Notes under the pieces: model-generated
What the model was told of the DNA's origin: nothing
What the model saw: only the letters and a program-made list of their open reading frames with translations
Databases searched by the model: none
Source of the DNA: Rhyacophila brunnea
Lineage: Eukaryota > Arthropoda > Insecta > Trichoptera > Rhyacophilidae
Assembly (NCBI GenBank): GCA_022495005.1
Contig: JAGYXB010001962.1
Location: forward strand, 1,302,001-1,366,000
DNA: 64,000 nucleotides
Reading direction: 5' to 3'
Program-made: the position numbers and the translations under genes
Part shown: piece after piece, positions 1 to 64,000 of the stretch
Numbering within the stretch: the stretch's first letter is position 1
Layout: each line of letters opens with the position of its first letter

Positions 1-407
1 CGCTCTTCCAAATCAAGCTACTTTGGCAATCGATTTTTGTTTCTTAAATCAAAGTAGGTAACTATTTACTATTACTTCGATTACTAACCGACGTCGTGGA
101 ATTTCTCCAATATTTTTTAGATGTAACTACTTGCACTTGCTAATAATTTATAATAAACTATTTCTTTTATTCAACGAATAATTAACAAGATTTGAGAATA
201 TATCATTCTGATTATTGAACATATTATACTCGTATAATTTAGAAAAACACTTTCTGAGAGAGAATAGAAAAAATCTTTTTTGAAATAGTTGATTGAAATA
301 GTTGATTTGAAATAGTTGAATAGTTGATATAATAATTGATTATATTCTTTGAATAAAAGAAATAGTTAATTATAGAATCTAGATAACTAAAAAATTGAAA
401 AATTACC

Positions 408-455
408 TGTCCAGTTTGCGCGATTAGACAAGTTTTGCAAGCAGTCTCTTCAATC
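408..455 (-). CDS. micro-exon type C, copy C1 (48 nt)
   Basis: Exon-like segment open in phase 0, encoding IEETACKTCLIAQTGQ. On the minus strand a pyrimidine-rich tract ending TTTCAG precedes it and GTAATT follows it. Four paralogues (6433, 32164, 36197, 53074) have the same length, the same CxxC spacing and the same closing TGQ. It is the last recognised exon before the left edge. Positions 1-100 resemble sequence that lies beyond C exons elsewhere (about 36.7 kb), so another C cassette probably lies just outside the window. The function is not recognised. Splice sites and paralogy are seen; expression is inferred. Confidence 0.62.
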
Positions 456-1670
456 TGAAATTATAAAATAAAAATATTCTAATAAATCAATGTTGTAAAT
501 AATATAATATTTATTAGGGAACACAACATTAATGGGAACTGCCCAGCCAGCCCTACCACACCCAACTGGGTGTGGTGTAAAAGACTACGGATGTTGAGTG
601 TGGAAAATATGGGATAAACTCACTACAAAATCACAATCCAAATTAATAAGAGCATAGACCAAAAATACTCAATTTATTTCTACAGTAATAAAATATGTTT
701 GTATTCAATGAATAATTCTCAATATTTAAGAATGTAATATTCTTTTATTGAACATACATAATTTGAAAACACTTGCAAAATATTATATTACTAGTGGAAA
801 AAATCTTTTTGAAAAAATACGACATTTGAGATAAGCACCCATGTTCACTGACTATAGGTGCCCTATCTAATTGCGACGAAGGTAACTAGTGTCTTTACAA
901 TACTTTCTGAAGCTTCTTAGTTTAAGACGGTACTTCAGAGAAACGGCAAATAATTTTCAACTATAGGTGCGACGAAATTTCGGACTGGCTGGCAATCGGA
1001 GAGCGAAAGTCGAGCTGTGAACACGTCAATTTGTTTTGTGAAGGCGACGGGGGATTTAATTTTTAAATCGTGTAAATGTGACTAAAAAACGTTACCCATT
1101 TACTTGAAAAAGAAAACATGTCAATGAATGTATTATTATTATTAGCAATAGAACAATAAACATAACATTAAATGGATGCATGTTGACTTTTTATGACAAA
1201 TTATGTTTTGTTCTACACGCGTCATTTACATAATCTTCGAGTCGCGTAGTCACGATCGCTTTAGACCGTGCCCCAGCTGAAGTATAGCCTTACAGCGCTT
1301 TCTAAATTGCGTTTAGAAAACTTTTAGGCAGTCGGCTTTTGTATTTTTAAATCAAAGTTTACAATTACCATGATTTTTTTAGTATATTTTTGAATGAGTC
1401 ATTAAACAAAATTGGGCCGCAAGCGACTCTTTTTTTTTTTAATTAACTTCCGTGAAAAAATATACCTATATTAGAAAATATTCATATTTACAAGAATTTA
1501 AAGGATTTTCTCTCTTGTCACCTTGTTTTACAATAATATGTCAACGGCATACTAGCATGTCCTTTCACTACCCGTTATGCATGCGTATACCATGGTGTAT
1601 AAAACGTTAGGCGCAATTCAATGTTGTGCTGAGAGAGTCAGATGAGCAACTTCCCAAGACAACTTCTCAC
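456..1670. other. cassette intron (C to A) with a short dispersed repeat
   Basis: Non-coding spacer between exons A1 and C1. Positions 456-900 match the spacers beyond exons C2 (6481-6930), C3 (32212-32530) and C4 (36245-36700), so the whole cassette including intron was duplicated. Positions 945-1295 are a separate repeat shared with 10013-10375. I see no ORF of substance here. Confidence 0.55.
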
Positions 1671-1742
1671 CTCTTCTGACGTATTATTGTCGAACCATGG
1701 CTCAATTGTCCTATTCTGGTAGGTATCGTCATCCTCTAGTTC
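1671..1742 (-). CDS. micro-exon type A, copy A1 (72 nt)
   Basis: Phase-0 exon of 24 codons, reading ELEDDDTYQNRTIEPW followed by FDNNTSEE. The acceptor is TTTTATAG and the donor is GTGAGA. It is paralogous to A3 at 9730-9801. The two differ at five sites, all of which change the amino acid, while the adjoining intron is almost identical. The segment is acidic with an N-glycosylation-like NRT. It lacks the cysteine that A2, A3 and A4 carry, because the codon is Tyr here. Confidence 0.62.
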
Positions 1743-3185
1743 CTATAAAATACAGATATAGGTTATTATACAGTTTTAACGATTGTACAGGGTACATTTC
1801 GATCAGTTCAATAGGGGAACAACTCATAAAACCTTGTTCCAAGATAATGGCGTTTGAATTTTTTGCAGTAATTCTCATTTTAATTTTAAAGCCTTGATTT
1901 CGTTAAAAGTGTATGTTTTTTATATTTAATTTAGTGGAATTCATCAATACACAATGAAATTGTAAATTTAATAAAGAATTAACCAATAAATTTGATTATA
2001 TAACATAATAAATAATTAATCTCAGAAAGGATTATTCGATTTTATGACACAACGAAGACATTTTTGACCATTTTTTTTGCTGAATTATAAAGAGAAGACT
2101 TTTCTACATCGAATGGCATTTTTAACTCAAAACCTTTAAATTTTGAGTTGTTCCCCTATTGAGCTGTGGTATCGATTTGCTAGTATGATAATAATTAATT
2201 AATAACAATAGTAATTATAATACACGCTTGTGGTATATTAATTGTATGTTTGGTTTAGGCAGGGCTTAATTGAATTTAAAAACTAACCAGCACTACCTGC
2301 AAATGTGTATTCTTATTTCAATGAAAACAAATCAGTAAGTTAGTATGACTAACACAGCTTAGTGAGCAGTATTTATGTCGGATCTCTACGTCTACAGTCT
2401 ACACCTACAGTATACCTACTTCCACCCTTCAGCACTGTCAGACAATGGTACACAGTGACGTCCCGTGGGGGTAGGCAGATTGAGCGTCGCTTGGGGGCGG
2501 CAGTTTCTCGAAGGGCGGCAAATCGAGGTGAATCATTTGGTATATATAGAAATAGGTACCTAAACTTAGTAAAAACGAAAACATCAGCTTACCACCAGCT
2601 CATTGGTTGGAAACAAAATGTATTAATTAACATAAAAGGTTTAATAGGACTGTAATTTTAATGTTGGTTTAGTAATGTCTAGTTTACTTCCGTTGTCCTT
2701 GGACGTCACGTCCTTGATGACCAGAAATGACACGTGCAGATTTGCGAATCATATTTTAATTATAGGTAAGTACTTACATACTTACCTAATTAATTTATCT
2801 AAATGTTTTTGCTAGTCAGAGTTTTGAAAGTTGTCAGGTGTATTTTAAAATGTATCTGAAACCGTGGACTCGCAATATTGTAAATTAGATTTAGTGGTAA
2901 GTATATATTTTATATATATTTTGGTAGTAATGTATCCATTCAACAAATTTCTTGGATATTGGAGTCATGAGAGGATGATACAAATACTGTATAAAAAAGG
3001 GGGCGGCATTATGGCGCTGCTTAGGGGCGGAATTTTGTCTAGGGATGTCACTGATGGTACAAAACAAAGAATAAACGATAATTTGACCTGCAATAATCAA
3101 GAGAGCGTCTTTAAAAGTAAAATTTAAGGGACTAGTTTTGACGGAATCCTAGTATTTTCTCGTATGAAATTGTTTATTTTCTTAC
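1743..3185. other. intron/spacer between B1 and A1
   Basis: No gene seen. Positions about 2240-2480 hold a repeat that also lies beside the cassettes near 8.86 kb, 11.45 kb, 22.2 kb and 38.35-38.6 kb. Positions 2940-3120 hold a stretch shared with the sequence just before exon B at 11.5, 12.05 and 38.55 kb. Short ORFs here are not conserved between these copies. Confidence 0.4.
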
Positions 3186-3272
3186 CTCGTCTGGCATATT
3201 TTGGTGAGAGCGAATTGGCAACATTGCTGGGGGCTCATTAAATCTGTTCTGCGGGCGCCGCATCTTCAAATC
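3186..3272 (-). CDS. micro-exon type B, copy at 3.2 kb (87 nt, primary acceptor lost)
   Basis: Twenty-nine phase-0 codons beginning DLKMRRPQNRFNEPP and ending RSHQNMPDE, followed by a good donor GTAAGA. At the expected acceptor the AG seen in the 11.6-kb and 32.6-kb copies is CG. An internal AG nine bases downstream (after DLK, before ATG) would keep phase 0. It is either a pseudo-exon or an exon with a shifted acceptor. Confidence 0.45.
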
Positions 3273-3464
3273 CGGATAGAACAACATATATAAAATTTTA
3301 ATATGGTATGATATTAAATTGTAGTATAGAGCAGCGGTGGCGCACCAATGGCACGCAAGCCATGACACATAAGGGATTTATGTTGAGAAGTAAATATATA
3401 ATTTTATCTACCTTTTATATACCTCAGTTAGAATTAATTTTATTGTTTTCATTGTCAGTGTGTA

Positions 3465-3550
3465 TTTACCTTTTGGTGAGTGCACATAGTGCCTGAAGAT
3501 GCCGAAAAGCGAAACCGCCAAAAACGACTCAAATGGAATAGTACAAAACT
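3465..3550. repeat. short dispersed repeat
   Basis: A block with GCCTGAAGATGCCGAAA recurs in reverse orientation at about 22040-22110 and 60525-60590. It has no coding content. It is a small interspersed element end or a MITE fragment. Confidence 0.4.
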
Positions 3551-3839
3551 TAAATCTATTAGAATTTAAATTCAAATTCCATCAAGTAGCTACCTTCGGT
3601 AGACAGTATACATTTTTTATTCTTAGTTCACTGAAAACAAATAATTATGACTGACAAAATGTTAAATATATGTTTTTATAAAATATTTTTTTTAATTACT
3701 TAATCACATACATATTATGCTAATATACGTATTGTATGTATATATAAGCATATTTTTTTAAATATTAAAATTTTGTTTCAAACTTTAAGCTACTAACCAA
3801 ATAAATTTTTCAAAATTGTTTTTTTTTTACTCAGTCTCT

Positions 3840-4400
3840 CAAAAGGTTGCCGACCACTGAATTAGACTATGATGTTTCTGTTGAACACTTGCTTGTAGGG
3901 GCTCAAAATATTCTCACGACGACTCTTGTCATTGCCGACTCAAGTAGAAAGCCGATACATTCACAACCACTGGTCCTACTTTTTACGCCCCTCCCATTGT
4001 TGTCTATGTGTGAACTGTCATTGCCTGCCATTGTTCTATAAAGTGCTCATACTGACGCGTCTGTCGTGTTCACGCAGGGAATGGTTTGATTTTAATAGAT
4101 AAGTTACATGATAAATAATACACTAGCATTAACACACCTTCTACAAATGTAATGCATAGATCAATGCTACATATTTTTTGGAAATCGATATTACCACTGA
4201 TTTTTGTGTGGAGGACTAGTCTGACTTTGACAGCTGACGAATAACAGGAATGTATATTAATTATAATTTATTAATATATTTGATTTGAGAATTTTTTATA
4301 ATTCAATTTGAAACGATAAAGGGCGAATCAATATGTCAAGCAATCTGGGATCTGATTTTGACAGCTGAAAAGTGAACCACAATTATTTATACCTATATTA
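3840..4400 (+). repeat. long inverted duplicate, left copy
   Basis: This stretch reappears in reverse complement at about 20200-20720, including the blocks around GCCGACTCAAGTAGAAAGCC and CCCCTCCCATTGTTGTCT. A partial third copy starts near 8060. I find no coding signal conserved between copies. The two long copies face each other across about 16 kb. Confidence 0.55.
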
Positions 4401-4643
4401 TAACCAGTGATTTAAGTATAATATTTACTTTTGTACCAGAATCTATACTGCTGAGTTATGTTAAAATGCGCGATTTAGAATTATCAATTAATTGAATCCA
4501 ATAAAATATGTTAATATGATAAACTCGTTAATTATAATACATATTAATTTTAGATAATTATATTGGGCTGGTTAAAACGTGCTATAACAACGGGTAATTT
4601 TTCGACATTAACTGAAATTTGACAAAAAGTATAGTCGCTTCAC

Positions 4644-4730
4644 CTTGGTGATGTCAGGCGAGCTGTTCGTGGAATTGCCGATGAGGTTGGTGCAATTATC
4701 TAGACAAAACACCCCTTCAATTGGTCTATA
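4644..4730 (-). CDS. micro-exon type D, copy D1 (87 nt, cysteine pair)
   Basis: Phase-0 exon of 29 codons: YRPIEGVFCLDNC then TNLIGNSTNSSPDITK. The acceptor is TTATTACAG and the donor GTGAAG. Paralogues are D2 (30221), D3 (33621) and D4 (45948). The shared core is EGVxCLxxC. The second cysteine pair present in D2 and D4 is replaced here by Asn/Ser, giving N-glycosylation-like sites. Intron sequence on both sides is shared with D2 and D3. Confidence 0.65.
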
Positions 4731-4814
4731 CTGTAATAAGAAAAATTAAAATTAGTTGTAATGGAGATGCAAAAATGTACGGCACAAGTGAAACCTGATA
4801 TATTATATTCTTAA

Positions 4815-5054
4815 TGGAAATTGATCCAAATATCTTACGAATGGTCGTTTTGTGTCTCGTTACCAATTCATCTACTTGTAGGTATTTTTTTTAAAATTAA
4901 ATATCTCTTAAAAAAATCATCTACTATCTGTGCCTCTTCCAAGGAGAACTTAATCTTAAAATAATTATAAGTGTTTTATTCAGGTTCCTCTCAGACAGAG
5001 CTGCATTCTCAACAAGCAAAATTTCATGAACGAATGCGATTATTTGAACAATAA
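4815..5054 (+). CDS. plus-strand exon pair P1-P2, copy 1
   Basis: On the strand opposite the D exons, P1 (4815-4881) ends at a GTATT donor and P2 (4984-5054) follows a TTTTATTCAG acceptor. Joined, they stay in frame: WKLIQISYEWSFCVS, then LPIHLLVG, then SSQTELHSQQ, then AKFHERMRLFEQ and a stop. The copy at 31292-31540 has the same two lengths (67 and 71 nt), the same splice sites and the same stop. A third copy at about 33.78 kb keeps only P1. Directly upstream the frame has a stop, so any first exon must lie further away. The function is unknown; this could be a captured terminal exon or a relic of an older element. Confidence 0.4.
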
Positions 5055-5319
5055 TTATCTGATTCGGTGAAATATATATTTGATGAGCATTAAAAAATCG
5101 ATTTGACTCAATTCATTGTTATTTAAATTCTGTTAATTCATGGTGGAACTGAATTGTATTATTGATTAATTTAATAAAACGCTGTTTAATGTAATAAAAC
5201 AAATATTACTTATTCCACTTTTAATAAATAATTTGAACTGGTTTCGTCCACCTCAGACTGAATAATATTTATAAAACAGGTATTTACCAAAACAATTAAT
5301 TTAAAAGGTGACACCAATA

Positions 5320-5905
5320 ATCTTACATGGGTCAATGAGAAATGGGACCAGTCTCAGGAAATAAAAACTAGAATTGAGATCGCAAGGAGCGCCTTTCTCA
5401 AATTGAGACGCCTCCTTAGCAATCGAGATCTTAACCTAGGTCTGAGACTGCGTATGGTACGTTGTTATGTGCTCTCAATTCTTTTCTATGGTATGGAAGT
5501 ATGGACGCTAAACCAAGAGATGTCACGGAGACTTGAAGCTTTCGAGATGTGGCTGTATAGACGCATCCTCAAAATTCCTTGGACTGACCGGGTGACAAAT
5601 GTTGAAGTTCTCAATCGAATGGGGAAGGACCGAGAAGTTTTGCGTAGTATCAAAACCAGGAAACTACAATACCTAGGCCACATTATGAGAGGACAAAAAT
5701 ACAGCATTCCCCAACTTGTCATTCAAGGAAATATCAATGGGAAGCGTAACAGAGGACGGCGTCGCATTTCGTGGCTTAAGAACCTCCGTGATTGGTACGA
5801 GTGCAGCTCCACCGAACTGTTCCGGGTAGCAGACGACAAAGATAAGATCGCCTTGATGGTGGCCGACCTCCGCTAGGGGATGGCACAATAAGAAGAAGAC
5901 CAATA
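5320..5905 (+). pseudogene. non-LTR retrotransposon, 3' end only (copy 1)
   Basis: About 185 codons are open from roughly 5320. They cover the C-terminal region of a LINE reverse transcriptase, with signature blocks SILFYGMEVWTL, FEMWLYRRILKIPW, LQYLGHIMRG and RGRRRISWLKNLRDW. This is the C-terminal architecture of RTE-like and related elements. The frame closes at 5874-5876 and is followed by a tail ending in AAGAAG. The palm motifs are absent, so it is a 5'-truncated insertion. It is paralogous to 29198-29718 with an identical 3' terminus. It sits in the spacer between C2 and D1. Confidence 0.85.
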
Positions 5906-6432
5906 ATCTACCAATACATTGCATTATCCGTCGAGTAATACTCTGTCAATAACAATTAAATTTAAATTAATGAGATCGGTTATTAATATTTCATACTACA
6001 TCATTAAGGACACTAAAAAAATATAAAGCAATAATCACTTACATAAACATTTTAATATATCATCAAACATATTTATGATTAGTCAATATTTAATAACATA
6101 AAAAAATTTGATTAACATTAATTCATTTATATAATTTACAATAAAACAAATTACCACTTGTTGGACAGACGAATAAAAATACGAATATAAACGAAAATAT
6201 GAATCAAAATTAAATAACAAATAAAATAAAACAATAAATAATGTCCAATCTATAAAGTTATGTTAAATCAATAAAACAATCCCAAGGACCCGGTGAGGTC
6301 ATAATAAATATTTATGCGATTTGATCAAAGCCTGGGTCCGACAAGGTCCCAAACAAGCCAAGTGTCTGGACTTGACTCAGAAAAATTGTATCAACCCTAA
6401 ATTAATAGATAATTTAAAAATTGAATGATTAC

Positions 6433-6480
6433 CTGTCCAGTTTGCGAGATTAGACAAGTTTTGCAAGCAGGGACTTCAAT
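6433..6480 (-). CDS. micro-exon type C, copy C2 (48 nt)
   Basis: Encodes IEVPACKTCLISQTGQ in phase 0, between a TTTCAG acceptor and a GTAATC donor. It differs from C1 at codons 3, 4 and 12, each time changing the residue. About 450 bp of flanking intron is shared with C1, C3 and C4. Confidence 0.62.
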
Positions 6481-6979
6481 CTGAAATTATAAAATAAAGA
6501 TAGTTTAATAAATTAATCGTGGATATAATATATTTATCAGGGAACACGAAATTAATGGAAACTGGCTTACCCTACTGGGTGTGGTATAAAAGGCTTCGGA
6601 TGTTAAGTGTGGAAAAATATGGGATAAATTTACTAGAAAACCACGGTCCTAATAAGAGCATAGACCAAAAATACTCAACTTGTTTATAAAGTAATAAACT
6701 TTTTTTATTCAATCAATAATTCACAAGATATAATGATGTACTTTTATTGAACATACATAATTTGAAAACACTTGAAAAATATTATATTACCAGTGGAAAA
6801 AAACTTTTTGAAAAAAATCGGAATACGCCCATGTGCACTGACCACTAAGCTATCGGTGTCCTATCGAATTACGACGATGTCAACTAGTATTTTTACAGTA
6901 ATTTCTGAAGCGCTTTATAAATTGCGTTACTTTTTTGCAATCGGTTCTTGTATTTTACAACGTTTTTCATAGGTCGTAT
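6481..6979. other. cassette intron beyond C2
   Basis: Homologous to the spacers beyond C1, C3 and C4. It includes a tRNA-like A-box relic around 6820-6870 on the minus strand (also at 820-870 and 36590-36630). No ORF is conserved. Confidence 0.4.
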
Positions 6980-7640
6980 TCTTATTTGTCCGGTGGTTGT
7001 TTGTCCGGTACAAATCTTGCAATTGATTTTTAACTAACTTCCCAACTAGCTAGACATTTGAAACTTTTAGAATATATCAGAACACGATGCCAATGCATTT
7101 TTTAATACTTTTAGCCATCTTTAAGTATAATTGAATTCATTTTCAGTTAATTCTGTTTTGTATGAAAAGTTATTTCGATACCATTATTGGTTGCTAGGGG
7201 GTCCTAAAGATCTACCATCATAAATTGGCGTTTCAGGGAGGGCGCTAGTATGACATTGAGAATATTACCATAACTAACAAAAAAATGGTAATTTATAATT
7301 TTTATTGGTAGTAGATTTCTGTACAAATATTATGCAATCCAAACATGTTGTAAAATTAAATGGCATTTGTAACAAATTTATCCTCGATAGACAATTTTAG
7401 TTTCAAATTCGACCGGACGCCAACTTACGATGGTAGATCTATAGCAAGTATATTATTATATATATATATATATATAATATACGTGCGTTACTATAGAAAG
7501 AAATATGAAATGACATTTCTTTCTTCAGTATTTCTATCAAGTACAATTTTTTTTATCGTTTAAGCTAGTCAAGTCAAGTTTATATGATTCAACAGAAAAT
7601 TTAAAAACGTTGTAGGTATATAAAAAGTTCTTTTTAACTT
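6980..7640 (+). repeat. dispersed repeat (family 1), copy 1
   Basis: It begins near GTATTCTTATTTGTCC and ends near the ATAAAAAGTTCTTTTTAAC block. Other copies are 17095-17560 (reverse), 28255-28397 (short, with inverted ends), 38785-38945 (partial, reverse) and 56588-57058. It includes an (AT)n tract at 7455-7480. No transposase is visible, so it is probably a non-autonomous DNA element. Confidence 0.5.
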
Positions 7641-8662
7641 GTAATTATTTAAATCAAAGTTTACAATTACCATTATCATTTACCGGTTTTTGGATCACTC
7701 CAAATTTTTGTTATATAGTACAGTATGCACTTGCTAATAATTAAAATTTTTGTTCAACGAATAATTCACAATATTTAAGAATGTATTCTTTTATCTGAAA
7801 GCGACAGTGGTATAAGTAAAAAACACTAATTTCGAGATAATTTCCTTTTAATGTTTATTTCAAACAAATGAAATAATGAACTTGGTACATGTTTACTTTG
7901 TTTTTTCTGAGGTTTATAATATAATATGAAAATGGTTGGATTATGTGTATACCATCATTAATTAACCGTGGGTTATTTCAGTTATCCCTATGTTGATTGC
8001 AAGTTACAGGACAATTTTATTTTAATAAATGTAGGTAACAGTGCATCGCCATCTTAAGATACAAAGCCAGAGCATATCTTTTTATACAAGTATATTTCTT
8101 AAACGAGTGGTCCCATTTCTTTAGCTGTCAAAATCAGCTCCCAGATATCCTGACATGTTGATTTGAAAAACTACATAATTTATAAGCTCTGTCTCGTTTC
8201 GAATAGTGGCATTATTATTATTTTTTAATCATAGTGATTCATTGTGTATGCAGGTATAGCTTTCAGTAATCAATTGACATATTTATCTAAAATCAACCTT
8301 TTTCACTTTATGTCACTGTTGCTTTCAGTCAGAGAACATAATTTGAAAAACTTAAAATCACCAGAAAAAATATTTTTAAAGTGTTTTCAAATGACGTGTG
8401 TTATTTATACAAACTTTGAATAGGTATAGTTATTTTGCAATCACAGTTTTCATTTTATTAATAATTATTATAGGGCAGTGTTATCATAATACAAATGTGG
8501 AAAATAACTAAGATATTTTTTAGCATATTTCTGAATTAGTCATTAAACAAAATTGGGCTGCAAACTACTTTTTTTTAATGTACTCACTTATATATTAATA
8601 TTTATCAGAATTTACAAGGATTTAAAGGATTTTCTCCCTTGTAACTATGTTTATTTTCTCAC
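7641..8662. other. cassette intron, no gene seen
   Basis: Positions 7650-8050 and 8220-8620 match the spacer at 36700-37360 and 37960-38080. The spacer beyond C thus continues into the region before exon A in both places. Nothing coding was found. Confidence 0.4.
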
Positions 8663-8713
8663 CTCTGGCGATGGAGTATCAATCGTCCTATTCTGGCATG
8701 CTATTGTCAGCTC
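8663..8713 (-). CDS. micro-exon type A, copy A2 (51 nt)
   Basis: Seventeen phase-0 codons, ELTIACQNRTIDTPSPE, between a TATACTAG acceptor and a GTGAGA donor. This is the shortest A copy. It keeps the single Cys and the NRTID core but lacks the longer C-terminal part of A1 and A3. Confidence 0.58.
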
Positions 8714-8921
8714 CTAGTATAAAATAGGTACAGTTTTTAGTTAATATACAGTTTTATCAATAGTAGATAAGAAAAACCACAGAGTAGGTATATTTGCTTG
8801 TATGATAATAATTATAATTATTTAATAACAATACTAATTATTACAATACATGCTTGGGTATATATTTTATGTGTTTGGCTTATGTCGTATCTCTACGTCA
8901 ACATCTACTTACACTCTACAG

Positions 8922-9628
8922 CAGTGGTCTCCAAAGTTAATAAGGATATAAGTTACTTTCAGAAATTGAAATTGTCTGGTGAGCCACTTATAAATATTCC
9001 TTCTTTATAATTTTTTATAATCGTCCTTTATCGTACCATACATAATAATATTATATTACTTAAAATAAATTAGGACATCGAACTACCAATAAAACATGAA
9101 ATGCGTACATACTTTAATTATTTATTTATAAACTAAATACGAGTAATAATTGAAAAATATGTTAAAATAAGTGTGAGTAAAAGTAAAAATATTTAGTGAA
9201 AAGAACTGCATTCATTTTCCTCCACATTTTTTTTTCAATTCTCGGTGAGTACCTTGTCACTCCCATCTGACTGCAATTATCAAGATGTACATCTGTGAAT
9301 TTCTATATTTATTTTTAACCACCTTCATAGTGGAAAACGTTGATTCACACAAGTAAGTAGAACAAAATAATGCCTTCATTTTGAGCGCAATTCGAACTAA
9401 AATTTGATACTTTTCTGTTGGGACGAAATGCCATACAGATTATACAGTTGAGGCAACACTTTAAGTAACATTGAAATTCTATCAATTCCATTTCTCATGA
9501 AGGGCCACCTTCTTGAAAATTTTCGACGATACAGCAGCATAGTTTTTCATTTCAGAGTCCAATAACAAAATTTAAGATGCAAATTTATGATAAAATATTC
9601 TACGCGAGCGACCGTTTGGCGATCACTG
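8922..9628. mobile_element. non-autonomous hAT element (707 bp)
   Basis: The ends are CAGTGGTCTCCAAA and TTTGGCGATCACTG, flanked on both sides by the 8-bp direct repeat CTCTACAG (8914-8921 and 9629-9636). An 8-bp duplication with CA...TG ends is the hAT signature. I see no transposase frame. It lies in the intron between exons A3 and A2. Confidence 0.8.
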
Positions 9629-9729
9629 CTCTACAGTCTACAGCAGATTATTAGAAAATATTAATATTTTTCAGAATTAACAAGAATTTAAAGGATTTTC
9701 TCTCTTGTCACCTCGTGTTATGTTCTCAC

Positions 9730-9801
9730 CTCATCTGACGTATTATTGTCGGACCATGGCTCAATTGTCCTATTCGGGCAGGTATCGTCATCCCCTAGTT
9801 C
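9730..9801 (-). CDS. micro-exon type A, copy A3 (72 nt)
   Basis: Twenty-four phase-0 codons, ELGDDDTCPNRTIEPW then SDNNTSDE, with acceptor TTTTATAG and donor GTGAGA. It is the close paralogue of A1 and keeps the Cys. Short ORFs overlapping it on the plus strand are antisense shadows. Confidence 0.63.
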
Positions 9802-10012
9802 CTATAAAATACAGATATAGGTTATCATACAGTTTTAACGATTGTGCACAGGGTATATTTGGTGTTATGATAATAAATAAATTATAATAATAAAAAAAAA
9901 AATTATAATACACTAGCAGAGCCAGTTGGCGGTCACCAGTCTGTCTCGATAGGTCTTGCAGACGGCTTGGCGTCATAGTGACATGTTGTTGGATTTTAAC
10001 ACGATACATCAG

Positions 10013-10375
10013 TAAAACGGCAAATAGTTTTCAACTATAGGCGCGACGAAATTTCGGACTCACTGGCATTCGGAAAGAGAACGTCGAGCTGGGAATACGT
10101 CAATTTGTTTCGTGATGGCGACGGGGGTATTAATTCTTAAATCGTGTAAATATGACTAAAAACGTTACCCATTTACTTTAAGAAGAAAACATGCCAATGA
10201 ATATATTATTATTGCTACTAATAGAACAATAAACAGAACATTAAATGGACGCATGTTGGATTTGTATGACAAATTATATTTCATTTGGCATGCGTCATTT
10301 GCACCCGTGACCCGCAATCCACGCATCACCTAGCCGCGATCTTTTTAGACCGTGCCTCACCTGAGGTATAGCCTT
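10013..10375. repeat. dispersed repeat shared with 945-1295
   Basis: Near-identical blocks around GCGACGAAATTTCGGACT and CGTTACCCATTTACTT occur in both places. No coding signal was found. It lies beyond an A exon in both copies, so it may have travelled with the cassette. Confidence 0.5.
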
Positions 10376-11626
10376 AATATAAAATTGTGAAGTTATCCCT
10401 TCGAGATGGATTTTCATTACCCTCAGACAATTTGACATTTCACTGATTTGTCAGTTTTACGATTTGCAAGTCGTCACTGACAATATAAATTTGGGGTCAT
10501 ATGCGTAGTCTATCTGGAGTCTGACCTTCAGAATATCGTCTGACACCACCTCAGGCTGATAGGCCTAGCATAACAGCTGGCAATAGTCGACTTAGCAATC
10601 GAGTGTTAGCCCACTGATATTTTAATACAATATATTATGATAATTCGTAGCCTCAAATATCTTTAGGTAATTATTCAATAAAAAAATTATATGTGATCAG
10701 CCATAAAGAAGTATTTAAAAAATCATATTTGGAATAGTATATGTAATAATTCCAGTAGCGGCGCTGTCAGATAATGTGAGGATTGTAAATCGTTCCAAAA
10801 TTATAGTTTATTACTAAAGTGCCGGACAGTTTTTCATGGCGTAAAAAAAGTTTTTATAAGTTTTCTAAAAAAAAAGTTTTTAGAAATTCTATTAAAAAAG
10901 TTTAAAAATTATAATTGAGTTTTTGATATTCTATCTTTCATCGTATTTCTAGCCGAAGGTATATCTTTTATTTTTTTCCTTGTTTTCAAGTTTGTCAAAG
11001 AGATCGTGAAAGCATTTAAACCACTCTTCTTTCATATTATATTCTCCATCACCGAACGGTTTTCCATTTTAAGAGAGATTATGTTTGAGGCAAAATAACA
11101 AGCAATCATTATAATATTTGAACGACTGCCGATAATTATTAATTTCATAAGGTTTATTGATTGATTATTTTTATTTTTAATTAATTGTCCGATCCGAAGG
11201 ACCGACCTATGCAATTGTATATTTACATTAAACGTAATGATTATTCTTGAAAAGGATTTGCCTGCTATTTTTTATACAATGCGATTTGTCGTTTATGCAT
11301 GAATTTCGTCGTTTCCGTTTGGGCATCGATTGGTAAACATAATATGAAAACCCTAAGAAAATACGCATGGCTATGTCGTCAATATTTTTTTTAAATATAA
11401 TATAATATCTATAAGTAAGTACATATATGTACTTATATTTATTTATAAATACACCTACAGTATACCTACCTCCACCCTTCAGCACTGCCAGACAATGGTA
11501 CAGCACAAACAATAAACGATAATTTGACCTGCAATAATCAAGAGAGCTATTTTAAAAGTAAAATTTAGGGGGAAAGTTTTAACGGAATTCTAGGATTTTT
11601 TCATATGAAATTGTTTATTTTCTTAC
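10376..11626. other. spacer with a hAT-type repeat
   Basis: Positions 10800-11380 match 59290-59760 (for example TTTCTAGCCGAAGG and ATGAATTTCGTCGTTTCCG). This is probably the interior of an old hAT-type element. No intact ORF was found. Confidence 0.4.
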
Positions 11627-11707
11627 CTCGTCTGGCATATTTTCTTCAGGACGAATTGGCAACATTGCTGGCGGCTCATTGTTCTTCGGGCGCCGCATCT
11701 TCAAATC
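11627..11707 (-). CDS. micro-exon type B, copy at 11.6 kb (81 nt, both splice sites intact)
   Basis: Twenty-seven phase-0 codons, DLKMRRPKNNEPPAMLP then IRPEENMPDE. The acceptor is TTCTATCAG and the donor GTAAGA. It is the best-preserved member of the four B copies at 11.6, 12.2, 13.3 and 21.5 kb. Proline-rich, with a basic N-terminal RR and an acidic C-terminus, and no cysteine. Confidence 0.62.
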
Positions 11708-12178
11708 CTGATAGAACAAAATATATAATATATAGATATAATTATATTAAATTATAGTATAGAACAGCGGTGGCGCACCAATGCAAGTGATTTATGTTGA
11801 GAAGTAAATACGAGTATATAATTTTATCTTTTTATTTTTTACCTATATTACTCGTTAGTCGTACTAAGCACTAAGCTACAATTATGCTGAGTAGAGTTTA
11901 CACTAGTTGACAGGTAAAAGTGTATTAGTAACACCATAGCATAATTAATATATGTCATACAAGTAGCCAAACTCCAACAGGAATATTTTTTTGTCAATAA
12001 ACACGATTAATATTTTTATTCTTAAATTATAAATCTCCACTCTTTAGCACTGCCAGCCAACGGTACAAAGCAAAAAATAAACGATAATTTGATCAGCAGT
12101 AATCATAAGTGTAAAATTTAAGGACATAGTTTTAACGGATACCTAGCATTTTTTGTATGAAATTGTTTATTTTCTTAC

Positions 12179-12268
12179 CTTGTTTGGCATATTTTTTTGG
12201 CCAGGACGAATTGGCAATACTGCTGGGGGCTCATCAGATTTGTTCTGCGAGCGCCTCATCTTAAAATC
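12179..12268 (-). CDS. micro-exon type B, copy at 12.2 kb (90 nt, primary acceptor lost)
   Basis: Thirty phase-0 codons beginning DFKMRRSQNKSDEPP and ending with NMPNK, then donor GTAAGA. The expected acceptor AG is CG. The in-frame internal AG before the ATG is intact. The frame is open despite the splice-site change. Confidence 0.42.
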
Positions 12269-12639
12269 CGGACAGAACAAAATATATGATATATTATAAT
12301 GATATTAAATGACGTGCAAACGCAGCGGCGCTCCAATTCTGAGTGTGTAATTTGACAAGATAATTAAAGTAGTAATAGTAAATAATATTAATACTACGGA
12401 ATGAAGCAACAAGACAATTTTGAACCAGCGGCGCTCCAATAAGTGGCCCGTTTTCTCGAGTGTTTAATGAAACAAGATAATTAAACCTTCATAATAAATA
12501 AATTAAAATATACGACATAATGTAATAAAATTACGAAAATATTTCTAATAAGTATATAGACAATATGAAAATATGAGATTAAGATTAAAAGATAACTGTA
12601 CTCTAATAAAGGTTTGATTTATACAGTGTGTCATGTCGT

Positions 12640-12888
12640 CGCTATAGGATTGGTTTGTCGAATATCCGTTATTGTTGAAATTGACCTTTCAATGCAAAAT
12701 GTTTTTTTGTATCTAAATGGACGAGAACCATCGTTTTCGTTAAAATGCTTTGTAATGAAAACAGCATTCATACGCTGTAAAAACAGCAATTTAAATACCT
12801 CGATGTATTTCAATATAGGATAATAAAATTTATTTTCGTCTTCTGAACATTTGACATTTGGTCTATTCGACAAACCGATTCTACAGCG
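12640..12888. mobile_element. MITE with 25-bp inverted ends (249 bp)
   Basis: Terminal inverted repeats at 12640-12664 and 12864-12888 share the core GGTTTGTCGAATA and differ at two or three sites. No convincing target duplication was found. ORFs on both strands here read through the MITE and are not genes. Confidence 0.6.
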
Positions 12889-13316
12889 TAGATTTGTGTT
12901 GAATACAAACTACTCCAAACTTTCGAAGTGTTTTATTTCAACTTCCTTCTGATAAAAAAAACAAATACTTTGGATAGTTCGATGAACCAAAGAAAAAACT
13001 TTTATTTATCTTCTGAACCTGATTCTAAACCACTCCACCAGAGCTAGTCGAAGAATCTGGGTTATCACAAGTTTTGTTTTTGTTTTGTTACGTCAAAGAA
13101 GTATAACTTCTAACGCGCGTACATGCACCGATTTTTTTGTCAATTAACACTATTCGTATTTTAATTTTTAAATTCTAATATATACAGACAATGGTACAAA
13201 ACAAACAAAAAAATATATTTTGACCTGCAATAATGAGTTTCTTTATAAGTAAAATTCAAGGGGATGGTTTTAACGGAAACCTAGCATTTTTTGTATGAAG
13301 ATGTTTATTTTATTAC

Positions 13317-13403
13317 CTCGTTAGGCATATTTTGGTTAGGACGAATTGGCAACACTGCTCGGGGCTCATCAGATCTGTTCTGCGAGCGCCGCATCTTCAA
13401 ATC
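13317..13403 (-). CDS. micro-exon type B, copy at 13.3 kb (87 nt, primary acceptor lost)
   Basis: Twenty-nine phase-0 codons beginning DLKMRRSQNRSDEPR and ending NMPNE, donor GTAATA. The acceptor AG has become TG. The internal AG nine bases downstream is intact. A likely hAT terminus, TTTCTTAACCGGTGGTCCG, starts near 13450 just upstream. Confidence 0.42.
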
Positions 13404-13674
13404 CAGATAGAAGAAAATATATAATATAGAGAATTATATTAAATTTTTGTATAGACCATAGTTTCTTAACCGGTGGTCCGTGGTCCACTGGTGGTCCGCG
13501 AAGATTTTTGGGTGGGCCGCAAAATTTTCTGCAGTTCAAAATAGTTAGTATCAGTTTTTAAAAGCTTATATTTAATTTCAATTTCGATAAACAATCGAAC
13601 TTTATGTTGTATTTTATGAATTTTTGAATTATTTACTGTCTGTTTTAATATACCTACTTACAGGACATTACATA

Positions 13675-14060
13675 AACTGAATGATATATTGAAATAAATG
13701 AAGTAGTAGTAGAAAGATGGCATATCTAAGAGTAAAGGCAAATATAATATATGAAGGATTCACTGCAACACCGTTGAATGTCACAAAATATATTTTAGCA
13801 TGGTAGCTACATGCTTTTCTCTTGACCTCCCGGGCGGATTCGTTACGAAAAATTGCACAGGTGTAACGTAAAATGGTCACAAAAGTAGCGCGGCCGCAAG
13901 AGACTCCAGTCGGCTGTGAACGACGCTTCGGGAATGACGTGTAAGCCCGCGCCCCGCAATTTGTTTTATTTTGAATTTGGACAACCAGCATTCAGAGAAT
14001 CAGTTGGCAAAGCATGTTCCATGCTTAATAATTTTAGCTGTCAGGGTTTAATTATTTTTT
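13675..14060. repeat. dispersed repeat shared with 43640-44085
   Basis: The two copies share long blocks, for example GGGCGGATTCGTTACGAAAA and GGACAACCAGCATTCAGAGA. ORFs across the region are not conserved in frame between copies. The element type is not recognised. Confidence 0.5.
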
Positions 14061-14329
14061 TGGTAGTTTTTGAAAATAAATGTTTGTAGCTATTGACGTA
14101 TTATGTCAATGTTTTAAGTTATGTATGCCACTCAATAGCCTGGTTCTAGTTCATACAGTTCTAGACCAATATGGCTCACAGGAAAATGACTTTATCAAAA
14201 AGTGACACACGGCTAGATTGGTGAATGTTACGTATATATATATATATATATGTATATAGCAATAACATTGAATTTCCCATTGACATTATTAATGAACAAT
14301 AGTGACATTCGCACATGTATTAATTATAG

Positions 14330-14735
14330 GAAGACGTCACGTGACAAAGTTTCGCAATTTCCATTTTGCGATATCACGCATCGGGAATTTATAGCAATAT
14401 CACCTTTATTGTAATGGCGTAAGATCAGTGTTAATGTTCATTTGAGCGACCGATATTGATATTAAAATATGAATTATGTCATTCGGCAGACCCGACAAAA
14501 AGCATCGGGAATTTATAGCAATATCATCTTTATTGTAATTGGGTTAGAACAGTGTCAATGTTCATTTGAGCGAGCAATATTGATATTAAAATACGAATTA
14601 TGCCATTCGGCAGACCCGACAAAAAGCATCGGGAATTTATAGCAATATCACCTTTATTGTAATGGCATTAGAACAGATTATGCCATTCAGCAGACCCGAC
14701 AAAAAAGTGAGTGTCATTTTTTTCCAGATGCTTCG
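14330..14735. repeat. tandem repeat, 124-bp unit, about three copies
   Basis: The marker GCATCGGGAATTTATAGC starts at 14378, 14502 and 14626, an exact 124-bp spacing. Each unit also holds CACCTTTATTGTAATGG (CATC in unit 2) and CATTCGGCAGACCCGAC. A second, shorter array of the same family is at 63390-63680. Confidence 0.8.
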
Positions 14736-15783
14736 TCTATTGTTGTCATTGGAATTTCCCATAGAAAAAGTTTACCCGTCATTTCCGCTGTCAGTATTGT
14801 CAGCTTAACAAAGTATTGACACATTTAAAGACATGTTAGGTTCGGTTAAATGCATGTGAATTCCAACTACCTGATCGTGCTTACAACAACAGACTACCGA
14901 TATCCACTGCAAAAAACAATTAGCTGCAGTTCCTGAAGAAATTTTGCCGGCCTGAAACAAAGGAATTTTATAATGATCTTCCTTATGCTGGAAATTTAAG
15001 AAACGCAGATGAATAAACAAAAAATACCAGAGTCAAAATGGACAATCATCATTTTTGCAGTGGTAATTTCGGACTTGAATGAAAACTTTTATTTTATTAT
15101 TTTTTTTTCTCATCACAAGAATGTCAACTAGTACTAATACCGACAGAACTGTCTGCCTTCAGCAAACGGCCCCTCTAGGGTACGAAAAGACCGGATCATC
15201 GCCCTCCAGTCTATTAGTCAGCTGGTCTTGAATAAGTAAGTAACCCTCCTCCTAGCTACCATTCAAATATAATAAAAATATTTACTAAGTAATCATAATA
15301 ATATTAAATAAGTAGTATTAATTATATTAATATTAGAGTCAGTCAACCTTAAAGGGTTAGATACATGGCGTGATATATAATACAGGTCGATCCGTATTGG
15401 TTGAGAGACTCGTACGATGTGTCAAGTAGCCTGTCGACTCTCCAAGGACAAGAAATAAAATCAAAAAAAAGGGCAGCAGGAGAAATTCTTTTCGAGTGAG
15501 ATGACGTTATGTTAAGAACGAATGTTAAGTTGCGATTAAAGATAAATGTTATAAGATTAAGCTAGTATATTTAATTTAAGTTATTGTGAGAAGTTATTTA
15601 AGAGACTTAGTGAAAATATAACAGTTAACTTACGCTGAGTTATTTATTGTGAACCCTTCCCTACTCCCGGCGATTTAAGAAATAACGGAAAAGAAGTATT
15701 AAAAAATGTGGTGAAATGTACGAGGTAGCAGTACATAATATTGATGACAATACTCTTATATGTTTACTTAATAATTAAAAATA
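14736..15783. other. no gene seen
   Basis: AT-rich spacer inside the large interval between B copies. The only ORF of note (14805-15020, minus, 71 codons) has no recognisable features and I do not call it. Confidence 0.3.
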
Positions 15784-16836
15784 CAGTCGAACTCGGTTAT
15801 TACGATCACGGAAAAAGCGAGATCTCGGATTTAATGAGGAAACATTCGTTGACATTTTAGTTTATGATTTTCTCCCTATATTTATTCAATTTTATAACGA
15901 GCTACTAATCGAGTATACCGAGCAAAACTGTCTATTTTTCTTGGGTATAAGTTTTAAATAATCCCCTAGTATTGAGACTTTGCTACTGCTATAATATGTA
16001 CCTATTTAATTACACATTTTTAGTTTTATTGGTACATAAGCATAAGGAGGTTCGCCATCGCTGATCCAAATTATTTATCAATGATAAATAACTATATTTA
16101 ATCGATAAAAAAAATTAATCATAGATTACAGGCGTGTATGTATATATATATATTATGTATACGCTACTGTATTTATATAATATATTGTGTACTATTCTAT
16201 ATTTTTTATCATGCGAATACACGAAAAGGCCTATTTTATAATACAGATTAAAACTCTCCGAACTCGGTTATTACGATCACGGAAATAGCGAGATCTCAGA
16301 TGTAATGAGGAAACGTTCATTGACATTTTAGTTAATGATGTTTTCCATACATTTATTCACTTTTGTAACGAGCTACTTATCGGGCATTCCGAGCAAAACT
16401 GTTAATGTGCCGATCGTTTAAAAACAACATTTTCGACACCAAGCAATAAAATCCGACCGGGCAGTTAACTAGACCGATGCCGCCGGGATCGGATTACGTT
16501 TATGACACTAGTTAAGTGTCTCAGTACCTAATTAGTGTTTTCGCCGACAACATTGAAAAAGTATCCACAGCATATGGTTGAAATTGCATGTAAAAAATCC
16601 AAGCTTTGTGAAGTCAGTAGGTACCTACTAACGCTCATTACAATAAACAACTTATTTTGTAGTTTATGAACGCCATGCTTGTTTCGGGGATTTTTACGGT
16701 GGTTTTCAGATTTGTTAATGTTCTACGCTTAAATAGAACGTGGCGCGAAAAATGTAATATAACTATATAAATGGTAATGCTTATAACGAGCAAATTCTGT
16801 CGGTCCCATCTTCCCTGTAATAACTAAGTTCGACTG
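15784..16836. mobile_element. pogo/Tigger-like MITE, truncated copy plus longer copy
   Basis: A copy starts at 15784 with CAGTCGAACTCGGTTATTACG next to a TA and breaks off near 15931. A second copy runs from about 16257 to 16836, ends in AAGTTCGACTG and is followed by TA. The complete relative is 45346-45911. These ends and the TA target are typical of pogo-like members of Tc1/mariner. No transposase is present. Confidence 0.7.
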
Positions 16837-17094
16837 TACATTCATTGAATTCCTGTATTTTTTTGCAACCGATTTGAACCTTTAAATGCAGATAGGTATA
16901 TCAAAATCACGTCTTTACATGGACATTCACCGATCTTGCAGTAAACCCTATAAACGACTGTAGAAATGAAAAAGGAATACTCAACCCTCAGTATTTTCAG
17001 AATAGGTTTTGTTGTGTTATTATATTGAACACGACTAAATATACTGTGGACAAAGGATGTTAGTTTCAAATGCCGAATTATTATTTAAATTTAG

Positions 17095-17560
17095 CTTATA
17101 TTTTAATAAATTACAAGATAAAAAGAACTTTTTATATACCTACCACGTTTTTAAATTTTCCGTTGAATCATATAAACTTGACAATTATATGTATTAATAA
17201 AAACTTTTTATTGTACTTGATAGAAATACTAAATAAATATAGAATATTGAAATGTCATTTTGACATTTCATATTGATTTCCATGGTAACGCACGTATATA
17301 TTAATAATTTAGTTGCTAAGCTTTCCATACAAAACAGAATTAACTGAAAAAGAATCCAATTCTGCTAAAAAATGGCTAAAAGTATTGAAAGAATGCATTG
17401 TCGTCGTGTTCTGATAATATTCTAAAAGTTTCAAATGTCTAGCTAGTCGGGAAGTTAGTTAAAAATCTTCAATCGCCCAATATAAATCTTGGACAAACAA
17501 GAAAAAATTTGTACTGGACACAAAAAAAAGAATCTGTACCGGACAAACAAGAATTCGAGC
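17095..17560 (-). repeat. dispersed repeat (family 1), reverse copy
   Basis: Reverse complement of the 6980-7640 family. It has the AAGAACTTTTTATATAC start, the AGAATTAACTGAAAAAGAAT middle and the CCGGACAAACAAGAAT end. ORFs here are not conserved in the other copies. Confidence 0.5.
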
Positions 17561-18368
17561 CAATAAAAACGTGGTGATGTGGGAAAAAAGAATTTTTGTA
17601 GGTACTTAACATTTTTATTGGTTTTTTTAATAACCTCGATAATTGATAATATAAAACACCAAAATAATTATTAACTTTGTGTTCTTAAGGCGATGTCTTT
17701 ACCTACCAGAGGCACATAGCGGAAAAATACGAAGCTTCCATTTTAAGATTTTTTTTTGATAAATTACAATTTCAACTGTGTTAATTAATAAAAATAAGTA
17801 TCTGAAAACATAAAAAAGAAAAATATTTTTTATTTTTTGTCAAAGATAAACTTTCAATTGAAAAAATGTAATAAAATGTTAATTTGTTGAATCGGACCAC
17901 ACCTTATTGTTACATATATTTTATGGTCATATTTATTAGTAAAATTTAGTTTATTAAGTTTTCTCAGCATCACTTTAGAGATTTTTGACGAATTCATAGT
18001 TTTAATATTTTTTATATTTATTTTAGAAAACATCGATTTTTGTAAAAATATAAATGTGTATAACTTGAAATCCTTTTTATCAAATTAGATATAAAATCTC
18101 TCATACATTCTCATCATATTCTCATACAAAATCAAAGTAGGCCGCGTCAATGGCTTTGATACTGCTCCATTCAAAAATTGCCCCACAGGTGTCGTTGGTG
18201 AATTAAATTATTGTTGCTGAATATAAAATAAAGAAGTTATTATGTAAATACGTTAATAGGCAATGAAAAAATATTTTTCTTAAAGAATTCAAATAATCGT
18301 CTAGTATGGAGTATTCGCCTCTGATACTGCGGGATATAGTTTTAAAGTTTATCGAGGGCTCTTTAGAT
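17561..18368. other. no gene seen
   Basis: AT-rich sequence. Positions 18230-18360 match 54280-54410 (AAAAATATTTTTCTTAAAGA and the following block), so at least part is repetitive. Confidence 0.3.
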
Positions 18369-18679
18369 CAGTGGTTCTTAACCGGTGCACCGCTAGCTTG
18401 TTGCAAGTGCACCGCGAAAAAAATGATAAAAGCAAAAAAATCCGCGAAATAGTGAAAACCGAAAAAGTCCTTCACTAAATTATGAAAGCAGACGAAAGAT
18501 ATAATGTGATTTAGATTTTGCCGAATCGATCTGTTTATTTTTTTAACCTGTTTAATTATTGTAATAAAAGTTATGTACGCATATTTTTCTTTGTTTTTTG
18601 GCCGTTTGATTTTGGTGCACCACAATTTTTTCTTATGATCAAAAGTGCACCGTGACTTCGAAAAGGTTAAGAACCACTG
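18369..18679. mobile_element. hAT MITE (311 bp)
   Basis: Inverted ends CAGTGGTTCTTAACC and GGTTAAGAACCACTG are flanked by the 8-bp direct repeat CTTTAGAT (18361-18368 and 18680-18687). Both are classic hAT features. The 120-codon minus-strand ORF across it is a read-through of the MITE, not a gene. Confidence 0.88.
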
Positions 18680-19049
18680 CTTTAGATCTACACCCGTGAA
18701 GGTATATGTTTTCTTCATTATAGTTTTCATTATATATTATCGTTGTCATGATACTGAAATTAGTGTTACTACTCCTTATAAGTGTCTATTCTACCATGAT
18801 TCGTGACATGTAAGATTTGTAATTATACATTTATCAAATAATCACATAATACTTAATTATAAGGTCCTACCTCCATTTAGTTGCCCCTTCACTACTGACT
18901 AACACAACTGACCCCTTCGGTATCTATCTACGATTATTAATATGCGTTTTAGTTAATTATTATCAGTTCGAGATTTATAAAACAGTAGGTATTGATGATA
19001 AATATTTATCTTTATTCGATAGATAAGATATCTTGTCTAAACAACTAGG

Positions 19050-19620
19050 AATTTTTGAAGTTATACTTCTTTTGGCGCGTTTGGGAAATCAGATCAGAGT
19101 GTATTTTTGGCGTGTGATATGTAACACATAATTTAGTTTTTCAAACGAAAAAAAAACGCACTTGATTGGATTCGAACCATCGATTGTTCGGTTATCAGCC
19201 GAACGCACTACTTTTACGCCACGGTATGGTACTGCAATCGTTACGATTATACAGTATAATATTATAGTTTAGAATTATTGTTCCGTTGCCTAGGCAGTGA
19301 ATTTATTATTGTCGGCTATTTGCAATTCCTTATGTAAACAAACGATTAAACGTCAAAGTGACAGTTGGTACTTAAAAAATAAAAACAACGAGAAACCATT
19401 TAAGTATATAATTTAGTAATATAAGTTAAAGTGTATAGAAATAAGCTAACGGCGTTCCAATAAGCGGTCCTCTTTTGAGTGTGTAATTTAACAAGATAAT
19501 TAAGAGCTAGTCAAATAATCTAGTTTATCACAAGTTTTGTTTTTGTTTTGTTACGCCAAAGAAGTATAACTTCTAACGCGCTTACATAAGTACACGTACC
19601 GATTTTTTGTTAAATAAGAA
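19050..19620. mobile_element. TIR element (family 2), rearranged copy
   Basis: The left end has GAAGTTATACTTCTTTTGGC at about 19055. The right end has the inverse, CGCCAAAGAAGTATAACTTC, at about 19555. The interior differs from the two 725-bp copies at 33991-34714 and 53480-54207 and carries a tRNA-like relic. No ORF was found. Confidence 0.55.
19158..19229 (-). pseudogene. tRNA-like relic (GAT loop)
   Basis: The minus strand shows an A-box-like TGGCGTAAAAGTAGTGCG, a stem-loop TTCGGCTGATAACCGAA with GAT in the anticodon place, and a B box GGTTCGAATCC. The first and last seven bases do not pair well. It is a tRNA-derived relic or SINE head, not a confident tRNA-Ile gene. Confidence 0.4.
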
Positions 19621-20199
19621 CACTGTGGACCTTTTAATTAATATTTAATTACCATATTTAAAATAAATAACATGTTAATTATATCAAATGGCCACCTGAT
19701 AGACAACGCACCAGTTGCGTTGGACGCAGTGAATGGGAAACCCCTTTTATAGGACACCTTAAGCAAAGTGGTACATGGGTATACCACCAGTATTAAGGTC
19801 AACATTTCTTATGATTTTGTCTTAATATAACACAAGATAATTCACGATAACGTATATACTGGTAGATTAGTCTACCGTTCAGTGTAAATTTGACTCTTGC
19901 TTAGAATATTTCCGCCAAATACGTCGGTGGTAGGTGTACGTACCACCGTTATGTTATGTAGGTATATTATACCGACCAAATTTTGCAAGTTATAAGGGTT
20001 AATAAACTATAACCACGTAATATGATAAAGTTTCTTACATAATATTCTAAATTTGATGAACACAAATGTAAAGTGCATCAGAAGTCACTCGACATTGTAC
20101 CCACGCCAGAGTCGTCAATAAACTACCTAATTAAAATGTTATCATTAAAAATGTATAAAAGGAGACACGTAACTTGCGCCCTTGCAGCGCCATATTTAG
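19621..20199. other. no gene seen
   Basis: AT-rich spacer. I see no splice-bounded segment resembling types A to F and no element ends. Confidence 0.3.
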
Positions 20200-20720
20200 A
20201 TTAATAAAGCCTGAGCATATCTTTTTGCACAAGCAACGAGTGGTCCACTGTTGAGCTGTCAAAATCAGATCCCAGATTGCTTGACATATTGATTCGCCCT
20301 TTCTCGTTTCAAATCGAATTATAAAAAAATCTCAAATCAAATATATTAATAAATTATAAATAATATACAATCCAGTTATTCATCACCTGTCAAAGTCAGA
20401 CTAGACCTTCACACAAAAACCGGTGGTAATGTCGATTTCAAAAAAATATGTAGCATTAATCTATGCATTATATTTGTAGAAGGTGTGTTAATGCTAGTGT
20501 ATTATTTATCATGTAACTTATCTATTCAAACCATTCCCTGTGTGAACATGATAGACGCGTGAGTATGAAAAGTCAGTCTATAGAAAAATGACAGGTAATG
20601 ACAGGTCATCCTTAGACAACAATGGGAGGGGCGGAAAAAGTAGGATCAGTTGTTGTGAATATATCGGCTTTCTACTTGAGTCGGCAATGGCTCTTGTCAT
20701 TTATTTTAAGGTATTTGTAA
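20200..20720 (-). repeat. long inverted duplicate, right copy
   Basis: Reverse complement of 3840-4400, including the CCCAGATTGCTTGACATATT and GACAACAATGGGAGGGGCGG regions. Small indels separate the copies. Confidence 0.55.
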
Positions 20721-20769
20721 TTGGTATATTCTGTCCGCCGTTTTATGTACTTACTTGCATTTCCGATGA

Positions 20770-21056
20770 ATAAACTTTATGTTTTAACTTCCGTGAGAAC
20801 TTATTGTTTCCGGATCATAATCTCGCCATTTTGTCTAAATACATCCTTGAAGGTAAATTACCTGACGGTTACCTTCAAGACGACGGTCTGTAAACATAAC
20901 GTCTCTGGGTATTACATCACGAGTTGCACAGTCCTGTCTTTGGCAAGGAGACGAAGGAAACGTAATACCATCACACCACATCAGGTTCCTGTCAACACAA
21001 CCTACCTGTTTCCTTTGACTTCTTCCCTGAGGGACATAACAGTTCGATAACACACA
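20770..21056 (-). other. unassigned GC-richer segment with cysteine-rich ORF
   Basis: Less AT-rich than its surroundings. The minus-strand ORF 20835-21053 (72 codons) holds six cysteines and begins MLSNCYVPQGRSQRKQ, directly followed by GTAGGT, which would serve as a donor. The plus strand is also open for 109 codons over the same bases. I find no paralogue in the window and cannot assign a function. It may be an exon or a chance ORF. Confidence 0.2.
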
Positions 21057-21253
21057 CTGATTTCATCAGTTTACGTAGATACATGACGTGTGAACTTGAA
21101 TCGGTTTATAATTTGTCTAGAGGTTGTTGCCAGACAACGGTACAAAACAAACAATAAAAGATAATTTGATCAGCAATAACCATGAGAGCTTCTTTGAAAG
21201 TAAAATTTAAGGGGAAAGTTTTAACGGAAACCTAGCATTTTTCGTATGCTTAC

Positions 21254-21697
21254 CTCGTTTAACATATTATTTTGGCCAAGAAGAATTGAGTCGTATAGTA
21301 TCAAAAGTAGATCTGTGCGTTATTCAGCATTTCGAAAATATGATGAAAAACGTTTTGTTGAGTTTTTTAGTGTTATAATAGCATGAAATATGTTTCTACA
21401 TTTAGAAATTAGAAATTCAATTCAAATTCAACAGTTCTACTTTTGTTTCCAAAGTATGGAACAGTTCTAATTCTGATACCAAGCCCTATTTTCCATTACA
21501 ATTTTATACCACACAGATATGATTTTGATTCGAATATTATATTGCTAGTCGTACATTATGGTCAGAAGAATAATTTGGCATAATTAGTTAAATTTCGATA
21601 TATTTGCGACAGTTCTACTTTTGATACTACACGACTCAATTGGCAACACTGGTGGGGGCTCATGAAATCTGTTCTGCGGGTGGCGCATCTTCAAATC
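21254..21697 (-). pseudogene. micro-exon type B split by a MITE
   Basis: The two halves (21254-21287 and 21638-21697) match the B exon with its GTAAGC donor. The 350-bp element at 21288-21637 interrupts it at the AATT within the PI codons of the shared LPIR motif. The primary acceptor is also CG instead of AG. This copy can no longer act as a simple exon. Confidence 0.7.
21288..21637. mobile_element. MITE (350 bp) inside a B exon
   Basis: Inverted ends of about 24 bp start GAGTCGTATAGTATCAAAAG on the left, with the matching inverse on the right. They are flanked by AATT on both sides (21284-21287 and 21638-21641). The undisturbed B paralogues show a single AATT at this place, so the duplication is real. 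No ORF was found. Confidence 0.82.
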
Positions 21698-22599
21698 CGG
21701 ATATAACAAAATATATAATATAAGTATAGAATGATATTAAATTATTGTGTAGACCAGCAGCGGCGCACCAATGGCACACAAGCCATGTGTGGCACATACG
21801 GGAGTCATGTTGAGAAGCAAATATATAATTTTATATTTTTTACCTATATTACTCGCTAGTCGTACTAACCACTAAGCTACAATTCTGGTAAGAGTTTACA
21901 CGAGTTGACTAGTAAAAGTGTATATTAACAACATAGCATATACACAAAAATAGCCATACTCCAGCAGGAATTATTTTTTGTCAATAAACACTATTCATAT
22001 TAATTGTATTCTTAAATTCTAATGTAGGTACCTATTTAATTTTTGTACTATTCCACTTGAGTCATTTTTTGCGATCAAAGTTTCGTCTTTCGGCATCTTT
22101 AGGCACACTGACAACGAATACAATAAAATTAATTCTAACTTATATAATAAATTAATACTTACAATACAATACAGAAGTACTGACAGAGTGTGCATTATAT
22201 TTATCGAATATCCACAATCTACCTCTATTAATATGATTTGGTCGAGGAAGGGTTTAATTCAAACTTAAAAACTAACTAACATCATCTAAACTTTGTATTC
22301 TTAGTACAACAAAAATGAATAAGTATAACTAACAAAGTTTAGTGTGCACAATTCGTGGGTCAGGATGTGTAGTCAGGTAAGTCACAAAAGATTTTATGAA
22401 TCTAGCGTATTTTTAAAGATATTTTGAGAAATTTTGAAAAAAAATAACAACAAAACGTAAGTAAAATAGTCATATTTTAAATATGACCTATAAAAATAAG
22501 TAGGTATGTGTATTATTTGTAAATTATACAAAATTTACCAAATTTATCGAAAATGATTTATTTAAATCTCAAAACACGTACACAATATCTAAACAAATA
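21698..22599. other. cassette spacer, no gene seen
   Basis: Positions 21700-22020 resemble the sequence beyond the B exons at 11.7-12.0 kb. Positions 22040-22110 are the reverse of the 3465-3550 repeat. Positions 22220-22340 match the repeat at 2240-2360. Confidence 0.4.
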
Positions 22600-24199
22600 A
22601 TCTTGCTTCTAGGTTCAACCACATACTCCAATAACTTGTATGTTGAGGATTCAGATGACAGCATAAAAGATCCTGATTTTATTATTCGAGAACTATTACT
22701 AATTTACCATCTGATGATAGTGACGTTGAAGAACCACACCCTTCGTTCTCAAATAATGCTTCCACGATTACACATCACAACGATGTTTTACCTGTAATCC
22801 TCATTCTCGATTCATAAGAAATAATCATCAAAAACGTAACTTTAAGGATGATACAAAAGCCTTCAAAAATGATAGAGAAGTTGTACGAAATGCTGGCAAA
22901 AGTTACACAAAGAGTATAATGGAAATTATGAATACGAAAAAAGTCGTATCAGACAAAGCGAACCAGGAAAACAACATTTTCGACAAGTAACAGTTCAATA
23001 TTACTTGATTGTTGTACTATTACGGAAACCAATTTGTAAATGTTGTACAATAAAAACATTGGGTGAAACTCACAATTTTTTTGAACATGTTTTGAAAAAA
23101 AAAGTGAGACTACTTCCGGTATACTTATTCAAGAAGTTGCTAGAGGAAAAAATGTCCCTAAAAATAGACAACGAAGAAAATAGCCAAATAGCAAAGACAC
23201 ATAATGTACTCTCAATCCCATCATATGAGAGTCATTACTCTAGAAGGGACTCTGTCATTGTCAGAAAATACTTACCGCCACATTTGACAATACCTGAGAT
23301 GTATTCTCAATATTTGAAGAGTATAAGGTCTAATCATATCAATATTCGTTTATACACAGAAATATTCCATAGCGTGAACTTAACATTCAAATGGCCAAAT
23401 AAGGATACTTGCCAAAAATGCGCGAAACTTAATATACAAATTAAGAATTCCACCGACGATGAGGAAAGAAATAAAAATCGTGAGGAATTGATAGAGCATC
23501 ATGACGAAGCTGACTTTGCATATTCAGCTAAGAGTTGTGATAAAGAGTATAGCTTGCAAGATCCCTCTTGCCAAATTGTAACATTTGACATGCAGCAATG
23601 TCTGCCCACACCAGTTGTTGAATGTTCCATGGCCTTTAACAAACGACAGCTATTTTTTTTTTTTTTTTTCGTCGTATTGATAAATTTGACAGTGCATGAT
23701 TGTGATAATAACCCGGAATATTGCTATGTATGGCATGAGGCTCTTGCTAATAGAGAAGCTAACGAGCTAATGATATCGCTTCATGCCCGTTCCCTAATGA
23801 TATCCCGAGGGGATATATGATAGCAGTGAAACATTCTGAGACTGTAAACAAAATTGATCACAAATGTTTAGTCTCTGGCCACACACATAATATAGAGTGC
23901 GATAGTGACCATCGCATAATTGAGAAGATCAAAAAGAAATTTGGTGGAATGATTGAACATCCTCATGATTGGGCCAAATTAATGTGCGAGGTTGCAAAAA
24001 ATCCTTTTAAAGTCACTGAAATGACTCGCGCAGATTTTTTAACAACTCGGATCGATTAAAAGGACTATTGCAACTCAGAAAAATAGACACAGATGGAAAT
24101 AAGTTTGTTTGGAGAGATGTTAAGTGGCTTCAATTCAACAAACATGAACCGGGAATAGTGAAATTTCAAAGAACTCTCGACGAGACGACTGCATTTTAA
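22600..24199 (+). pseudogene. decayed transposase-like gene of an insect repeat family
   Basis: Fragments in several frames belong to one protein. They are an acidic start (EDSDDSIKDPDF), a middle block at 23005-23820 with KYLPPHLTIPEMY, CQKCAKL and IVTFDMQQCLPTP, and a C-terminal block at 23817-24059 with VSGHTHNIECDSDHRIIEK and FGGMIEHPHDW. I recall related multi-copy insect proteins with a YSDxCGGQN segment in between. That segment is missing here, implying an internal deletion near 23.80 kb. About 17 T in a row at 23651 interrupt the block after KRQL. The acidic residues would fit a DDE-type enzyme, but that is inference. Confidence 0.6.
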
Positions 24200-24997
24200 C
24201 AAATTTCATATATAAGACGAGACAAGACGAAAGATTTGATAGACTTACTTTCATGTATTTTACCGTATTATAGAAAATTTTATGGGTCACTTGAGACAGT
24301 GAGGGATTTTAACCTGATGCCATTGAAGAAATCCATACTGCAGTTTAATGATAACGATAAAACTTTATAATATTCACGGTTTTGTGCCTTTTCACTACTT
24401 AAATAACATTAAAGTTTAAAAAAAAGTTATAAAAATGCTAATTTTAAATTTATATATTTTGTTCAATAAACCAATAAGATGTATGTATAAAATGTGTGTT
24501 TTATTGCTAATATTAGTCGGATTTACTATGGAAAAATAATAATATTACTTCGTGCGTAGTAAGGTAAGTCAATCATTTTTTGTGCAAATCCAGATAACTC
24601 GATTCTTTTTTTTTTAAACCAATTAAGTTTTAATAAAACAAAATAGTTAAAATACTTCTAGAACATATAATTTAAAGCCAATTACATGTTATTTGATTTG
24701 TTATTCATAAAAAAACATAACTATAATTAGGGGAATGTGGGGAATTTTTTGAACTTTGTTTTTGCTATATCTCAAAATGACAATTTGTGACTTATCTGAC
24801 TTCACATCCCGACCCACGAATTATAGTTTTGACAGAAAATATGACGTAGTTAGAGCGACGCCGAACAAGAGAAAACGATGCAAATGTAAGAGCAGTCAGA
24901 AATAATGTTATCTGCATTTTGAATTTGTCTAATACTAATTGTTACAGAATAATGCCTTTGCTTTGATATACTATTTTTTATTATTCTATTTGGAACA
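24200..24997. other. no gene seen
   Basis: AT-rich sequence between the transposase-like relic and the RTE element. Position 24810 has CCCGACCCACGAATTATAG, the reverse of a motif at about 22345 (AATTCGTGGGTCAGG). The two may be the ends of the element that carried the 22.6-24.2 kb gene. Confidence 0.35.
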
Positions 24998-27900
24998 TTT
25001 TTCCGAAGGAAATTTGGACATGGCAATCGCAACGCAAGAGGGGAAGATTTTTTGCAGTCCTGCGTAGAGCAGGATCTTGCAATCATGAATACATGGTTTC
25101 AACATCACCCTAGGAGATTATACACATGGATCTCACCGGGTGATCGCTATAGAAACCAGATTGATTTCATAACAATAAATAAAAGATGGCGGTCATCAGT
25201 GTTTAATGTACAAACCTACCCAGGTGCAGACTGCGGTAGCGATCAAGTTGAAAAAGACTAAACTATGTGAGAATAATCGACCGTTTATATTTAAAGATAC
25301 TACGACATCGCAATTTAGCGAGGAGGTGAATCGTATAATGGCATCACTATACGTAGACCCCAGCGACAGTCGAAACAACATGGAATAAGTTGAAGGAAGC
25401 CACCTTATGCGCGATGGAGGAAGTCCAGAAACTCAATAACAGTAAGGATTATCCGAAACGTCGCAAGATCTGGATATCTGATGAAACATGGGAGGCCATA
25501 CAAACAAGAGCCGATCTTAGAAATAAGGGACTTAATTCAACTTTACAACATGCAAGGTACTCTGAACAAAACAGAGTTGTTCAGCGACTCCGTCGGCGGG
25601 ACAAGAATCTTTTCCTCAGAAATAAGTGTGAAGACATCGAAACCCATGCTGTCAGAGTAGAAACTCGCGATCTTTTCCAAAAAGTGAAAGAAATCACAGG
25701 AGATTTCAAGAAAATGAACTGGGCCATCGAGGAAGAGGACGGCACACTACTTATAGATTTGGATAGGGTCACGGCAAGGTGGAAAACATATTGTGAAGCC
25801 CTATACAGAGATACAGAAGAGAATGATGAGGTGGTTGACGTACGTATCGATGAGCAAGAACCTGAAATACTTTTTAGTGAAGTGATAGAGGCGATAAAGA
25901 GACTAAAAACCCACAAGTCACCAGGTGGTGATGGCATAGCTGCAGAAGCATTTAAAAAGGTCAATGATGACGGAAAAAGAATCATATATCAATTATGCAA
26001 CATGATCTGGAAAAGTGGTGTATGGCCCAAGGACTGGACAGAGTCAATTTTGATCCGCCTGCACAAAAAAGGTTCCTCACGTAAATGTGAAAACTATCGA
26101 ACAATTTCACTTATTCCACATGCAAGTAAGATCTTATTACATATAATCAGCAGGCGTCTGAAGCATTTCATCGACCGAAAAATACCCAAGGAACAAGCAG
26201 GTTTTGTTATGGGGAAGGGAACTCGAGAGCAAATTCTGAACATCAGACAACTAATTGAAAAATGCAGAGAGTTTAATACCCCTATGATGTTATGTTTTAT
26301 TGACTACCAGAAGGCATTTGACTGCGTAAGATGGAACTGTAGGTGGAAGGTACTTCTGGAAATGGGAGTTCCATCACACCTTATCTGTCTCATCAAAAAC
26401 TTATATAACAATAGCCACACAAAGGTGAGAGTAAATAGTGCGTTTTCTGAGAGTTTCCGAACCGAGAAGGGAGTTCGTCAGAAGGCCAATTCTTGAATGA
26501 AGCAGTAAAAAACACCGCTTTAATGAAGCATAAATGAAGCACGTAATTTTTTTAGTTTTACAGGAGATATTGTGTGTATAAAGCTTCGAACGAAATGCAT
26601 TCGTGCGAGTGAGAAAGCATTCAGCATGCTTATATCTTATATCCATGCGTTAGAGTAAGATAGAAAGTAAACATGCCAAAACGAACTGTTTGTGAATTGT
26701 TGAAGTACGTAGCCAATTAATCAGTTACGTCTCCAATATAACAATATTACAACACGGAATTTCCGTTGTATTTTGCAAACAAACATGTGTGTTTCTGTAT
26801 TACAAAATCACAATAAATATTTAAGTGAGAATTTAAACACAAACTAATACTTTCAGCGGTAATAGTTGTGTAAAAAATAGAAAAAATAGAATAACAGCCT
26901 GCTTACTACGTACAAATTTTTGACGTTTAATAATATGTCAAAGTCAAATGGAGAGTTACTAGTGCCTCTAGCGGCAAAGCGTGTATAGTTAAATTGCATA
27001 CTGTACTCGACACCACCGGTCGACTTTTAATATACTTCGTTGTAGTAGGTTTGCGCTTAGGTTGTGCAACCGGTAATACTGCTTCATTCAAGAATTGGCC
27101 TTCTGGATGTGTTTTATCTCCCCAGTTATTCAATATATATCGAGAGCATATAATGCGAAGAGCCCTAGATCATTGGCAAGGCGGAATAACAATTGGTGGC
27201 CAGAAAATAAATAACTTAAGATTCGCAGATGATACCACACTAATCGCTGCTGATGAAAGAGAACTAACAGAGTTGCTACACCGGGTAGAGGAAGAGAGTC
27301 GCAAATACGGCCTCCTTATTAATAGGAATAAAACCAAGTAAATGGTTGTTGATCGGGCCAACCTTCTACCAACACCAAGTACACTCCAAAACCTCGAAAT
27401 AGTCGACGAGTTTGTATATCTTGGATCGACCATCAGTGAAAAGGGCGGATGCGAAGCGGAAATAAGAAGGCGCACACAAATTGCAAAAAGTGCGATGACA
27501 CGCCTTACAACTATATGGAAGGATCGGGGAATTTCGATTGCCACAAAAATGATGCTTGTGCAAACATTAGTGTTCTCGATATTCCTATACGGAGTCGAGT
27601 CGTGAACCCTGAAGGCAAGAGAACGGAAGGCAATTAATGCCTTTGAGATGTGGTGTTGGCGCCGAATGCTACGCATTTCTTGGACGGAGCACAGGACGAA
27701 CCAGTCAATCATCCAGGGACTGAAGATAAAGGCACGGCTCTCGACGATATGTCTGAGAAGAATTCTGCAGTTTTTTGGACATATTGTCAGGCGCGGACCG
27801 GACAACCTGGAGAAACTGGTAGTTTTGGGTAGACTCCAGGGAAGGCGAAGCAGAGGAAGAGCGTCTGCGCGATGGAGCGACCAAGTGAAAGAGCTGACTG

Positions 27901-28050
27901 GGGGCACCATCCATTCTGCCCTGAGAGAAGCGGAAGATCGAGAAGTATGGAAAGTCTTGGTCGCTCAAAGGATGGCGAAATTTAAATGTGGTCACGATCC
28001 TCAGCCATGAGTGCACGACCAAGAAGAGAGATAAAATTATACATTTTATT
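24998..28050 (+). pseudogene. RTE-clade (BovB-like) LINE, endonuclease plus reverse transcriptase, broken
   Basis: The last part of an AP-type endonuclease is at 25000-25255 (NTWFQHHPRRLYTW, GDRYRNQIDF, ADCGSD), followed by a linker and the reverse transcriptase from 25390. Visible RT landmarks are HKSPGGDGI, KGSSRKCENYRTISLI, CFIDYQKAFDCV with the first catalytic Asp, and RFADDT with the second Asp pair at about 27228. The C-terminal end is FEMWCWRRMLRISW to the stop at 28008-28010. Breaks: a deletion near 25245 between two GCGATC copies, a frameshift near 25370, a 623-bp insertion at 26482-27104, and stops at 27339 and 27603. The 5' part of the endonuclease is missing. Confidence 0.9.
26482..27104. 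mobile_element. non-autonomous TIR element inside the RTE reverse transcriptase
   Basis: A perfect 29-bp inverted repeat occupies 26479-26507 and 27077-27105, beginning CAGAAGGCCAATTC. The LINE frame is continuous between 26481 and 27105, right at the RQ|GC step that follows the palm region. No clear target duplication is visible. CAG on the left and CTG on the right read as part of the inverted repeat. No transposase ORF is inside, and the superfamily is not assigned. Confidence 0.82.
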
Positions 28051-28254
28051 TAAAATACCATAGAGTACAATAAGATTGTCAATTACCAGTCATACCTCAC
28101 AATTAATAGAGGGAGTAAATAGTTAGATAGGTAACGTGCGTCGAGAAGGCAGTCATATATTTGATGGTAGAATACCTACACTTTGTGGTAAAGGGTTGAA
28201 AAATTAAATAACGGTTGCATTCAGTGACTGTATTTTTACTACGTGTTTATTACC

Positions 28255-28397
28255 TCGTATTCTTGTTTGTCCATTACAATTTTTTTCTTGTTTGTCCAAG
28301 ATTTATATTGGATGATTGAAGATTTTTAACTAACTTCTCGATTAGCTCGACATTTTAAACTTTTAGAAACAACCATCGGATAAATAAGAATACGACC
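28255..28397. repeat. short family-1 repeat with inverted ends
   Basis: It starts TCGTATTCTTGTTTGTCC and ends GGATAAATAAGAATACGA, a near-perfect inverse. It is a shortened relative of the 6980-7640 repeat. Confidence 0.5.
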
Positions 28398-28430
28398 TAA
28401 GAAAAACGTTGTAAAATAGCCGATGTACTG

Positions 28431-28620
28431 GAGTATTTGTTAGATTATGTTAGGTTTTCATTTTTTAATTCATGAATAAAATTGTGCCAAAATCAGCTAT
28501 GAAAATTGAATTGAATCTAAAATCTAATAAAATTGGAGACCGTGTAGTATACGGTCATCTCTTTCCGATAGAAAGCTCACGGTGAAACGTTTCACGTTTA
28601 ATTTATATTAAACCGTGGTT
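28431..28620. repeat. dispersed repeat (family 3) with palindrome
   Basis: Shared with 37560-37760 and, reversed, with 50530-50740. Each copy has a run of GTTAGGTTAGG type and a palindromic block, GACCGTGTAGTATACGGTC here. No ORF. Confidence 0.5.
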
Positions 28621-28913
28621 TGGTGGGGTAAATAACACTATCGATGATTTTTCATGTTTGTATATTTGTCTTTTCACAACCTTAAATTTAATATTTTAAT
28701 AAATAATATTTTTATAAAATAAAATCACCCGCAAAATTAGTTAATTTTTTATGTTTACTGGTGGTGATATATTATGTATAAATTATACTTTATTGTGATA
28801 GCAGACTCTTAAGTGCCACAACTTTACTGTCCCTCTATGTCTCTGGCGCCTGGTTACTATGAAGACTGAGGCATGCTGTAACAGAGTAGTATTCTGCTGT
28901 TTTTTTTTTAATA

Positions 28914-28994
28914 CTTCATCCTTACGCTGTCACAAGTTGCCTTGTCCAGGTGCTGCAAACCTTTTCCCGTATCGTAGAATTCTTTAGCGGTCAC
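28914..28994 (-). pseudogene. micro-exon type E, copy E1 (donor damaged)
   Basis: Twenty-seven phase-0 codons, VTAKEFYDTGKGLQHLD then KATCDSVRMK, after a good TTTTTATAG acceptor. E2 ends ATGAAG|GTAA, but here the sequence runs ATGAAGTATT. One G is missing, so either the donor is lost or splicing at AA|GTAT shifts the frame by one. E2 and E1 share EDFYDT / KEFYDT and a single Cys. Confidence 0.5.
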
Positions 28995-29197
28995 CTATAA
29001 AAAGATTAATAATCAATTCGGTAGTCAGATGGCATAAGGACCCATCTGTCAACTTCGAGAATGTTGAGGAGAGCATAAAATTTCAATTTAGTCCATCAAT
29101 TAGAATATTTGAGTGATATATCTATACAACATTTTTGTATTATTAAAGCGGTTTCGGAGAAAATACTAAATTTTGGTTTAATATAATAATATATAAT

Positions 29198-29718
29198 TGA
29201 AATCGCAAGGCCTTTCTCAAAATGAGACGCCTCCTTAGCAATCGAGACATTAATCTAGGTCTGAGACTGCGTATGGTATGTTGTAATGTTATTTCAATTC
29301 TTTTCTATGGTATGGAAGTATGGACGGTAACCAAGAGATGTTACGGAGACTTGAAGCTTTCGAGATGTGGCTGTATAGACGCATCTTCAAAATTCCTTGG
29401 ACTGACCGGGTGACAAATGTTGAAGTTCTCAATCGAATGGGGAAGGATCGAGAAATTCTACGTAGTATCAAAACCAGGAAACTACAGTACCTCGGCCACA
29501 TTATGAGAGGACAAAGGTACAGTATTCCCCAACTTGTCATTCAAATAAAGATCAATAGTAAGCGTAGCAGAGGACGGCGCTGCATTTCATGGCTTAAGAA
29601 CCTCCGTGATTGGTACGAGTGCAGTTATACTGAACTGTTCCGGGTAGCAGACGAAAAAGCTAAGATCGCCTTGATGGTGGCCGACCTCCGCTAGGGGATG
29701 GCACAATAAGAAGAAGAA
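29198..29718 (+). pseudogene. non-LTR retrotransposon, 3' end only (copy 2)
   Basis: Paralogue of 5320-5905 with the same 3' terminus (AGGGGATGGCACAATAAG). A one-base deletion at about 29330, just after the MEVWT codons, shifts the frame. A further small deletion near 29212 removes four bases. The rest reads FEMWLYRRIFKIPW to the stop at 29692-29694. The insertion is 5'-truncated. Confidence 0.83.
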
Positions 29719-29781
29719 TATATAATATTCGACATTATAAGCAAATGGGCCCTTTTGCCACAAATCATCGCAATTAAGCAT

Positions 29782-29854
29782 GGCAGCTGTAGCATAATGG
29801 TAATGCACAGGGCGCGAAACCCAACAGACGCTGGTTCGATTCTAGCCGGGTGTC
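29782..29854 (+). pseudogene. tRNA-like relic
   Basis: A 73-nt segment with an A-box-like TAGCATAATGGTAATGC and a T-arm GCTGG TTCGATT CTAGC that pairs. Most acceptor pairs form (GGCAGCT with GGGTGTC), with at least two mismatches. The anticodon stem is weak. It is probably a tRNA-derived SINE head or tRNA pseudogene. Confidence 0.4.
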
Positions 29855-30220
29855 TTACTTTTTTCGAAAAAAGATTTTTTCTATTGGCTATATTTTCTCA
29901 CGAGTGTTTTCAGAATTATGTATGATATACTCGTATATATATATATATATATATGTTCACTATCCAATCTATATAATGACGTAGGTATAAGTAGTTTTAG
30001 TTTAGTTTAAGATTTACTTTTGTATTAGTATCCATACCGCTAAGTCAAGTCTAATGTCAAATACCTGATTTAAACCATTTTAAAAAGATCGATCCGTTAA
30101 TTATTAATTTTGAATAATTATACCTAGCAGGCTGGATAAACCGTGCTATGACAACTGGTAAGTTTGTGACATAACCTTATCAAAATTTGACGAAAGTTAC
30201 AGTTTGTGAAGTCGCTTCAC

Positions 30221-30307
30221 CTTAGTGATGTCACACAAGCAGTTCGTGCAGATGCCGATGGGTTTGGTGCAAGTATGTAGACAGGACACTCCTTCGCTTA
30301 ATATAAC
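30221..30307 (-). CDS. micro-exon type D, copy D2 (87 nt, five cysteines)
   Basis: Twenty-nine phase-0 codons, VILSEGVSCLHTC then TKPIGICTNCLCDITK, with acceptor TTATTACAG and donor GTGAAG. It has the first CxxxC pair plus CxxCxC. PIGxC is shared with D4, and the end DITK with D1. Flanks are shared with D1 and D3. A MULE-type element lies about 50 bp upstream of the acceptor side. Confidence 0.65.
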
Positions 30308-30360
30308 CTGTAATAAGAAATAAGAATAATTAAAATAACTGTAACCGGACTTTTGTCCGG

Positions 30361-31273
30361 TAACCCAGAACATGACAAAACAGAACACGATAAAACAGAA
30401 CGGTGATAAAATAGAACATGACAAAACATAACAGCCAGGGAAAAAATAAAACATTCATTTTTGTGGAATCTATTTATGACTTAATTAAATACTTATAAAA
30501 CTTAAGTTTATAAACGAAATATATTATGAATATTTAATATTTAAAAAAATTTAAATCTTTAAGAGAAATCATCAACTGTTTATTAGATATAATATATATA
30601 TATAATTCTTTTTTACAAAAACGTTGTTTCGAAAATATAGCATATTTATATATCACCTCTTTTTTCAATTAGAACATGGAATCATTCTGGGCCTGCTGCC
30701 GAGAGATGTCCTAAGGCCTACGACTACAAATTGTTGTGAAGGTTTTCACAATGCCTTAAACTTATTATTTCATTCTAGTCACCCAAGCAAGCATTTGGAA
30801 CATATTAGATGGATTAAGGCGAGATATAGTTTGCCAGCGATTGTTATTAGCCAATGCTCATACAGGTCACCTTGAAGTTATAAAGAAAAAGTATGAGACC
30901 CTTAGTAATCGAGCGGCAATAGTCGTACATGATTATCAAAATCAAACAGATAAATTGAGGGTTTTACGCCGAATGGCCAACATGCAGTGATTACATTATA
31001 AAATTTTATATACCTACTATATATATATATAAAAAATGCATTATTTTCAAAATTATGGTTTTGTAAAAAAATGTAAATAAGTAAATCTAATAAACAGTTG
31101 ATAATTTTTTAAATATTAAATATTTATATTTAAGATTTGGTTTATAAACATAATTTTTCAAGTATTTAATTAAGTAAAAAATAGATTCCACAAAAATGAA
31201 TGTTTCATTTTTCACCTGGCTATTCTGTTTTGTCACTGTTCTGTTATTCATCGTTCTGTTTTGTCATGGAACC
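30361..31273. mobile_element. MULE-type element with long repetitive inverted ends (copy A)
   Basis: The left end reads in short repeats of the ACAAAACAGAAC type. The right end, from about 31160, holds their inverse (TTCTGTTTTGTCA). The inverted match continues inward through TGTGGAATCTATTTA for more than 150 bp. Very long inverted ends are typical of Mutator-like elements. The interior carries a transposase relic. The insertion lies inside the D2 cassette, where D1 has TGGAGATGCAAAAATGTACG. About 35 bp of the target are missing and no target duplication is visible. Confidence 0.68.
30672..30990 (+). pseudogene. C-terminal relic of a MULE-like transposase
   Basis: The first frame reads LPRDVLRPTTTNCCEGFHNA and then LNLLFHSSHPS. 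After a small frameshift near 30785 it continues LLLANAHTGHLEVIKKKY, VVHDYQNQTDKLRVLRR and stops at 30988. The TNxxEGFHNxL...HPS.W pattern is that of the region after the catalytic core in MULE transposases. A matching fragment lies on the minus strand at about 41125-41275 in copy B. Confidence 0.55.
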
Positions 31274-31291
31274 GATATTTTATATTCTTAA

Positions 31292-31540
31292 TGGAAATTG
31301 ATCCAAATATCTTACGAGCGGTCGTTATGTGTCTCGTTACCAATTCACCTACATGTGGGTATTATTTTTAAATTAAATTTCTCTTTCAAAAATTCAACTA
31401 CTGTCTGTGCCTATTCCAAAGCAAACTTGATCTTTAAATCTCTACTCAAAATTATTAGTTTTTTTTCAGGTTTCTCTCAGAAAGAGCTGCACTATCAACA
31501 AGAAAAACTTAGCGAACGAATGCGATTATTTGAACAATAA
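31292..31540 (+). CDS. plus-strand exon pair P1-P2, copy 2
   Basis: P1 31292-31358 (donor GTATT) and P2 31470-31540 (acceptor TTTTTTTTCAG). Joined, they read WKLIQISYERSLCVS, LPIHLHVG, FSQKELHYQQ, EKLSERMRLFEQ and a stop. Sizes and splice phases equal those of copy 1 at 4815-5054. Substitutions are spread over both exons and the frame has stayed open. The unspliced reading is also open by chance. Confidence 0.4.
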   Translation, partial: WKLIQISYERSLCVSLPIHLHVGIIFKLNFSFKNSTTVCAYSKANLIFKSLLKIISFFSGFSQKELHYQQEKLSERMRLFEQ

Positions 31541-32163
31541 TTTGCTGTGCTGATCAATAAGTGCTGATGGTGCGCTTCCATGCTTTAAAATTTACGATTT
31601 TTATAATTATTGTACCTTTTACACTTTTCATACTGTTTTTTGTGATACTGCATATATATTTATTTCTTCTTTATACTGTTTAATACTGTCTTTATTTTTT
31701 AAATGTCATGTTGTGAACATCTTAAATTTATAATTTACAATGTTCACCTATGTAAAAATAGATAAATTTGAATTTGAAGTTAGAATAATAATATTTCAAG
31801 AAATCTTTCAATATATTGTCCGAGGATTCCAACATAATCCCGGTTAAACAAGTTAATAGGAACCGATTTGGCAATTAACTCTCCCTTCCCGCTAACTATA
31901 AGCTTGTCTTTAACTCTTCAGACTTCGGTTTCATGGTGATTATAAATTTTTATATCATTTTATTAAAAGCTGCTAGTTTAATTATATAAATATATATATA
32001 ATATATATATATGTATTAAACTCCGCGAGCATATATTATATATGGATTATTTATTTTCAATTCCAAAAGATATCAGTCGAATATATCAAACAGATCAATG
32101 AAAAATTGTAGCAACCCTAAATCATTGTAGCAGATAACTTTACTAAAAAAAAATTGTAGGTAC
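31541..32163. other. spacer with a LINE-like 3' tail
   Basis: Positions 31615-31785 are the reverse of 53310-53440 and end in AAATTTGAATTTGAA, the kind of tail seen on some LINE/SINE 3' ends. An (AT)n tract is at 31985-32015. No ORF. Confidence 0.35.
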
Positions 32164-32211
32164 CTGTCCAGTTTGCGCGATTAGACAAGCGTTGCAAGCA
32201 GGCGCTTTAAT
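32164..32211 (-). CDS. micro-exon type C, copy C3 (48 nt)
   Basis: Encodes IKAPACNACLIAQTGQ in phase 0, acceptor TTTCAG, donor GTACCT. The CxxC and TGQ are kept while residues 2-4 and 7-8 vary. It shares flanking intron with C1, C2 and C4. Confidence 0.62.
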
Positions 32212-32602
32212 CTGAAATTATAAAATAAAAATAATGTAATAAATGGATATAATATATTTATCAGGGAACACAAAATTAATAGGAACTGGCTTACTCTACT
32301 GGGTGTGGTATAAACGGATACGGATGTTGAGTGTGAATAATATGGGATAAACTTACTACAAAACCACAGTCCAAATAAGAGCATAGATCAAAAATACTCA
32401 ACTTATTTATAAAGTAATAAACTAATTTTTATTCAATAAATAATTCACAATATTTAAGAATGTAACATTCTTTTATTGAAGATATATAATTTGAAAACAC
32501 TTTATAGAACCACTAAAAAATTTTTTTTGGAAAAAAATACGCCAATTTAAGGGGTTTTAATGGAACCTAGCATTTTTTTATATGATTTTTTTATTTTCTT
32601 AC

Positions 32603-32665
32603 CTCGTTTGGCATATTTTGGGCAGGACGAATTGGCAACATTGGTGGGGGCTCATCAAATCTATC
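32603..32665 (-). CDS. micro-exon type B, copy at 32.6 kb (63 nt, intact sites)
   Basis: Twenty-one phase-0 codons, DRFDEPPPMLP then IRPAQNMPNE. The acceptor is TTCTTTCAG and the donor GTAAGA. Compared with the 3.2-kb copy, the LKMRRPQN codons after the first Asp are deleted in frame, which also removes the alternative internal acceptor. Confidence 0.6.
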
Positions 32666-32759
32666 CTGAAAGAACATAAGATTGTATATTATATATGTAG
32701 TATGATAGTAAATCATAGTATATACCAGCGGTGGCGTACCTATGGCACGTAAGCCACGT

Positions 32760-33200
32760 GTGGAGAAGAATTATCTTCAAATTTGTTAATCGTGCCCATT
32801 TTTGAATAATAAAATGTCTAATTCTGGTCGAATTTGGGATCAAAAAGATTATAAAATATAATTTTTTATCGTAAATATGTCACTGTATAATGTTAACATT
32901 AATTTTACTAATGGTTTTGTAAATGCGTTTAAAAATTAATAAACCTAAAAAATCTTAACACCACTGCCCATGGATGAACAGAAATATGACTATATTCTAA
33001 AACATTAGATCGAGATGCAGTCATGAAATGTTTAAAATAAATATAAAGGATAATAAGGCTCCAAAATTATATACATAGATTATCTACAACGTTTAAGGAA
33101 TGTTCAGGCTAATGCTTTGAAAATACCATAAAATTTCCATTTTGACCTGCGTTGGGCATGTGGGCCGTTAAGGGTTCGTAGGGACCATCCCCACATCCCT
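32760..33200. repeat. dispersed repeat shared with 50820-51290
   Basis: A long match, for example GTTAATCGTGCCCATTTTTG and GACATTAGATCGAG-like blocks, in the same orientation 18 kb apart. No ORF is conserved. Confidence 0.5.
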
Positions 33201-33620
33201 ATAATGTCAAAAATACACTCCGATATTTTTAGCATTGTCTAACTATTATATGTATTTTATTCATATAAACCCGTCGCAATTTGATAGGGATATTTATTAT
33301 TATTATACAAATACATAGAGCAATGATTATGTAATATATAATATGATGATTACGCGGTATTAAAATAGTTGATTTAATTAAATACGCCCTATTTCACGGT
33401 GACACCTATGTACAAATTAAGACAGCTATCGCGTCTATTTTTTGCTGACCGGAGTCACTCAGTTCCATCACTTCGCCTCGGTACAAATTTAGCTGATAAT
33501 TATTATGTTTGGATAATTATATCAGGATGGTTAAGTCGTGCTAAAACAACGAGTGATTTTACGACATAACTTTAAGTGAAATTTGACAAAAACTACAGTA
33601 GGTATGTCTAGTCGCTTTAC

Positions 33621-33686
33621 CTCGGCGATGTCATACAAGTTATTGGTGCAAGAATCTAGACAAAAGACTCCTTCAATTGATGTTTC
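33621..33686 (-). CDS. micro-exon type D, copy D3 (66 nt)
   Basis: Twenty-two phase-0 codons, ETSIEGVFCLDSC then TNNLYDIAE, with acceptor TTATTACAG and donor GTAAAG. It is 21 nt shorter than the other D copies, so the length changed in frame. The second cysteine pair is absent. Confidence 0.62.
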
Positions 33687-33719
33687 CTGTAATAAGAAAT
33701 AAGAATAATTAAAATTAGT

Positions 33720-33850
33720 TGTAATGGAGACGCAAAAATGTACGGCACAAGTAAAACCTGGTATGTGTATTATATTCATGATGGAAATTGATCCAAATAT
33801 CTTACTAACGGTCGTTTTGTGTCTCGTTACCATTTCATCTATCTGTAGGT
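33720..33850 (+). pseudogene. plus-strand exon P1, copy 3 (P2 lost)
   Basis: The block from GTAATGGAGACGCAAAAATG through TGGAAATTGATCC to a GTTTTA donor-like site matches copies 1 and 2. The P2 exon that should follow at about 33.95 kb is largely deleted; only the end, around GAACAATAATTGGCTGATTC, remains. Confidence 0.4.
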
Positions 33851-33990
33851 TTTATTTTTAAATTAAATATCTCTTACAAAAATTCATATACTGTCTGTGC
33901 CTTAGGTGCCAAAATTATTGGTGGTGAACAATAATTGGCTGATTCGGTGAAATATATACTTAATATCTGACGAGCATATATTATTTATAT

Positions 33991-34714
33991 TTTTGAAGTT
34001 ATACTTCTTTTGGCGCATTTGGGAAAACAGATCAGAGTGTATTTTTGGTGTGTGACGAAGTTGCGCACGCCGATGCAACACATAATTTATTATTGGCATG
34101 TGACGAAGTTGCGCGCGCCGATGTAACACATAATTTATTATTTCAGTCCCAAGGGTATATGCGCATGCGCACAGTGTCATTTAGATAGTCGTTCAATACA
34201 ACCAAGTAAAGAGCATGTGTTGTAAACATAACCAATATTGTGTCATAAAAATATATATGTTGATAAACAAATTTCTGGAGACTAACATTTAACACTGTTA
34301 ATTTATATTCATAAAACTTTATTTATATTGGAGTGTATATTTATTTTTCATTGTAAAGATTGTGTATCAAGATTTGAGGCTATATTTATGTAAGTATTAT
34401 TTATGAGTAAAATTATATATCAATAAATAAATACATTTTGTGAATAGTGAGTTGGTAAATAATTTTAATTCATCATGGGCACTTCTGAATCGATTATAAC
34501 CGCTGTATAGCAAATATGAGTTTTGGTCCAATACAATAATTAAATTACAATTATCATGTGCTATATGAGACACAGATGAATCGCGTAGGTTTTCATCAAC
34601 ATAATCCACTGTAATATTAATAGACTCAGGTAGGTAATGGCTTATTTTGTTTTGTTACGCCAAATAAGTATAACTTCTAACGTTTGTACATAAGTACACA
34701 CACCGATTTTTTTT
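33991..34714. mobile_element. TIR element (family 2), about 724 bp
   Basis: Left end GAAGTTATACTTCTTTTGGC and right end with the inverse, CGCCAAATAAGTATAACTTC. The second full copy is 53480-54207, same orientation. Here a block with GTGACGAAGTTGCGC is present twice in tandem. I recognise the type as common in aphid DNA from memory only. No transposase. Confidence 0.65.
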
Positions 34715-35947
34715 CAGGTTCGTATACCTCCTTATTATTTATGTGCACCAAATACATTTACACATTTAAAGGCGCCATCTGTTATTAAGTATATCAACTA
34801 TGTATATTGTTCACATACTAAAGTAAAATAAGAATGGTTAGCCTTACAATATTCTGTATGAATGCACATATTTAAGTTTACTATATACAGGCACGCACAC
34901 AAGGGTCCGAACCCCCTCGAAACAGACAAAATACAAATTATTTAGGTAATACGCAATAGCACGTAAGCGAACACTCTTAGGTATACCTGTGGACCAGGTG
35001 GAACATTGCTAGACTTAAAATTTCGAGTGTCTAGGTATGAAAAATATATACCGTATATACAGCCTGTCGGGTAGTGTGGGGATGTTTTCATCCGAGAGTT
35101 CCGGGCTCGATCCGGTGACGTCACAATAAATATTGATGTGATATTATAAAAGCATGGGTGTTTGTGAATGTTACACACATACATCCTATTACTGATTACA
35201 CTACTGTTTCACTACACTACTGTCATTAGACCTGGTGGTCTGTTGTAGTGTTAAAAAAAATATTTTTTGGGTTATTTATTTTATATTCTAAAAGATATCA
35301 TTCGAATATATCAAACAAGCCAGTGTTTGAGTTGAGTTTGAGCAAGTGTCCGGACTTGATTCAAAAATTGTAGCAACCTAAATCATTGTAGTGGAGATAA
35401 CTAAAATACAGTAACCTGCTGCTGAGTATCTCCACTACATGGAAATACATTGGAACATGTATATGTTTAAGAGCGATTGAAGACACATATCCACATTCCA
35501 ATGTACTTTCATGTAGCGGAGGTACTCAGCATTTACCCACTAACCAAATATTTTCCCACCCAGTCTCTCAAAAGGTTACCGACCACTGATGTAGATAGTG
35601 TTTGTTACTTTTTTAAAATTAGATTTAACCCTAAATCCAAGTCATATTCGATAATAGTCAAAAAAGTATTTATTTATTTAATACCAAAACTTTTGCCATT
35701 AAACCATACGCAATTTTAGATATTTTATAAATAGAAGAATATTTTTTATCGTCAATTTGTTTAGTATTGACTTATCAATGTATATTTTAACGTATATTTA
35801 TTTGTCTTACTAAGGTTAAAAATATAAATTAATAATTTTAGAAATACATTTTACTTAGTAATAAAATAAAATATAAAAATATTTATCGGAAGTTGGATGC
35901 GAACCCACGCCAACAGAACTTCAATAACGTATATTTGTTAAAAAAGA
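34715..35947. other. no gene seen
   Basis: AT-rich spacer. A block around 35280-35400 resembles the sequence at 32040-32130 (TCGAATATATCAAACA), so part belongs to the cassette intron. An inverted pair built on ATACATTGGAACATG is at 35380-35530. Confidence 0.35.
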
Positions 35948-36064
35948 GCCAACGGCACGCGGTGTTCCCAAGCGGTCTCCCATTCAAGTACTATCCGCGC
36001 CCAATGTTGCTTAACTTCGGTGATCGGACGAGAACCGAGATAGCTCGGCTAACGTGCTTGTCGC
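35948..36064 (-). rRNA. 5S rRNA-like gene or pseudogene
   Basis: The minus strand holds the 5S hallmarks GGTTCTCGTCCGATCACCG, AAGTTAAGCAAC, TAGTACTTGAATGGGAGACC, GCTTGGGAACACCGCGTG and the end CCGTTGGC. A run of six T follows directly, as in a Pol III terminator. The first 30 bases match 5S poorly, so the 5' strand of helix I and helix II is doubtful. Length is about 117-120 nt. It is a diverged single copy or a 5S-derived element rather than a member of a normal 5S array. Confidence 0.7.
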
Positions 36065-36196
36065 GATGATGTGAAAAATTGTGATAAAATAGTAATGGTA
36101 ACAATTTTCGTTACTCTCGAATTTGTGCACAGAATTTTATTTTAATGTCACGGCGAGCAGTAAAACATATATAATATGTTAAAAATGAATTATTAC

Positions 36197-36244
36197 CTGT
36201 CCAGTTTGCGCGATTAAACAAGTTTTGCAAGCAGTCACTTCAAT
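36197..36244 (-). pseudogene. micro-exon type C, copy C4 (acceptor AG changed to TG)
   Basis: Encodes IEVTACKTCLIAQTGQ in an open frame with donor GTAATA. The acceptor reads TTTCTG instead of TTTCAG, and no in-frame AG follows inside the exon. It is probably skipped. Confidence 0.55.
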
Positions 36245-38114
36245 CAGAAATTGTAAAATAAAAATGGATTAATAAATCAATAGCGGATATTATAATATTA
36301 TATTTATCAGGGAACACAAAATAAATGGACACTGGGTTTCCTTACTGGGTGTGGTATAAAAGGCTACAGATGTTGAGTGTGGAAATATATGCGATAAACT
36401 TACTACGAAACCATAGTCCAATTTATTAAGAGCATAGACCAAAAATACTCCACTTTTTTATAAAGTAATAATCTATTTATGTATTCAATGCATAAATTAC
36501 AATATTTAAGAATGTAAAATTCTTGATAAATATTATATGGGTAACCACTGGAAAAAATCTTTTTGATAAACATACGACACTCGGGATACGCGCCCACGTG
36601 CTCTGACCACTAAGCTATATGTGCCCTATCTAATTACGACGAAGGTAACTATTATTTTTACAGTACTTTCTGAAGCGCTTTCTAATTTGCGTTACTTTTT
36701 GGCAATCGGCTTTTGTATTTTTAAATCAAAGTTTACAATTACCATTATCATTAACCGGTGTTAGGGTCACTCCAAGTTTTAGTTATATCTATAGTACTCG
36801 CACTTGCTAATAATTAAATAAACTATTTTTTTTATTTAACGAATAATTCACAATATTTAGGAATATAATATTCTTTTATTGAACATTCCGCTAGGTACCT
36901 GAAAGCAACAGAGGAATATGTCAAAAATAATTATTTCGAAATAATTTCCGTTTAATGTTTATGTCAAACAAATGAAATAATTAACAAGGTAGGATTATGT
37001 GTATACCAATATTAATTAAGAGTGAATTATTTCAGTTACCCCACTGTTGCTTTGAAGTTACAGGACATTTTTTTTTAATACAGTGGGATTTCTTCTTTTA
37101 AACATGTTACTTATTACATTTTTTAGATCATAGTTATTCATTGTGTAGGTAGGTATAGCTTTCAGTAATCAGTCGACATATTTATCTCAAAATCGACCTT
37201 TTCGTTTTTATCTCACTGTTGATTTCACGTAGCGAATTACATAATTTGAAAAACCTCTGAGAAATATTTATAATCACTAGAAAAAAAGTGTTTTCAAATT
37301 ATATATGTTATTTATACAGACTTTGAATGGAATCACAGTTTCAATTTGATTTATAATTAGTCGTGTCCGAAAACTTGTACGTATGCAGTTTGCCGTATCA
37401 CGCTTCACCGTGAAATGTTGTATCGGAAATATATGGCCGTATATTAAAGACCGTCCAACCTCTTTGAGTCGTATAGGACTGACATAAAATTCATGTCTAA
37501 ATAAAACACGGTTCTTGTCGGCTTACACTTCACATGAAGCCAGCAGCAAACGATTTTTGAAAATAGCCGACTGGATTATTTGTTAGGTTAGGTTAGGCTT
37601 TCATTTTTGAATTCATGAATTTTGCCAAAATCAGCTATGAAAATTGAATTAATGCTCATATTGAATCTAATAAAATTGGAGACCGTATAATATACGGTCA
37701 TATCTTTTCGATAGAAAGCTCACGGCGAACTGTGCCACGGTGAAATGTTTTACGTACAATTTACATGTAACCATAATTAGTATAGGGCGGAGGTCTATTA
37801 TGGAACGATCAATACACAATTGGTAAATAACTTTTTAATCTTTTCCACACGGACGGTACATACACCTGTTGTACACTAATTAATTGGCCATTCGATATGA
37901 TTAGCATGCTATTTCAATGCAATAATTAAATAGTAATTAAATGTTCCGCCGTCAACAAGTATACATATTTTTGAATTAGTCATTAAACAAAATTGGGCTG
38001 CAAACGACTTTTTTTTTCACTGTACTTACATGAAAGATTAATATATAGAAGAAAATATTAATTTAGAAGAATTTAAAAGGATTTTCTCTCTTGTCACCTT
38101 GTTTATGTTCTCAC
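36245..38114. other. cassette intron C to A
   Basis: Collinear with the spacer beyond C1, C2 and C3 and with 7650-8620. It holds a tRNA-like A-box relic on the minus strand at about 36590-36630 and the family-3 repeat at 37560-37760. No gene. Confidence 0.45.
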
Positions 38115-38195
38115 CTCTTCTGACTTGTAGGAGTGACTTGGAGATACTTGTGGTGGTATATCAATTGTCATATCCGGGCACTCTATTGTCATCCC
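38115..38195 (-). CDS. micro-exon type A, copy A4 (81 nt)
   Basis: Twenty-seven phase-0 codons, GMTIECPDMTIDIPPQ then VSPSHSYKSEE, with acceptor TATACTAG and donor GTGAGA. It is the longest A copy and the most different in sequence. The single Cys is kept. Confidence 0.62.
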
Positions 38196-38667
38196 CTAGT
38201 ATAAAGTACAGGTTATTATTATTATACAGGTTTATACAGTGGATAATAAAAACTACAATGAATTTATATCTGCTAGTATGATACTAATTAATTTATAACA
38301 TTACTAATTATTACAATACATGCATGGATATATATTTTTTTTGTGTTGGGTTAGGCAGGGTTTAATTAAATTTAAAAACTAACCAACACCACCCACAATG
38401 TGTATTCTTAGTTCAATGAAAACAAATAAGTACGTACCTAAGTAAGTATGACTACTAGTGAGCACTAATTATGTTGGATCTCTACGTCTACACCTACAAG
38501 AGTATACCTACCTCTACCCTTCAATACTACCAGACAACGGTACAAAACAAAGAATAAACGATAATTTAACGTGCAATAATCAACAGAGCTTCTTTAAAAG
38601 TAAAATTAAAGGGAAAGTTTTAACGGAAATCTAGCATTTTATTGTATGAAATTGTTTATTTTCTTAC

Positions 38668-38757
38668 CTCGTCTGGCATATTTTCGTCAGTACGAATTAT
38701 TGGCAACACTGGTGGGGGCTCAATAAGTTTCTTATCCGGGTGCTGCATCTTCAAATC
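38668..38757 (-). CDS. micro-exon type B, copy at 38.7 kb (90 nt, primary acceptor lost)
   Basis: Thirty phase-0 codons, DLKMQHPDKKLIEPPPVLP then IIRTDENMPDE, donor GTAAGA. The AG of the primary acceptor is AT. The internal AAG before ATG is present and keeps phase. It lies 0.8 kb beyond the intact B copy at 39.6 kb. Confidence 0.45.
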
Positions 38758-38784
38758 ATGTTAGAACATAATGTAATATATAAT

Positions 38785-38945
38785 AATTACAAGATAAAAA
38801 GAACTTTTTATATGCAACGTTTTTAAATTTTCTGTTGAATTAATATGCTCAATATGCTCAAACTTGTACTTAATATGAAGTAAATAAAAACACAAACATA
38901 AAAAAAAATATAGAATACTGAAATATCATTTTGACATAAATAATA
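38785..38945 (-). repeat. family-1 repeat fragment
   Basis: Matches the 5' part of 17095-17560 (AAGATAAAAAGAACTTTTTA), with a block ATATGCTCAATATGCTCAA that is also near 56980. Confidence 0.45.
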
Positions 38946-39557
38946 TTAAATTGACATTTTAAAGAGTTTTAATTAGTACATATGCGTAGGTACTTATCTA
39001 AAAGCATTAAAAAATATATATTTTTAAAAGATCCTTTTTTCACTTGGAATATTTTTTAATGATTTATATTTCACGATTTTTAGACTTTGTCGCCCTTTAC
39101 CTTTCGCATTGATCAATATAATTCTAAAACGATATTATTAACGAAACTAACTAACATTTAGGCCAGTATCAGACTACCAAAGATCTTTATCAAATATATT
39201 TTATAAAATCTTTTACAGTGTGAGCCTAGTAGGTAATCAATAGCCAGCCCTTCGTAAGACATCTTTTATGAAAGGAGAACTAACAAAAAACAGATTATTC
39301 TAATTAATTAAAATAATTATATTATTACAACTATAGTTGGCCACTCGCCCAACCCATTTTGTCCTTGCACTATATCGAACTTATATTTTTATTTGCCCAG
39401 CCGCAATATCAATCCCTGACCCATGACTTCATAGGCGGCCGCTATACCAACTTGTGGTATCAATCACTGTGGTAGCTAATAATATAATAATTTTATTTTG
39501 GTTTAATCTCAATATTAAATCTAGATTGTATTTTTTGTGATTAATTTATTGTCTTAC

Positions 39558-39626
39558 CTCCTGTTGTATAATTGGCAACACTGGCGAGGGCGCATCGACT
39601 TCTTTTTCAGGCGTTGTCAACCCCTC
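39558..39626 (-). CDS. micro-exon type B, copy at 39.6 kb (69 nt, intact sites)
   Basis: Twenty-three phase-0 codons, EGLTTPEKEVDAPSPVLP then IIQQE, with acceptor ATTATTATAG and donor GTAAGA. It is the most divergent B copy, keeping PxPVLPI and the exon ends. It is only 54 nt from segment F, a plausible minimal intron. Confidence 0.62.
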
Positions 39627-39680
39627 CTATAATAATTGAAATATTAATTAACATTGATTATTTAATTAACTTGCTGTTAC

Positions 39681-39770
39681 CCGGATCGTTTCGTCGATGG
39701 GTATATTATATTTATCTTCACTAACCATGTTGTCTTCATTTAATATATCATTAAAAAGGCTACGTTGCAT
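39681..39770 (-). CDS. candidate micro-exon F (90 nt, possible start exon)
   Basis: From an ATG at 39770, 30 codons (MQRSLFNDILNEDNM then VSEDKYNIPIDETIR) run to a GTAACA donor in phase 0. A 54-nt GT...AG intron separates it from the intact B exon. An in-frame stop lies seven codons before the ATG, so it would be a start exon unless an unseen acceptor lies inside. No signal peptide is visible. There is no paralogue, so support is weaker than for types A to E. Confidence 0.4.
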
Positions 39771-39784
39771 GTTTTTTATAATGT

Positions 39785-40525
39785 GTTTTTATCAAGTAAG
39801 ACCTGCATTGACGCAAGGAAAGTGTCATGTCGTGTGTCTGAGACCTTTTCCTGTCGAGTTTAGGCCGTCAGCGTGGACGCGTTCCACGGAGCGTAGAGCG
39901 GCGCACGAAACTCAAACGTGTAACTGTGTGTGAAAATGTTCTTGACAATGTCTTTTTACAACGTTTTTCACGCTCCGAACGCGCGTACGCTGGACAAGCG
40001 CTTAAGCCGACTCTCACATCAAAACTCGTCTCGCCTTCAACATGTCGAATACGTCGATGGAACGTCATCGTTATTCACGAAACACACGTTGCCAAATGGA
40101 GCTCTGCAGACTTGTCTAATGCGACTGTTTCGTCTGAAAAAAAAAACATCTGCTATTGCAATCGGCAAATTGGATCCTTCTCGGGCTCCGAGTCGAAGAG
40201 TCGAAGTCGCATAAAAACACCTACGAATTGTTCATTCCTATACCGGCTTGCCGATCACCGCATTCAAATATCTATACGTTTCGAAGGCTACGCGCGACTG
40301 TCACTAGGTAGATGTGTGTGGTCTTCACAAGCAACACTGGATCGCCGTTCTCGGAAGATTTGATTTATGGATGTGCGGCACACGGGCGAGTTTAGATGTG
40401 AGAGCTGACATAGGGATACACGGCTGTCTCATATTGAAACACAGTGTCCTACGTTCGAATTATTATGGAGCTATCAGTGGCGATGTCTCCATACTAAGCG
40501 ATTATTTAAAGCCTACATGGTTTTA
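39785..40525. other. GC-richer unassigned segment
   Basis: Clearly less AT-rich than its flanks, with long overlapping ORFs in several frames (39926-40363 plus 145 codons, 39930-40214 plus, 39868-40068 minus). None shows a motif I know, and the frames overlap without one standing out. It could be an old coding sequence, part of a retroelement or transferred DNA. Confidence 0.25.
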
Positions 40526-40529
40526 ATAG

Positions 40530-40725
40530 CCTAAAGACATTCCAGGTCAGACGGTCCTGTGAGCCCAATAGCTGGTTGGACCGATTTGAACATCTCTTCT
40601 CATTCTGAGCACATTCTAGAACATTATCAGTAGTTCTATGCCACATTTATTTGTTGGTCGGGTGATAAGTCTAACCTCAAACAGCTTGGCAGCGAATCGT
40701 CAGTGGATCGTGCACGATGCTATTC
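40530..40725 (-). pseudogene. R1/I-like LINE 3' fragment (copy 1)
   Basis: The reverse strand matches the C-terminal coding part of the LINE at 46499-46830, for example CCAATAGCTGGTTGGACCGA against CCAACAGCTGGTTGGACCGA, followed by the block with GAGCACATTCT. Frames are broken. A third copy is at 56020-56170. Confidence 0.6.
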
Positions 40726-41370
40726 GATGAAAACGTTTTTTTTTTTAAATCGGTACATTACGATAAAATTATAATTATTAGGTGTCCTCAGCACAGGCAG
40801 GTAGATATGTAAGGACGGTAACCAGACGAAACAGAACGGTGACAAAACTGAACATGAAAAAACAGAACAGCGACAAAACAGAACAGCCAAGGGAAAAATA
40901 AAACATTTATTATTGTGGAATCTATTTATTAATTAAATACATATAAATATCTTAAAATTTTTGAATTTTTAAGTGAAATCATCAACTGATTATTAGGTAT
41001 AGGTATATACATTTTAAAAAACCGTTATTTTGAAAACAATGCAGTTTTTTATTTATATATATAAAGTATAAGATAAGTATAAGTATAGATATAAGAGTAT
41101 ATAAATTTTTATAATGTAAACACTGCATGTAGCCCATTTGGCTTATAAAAACTATTTGATTTTGATAATCATGCACGACTAATGCCACTCGATTACTAAG
41201 GATCTCGTACTTTATAAATTCAAGGTGACCTGTATGAGCTTTGGCTAATAATAATCGCTGGCTAAAAAAATGCATTATTTTCAAAATAATGATTTTGTAA
41301 AAAAAATGTATATTATACCTAAATACACAGTTGATGATTTCACTTAAAAATATTAAATATTTATATATTA

Positions 41371-43224
41371 CTAGCTGACCCGGCAAACGTTGTTCTGCCA
41401 TATAAATTATTTGTAGTGAATATTTTGGTTGTTAAATAAAAAATAACGAATGTATCGTAAGTGTGTGGGGATGGGATCTATGACAGAAAGAGGAATAAAG
41501 CGCTGTAGACGATGACCGCCGATAAAAACAAAAAAACATCGACCATTCATTTTCTCAATTCAAAACGAGTAATGATGTTCATAATGAATGAATTACCTGT
41601 GACAAGATCTCGTTGTTTAATGTTTATGCAATATCCGTCTTGTCCCTTCCAGAAAATTAGTGGATATTGGAGAGCGTCGTATGACCAGTGTGTGTCAGCG
41701 ATGAACTCCAGATTATTGTTTCTTCTTCGAATCACGATTTCTCGCGTCGATGTGCGGTCGCCAACCATGATTCCAGCAATGTCGTCACCAACAGGCGCAT
41801 TGAATCGACGCACGTGCTCTCCAGCTGGTGTTTTATCAGGATTGATGACAATAGCATGATTGTCACTTTGCAATTCGTGCATGTGTGCTTTGAAGAATTT
41901 CAATAATTCATTGTACTCATTCAACAGGGCGTCCAGTTCGCCGACGATGCGCCTGGCATTAGGCGAATTGAGGTTATTGTAGCCGCAACGTGCATCTACA
42001 TGATTGATGTCCTCACCACCCATGAAGTAGATTTGTAAAAATGTATGTGTTTCGTTTGGCATTGGCAGCAATGAGCCTACTTTGTGATATACTTGGCCTT
42101 TGATTTTGAACGTAGAATGGAATTGTTGACCATTTGCCGCAGTATTGTGAACTATTTCTGTTGCTCCGAACGAAGTCATTTGGAAGCATGAATTGAATGT
42201 GCGAATAGACTTCAGGAACCGGTTTGAATCTGGAACCGAGCCGATGAGCAAGCCGTTCAATGGTTCTGGTGGTATCTCAATTTCTGGTAGTTGCACTTTT
42301 CCTCATGCGCAACACATTCCGGCTGACTCATGTTTGAATTTGAGCGCATGACAATGGGGACATTCTTTGTCCATAGCACCAATCAGCACTTTTGGATGAG
42401 CGGAATATTCAATATCTGGCTCGTACTCGAATGCGAGACGAAGGAACGAAGCGGATAAAAATGTTCGATGTACTTGTTGGCGTTGTCGGTCATTTGCTCT
42501 GCGTGTGTTAACTACGAACCGGCGCGCTTGGCTCCGTTCCAATTGTCGCTGTTGATTTCATACAGCTCGTGCCTCTTGTGATTGGGATGCACGCAATTGC
42601 GACATGCTTACACGCACGTTTTTGTTATCTTGTTGGATTTGTTCGTCTGTTCTTTCTGCTCTACTATTTTGCATGTTTGTTGCCTTATTCGTTCGACGGC
42701 CCAAATGGCCCCCCTTGCGTCTTGCTGGAATTGTGCACTGTAATACACGCACATAAAAATAGATAAATTAAAATAAATCGTACAAAAATTTTGCACGCAC
42801 TTCGTTGTGATATGCCGAATGAAATGTCAAAATAACGCGACGCTTCTCTTGAATTCTTCTCGGACGTAGCGCCATCTGTCATTCGACAACATAAATAATT
42901 TCGTTCTGTTTGAAATACGATCGACGGTTAAATAATAAAATCGCGATTAAAAAATGGAAGGGTGGGGATAGGAGGGTGAAAATTTGTGTTTATAAGTATT
43001 GTTTTATGCCAAATAATAAAAATATACAAAAAAAATTGTCAAAAAAATAAAAGAAATTTTTTCTGGATAGAGATACCCTAATCACCTAGCGGTATGAAAT
43101 ATACTTGTTGACCTATTCTCATACCTAAAAAATATACATAAAAAAAATCATAAAAATCGGTCGAGCCATTTCGGAGGAGTTCGACCACAAACATCGTGAC
43201 ACGAGATTTTTATATATATAGAGA
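41371..43224 (-). mobile_element. Helitron (about 1.85 kb), truncated, minus strand
   Basis: Read on the minus strand it begins TCTCTATATATATAAAAATC and continues with GACGATGTTTGTGGTCGAAC-like sequence known from insect Helitron 5' ends. It finishes GTTTGCCGGGTCAGCTAG, a CTAG terminus. The inside holds a decayed Rep/helicase N-terminal part. Copy A of the host MULE lacks this insertion and serves as an empty site. The C-terminal helicase is absent. Confidence 0.82.
41547..42752 (-). pseudogene. Helitron Rep/helicase N-terminal part, decayed
   Basis: One frame from 42752 to 41547, interrupted only by two stops (about 42555 and 42297-42302). Landmarks are a basic repeat-rich start, the zinc-knuckle CPHCHALKFKHESAGMCC, a block LPEIEIPPEPL, FKIKGQVYHKVGSLLP, FLQIYFMG and THWSYDALQYPLIFWKGQDG. 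These are typical of the N-terminal Helitron helicase-like region. The frame ends before the Rep HUH motif and the Pif1 helicase, so the protein is not functional. Confidence 0.85.
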
Positions 43225-43306
43225 AGATATTTCGTTTATAAAGATAAGTTTTATGAGTATTTAATTAATAAATAGATTCCACAAACATGAATGTTTAATT
43301 TTTCTC

Positions 43307-43471
43307 TGGCTGTTCTGTTTTGTCACTGTTATGTTTTGTCATGTTCTGTTTTGTCATAGTTCTGTTTTGTCATGTTCTGTTTTGTCATGTTCTGTTTTGT
43401 CACTGTTATGTTTTGTCATGTTCTGTTTTGTCACTGTTCTGTTTTGTCATGTTTTGTTTTATCATGGAACC
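43307..43471. repeat. tandem short repeats forming the MULE right end
   Basis: About eleven units of the TTCTGTTTTGTCA type, 14-16 bp each, run head to tail. The left end of the same element has only three or four units in inverse orientation. The ORF over it (43320-43523) is a repeat translation, not a gene. Confidence 0.8.
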
Positions 43472-43509
43472 GTATTTACGTGTAACTTTGTGTGAATTTG
43501 AGCTTTTAC

Positions 43510-43596
43510 CTTCATTGCCTTAGAATTCGGACCGCAAATATCCTTTTTTCGGTGCACCAAACCATTTCTCGTATCGTAGAAATCTTCTGCATTCAT
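43510..43596 (-). CDS. micro-exon type E, copy E2 (87 nt, intact sites)
   Basis: Twenty-nine phase-0 codons, MNAEDFYDTRNGLVHR then KKDICGPNSKAMK, after a GTTTTATAG acceptor and before a GTAAAA donor. The first codon is ATG, but paralogue E1 begins GTG at the same place after the same acceptor, so it is more likely an internal exon. It is charged, with one Cys. Confidence 0.6.
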
Positions 43597-43639
43597 CTAT
43601 AAAACAATCAATAATCGATTACTGCACGAAGAGTAGTCA

Positions 43640-44085
43640 TGGAAAACGAGTCACTAAATATGACAATAGAGTGCGACTTTCAAATCGTGTCTTCTACGTC
43701 ACCACGGTCGTTTCTAGAAGTAAAACTCTCCCCTGAATTTATTTTCGCAGCAACTACATTCCCCGCGCGCGTAATTCTGTTTGTGTTTGATATTGCGCGG
43801 ACTTTAGCATGGATACATGCTTTTGTCTTGATATCGCGGGCGGATTCGTTACGAAAAATCGCACAGGCGTAACGCAAAATTAACTCACAAAAGTAGCGTG
43901 GCCGCGAGAGACTCTAGTCCTAGTCAGCCGCGAACGCATACGGTGCTTCGAGAATGACGTGTAAACCGCAGCCCGCAATTTATTTTATTTTCTTTAGAAT
44001 TTGGACAACCAGCATTCAGAGAATCAGTAGGCAAAGCATGTTTCCATGTTTAGTAATTTTAGCCATCAGGGTTTAATTTTATAAT
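43640..44085. repeat. dispersed repeat shared with 13675-14060
   Basis: Same orientation as the 13.7-kb copy. Overlapping ORFs on both strands at 43639-43877 are not conserved. It lies next to E2. Confidence 0.5.
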
Positions 44086-44685
44086 ATGTTTTTATTAATA
44101 TTAAATTGCCTAAACCTTTGTGAAAGCCGATGAAGAGTATTATTTCGAATGTAGAAGTATTTTTAGGAGGAGAACTATTATAAAAGAAAGCATTTAATTC
44201 CTCTCAATAGTGCCAGAGATGGAGTATCTGCTATGACAAGTGAACACGTCAACACATAAAGACCACGTCACTTAATAGTATCAGCGCGCAAAAATGACGT
44301 GACTTCACAGTGTCAGCGAAGGAAGCGCTGTGTGCTGAAATCGCAAAAAACCATTAGACCACTGTCTTTTGCAATTAGACGAAAAGTATTTAACTCCCTT
44401 GAATATTAATGAGTGAGTGAGTCGATTTACATTATATATATTTTTTTTAAATATATAATACCCACAGCAGATACACAGCACACAGATACATAGCACACTA
44501 TGAGAAATAGAGCTGCATGATTGGTTAGAAAGGCCTTGATGACAGAACTCACATTATTCAATGAAAAATGTGAGTTATGACACCAACAGTAAACTTTGTC
44601 AACGATTTTCACATGGTTTAAAGTGACTTTTGATGGTCAACTATTTTTCTTTTTTATTAATGCATTTAGAATCACTTGCGCATTT
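44086..44685. other. no gene seen
   Basis: AT-rich intronic sequence. Short ORFs only, none with recognisable content. Confidence 0.3.
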
Positions 44686-44937
44686 ATTCTATACACAAGA
44701 CTGCTTTCGGTCCACTACGGAAGTTATATAAGGTAGGAAAGTATCGAATTATTAACACTTATTGTAACAATTACAATAAGTTAGCCGTCTGAACTGTCAA
44801 AACTGTCTATCTCGATTTAAAATTTATCACAGCCAAGAGAGGTGCTGTTAAAACATAGTACATCGTAAAAATTAGTGCAAATACTTGGATATTTCCCTAC
44901 TCTAGATAGCGGCCGAAAGCGGTCTTGTGTATAGAAT
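44686..44937. mobile_element. MITE with 25-bp inverted ends (about 252 bp)
   Basis: Left ATTCTATACACAAGACTGC and right with the inverse, ending in GTCTTGTGTATAGAAT. A one-ended relative is at about 57615-57740 (CTAACTTATTGTAACAATTA and CCTTGTGTATTGAATAGAC). No target duplication recognised. Confidence 0.6.
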
Positions 44938-45109
44938 AGACGCGTTGGTATATTTAATTAAAAAACGACAAAATTTTAAAATGTGAGTTATGACTTCAGA
45001 CGTGTCATAATTATTATAAACTATTTTTTTTTATTCAATGAATAATTCACAAGATTTATGAATGTAACACTTTTTATTTTTTAACGTTATTTCGCCGTAA
45101 TTAAATAAG

Positions 45110-45181
45110 ATGCCCGTAGCTTATTTATTAAAGTACATTGGGGCGAATCTAGTGGTTACAGGTTCAAGTCCCGTCGGGCGT
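45110..45181 (+). pseudogene. tRNA-like relic
   Basis: A seven-pair acceptor stem forms (ATGCCCG with CGGGCGT, one G-T pair). A TAGCTTA start and a B box GGTTCAAGTCCC are present. The anticodon arm does not fold properly. It is a tRNA pseudogene or SINE head. Confidence 0.42.
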
Positions 45182-45345
45182 TGTATTTTTTCTAGTGGTT
45201 GAGATGTTTTCAAATTATGTACCTAGTTCATCAACTATAAGTTTTTAGCCAAAAATACTGTAGGTATATTATAATTTTATGGAAGGCGGCAATTTATATT
45301 CGCATTGCCTTACGTAGCGTGCCACTTGTGGCATTTTTAATAATA

Positions 45346-45911
45346 CAGTCGAACTTGGTTATTACGATCAAGGAAATAGCGAGATCTCGGATGTAATGAG
45401 GAAACATTCGTTGACATTTTAGTTTATAATTTTCTCTATCCATTTATTCACTTTTATAAAGAGCTACTTCTCGGGTATACTGAGAAAAATTGGAATGTGT
45501 CGATCGTTTAAAAACAACATTTTTGACCCTAAACAATAAAATCCGACCGGACAGTTAACTAGACCGATGCCGCCGGAATCGGATTACGTTTATGACACTA
45601 GCTAAGTGTCTAAGTACCTAATTGGTGTTTTCGCCGACAACATTGAAAATGTATCCACGCATATAGTTGAAATTGCATGTAAAAAATCCAAGCCTTGTGA
45701 AATCAATAGGTACCAACCAGCGCCGGCGGCTCAGCACTTCATTACAATAAACAACTTCTGTAGTTTATGAATGCCATGCATGTTTAGAGGATTTTTACGA
45801 TGGTTTTCAGATTTTTTATGTTCTATGCTTAAATAGAACGTGGCGCGAAAATGTTATATAACGAGTAAATTCAGTCGGTCCCATCTTCCTCGTAATAACC
45901 AAGTTCGACTG
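45346..45911. mobile_element. pogo/Tigger-like MITE, complete (566 bp)
   Basis: Starts CAGTCGAACTTGGTTATTACG and ends with the inverse, AAGTTCGACTG. TA lies directly outside at 45344-45345 and 45912-45913. It is the complete reference for the 15784-16836 copies. It ends 36 bp before exon D4. Confidence 0.85.
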
Positions 45912-45947
45912 TATATTCACGCAAATATACTAAGATGCTTCCTTCAC

Positions 45948-46034
45948 CTTGAGGATCGTTATGCCACAGTCTCTGCAGGTTCCAATTGGTGTGCTGCAGG
46001 AAAATAGACAGTAGAGCCCTTCTCTCGCAGTAGC
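45948..46034 (-). CDS. micro-exon type D, copy D4 (87 nt, two cysteine pairs)
   Basis: Twenty-nine phase-0 codons, ATAREGLYCLFSC then STPIGTCRDCGITILK, with acceptor TTTATTGCAG and donor GTGAAG. It has CxxxC followed by CxxC, four Cys in all. The CRDC recurs in C5 (ACRDCMMAMTGQ), which suggests that C and D exons share an origin. It differs most from D1-D3 in sequence and flanks, so it is probably outside the recent amplification. Confidence 0.68.
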
Positions 46035-46199
46035 CTGCAATAAAATTCAGAATAATTTAGAATACCACGCCTGTGTTCATTGAGTATTTGGAAATCGCTG
46101 ACATAGTGTTATCGTTTAGTCGGTATGCCCTTTCGTGTTCACCCACGCACTTACAGTGCAAGAAGTTTGTACAATGTACTTGTACTCATTCGAGCATCA

Positions 46200-46984
46200 T
46201 TGAAGTTAATCCCTCCAAACCAAAACCCGCCACGCACCACACCCGGTCTTAATCGAGCGTATCACGTGGTCCTACATTGGCGATGTGAAGCATCTAGTTA
46301 AGTTTTAGGCCGGGAATGCCCTAGGAGGAGATACCCAGGACTAAGGATGCTACGCTCAAAGTGAGCTCTGACTGAGTTTAAAGTTACTTTCTAATGCAAA
46401 GTGCCGGGGAGAGAAGAGCACAGGGAAATTATGAAAATAAAAACGATTCTAGTGTATATAAAACAAAATAATGAAGCTAATCATACGGACAGCAAAAATT
46501 ATGTGAAGAGATCTTCACGCCCGCAGTAAGACGCCGCAATTTCTTTAAATGCAAGATAATTGGTCTTATTAGCAACCAAGTCGGACGGCCCGATGGGCCC
46601 AACAGCTGGTTGGACCGACCTGAGCATCTCCTCCCATTCGGAGCACATTCTAATACATTCCCAGAGGATGTGGTTTGCATCCTGAATCTCACCTCCGCAT
46701 GGACATGTCGGACGGCTTACAAGTCCAAGCTCAAAGAGCTTGCCAGCGAACCCACCGTGTCCAGTCACAAATTGACTGGTGTGATGGTCAGGAGTCAGAT
46801 ATTTGGAGAATATTGTCAGATTCTATAATCGCCATTTAATATTTGGAAAAAACATATATGTGTGCCGGCCCTTGGTTGATTCATCCCACCGTCGCTGCCA
46901 TGTCTTCCACGCCGCGTCAAGCGTCATGAGACGTATTGTCCGCTTCAACGAGGTTACGAGCATCAGTGACAGCTTTTCTATTTA
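46200..46984 (-). pseudogene. R1/I-like LINE 3' end (copy 2)
   Basis: On the minus strand the end of an ORF2-type protein is seen: WQRRWDESTKGRHTY (region following an RNase H or RT-linker in R1/I-type elements), a stop near 46825, then HHTSQFVTGHGGFAGKL, a cysteine knuckle CPCGGEIQDANHILWEC, and the stop at 46499. Positions 46200-46498 are 3'UTR shared with 55290-55520. The 5' side is cut off by the hAT at 46993 or was never inserted. Confidence 0.75.
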
Positions 46985-46992
46985 GCTCTTAC

Positions 46993-48216
46993 TAGAGGTG
47001 GGAAAACTGGTCGATTTTGAAGACTAAGTATACTTACTACCAGTATTAAAAAATACTTAGTATCGAAACTTGTTCCAAAATAGTTACTAGTATTTGAAAT
47101 ATCGGCTATAATAGAATCGTTAAAAATACATCCGCTTTTCGAAAAGTCCCATTTTCGAGACAGGTACAGCTGGAACTATGGCACTAGTCACACCTGTTTC
47201 AGTAGAAAATACTGAAGCATTAAAAGCACTGGTTTCATTTATCTGTAAAGCATTTTCATTTACAGGTGGAGCCATATTTTGCCTGGCAAATTCAATATGA
47301 ATAGTTGGGTGCTTGCGCTGTAAAAGTTTCTTCAAATTTGACATTGACTTGTATGAATTTTTATTTTACAAACATTACAGATGGCATAATTTGTAACTAT
47401 TTCTTTGAAACGATTCCACACGAAACTTAACCTTTTAGTAGCCATTTTTACACAAATTGTTTCTTAAGTATAATATAATTATTATCCATTTATACAATCA
47501 CGCATACAATTTGAATTCAGTTTATGTTTATAAGTTCCAATTATAACACTAAAAATCGAGAAACTCGACGTGACAAAACCAGATAAACGCGTAGTCAGTT
47601 AGCGTTATCAGAACTCCGCTATTCCGGCTTGCGACTGACGTCAACTCGATGTAAATGTCTTACTCAACTGAAACTAAAACTAAAACCAGTCGCATACTAA
47701 ACATACGCGAGTCGCGACGCCGAGGCGATGATTTCATACGTAGCAAGACTACGAACTAGCTAGCGGACGGCGAGATCTCATACCATGCGTCGAACTCCTG
47801 GACTCGATAAAGTTTCATACTCAACTGAAACTAAAACTCTTAAAACTAAAACCCTAAACTCGAACTCAAAAGTATACTATAAAACGAACATGTGACCATT
47901 TCTGTCCTTCACTATACCAACTTTACAACAGAGGAGAAAGGGAGAACAATGACAGTTGAGTATAATATCACGGCTAGACATACGTGTATCATGATATCTC
48001 GCTCGCGCGCATTTAATATCAATAGCGTTGAAAGTCAACCAGCATCACGGAATGGCGAGTCACGGCGATCATATTATCGAATGCGTTCGAATTCGAACAT
48101 CTAATACGTTTCAAGTTTCTTGAAACAAGTTTATTGGGCAACAAATACTTAGTATGGGTAGTTTCATCCGAAACTTAAGTACACAAACTGGTGACAGTAT
48201 TTCCAACTCACCTCTA
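46993..48216. mobile_element. hAT element (1224 bp) with BED-finger remnant
   Basis: Ends TAGAGGTGGGAAAA and TCACCTCTA lie between the perfect 8-bp duplication GCTCTTAC (46985-46992 and 48217-48224). The interior carries the first exon of a hAT transposase and a GC-richer region at 47550-47860 with repeated ACTGAAACTAAAACT. The catalytic part is missing, so it is a deletion derivative. Confidence 0.88.
47120..47445 (-). pseudogene. hAT transposase N-terminus, BED-type zinc finger
   Basis: From an ATG at 47445: MATKRLSFVWNRFKEI then TNYAICNVCK. After a frameshift near 47360 it continues SNLKKLLQRKHPTIHIEF. The W...F...CxxC...HxxxH arrangement is a BED finger, the usual DNA-binding start of hAT transposases. 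It runs on to 47120 without the catalytic core. Confidence 0.8.
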
Positions 48217-48420
48217 GCTCTTACTACTCATGGGCCAGACATAGTGGCCAAAATAATTATTATTCTAGTAAAAACTTAGCGGGCCAAGCAAATTACCCAG
48301 ATCATTATTACTGACAAAAAATGTAGTTAAAGATTATAACGCACTAAATTAACAATCATTTTTCCATTTACACCAACCGTAGGTTGAATAAATTCTTATA
48401 TATTGTATTTGTAATATAAC
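48217..48420. other. short spacer
   Basis: Nothing coding between the hAT and the nested MITE stack. Confidence 0.3.
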
Positions 48421-48564
48421 CATGGGCCCCACATCCTAAAGCGGGCCCCCAGGCCAGGATCTTTGGCGGGCCCACCTACCTATCGCTGAGGTTAAGGGCA
48501 GTGTGGTACTCTATAGTAGTTTTTCCCAAATTATACACTGGAGTTATCATTTAAGTATATCAAT

Positions 48565-48978
48565 CATGGCCCCCACAAGGGGGGGCTGACAGGACTCTAG
48601 CCTAGGGCCCCGGGCTCAGGGAGGGCCCGGCGTAATGAGTCGACCGATAAGTGAGATAAACACAGACCACAAATTTGCTCTAATAGTAAAAAGAGTCGCC
48701 TGTGGCGCTATATTAGTTAAATTATTATTAATAAATAAAATATTTAGTTGTACGAGTACAATGCAATTTTTAACTGTGTAAACAATTGTAAACTCCAAAA
48801 TTCAAATAGATGCACATATTAAAAATACAAAAAAATGCTAAAAATACACCTTCATTTTACCGCGTACACAATGGAAAACGCTACTGTAGTGCGTCACACT
48901 GCCTTTACCTTTAGCGATAGGTAGGGGGGCCACCAAACATCCTAGTCTGGGGGCCTGGTTCAGGATGTGGAGGCCATG
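48565..48978 (-). mobile_element. hAT-like MITE (family 4), copy 2, inside copy 1
   Basis: Complete copy of 414 bp in reverse orientation, from CATGGCCCCCACAAG to GGAGGCCATG. Its 8-bp duplication ATATCAAT is whole on the left (48557-48564). On the right it is split by the mariner (48979-48981 continued at 50274-50278). Confidence 0.82.
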
Positions 48979-48981
48979 ATA

Positions 48982-50271
48982 CGAGGGTGGGTCAATAATT
49001 CCTTAGAAAAAAGCATTAAAACAGTTTTTATTTTTGTATTTTTTTTTATTTCTCAACATAATCTTCTTGGAGCTCAATACACTTGGTAAGACGTTTCTCA
49101 ATTTTTTTTAAACCGTCAGAAAAATAAGTTTTCGGAAGGTCCTCAAAATAAGCATTATTTGTCCGATCGATGACTTCTTCATTTGAAAAAAAACGTTGTC
49201 CACTTAGCCATTTTTTTAAGTTTGGGAAAAGGAAAAAGTCACTGGGGCTAAATCTGGCGAATACGGTGGGTGGTCGACCAATTCGAACTTCAATTCTTCA
49301 ATTTTAGCCATTGATCGTAAACATGTGTGAACACGGGCATTGTCCTGATGAAAGAAGATTTTTTTCCTGTTTAAATGAGGCCGTTTTTCTTCAATTTTGT
49401 TTTTTAGCTAGTCCAATAAAGATGCATAATAATCCCCTGTTATTGTTTTTCCTTTTTCCAAATAGTCAACGAAAATAATTTCACGTGCATCCCAAAATAC
49501 AGTAGCCATAACCTTACCAGCTGATTTTACGGTTTTCGCCTTCTTTGGACATGGTTTGCCTTCGCAATCCACTGCTTTGACTGTTCTTTCGTCTCGGGAG
49601 TATAGTGGTGTATCCATGTTTCATCTACAGTCACAAAGCGACGAAAAAATTCATCCGGATTGCGTTGCATGAGCGACAACAGGGCTTTAGAGGCCACCAA
49701 CCTATTGCGTTTATTGTCGACTGTGAGCAAACGCGGCACCCATCTTGCAGAAATATTTTTCATGCCCAATTTGTCATGTAAAATAGAAATGACGCTACCT
49801 TTTGAGATCCCTGTAACCTCAATTATCTCACTCAACTTTAATCTTCGGTCACTTAACACCATATCGTGGATTTTATTGATCATTTCTGGTGTAGTCACCT
49901 CTACAGGACGTCCTGAGCGTGGTTCATCCTTTGTTGATGTACGACCACGTTTAAATTCAATTAACCAGTTATAAATAGTTGCAAGTGAAGGAGCAGATAT
50001 GCCGTGAACTAAATCCAACTCATTTTTTATTTCCTTTGCTGTTAACCCTTTTATATTAAAATGTTTAATAACAGCTCTAAACTCAATTTTCTCCATTTTT
50101 GTAAACAAGCAAATTTTTTTTAAATGTACGAGAAACACACAACAACCCGACCAATCTGATTGAAACTTCGCAGCATACTGAATCGGTAGTGCCGCTGCAT
50201 GAAAACAAACCGCTTACAGTACTAGTCGCGCCACCTGTCGGCTTTTCTAAGGACTTATTGACCCACCCTCG
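48982..50271 (-). mobile_element. mariner element, full length (1290 bp)
   Basis: Inverted ends of 29 bp with one mismatch, starting CGAGGGTGGGTCAATAA, and TA directly outside on both sides (48980-48981, 50272-50273). It carries a mariner transposase reading on the minus strand with three lesions. The ends still look active, the protein does not. Confidence 0.95.
49046..50096 (-). pseudogene. mariner transposase, inactivated
   Basis: Starts MEKIEFRAVIKHFNIKGLT at 50096. It has the helix-turn-helix part with SAPSLATIYNWLIEFKRGRT and SGRPVEVTTPEM, then VTVDETWIHHYTPE (first Asp), FHQDNARVHTC (second Asp) and HPPYSPDLAP (third Asp, DD34D arrangement), ending near DYVEK. Lesions are a frameshift near 49550, a stop codon at 49408-49410 and a one-base deletion after the third Asp near 49240. 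Length is otherwise normal for the family (about 345 residues). Confidence 0.93.
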
Positions 50272-50529
50272 TATCAATCATCATATATCACATCAAATTG
50301 TAACGCACAACCACATATTTAAAATATTTAATAGGCCTTAAACAAAGTAACGCCGCAGGCGACTTTTTTTACTATTAGAGTACATTTGTGATGTGTGATA
50401 ATCTCACTAAGCTGGTCGACCAGCCACGCTGGGCCCCTTCTATACCCGGGCCCCCAGGCTAGAACCCTATCAGCCCGCCCTTTGTGGGGGCCATGGATAT
50501 AACTGATATATTTTTTGGGGTTACATTTC

Positions 50530-50740
50530 TCCGTAGCACAGTTCACCGTGAGCTTTTTTTATCGAAAAGAGATCACCGTATACTATACGGTGTCCAATTT
50601 TATTAGATTCAATATGAACATTATTTATTCAATTTTCATAACTGATTTTGTCAAAATTCATCAATTCAAGAACAAAAATGTAACCTAACCTAACCTAGCA
50701 AATAATCCAGTATATCGGCTATTTTCAAAATTTGTTTGCT
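50530..50740. repeat. dispersed repeat (family 3), reverse copy
   Basis: Has the palindrome ACCGTATACTATACGGT and AACCTAACCTAACCT. It is the inverse of 28431-28620 and 37560-37760. Confidence 0.5.
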
Positions 50741-50819
50741 GCTCTTAGGTCAATAATTATTATAAAACAATCATTATTCGTAGAATGTTTTATCACATTT
50801 GAATGGTCAAAGACATAGC

Positions 50820-51290
50820 TTATAATCAGTATCTTTAGAATTATCTTCAAATGTGTTAATCGTGCCCATTTTTTGAATAATAAAATGCCTAATTCTTGTC
50901 AAATTTGGGATCACAGAGATTATAAAATATTATATTTTATTTTAAATATTGCACTATAATATAATGTTAACATTAATTTTACTAATGGTTTTGTAAACGC
51001 GTTTAAAAATTAATAAACCAAAAAAATCTTAACACCACTGCACATGGATGTACTGAAATATGACTATATTCTGAAACATTAGATCGAGAGGTTTAAAATA
51101 AAACTATTTTATGTGATAAAAATACTTTATGCAGTCATCAATTGTTTAAAATGAATTTAAAGGATAATAAGGCTTCAAAATGATATAAATAGATTATTTA
51201 CAATGTTTAAGGAATATTCAGGCTAATGCTTTGAAAATGCCATAAAATATCCACATTTTGACCTACGTTGGGCATGTCGGCCGTTAAGTG
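50820..51290. repeat. dispersed repeat shared with 32760-33200
   Basis: Same orientation. The 51.1-kb copy carries a short extra block around 51090-51150. Confidence 0.5.
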
Positions 51291-52296
51291 ACGGGTATCC
51301 GACATTTTGCTCACTTAGGCATAAAGCCCACCAAGACGGACAAGCGGGCGCAGTCGGCGTAAGAAGCGTATATTCATAACCATAATCACACGCCTCTTGC
51401 CGCACATTACCCTTCACCTATGTAATAAGGGGCCCAAGAAGCACAAAATAATTATTATTACAGCGCCTCTCATAACAAAGCAATAAAAATATTATATTAT
51501 TTATCAGGGCTTGTAATTAAATATCGGACACGCAATAACTAAACAAAGCGTACACTGTTCTTAATAATGGCTTCTCGCCCGTCTTATCGACGACGCTTCG
51601 AGGAACGTGATTTTGCTTGCTGTGTTCAATGAATAGACTCCGTTGTATTTTCGTTAAATCGTATCTCTGAGAAGCGAAAAACGGTGACTCATGCGGCAGG
51701 CGGGGCACAAGGCATCGTCAAATCCAGTGTGCGCTGGCGTATTTGATTACGTTGTATTTTCGATGATTTACGCGTCACTTGTAGAAATTTTGCGCGAGCG
51801 CCGCACTCGCTGCGTCAATGGGCTTTATGCCTTACAGTGACCATTATACAGTTGCGTTGTTTATGTAGGTAATAAGTATAAAAATACCATTGATAACAAA
51901 AATAATCTCAATGAAAAAAACGACTGATTATTATAGTAGTAGTGGTGCTGAAGACTTTTTTACGTTCCATTCATTACGTTGATTTTGAAAGTGTATTTAT
52001 AGAAAATTATAAACATTTGTTTGAAAACATAGGGAATAATCAAAGTATGATACGGACAGTGAATCAGCAATAATAGATCATCCAGCGATAGTGAATATGA
52101 AGGTTTTCCTCGGGAGAGCTGTGATCTCAATGTGACGTATTATAGTCAATAGTGGAAGTGACATCAGCCCGTACAAAAGAAGACTATATGCAAATATCAG
52201 CGTTGATAATGACGGTGAAGTTATTGTAAGACCTTCAAAACCTTCATGACCGAATTCAACAAAAATGGTACTTATTATCCACCAATATATCCCAAA
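51291..52296. other. no gene seen
   Basis: Somewhat GC-richer between 51300 and 51830. No recognised ORF (63- and 64-codon minus frames only) and no element ends identified. Confidence 0.3.
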
Positions 52297-52797
52297 CATG
52301 GCCCCCACATCCTATAGCGGGCCCTCAGGCCAGGATGTATGGAGGGCCCTCCTACCTACCGCTAAGGTTAAGGGCAGTGTGATTTTCTACAGTAGTGTTC
52401 CCTAAGTGGTTCCCACGGAACCCCAGGGTTAAGGGTATTCAGTGTATTTTTAGCGATTTTTAAATAAATCCAGTTGATTTATTGAGTTGTTGGCACTCAG
52501 CATATTATGAAGCACTTGTGGTACCCAAGTAACATGGAATCCTTCGCCATATTTGATAAAAGCCATTTTGTAAGTCAAGAAACACACAACAATAATTATA
52601 TAATATAATTCCACGCATGAATTATCATTTAATTATATCAGTCATCATATCACATCACATAGTCACATATTTTGAAATGGAAAATAGCGCCGCATCCAAC
52701 CTTTTTACTAAGTATTAGAGCAAATTTGTGTTTTTCTCATTTAACTGGTCGACTTTGTCTGGTCCCTCTAAGCCCGGGCGCCCAGGTTAGAGCCCCG
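52297..52797 (+). mobile_element. hAT-like MITE (family 4), copy 3, right end missing
   Basis: Starts CATGGCCCCCACATCC and follows the family to CCCAGGTTAGAGCCCCG, where the last 25 or so bases are absent. The flanks are still ATCCCAAA (52289-52296) and ATCCCAAC (52798-52805), seven of eight matching. Confidence 0.72.
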
Positions 52798-53073
52798 ATC
52801 CCAACAACAAATCAACTTTTCCATCGGAAATAAAATTGTTTGGAGCTCATAAACTCTTTTCAATTATTTTTCACCAATTGTCAAAGAAACCAATAAGTAT
52901 ACAAATAATAAATTACGATATATTTATTATATTTATAGATTTTGCATTTTTTACTTTTATATTGAAAGAATATCTAAAATACGCTGTATGTATACCAACT
53001 GAAAATGTGCAAATCTTGAAATGACAGATTTGAAAAAGTACCCTTCTATTAATAGTATATAACTGTAAAATAC

Positions 53074-53121
53074 CTGTCCCGTCATCGCCATCATGCAGTC
53101 ACGGCAAGCAGGCCTAATAAT
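53074..53121 (-). CDS. micro-exon type C, copy C5 (48 nt)
   Basis: Encodes IIRPACRDCMMAMTGQ in phase 0, acceptor TTTTCAG, donor GTATTT. It has the same size and Cys spacing as C1-C4 but the core has diverged, and flanking introns no longer match. It is the most upstream recognised exon; no first exon or signal-peptide exon was found to its right in the window. Confidence 0.65.
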
Positions 53122-53479
53122 CTGAAAATATAACATAAAATTATTCAATGAAAATTTTCATAACATATATATATTTAATAATTTATATTTTAGTCTATGA
53201 TAGGTGAAACTGAAGAAACGATTTTTCATATAGGAAAGCACCGAAATGTTCATTGATGGAGACACGATGCTAACATTCAAATCATATCATAATACTGTCA
53301 TCCATTGATTCAAATTCAAATTTATTTGTTTATAAATACCGTGAAAATTACAAATTATAAATTTAAGACGTTCACAACATGACATTTAAAAACAAAGATA
53401 AATATTATGCAGTATCACAAAAAAGCGGTTCGACATGATTTCTTCAAAAAAAAATGTCAATGTTAGTGCCTGTTGACTT
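53122..53479. other. intron/upstream spacer
   Basis: Positions 53310-53440 are the reverse of 31615-31785 (LINE-like tail, TTCAAATTCAAATTTATTTG). No exon-like segment found. Confidence 0.35.
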
Positions 53480-54207
53480 TTTAAAGTTAAACTTCTTTTG
53501 GCGCGTTTAGGAAAACAGATCAGAGTGTATTTTTTGGCGTGTGACGAAGTTGCGCGCGCCGAAGGAACACATAATTTGTTATTATGATTATATTCATCTC
53601 GGTCTCAGGGGTACATGCGCATGGGCATAGTGTCATTTAGTTATTAATTAAATACAACCAAGTAAACAGCACGTGTTGTAAACATAACCAATATTGTGTT
53701 GTAATAAATATATATGTTTATAAACAAATTTATGGAGACTAACATTCTACACTGTTAATTTATATTCATAAAACTTTATTTATATTGGAGTGTATATTTA
53801 TTTTTCATTGTAAATATTGTGTATCAAAATTTGAGGCTATATTTATGTAAGTATTATTTATGAGTAAAATTATATATCAATAAATAAATAAATTTTATGA
53901 ATGTTGAGTTGGTAAATAATTCAAAAAATATATTAAAATTTGATTTTTTATTGATTCATCATGGGAACTTCTGAATCGATTATAACCTCTGTATGGCAAA
54001 GATGACTTTTGGTCCAATACAATAAATAAATTACAATATTATCACGTGCTATATGAGACACAGATGAATCGCGTATGTTTTCATCAACCTAATCCACTGT
54101 AATATTAATAGACTCGTTATTAGACATTAACACACATATTTTGTTTTGTTACGCCAAAGAAGTATAACTTCTAACGCGCGTACATAAGTACACACACCGA
54201 TTTTTTT
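53480..54207. mobile_element. TIR element (family 2), second copy
   Basis: Collinear with 33991-34714. It has a single copy of the GTGACGAAGTTGCGC block and a few small indels. No transposase. Confidence 0.65.
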
Positions 54208-55289
54208 CGTATAAGTACTATCTATTATAAAAAGGTAAAATATAATATATTTTGAGGTAGGTATTGAAATAATGAAGTTATTATTTCAATACGTGTAAAA
54301 AATATTTTTCTTAAAGACTTTAAATAATCGCCTAGTATGGGAGGTATGGAGTCTTCGCCACTGACACTAAGGGATACGGTTTCAAAGTTTATTGGTGGCT
54401 TTTTAGATCTATACCCTTGAATTAACGTTCGATCTATTTTTTCTATTGTGTGTGCGGATCATCAACGCATCTAAGCAGTGGCGTAACTAGGGTTGGTGTC
54501 ACCCGATGCGGTAAATTTACACCCCCCCCCCTCTACCCCACAAGCACACACATAAAATTTTTCATTAAAATTTATGGTATTTGTTAATTTCAGTGATTTT
54601 ATATAATAATAACACTAACAACGATAATTTTTTAAGTAAATTCATCCCATATCAATATTTGACTACTTTGCACATAATCGGTACTTTTATCGACAATTAC
54701 ATTCGCCTTCCGAGAAATGAGTCGAAGAATTGTGTATGTGATGGTTTCGTGCAATCGAGCAAAACTAAAATCTGGCAAAGGAAACTTTCTTCTACAATAT
54801 TTTTATGTGAGGACTGTGCGGGGTATGAAAACATGTGTTCGGACACACTTTGGTAGGTGTGCGCGCGCACACGCGCACACCTTACAAGGGACATTGCCGT
54901 GATGGTGTATGTTTTTTCATTTGTTATGATGATACTGAAATTAGTGGAATTACTACTAGAAGTGTCTCTTCCGTAAGATTTGTAATATAAATTTATCAAA
55001 TAATCACATAATAATTGTAAGGTCCTACCTCCATTTTGTTGCCGGTGAAAATTTTCAATCAATACAACTTACTGCTTCACTATCTATTGACGATTAATAG
55101 TATTTAAGATATATTCTTGTTAATTATTATCAGTTGTAGGTTTATAACATAGTAAGTATTGATGATAAATATTTATCTTTGCTCGATAGATAAGATATCT
55201 TGCCGAAACAACTGGGGCTCAATTTTTAAAATAAGAAATACCTTGCTTAAAAACGCGATACAACACAAACATATTATTATTATAATACT
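54208..55289. other. spacer with one hAT end
   Basis: At about 54477 CAGTGGCGTAACTAGGG begins, a sequence typical of one hAT end; the partner end was not found. Positions 54280-54410 and 54900-55200 match 18230-18360 and 18710-19050. The plus ORF 54581-54856 (91 codons) is unassigned. Confidence 0.4.
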
Positions 55290-56170
55290 CCTCCAAGCCA
55301 ATCCGCCCCGCATCAAACCAATCCGCCCCGTCTCAATCGAGCGTATCACGACACCCTACTTATGTTGTGGAGCCTGGGAATGTCTCAGGTGCAGATACCC
55401 AAGACTGAGGTAATCACGCACTCAAATGTACTTTTGATTTTTTTTAAACACTCTCTAATAAAAAAGACAGCCCGTAAGAGAGAGGGGCACGCTCTAGGGG
55501 CGGCATGGTATATGAAAGTATGGTGAAAAAGTATGACGAAACAGGTTGGTAATCAATTTGCGGTAAAATTTCCACGTTAACATTATATTATATGGGTACG
55601 TTATACTGACCAAAGTAAACCCTCCGTGATGCCCTGCATTTTTTTTATCGCGTCGCCATTTCTCGTGAGTTATCGGCTGTTGTAGACATGCTTCATTCAG
55701 TTGTATGAGGAAGCCAAATCGTTGCCTATCTCTACTTTTAATACATCTATGGGCACGCTGAAGTAACAAAAGGATTGATTCTAGTTAATAAATATTAAGT
55801 ATAGACAGCGCTCGAAATGGACAATTTTACCAACCGGAGCGCTTGAAAATTTTATGAAAATATCAACATAATTTTATAATATGTACTTATTTTATAAAAA
55901 TAAGTGTGTGAGATTTTTTGTTTGGTACCTATATGGCCTATCTAGCTCAGGCGATCAATTTATTTTTTCCACGAGACGGAGCGAAACAAAGCTAAAACAG
56001 TACGGTCATACAAATCAAAGTGAAGAGATCTTCATGTCTGCAGATGCCCCAAATTTTTTTAACGCAACAATATTGGCATTTGTGCCGACCAGGATGGACA
56101 GGTGGTTGGACCGATACGAGCATCTCTTTTCTCTTGGAGCATATTCTCGGACATTCCCAAACGATTATGG
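55290..56170 (-). pseudogene. R1/I-like LINE 3' end (copy 3)
   Basis: The 3'UTR part (55290-55520) matches 46200-46450 (TCGAGCGTATCACG, GAGATACCCAGG-like blocks). The coding remnant at 56020-56170 matches 46499-46650 (GAAGAGATCTTCA, GGTTGGACCGA). A short hAT MITE fragment lies between. The frame is destroyed. Confidence 0.6.
55805..55990 (-). mobile_element. fragment of a hAT MITE
   Basis: Begins CAGCGCTCGAAATGGA and contains the inverse of the 60826-61029 element up to CCACGAGACGGAGCG. One end is missing. Confidence 0.5.
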
Positions 56171-56209
56171 TCTGTTCATTAATAAAATCATATTAGTATA
56201 CAATTAATT

Positions 56210-56318
56210 TTACGATTAGAGCAACTTTGTAATTTTTGTTTATTTCACTTATCTTTTACCTGCCACGCCAGGCCCCCAGTCTAGAGCCCTGTCAGCCTCC
56301 CCCCTGGTGGGGGCTATG
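56210..56318 (+). mobile_element. right-end fragment of the family-4 MITE
   Basis: From ATTAGAGCAACTTTGT through CAGGCCCCCAGTCTAGAGCC to GGTGGGGGCTATG. Only the last 110 bp or so of the family are present. Confidence 0.6.
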
Positions 56319-56587
56319 CACAAAAATTACATTAATGCATATTTTTTTATTTGATAAATAATTCAATATACAAACAACTTAACACACGACGAAGAATTAA
56401 ATATACATATTTCCATGTATTTGTATTATCAATATACATAATAACTAATTGATGTGATACCTGAGCTTGTCCCAATGAACGTAAAAGTTTTATATATTTT
56501 TGACTTTAGATTTGAACGATCAACCCGAAGTTCTTGGTCAATCAAGAGGCAAGACCGTTTAAGCAAGACTACTTATTATTTTACAAT

Positions 56588-57058
56588 GTTTTTATTAGCT
56601 CGTATTCTTATTTGTCCGTTGGTTGTTTATCCAGTACAAATCTTGCAATCGATTTTTAACTAACTTCCTGACTAGCTAGACATTTGAAACTTTTAGAATT
56701 TATCAGAACACGATGCCAGTGCATTATTTTAATACGTTCAGCCATCTTTAAGTAGAATTGAATTCATGTTCAGTTAATTCTGTTTTAATTGAAAAGTTAT
56801 TTCGGAAGAAATTCGTAATCCAATCCACTATTATTGGTTTGCTAAGTGGGTGGTCCTAGCAACTAAATTATTAATATATACGTGCGTTACTAAACTATGA
56901 AAATCAAAATGACATTTCAGTATTCTATATTTTGTTTGTTTGTTTGTTTTTTATTTACTTCATACCATGTACAAGTTTGAGCATATTGAGCATAATAATT
57001 CAACAGAAAATTTAAAAACGTTGTATGTAAAAAGTCCTTTTTATCTTGTAATTATAAC
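56588..57058 (+). repeat. family-1 repeat, third long copy
   Basis: Same orientation as 6980-7640: GTATTCTTATTTGTCCG, CTAACTTCCTGACTAGCTAG, then TTTTATCTTGTAATTATAAC at the end. Confidence 0.55.
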
Positions 57059-57059
57059 T

Positions 57060-57615
57060 TGAGTTGAAAAACTTTGCTCACCTAGATATGTCCGAGGATA
57101 TTCTTTATTAATCGAAATTCAGAAAATAGCCAATGGAACATCGGCGAATTTCAGTTTTAGCTTCCCGTCATTTCTCAATTCAACAAATTCCTCTCAAATT
57201 TATAGGGAAAGTGCTTCTATAGAATTTTCGGCATTGGTTGCAAAAGGGTTTCGAATCCAGTAGTATTGCTTGAATGAAAGTAATGATGAAATTTCTTTTG
57301 CAGCCAAGTAAATGTTTTTGAGACGGATCCAAAATTAATTGCTTGTTTTCAATGTTGGTCTGGTAGGTCCTTTGGTACATTTGTAGAGACCCTTGTCTTA
57401 CCTCCTTCTAATTTATCAGAGCATGTCAATATATTTTCATTCTGATCTTGAATTGTTTTATTAAGTTCATGCAAGTGTTCAAATATATTACCAGCCATCT
57501 ACGCAAATTTGGCTATTAAGTAAGTATTGTTAAAATACAATTTTTTTTTTTTTTGGAAGCAATGCTCCGCGGCACACCTAACATCGTCTCGCGGCACACC
57601 GGTTTCGGAGCACTG
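57060..57615 (-). pseudogene. hAT transposase remnant (ZBED5-like) with one terminus
   Basis: The terminus CAGTGCTCCGAAACCGGTGT starts at 57615 and reads leftward. The decayed frame holds MAGNIFEHLHELNKTIQDQ, ENILTCSDKL and KTFTWLQKKFHHYF, then stops. These blocks match what I recall of hAT proteins of the ZBED5/SCAND3 type. The other end was not identified. Confidence 0.6.
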
Positions 57616-58444
57616 GTTTAGACGGCTAACTTATTGTAACAATTATAATATCTACCTCAATAGATAAATATTATGATACAGTTATAATATTTATCACTTT
57701 AGCGGTCGATCATCAGCCTTGTGTATTGAATAGACCCAATGGACCCCATAGCAATTTTTTAGGGAATGTGACAACTGGACGCCGCACTGTCGTAGGCAAG
57801 TATACAGAATGTAGACTAGGAATTTTAATCAGTTTTTATTTACTAGTTTTAATTAATTTCACTCTTAACATCATGTTTTTGATTGCGGATTGAGAATTAC
57901 TATGCCTAAGGCTTCATATAAAATAAAAAACTCTTTTTTCGTTGGAACTTAAACATATGCACGATTAAATCATTATTTACGTGTGCATATTTAATATCTC
58001 ACCAACTATTAAAACATAATATAATAATTTAAATATAAATAATAATATTAAATATCTTTTTTTAAAGTATCTATAAGTAGGTACCTAACGTCTATTTAAT
58101 TTCGAATTGCGTGGCGTCCAGTTGACCCGGCGACAAATCGTCCTAGAACCTTTTTTTATGAGCTCGCCAGAGTTTGCAATTATGATTATTTTAAATAGCG
58201 ACCCGGCACTATCTTTTTAGCACTAATACACTGGCCCGAAGTCCATTTTTTTGCTGATAAAACTATGTTTTCAATAATGCTTCGTAAACAGTTCTGCTTT
58301 GCCATTGATTATCAAATAATCAAATGTTTAGGTATACGAGCGTGTCGGTACAATAATCTCTTGCCTCCATCTATTTGCAGGTGTTCTCTTATCAATCATT
58401 AAAACGTAAATCTCAGATATTTTATTGGATATTATCAATAATAT
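57616..58444. other. no gene seen
   Basis: Positions 57615-57740 are a one-ended relative of the 44686-44937 MITE. The rest is plain AT-rich DNA. Confidence 0.3.
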
Positions 58445-58975
58445 AAAAATTAATATTTGTTTGTTTGTTCGTATTGTATGCGCTGCCATACCGTTCATCC
58501 GATTGCGATAAAACTTTGTTAACTTATTGCTTGCACTTCCGCGAAGAGTATAGGCTATATCTTATATATAAAAATGAATTTCTGTCTGCCTGTCTTTCTA
58601 TCTGTCCCGTATGCATTCCTATACCATTCATCCGATTGCGATGAAATTTTGGTAAGTGGTTGTACGCATACCCGCAAAGGTTTCTAAATAAGAAAAACCA
58701 TCTTCTTCTACTCCTTCTTCATTATATCTTCTTTTATTCGTATGGTTCCTATACCATTCATCCGATTGCGATGAAACCTTCGTCAGTTGTTGTGGTAACA
58801 CCCGCAAAGGTTTCTGAATAAGTACAACCATCTTCTTCTTCTTCTTATTCTTCGTCATCTTTCTATCTTCTTTTATTTGTATGGTCCCTATACCATTCAT
58901 CCGATTGCGATGAAACTTGTGTCAGTTGTTGTGCGCACACCTGCGAAGGTTTCTAAATTAGTATTATGTAAAATA
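58445..58975. repeat. tandem repeat, units of about 115-170 bp, four copies
   Basis: The phrase CATTCATCCGATTGCGATGA (CGTTCATCC in the first) recurs near 58492, 58624, 58755 and 58896. Each is followed by CGCAAAGG or CGCGAAG-type text and (CTT)n. The start, ATATATAAAAATGAATTTCTG, resembles some Helitron 5' ends. The minus ORF 58628-58900 is a read-through. Confidence 0.7.
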
Positions 58976-60825
58976 TAACGTTTGTTGTTTGTTTGTTCCA
59001 TGCAATTTTGATATTTTTTTTTTACTACATATTAATAACATTAATAACGTTTGCATATTTTGGATTCGATTTTAATTTAGTGGTCTTTAGTGAGCTTAAT
59101 ATAAATCAGTAATCACAGTAATTCTTCATTAAAGACAAATATCTTTGATCGACAGATATCATAAAATCAATATCGATCATGTAGGTCTCTCTATCAAGGC
59201 TTTAAAAAATTGTAATAGTTTTGTGTTGACAAATACTGAGTGTTACATTATTGAGGTGTAGTTTGGTTATCTTAGGTCAGGGCTGGTGAACCTTTTTACG
59301 AAGGAGTGCCAACATTTCTCAAATATTATTTTTCGACTGTGACGTGATGAGCACTTTTTTATAGGGAAAACATGTTTTGAAGAATATTATTAAAAAAGTT
59401 TAAAAAGTACGATTGAGTTCTGTCACAGTATTTCTAGCCGAAGGCATATGTAGGCTTTGAATATTTTTTTACTTTACTTGAAAAAGAGGTCGTGGGAGAA
59501 TTTTCACCACGCTCCCCCGCCGCCTGTTCAGGTCAGTGCAATAATATTATGTGTGATATAATATAATGCGTAAGGACCGACATAAATATACAATAAAACG
59601 TAATGCTCATTCTTGAAGAGTATTTGCCTGCTATTTTTATACTACAAAGTCTGAACAAAGATCTGTTATTTATGCATGAATTTCGTCGTTTCCGTTTCCG
59701 CATCGATTGGTAAATAATATTAAAAATCGAAGGAAATACGAATGGCAATATTGTCATTATATTTTAATGGTACATACATACTTATATAATATTTACTTGT
59801 AAAACTTTTTTGTAAAACAAATATTTTTTTAATTATTATATGCATCTTTTCTGACCACCTGTTACTCACTGTATTCATTCATCCCTCGTTGCTACAAATG
59901 TGTCCCTCATAAGTGAAACTCTCCCTACTTCAATAAGAAGTACTAAGAAAATAATCTAACCTAAAATTTAAACACCTTAAACCTTGTGCTTACTTTATTA
60001 ACAAAAAAGTTTTAAGTTAGACATTTTTTCGCAAGATTTTCGGGGAGCCCCTGGCACACATTGCGGAAATCCGGTTGATAATCACTGGTATTAACCGTCA
60101 AAAGGGTATTGTATGTAAGTATATAAATGTTAAAAAATAAGTAATTTTAAAATCGTCATTTTCATTATTAATTCTATTAAACAAAACGACAGCAAACCGT
60201 CTTTCATTATTTGTAGCTTCCGGTAGTGTTGCCGTATTTAAAATAATTACAGTGTTGCAAAGTGTCAAATACAATATATTGGATTTTAGGACGAAAATTA
60301 AATAATAAAAAAACATCCGGAGCAGTGAAGCACTATAAATTTTCGGTGCTCCGGGTAAAACTCCATTGCTACACTGCTCCGTGATCCGAGCTCCGCTCCA
60401 AAGCTCTGGTAAAATTGAGCCTACAAGAAGTGAAGTGACAAAATGGTGAAACTTTTTCATTGACTTTTGTATGGAACTGTATTAACCTTTTTATATTAAA
60501 ATTCTAATGGATTCAAGCTCTGTACTATTCCATTTAAGTCGTTTTTTGCGACCCGGGTTTCGCCTTTCGGCATCTTCAGGCGTCATTAATCGGAAGTTTA
60601 TTATTTAAACAAAAAGAAAAGGTGTTTACAGATAATATTGATTGTAATAGGATAATAAGAAGGGTGAGTTAATTTCACCTTTACTGATTAATGTCACTTA
60701 GCTCACTTAAGCATAATATGCTTGCATAATATGGTAGTCGTGTTCACTTTTACTTACTGATAGCACTTGGTTCACTTTTAGATATGTTAGTCATGTTCAC
60801 CATTACAGTAACCTTATCTAATAAT
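58976..60825. other. repeat-derived spacer
   Basis: Positions 59270-59760 match 10800-11380, with a hAT-like start CAGGGCTGGTGAACC. Another hAT-like end, CCGGTTGATAATCACTG, is at about 60070. Positions 60525-60590 are the reverse of 3465-3550. The minus ORF 60098-60460 (120 codons) has no recognised content. Confidence 0.4.
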
Positions 60826-61029
60826 CAGGGCTCGAAATGGACCGGAGCGCACCGGAACGCCGTTCCGGTTCGTAAAATCGGTAATATTATCGCTCCGTCT
60901 CGTGGAAGAAATAATTTGACCGTCTGAGCTAGAAGGCCCATTTAACAAAAAATTTAACACACTTAATGTTAATATCTTTAGAAAATTTTTGAGCGCTCCG
61001 GTTCGTAAACATTTCCATTTCGAGCGCTG
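60826..61029. mobile_element. hAT MITE (204 bp)
   Basis: Ends CAGGGCTCGAAATGG and CCATTTCGAGCGCTG lie between the perfect 8-bp duplication CTAATAAT (60818-60825 and 61030-61037). No ORF. Confidence 0.87.
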
Positions 61030-61639
61030 CTAATAATATTAGATAATTATTATCACCTGGCTCAGTTTATGTTTATTTTATAGTTTATAATCATAATATT
61101 ATTATTGTTGGGCATAATATTGTTATGATTTTTCTCCAGCTCTCAAGATCTGTTAGTTCGTGATAAAAAGAAATAAGTATAACATTAATTCTTTGTTAAC
61201 ATTTTTAAAAGTTTTATTTTATACGAAACGGTTTAAGTAGGTTTCAACAGTAGTTGTTAAAAATGACAAAAAAAATAAATAAATCAGATTATCGAGTCTT
61301 TCCATAATGATTACTTAATATTTAGAGCAGCGATTTCCAAACTGGGAGGGGTGGACTGTTTGAAAGTGAGGCGCGAAAAGTTTAACATAAATGTAGCCAC
61401 AGATTTGAAGTTTGCAAAAGCATAGTTCATAAAACGATCGCTAGTTATAAACTACATAAAAAAACAGTCCTATAAAAGTTAGGTTGTTTGGAAATCTGTC
61501 TGAAGATATGGAGACTAATTTTATTATAAGTACCTCACTTCTATACTATTGAGAAGTGCGCTGGCTATCTCGCGAAAAAAATATTCAAAGGTTCAAATCA
61601 CATTGAAGAAGCAAACTTGTTTATTTGGTTGAAATTTAA

Positions 61640-62040
61640 AAAAAAAATGAATAATCCATGCAAAGACTAATGTATTGACCGATTTAAAAAGACAAAGTGA
61701 AAGCATTCATAAAAAATGGAATTATGGAAATCAAAATTATAAAAACAGTAAGTTCGTCATGTTTCCAATTTTAAATGATTTCTGCGCCAGATATATTGAA
61801 GCAAACAAAAATCTATTTACTGAACGCTTGGATAGTTTGCTAATGCACTTTTCACATTATTTATTTATAAGATTTCGATTTTACAAAGTTAGCGTGGATA
61901 TAAAATCTATTTGTCAATGAACAAGATGATGAATTATTTGGATTCACTACTATTGGAAAGGAAAAATTGATAGAATTATCAGGCGATAATTCATTGAAAC
62001 AAAAACCCAAGTTCAATTTTGGTTGAATCGAAGTGAAGAA
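61640..62040 (+). pseudogene. hAT transposase remnant (ZBED5-like)
   Basis: The first frame reads KFVMFPILNDFCARYIEANK and FTERLDSLLMHFSHY. After a stop and frame change it continues DDELFGFTTIGKEKLIELS and GDNSLKQK. I recognise this as the middle of a ZBED5-type hAT transposase from recollection of the family. No catalytic residue is testable. Confidence 0.55.
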
Positions 62041-62284
62041 TAATAATATTATAAGAGTCTAGAAAAACAATGCAAGTAGGTAGGCAACATCATATTTATG
62101 CGAAACGGGATTTTATGCATTAGCTGCAATGAAATCCAAATATCGAGCAATTCAAAAATGAATAGGTATAATTTATTATTATAGTAAAGCTTTGTATATT
62201 TTTTAAATTAGGTTTTTTATTCATTTTTTGTATTAGTATATACATTTTTGATTATTTATTCAACTCCATTCAATTACATTCAAC

Positions 62285-62820
62285 TCGATGCGAAATGTCT
62301 GAGACTCACGATTGTACTCGGTCAAAACCAAATGCCGCCTATTCGACGCTTGCATTCTGACGGTGCTGCTTTACGGTAGCGAATCATGGCATCTTACGAA
62401 GGCTCAGAGAAACCGTATACTGAGCTTCGAAAACAGATGTTTGCGACGAATACTGGGTGTGCGGTGGTATGACTTTAGAAGCAACGAGGAGATAAGAGAA
62501 CGCACCAAGCAGCCTCTCATCACGCTAAAAGTGAAGAGGCGACGTTTGACCTGGCTCGGCCACGTGCTGCGGATGCCAGAAGAGAACTTCAACCTGGCTT
62601 GCCTGTTCTTCAAGCCGACCGGATTCCGGCGTCCTGGAAGGCTGCTAAATATAATTTACAGAGTGTATATGGCAGAGCTACGGGATGCTGGTTTGACCTG
62701 GAACGAAGCAAGAAGACTGGCGAGCGACAGGGATTCTTGGAGGCGCCGCGTGGTGTCCATAATATGCTCCAGTTAAGGGACGGATATGGCAAAACAAGAA
62801 GATATTTAGTGAAATAGTGG
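62285..62820 (+). pseudogene. LINE reverse transcriptase C-terminus, a third LINE lineage
   Basis: About 155 open codons: CRLFDACILTVLLYGSESW, FENRCLRRILGVRW, RRLTWLGHVLRM, RRPGRLLNIIYRVYMAEL, AGLTWNEARRLASDRDSW and a natural-looking end ICSS-stop at 62774. It is the same C-terminal layout as the LINEs at 5.3 and 29.2 kb but clearly a different family. The insertion is 5'-truncated. Confidence 0.8.
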
Positions 62821-62885
62821 GGGGAGGCACAAACATTTGATTTTTTTGAAGGGAAGCGTAGAAACATAAAGTTTGGAAACCACTG

Positions 62886-63389
62886 AGAGTAATATTCAAT
62901 AAGGTGTATTAATTATTTAACTACACCTACAACAGCAGTAGCTACGCGAGAAACTTGCACGAATGCAAGATGTTGCTATGGTAACATGCTTGTTAGCTGT
63001 GTTCATTTCAATTGAATAACAACGTGTTGACCAGTCTGTCATAACACTGATAACGTTGAAGTGAGCTAATAATTTGGCTAACTTCACTCCTTACAAACAT
63101 AATAAGATAGTTCAATGGATAATATTATTATAAGAATAAAATACTAATTATAGTACTTACTACATATTTAATTAGCTCACTTCACTTAATTGACATGTAG
63201 AATACCACAACGCACTTTTTTTTTCAAAAATATCAGTTGGTCCACTTCACTTCTCCCTGGCTCAATTCATCTGTTTTATCTAATAAGCAGATGAATGCAA
63301 ACATCGCTCAGAAAATTGTCAGAGAAAACGAATGACATCATTAATGGACAACGCACTCAGTACAGTAGCTAGCAAGTAAATTAGCGCAT
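62886..63389. other. no gene seen
   Basis: AT-rich spacer without recognisable exon or element. Confidence 0.3.
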
Positions 63390-63680
63390 AGCGATATTCG
63401 CACATGTATAGGTAGACGTCACGCAATTTCCATTATGCGATATCACTCATCGAGAATTTATAGCAATATCACCTTTATTGTAATGGCGTTAGAACAGTGT
63501 TTCTAGTGTCAATGTTAATTTGAGCGAACACGTTCGAACCGAACCATTCGGCAGACCGACAAAAAGCATCGAGAATTTATAGCAATATCACCTTTATTGT
63601 AATGGCGTTATAACAGATTATGCCATTCGGCAGACCCGACAAAAAAGTGGTGTCATTTTTTTCCCCAGATGTTTCGTCCA
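63390..63680. repeat. second array of the 124-bp repeat family
   Basis: Two units with GAGAATTTATAGCAATATCA and CACCTTTATTGTAATGGCGT, preceded by the same lead (GCACATGTAT...GACGTCACG) and followed by the same trailer (CATTCGGCAGACCCGAC...GTGTCATTTTTTTCC) as the 14.3-kb array. Confidence 0.75.
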
Positions 63681-64000
63681 TATTAATGTCATTGGAGAAA
63701 ATAGATCTTTCTGAATACAAACGTCAAAAATGAGGATAAACAGGTAAATAATATAAAAATGTACATTATACTTAAATGTTATGAATTATCATGTTAGATT
63801 AGATTAGGTTACGTTATTAATTTAGATTTTTGTTCAATATTAAACAAACACAAGATTTTTTGTTGGTTCTTTATTATGAAAAATATACGCTCATTAGAAA
63901 TTGTCTTGGATTTACATACATAACAAATAACATCTCATGCCCTATACCCCTAGAAAATATCTTTTTAGAGAACAAACATTATAACGCAATTTGATAAGTA
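63681..64000. other. no gene seen
   Basis: AT-rich end of the window; nothing supported. Confidence 0.3.

Follow-up and report, generated by a model that had tools for sequence, protein, structure and literature searches.

Exon-like segments of the window

The minus strand of the window (the whole stretch of 64,000 nucleotides that was analysed) carries 24 exon-like segments between positions 53121 and 407, all of which were scored in a list rebuilt from profiles of exons A–D and F. When both strands were scanned with the A–D profiles, matches within the window were found on the minus strand only, with E-values down to 2e-37, the seed copies matching by construction. The 5′ to 3′ order of the segments on the minus strand is A B F D D C A B D A B F D D D D D C C A B D C A; exons B, F, D, C and A are probably the C, D, E, B and A of the original prediction. 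That prediction described 24 short segments on one strand, nearly all open in phase 0 and mostly bounded by GT and AG, which is confirmed: the phase 0 frame is open in 24/24, GT lies at the 3′ edge of 22/24 and AG at the 5′ edge of 17/24. All 22 donors rank at or above the 92nd percentile among 3479 minus-strand GTs, and all 17 acceptors at or above the 83rd among 2838 minus-strand AGs. The segments are 35–90 nt long (48–90 nt for the 22 of intact length), 22 of the 24 being a multiple of three, and every intact exon is symmetric, with phase 0 at both ends.

An acceptor AG is lacking from one A (at 36244), four D copies (38757, 13403, 12268 and 3272) and two D fragments (21703 and 21283); the fragments also lack GT and a length that is a multiple of three. 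Decay is thus partly real, with acceptors lost from 7/24 segments, six of the seven in D copies or fragments.

A cysteine domain encoded by exons A, B and F

Exons A, B and F recur together, and the single domain that they jointly encode has about 74 residues, 7–9 of them cysteines. The cysteine frame consists of CxxC in exon A, C-x3-C-x6-C-x2-C in exon B and F..T..G..H.....C in exon F; 15 columns are invariant in seven copies, and the histidine is invariant in these copies. The variable phase-0 exons D and C link A-B-F domains. The repeating unit is the A-B-F domain, with D and C as linkers, rather than the five-exon cassette (C-D-E-B-A) that had been proposed. Some A-B-F sets have one domain and others seemingly two, joined by D and C. 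Eight cysteines are present in U1, V1, V3, M3 and P2, with the position of the extra cysteine differing by clade; domain 1 of M and of P has an odd number, seven, and U2 has nine. N-glycosylation sequons are seen in some B and C copies. The F exon of recurrent A-B-F sets contains a stop at five loci (M, P, U1, V1 and V3) and in the near-copy P′, followed within about 200 nt by AATAAA in all but U1, a motif that is not rare in AT-rich DNA.

Most of one apparent two-domain gene, M, would occupy 53.1–28.8 kb, with all features on the minus strand. Its domain 1 comprises exon A (53074..53121; 48 nt, IIRPACRDCMMAMTGQ; open, with AG and GT), exon B (45948..46034; 87 nt, with the C-x3-C-x6-C-x2-C pattern and among the 11 genome-wide B matches described below) and exon F (43510..43596; 87 nt), which has a donor and is read as internal. 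Together these three exons are 92% identical to the plus-strand paralogue P1. They are followed by the linker exons D′ (39558..39626; 69 nt), D (38668..38757; 90 nt, acceptor AG lost) and C (38115..38195; 81 nt), by a copy of exon A (36197..36244; 48 nt, acceptor AG lost), by a copy of exon B (33621..33686) that is 21 nt shorter, in frame, and misses two of the four cysteines, and by a short copy of exon D (32603..32665; 63 nt) whose AG and GT are both good. The last domain is formed by exon A (32164..32211; 48 nt), exon B (30221..30307; 87 nt) and exon F (28908..28994), read as terminal with a TAA stop; GTAAGG after 69 nt of this exon offers an alternative end. An AATAAA is seen downstream of the stop (28789..28794).

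The part at 21.7–0.4 kb reads as a partly decayed duplicate array, in which the F profile scan found no F. It begins with a degenerate D copy without AG or GT (21640..21703) and a 3′ fragment of D (21249..21283). Three further D copies have lost the acceptor AG (13317..13403, 12179..12268 and 3186..3272), and one has both AG and GT (11627..11707), its 3′ part and donor matching a high-copy dispersed repeat. There are three C copies (9730..9801, 72 nt; 8663..8713, 51 nt; 1671..1742, 72 nt), two A copies of 48 nt (6433..6480 and 407..454) and one B copy of 87 nt that has lost two of the four cysteines (4644..4730). A truncated B copy follows the last A just beyond the window edge, at about −361. 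Instead of a single simple gene, the 52 kb thus comprise about one two-domain gene and a decaying array, with F often terminal and bearing a stop, while coding exons, cassette amplification, tandem copies and a cysteine-patterned product are supported.

The cluster beyond the window

The gene cluster occupies both strands and extends over at least 240 kb, well past the window. Divergent copies beyond the window edges, also found on both strands, keep the cysteine spacing, the frame and the splice sites, and in the paralogues P and P′ all ten known exons are open. In a domain tree of 10 copies the U/V clade, domain 1 and domain 2 are set apart with support of 100/100, 100/99 and 98/96, respectively. 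The separation of domain 1 from domain 2 suggests that the two-domain plan is older than the M/P duplication.

When the whole genome was searched with one B exon, 11 matches were returned, of which eight are on the cluster contig (C1081), two on C571 and C805, and one is weak. The search missed five known B copies of the cluster (30307, 33686, 4730, −6661 and −75255), so B-like copies may also exist elsewhere. The C571 match lies in a region that closely copies the contig end (blocks of 2915, 1784 and 1800 bp share 98.6, 98.8 and 94.7% identity with it) and that is likely to be the other haplotype. The weak match, on C313 (E 2.3), was treated as chance, the B pattern being absent from the 800 bp read.

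Exon D, a dispersed repeat and candidate first exons

Exon D had 15 matches in the genome, seven near full length, all on C1081, two partial on C1081 and six partial elsewhere. The last six were rejected as further family members (four of the six were read). One of them, used as a query, returned 2939 candidates; among the best 40, which were scored, the 39 matches besides the query itself start at query position 81–96, approximately at TGTTGCCAA, which is common to exon D. Since the repeat matches begin at sequence shared with exon D, this exon owes its 3′ part and its donor to the repeat. The dispersed high copy number of a transposable element was found for this 3′ part.

The one convincing candidate, a 78-nt exon with an ATG, a hydrophobic product and a GTAAAT donor, occurs on the minus strand at 1181, 10254 and −68457 and on the plus strand at −31741. 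It was rejected as a signal-peptide first exon because it lies inside a repeat of about 372 bp: a genome search with positions 921–1292 of the window gave 4479 candidates, the best 40 of which were scored and yielded 42 matches, 40 of them at 94–100% identity. None stood out as a first exon or signal peptide in scans for conserved open reading frames, and we judged none convincing as a conserved first exon when candidates of M, P and P′ were compared with those of V1 and V3.

Constraint and divergence of the exons

Cysteines are conserved across copies with 57–71% DNA identity. Copy comparison and simulation used chosen copies, leaving out the D fragments (21703 and 21283), the short D (32665), the truncated B copies (−361 and −69990), a partial A (−25943) and V4; the A+B+F statistics further omit the lone A copies at 69738 and −60734 and the A and B copies of the window that have no F. 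In the copy comparison, exon F of P2, U2 and V1 was trimmed short of the stop, so the lengths of F are no evidence for multiples of three.

In a neutral simulation, which started from a present-day copy, applied substitutions only and used pairs that are not independent, the open frame was kept in 2–7% of runs for the 12 pairs of a U/V-clade with an M/P-clade copy, and an open frame with at least six cysteines in 0–0.35%. For the other nine pairs the latter value was 0.1–31%. Constraint is also indicated in the 5′ half of P and P′, where exons differ at 11/387 sites and introns at 287/5113 (Fisher p = 0.019); seven of the 11 exon differences are at third positions, and 28 of the 32 gaps in the 5′-half blocks are not multiples of three.

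All six pairs within the U/V clade show more divergence in exons than in alignable flanks (odds ratios 1.7–2.9, p 0.009 to 4e-5), with flank divergence biased low, as alignable flank alone was counted. In V1/V3, 20/237 exon sites differ, compared with 65/2188 in the introns and 3′ flank (p = 0.0001). In this pair the synonymous and nonsynonymous rates are about equal (5/54 and 15/180), and downstream of the stop the 3′ flank is nearly as divergent as the exons (8/108), so that the excess could be due to exon exchange or local effects no less than to selection. An exon excess was also seen for M3/P1 and M3/U2 (p = 0.03 and 0.003), on just 74 and 72 flank sites, respectively; the difference between exons and flanks was not significant for M1/P1, M1/P1′, M3/P2 and P1/P1′. 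Gaps of 1, 2 or 5 nt occur in the exon alignments of four of the 12 pairs in the exon–flank comparison.

Nature of the gene family

Judged from sequence, we favour an undescribed, fast-evolving family in a tandem cluster, with a fixed-cysteine domain spread over phase-0 exons, as the probable explanation of the locus; the cluster may form an effector- or immune-like repertoire. The products are most likely rapidly evolving and disulphide-rich, and possibly secreted. Literature searches found no paper on an A-B-F cysteine family, which does not prove absence. No Pfam match of the seven members scanned exceeded the gathering score (best E 0.28), and PDB and one protein database gave no significant match.

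The invariant histidine would suit an intracellular product of the same family, with zinc bound by CxxC, CxxC, H and C and with neither disulphides nor a signal peptide. The scans found no signal-peptide exon, three of the five insignificant Pfam matches are zinc-binding families, and the best PDB match, also insignificant, is Fin, which we take to be a zinc-binding protein. We nevertheless regard a zinc-binding product as unlikely: none of the Pfam and PDB matches is significant (best E 0.26–0.28), to our knowledge the A-B-F cysteine spacings fit no zinc finger, the sequons in B and C copies speak against it, and the clade-shifted extra cysteine, giving eight in total, suits disulphides better, although M1 and P1 have seven and U2 nine.

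A neutral array of dead exons, copied passively as repeats underwent segmental duplication, its open frames inherited and not maintained, would account for the seven lost acceptors, the shortened B, the want of F at 0.4–21.7 kb and the presence of part of exon D in a dispersed repeat. It is made quite improbable by the neutral simulation, the exon constraint in P/P′, the cysteines kept at low DNA identity and the mere 11 candidates of the B-exon search, which missed five known copies. A single very large, alternatively spliced gene in place of a cluster would fit the symmetry of all intact exons and the use of one strand throughout the window; since several F copies contain a stop, in most cases with AATAAA after it, and copies lie on both strands, it is very improbable indeed.

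With phase 0 at both ends of every exon, the reading frame survives the duplication, loss or skipping of an exon or a whole domain; the first two are seen, and skipping may occur as well. In a family of the favoured kind the cysteines would form disulphides in a secreted protein, and selection imposed by an antagonist (a host, prey, parasite or mate) would diversify its surface; the cluster would then be a repertoire of related proteins, effector-like or immune-like. A more specific version is tentative: the proteins would be secreted, built on a cysteine framework and confined to one lineage, as a repertoire independent of both MEGs and bicycle genes. In it, mini-exons, all of phase 0, might let domains and linkers be added, dropped or swapped between neighbours, exons might outpace introns, and a repeat might supply linker sequence and a splice donor. 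This version is made slightly less probable by the divergent 3′ flank of V1/V3.

Comparison with known gene families

In some venom gene families exons outpace introns. Like these families, the present one has a conserved cysteine frame, and its U/V clade has exons that diverge more than flanks; there is no homology. Accelerated exon evolution in venom gene families is treated in two sources (PMC2711939, PMC3862624).

The original prediction cited schistosome MEG and aphid bicycle genes as context, disclaiming homology. With MEGs the family shares symmetric exons (here 22/24 multiples of three), duplication and variation. MEG exons, however, measure 6–36 bp and make up about 80% of the coding region (PMC5825161); the window segments of intact length (48–90 nt), and exons of 48–93 nt overall, are small but above that range, and the label ‘micro-exon’ does not apply. 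A signal peptide is another MEG feature, for which the one convincing candidate here lies in the repeat of about 372 bp. Bicycle genes, which are expressed in salivary glands, are similar in their many small internal exons of the same phase and rapid divergence, but (PMC9168663) these exons are almost all of phase 2, not phase 0, and many of the proteins have CYC motifs; C-Y-C is present in none of 10 A-B-F domain peptides. The aphid KQY/KHI families also combine large genes, small proteins and many small exons with family expansion, and combinatorial cassettes have been proposed for them. According to Dommel et al. (2020, PMC7495047), 33 of the 37 exons of KQY1a are ≤15 bp, a signal-peptide cassette is common to the family while the remainder diverges, and KQY/KHI loci are mostly scattered, whereas here exons are 48–93 nt, the repeated unit is a cysteine domain, the loci are clustered and the first-exon scans found no signal cassette.

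Schistosome and aphid families with small same-phase exons and fast protein change are linked to host manipulation. If an unrelated family differs from them in phase, exon size and domain, this would point to repeated origins of such an architecture. P/P′, M/P and V1/V3 are graded duplicates, the introns of which could date exon gain and loss, domain duplication, repeat exonisation and acceleration.

Exon types and the repeated unit

The window is positions 1302001–1366000 of contig C1081, in a genome of 1.087 Gb in 2118 contigs; a window or flank coordinate plus 1302000 is the contig position. Profiles seeded with segments read by eye recovered five exon types: A (48 nt; 39–48 across all copies in the simulation set), B (87–90 nt, one copy of 66), F (87 nt when internal, longer when ending in a stop), D (63–90 nt) and C (51–81 nt). 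A, B and F are small phase-0 exons that together encode one cysteine domain of about 74 residues; D, D' and C are linkers. The original prediction had counted 24 short segments on the minus strand of the window, a number that was borne out. All have an open frame in phase 0, 22 of the 24 combine a length that is a multiple of three with a GT, and 17 have an AG acceptor, D copies or D fragments making up six of the seven lost acceptors.

The predicted five-exon cassette, C-D-E-B-A, was not upheld as the repeating unit, since copies outside the window (negative coordinates and those above 64000 are flanks) group otherwise, as compact A-B-F sets. As far as found, U1 (104496 to 97842), V1 (-50247 to -53109) and V3 (-125379 to -128447), all on the minus strand, contain only A, B and F; each spans about 3–7 kb and F terminates in a stop. 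In U2 (77854 to 74548), A and B are accompanied by an F that lacks an early stop, and V4 (1163.5–1162.0 kb of the contig) has A and B, F not being found within the fetched piece of the contig. When seven A-B-F products are aligned, 15 columns are invariant: seven are cysteines, and the others are A, T, G, L, F, T, G and H; single copies carry 7, 8 or 9 cysteines.

Apparent two-domain genes

In the plus-strand paralogue P, domain 1 consists of A (-21429), B (-17714) and F (-16499, donor GTAAAA), and domain 2 of A (-8794), B (-6661) and F (-4354, with a stop and AATAAA); the linkers D' (-15004), D (-13205), D (-10247) and C lie between F (-16499) and A (-8794). All P exons are open, with AG and GT at the expected places, and a second copy, P' (-95965 to -72767), keeps these ten exons open. 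The minus-strand gene of the window, M, has A (53121), B (46034), F (43596), D' (39626), D and C, followed by A, B, D, A (32211), B (30307) and F (28994, with a stop; AATAAA at 28794). AG is missing from one D and one A of M. It is possible that the F of domain 1 is the end of one gene and that D' to the last F form a second. In the tree, the domain 1 copies of M, P and P' are separated with strong support from the domain 2 copies, which argues that the two-domain plan predates the gene duplication.

The remainder of the window, 21.7–0.4 kb, has the exon order D D D D D C C A B D C A, with no F in this stretch. AG is missing from five of the six D copies or fragments, two cysteines are gone from the B at 4730 and the next B after the array, outside the window, is cut off. 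We read this array as a decaying duplicate.

Constraint and divergence

One copy of each pair was evolved neutrally in simulation up to the observed pair distance. For the 12 pairs of a U/V-clade copy with an M/P copy, the frame was still open in 2–7% of runs and was open with at least six cysteines in 0–0.35%; the latter figure was 0.1–31% for the other nine pairs. Between P and P', the 5' half differs at 11/387 exon and 287/5113 intron positions (p = 0.019); A, B, F and their near flanks alone give 7/222 versus 66/1127 (p = 0.14).

In the U/V clade, exon divergence exceeds flank divergence in six of six pairs, which are not independent. V1 and V3, with long aligned introns, differ at 20/237 exon positions versus 65/2188 in introns and 3' flank (p = 0.0001); the introns contribute 57/2080 and the 3' flank 8/108, the latter nearly equal to the exons. 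Six other pairs were compared: M3/P1 and M3/U2 (for M and P, numbers denote the domain copy) have an exon excess, with very little flank compared, and in the remaining four the difference was not significant. Nei-Gojobori dN/dS values were 0.32/0.27 (U1-U2), 0.25/0.23 (U2-V1), 0.38/0.35 (U1-V1), 0.21/0.14 (M3-P2) and 0.08/0.11 (P1-M1); five deep pairs gave dN 0.45–0.68 and dS 0.79–2.24. Diversifying selection upon a fixed cysteine frame fits these data. The U/V exon excess could also come from exon exchange between paralogues, from local mutation effects or from the bias of aligning only similar flanks.

Extent of the cluster

A genome-wide protein search with the B exon of U2 gave 11 candidates, of which eight lie on C1081, the contig of the window, between 1162008 and 1403508. 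Contigs C571 and C805 have one match each, scoring as U1; that on C313 was weak (E 2.3), in a stretch without the B pattern, and was rejected. The search overlooked five known B copies (30307, 33686, 4730, -6661 and -75255) and so bears more on U/V- and domain-1-like copies than on others. The C571 match region (162001–172000) is a near-copy of the C1081 end, with two blocks 98.6–98.8% identical and one 94.7%, and is probably the other haplotype remaining in the assembly. With matches mainly on C1081, a near-copy on C571 and no B pattern on C313, the exon family is, as far as tested, a single cluster spanning 240 kb or more rather than a dispersed repeat.

Within it, a broken duplication relates about -120 to -68 kb to -36 to +1 kb. 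The longest block is 7.4 kb and 98.4% identical (-78952 to -71536 versus -10337 to -2938). Blocks 5' of it along the P/P' pair are only 90–94% identical, a change that may mark gene conversion.

Exon D and a dispersed repeat

With one D unit as query there were 15 matches. Those on C1081 comprise seven near full length and two partial; the other six, on C1217, C1048, C415, C99, C52 and C48, are all partial and confined to the 3' part of D and its donor. Sequence was read at four of the six, and one of them served as query, giving 2939 candidates; of the 40 scored, the 39 besides the query itself begin at about TGTTGCCAA, common to D. A dispersed repeat is therefore the source of the 3' part of D, together with its splice donor and the intron start. 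The 5' part of D was observed in the cluster only. The D copy at 11627–11707 includes the repeat, which starts at about TGTTGCCAA and brings a ready splice donor.

First exon and comparison with known systems

A candidate exon with an ATG and a hydrophobic product, close to several of the copies, was rejected as the first exon, as it belongs to a high-copy repeat of about 372 bp (921–1292 and 9995–10376, minus; -31852 to -31493, plus). The ORF of this repeat mimics a signal-peptide first exon and is a trap in gene annotation. Among conserved first-exon candidates none stood out apart from this one; the product is thus only putatively secreted, as inferred from the cysteine pattern and evolutionary mode.

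The cluster works like other repertoires in which small exons of a single phase surround a conserved frame, such as MEG, bicycle and KQY/KHI genes. Its exons differ from those of MEG genes in size and from those of bicycle genes in phase, and the bicycle CYC motif is absent from the ten A-B-F peptides compared. Pfam (seven members scanned), PDB and one protein-database search gave no significant match.

Other elements in the region

A repeat of about 724 bp (33990–34713 and 53478–54207) has 3513 genome candidates; among the 40 scored, full-length or long copies are 84–93% identical. A 5S rRNA match (35957–36048, minus) and three weak tRNA matches (29783–29854, plus; 19164–19222, minus; 45110–45182, plus) are possibly repeat-derived. 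Long ORFs at 25357–28007 (plus), 41550–42302 (minus), 49530–50213 (minus) and, in the flank, -38377 to -43070 (minus) resemble reverse transcriptases, a Helitron-type protein and mariner-type transposases, named by eye, and look like those of arthropod-type transposons.
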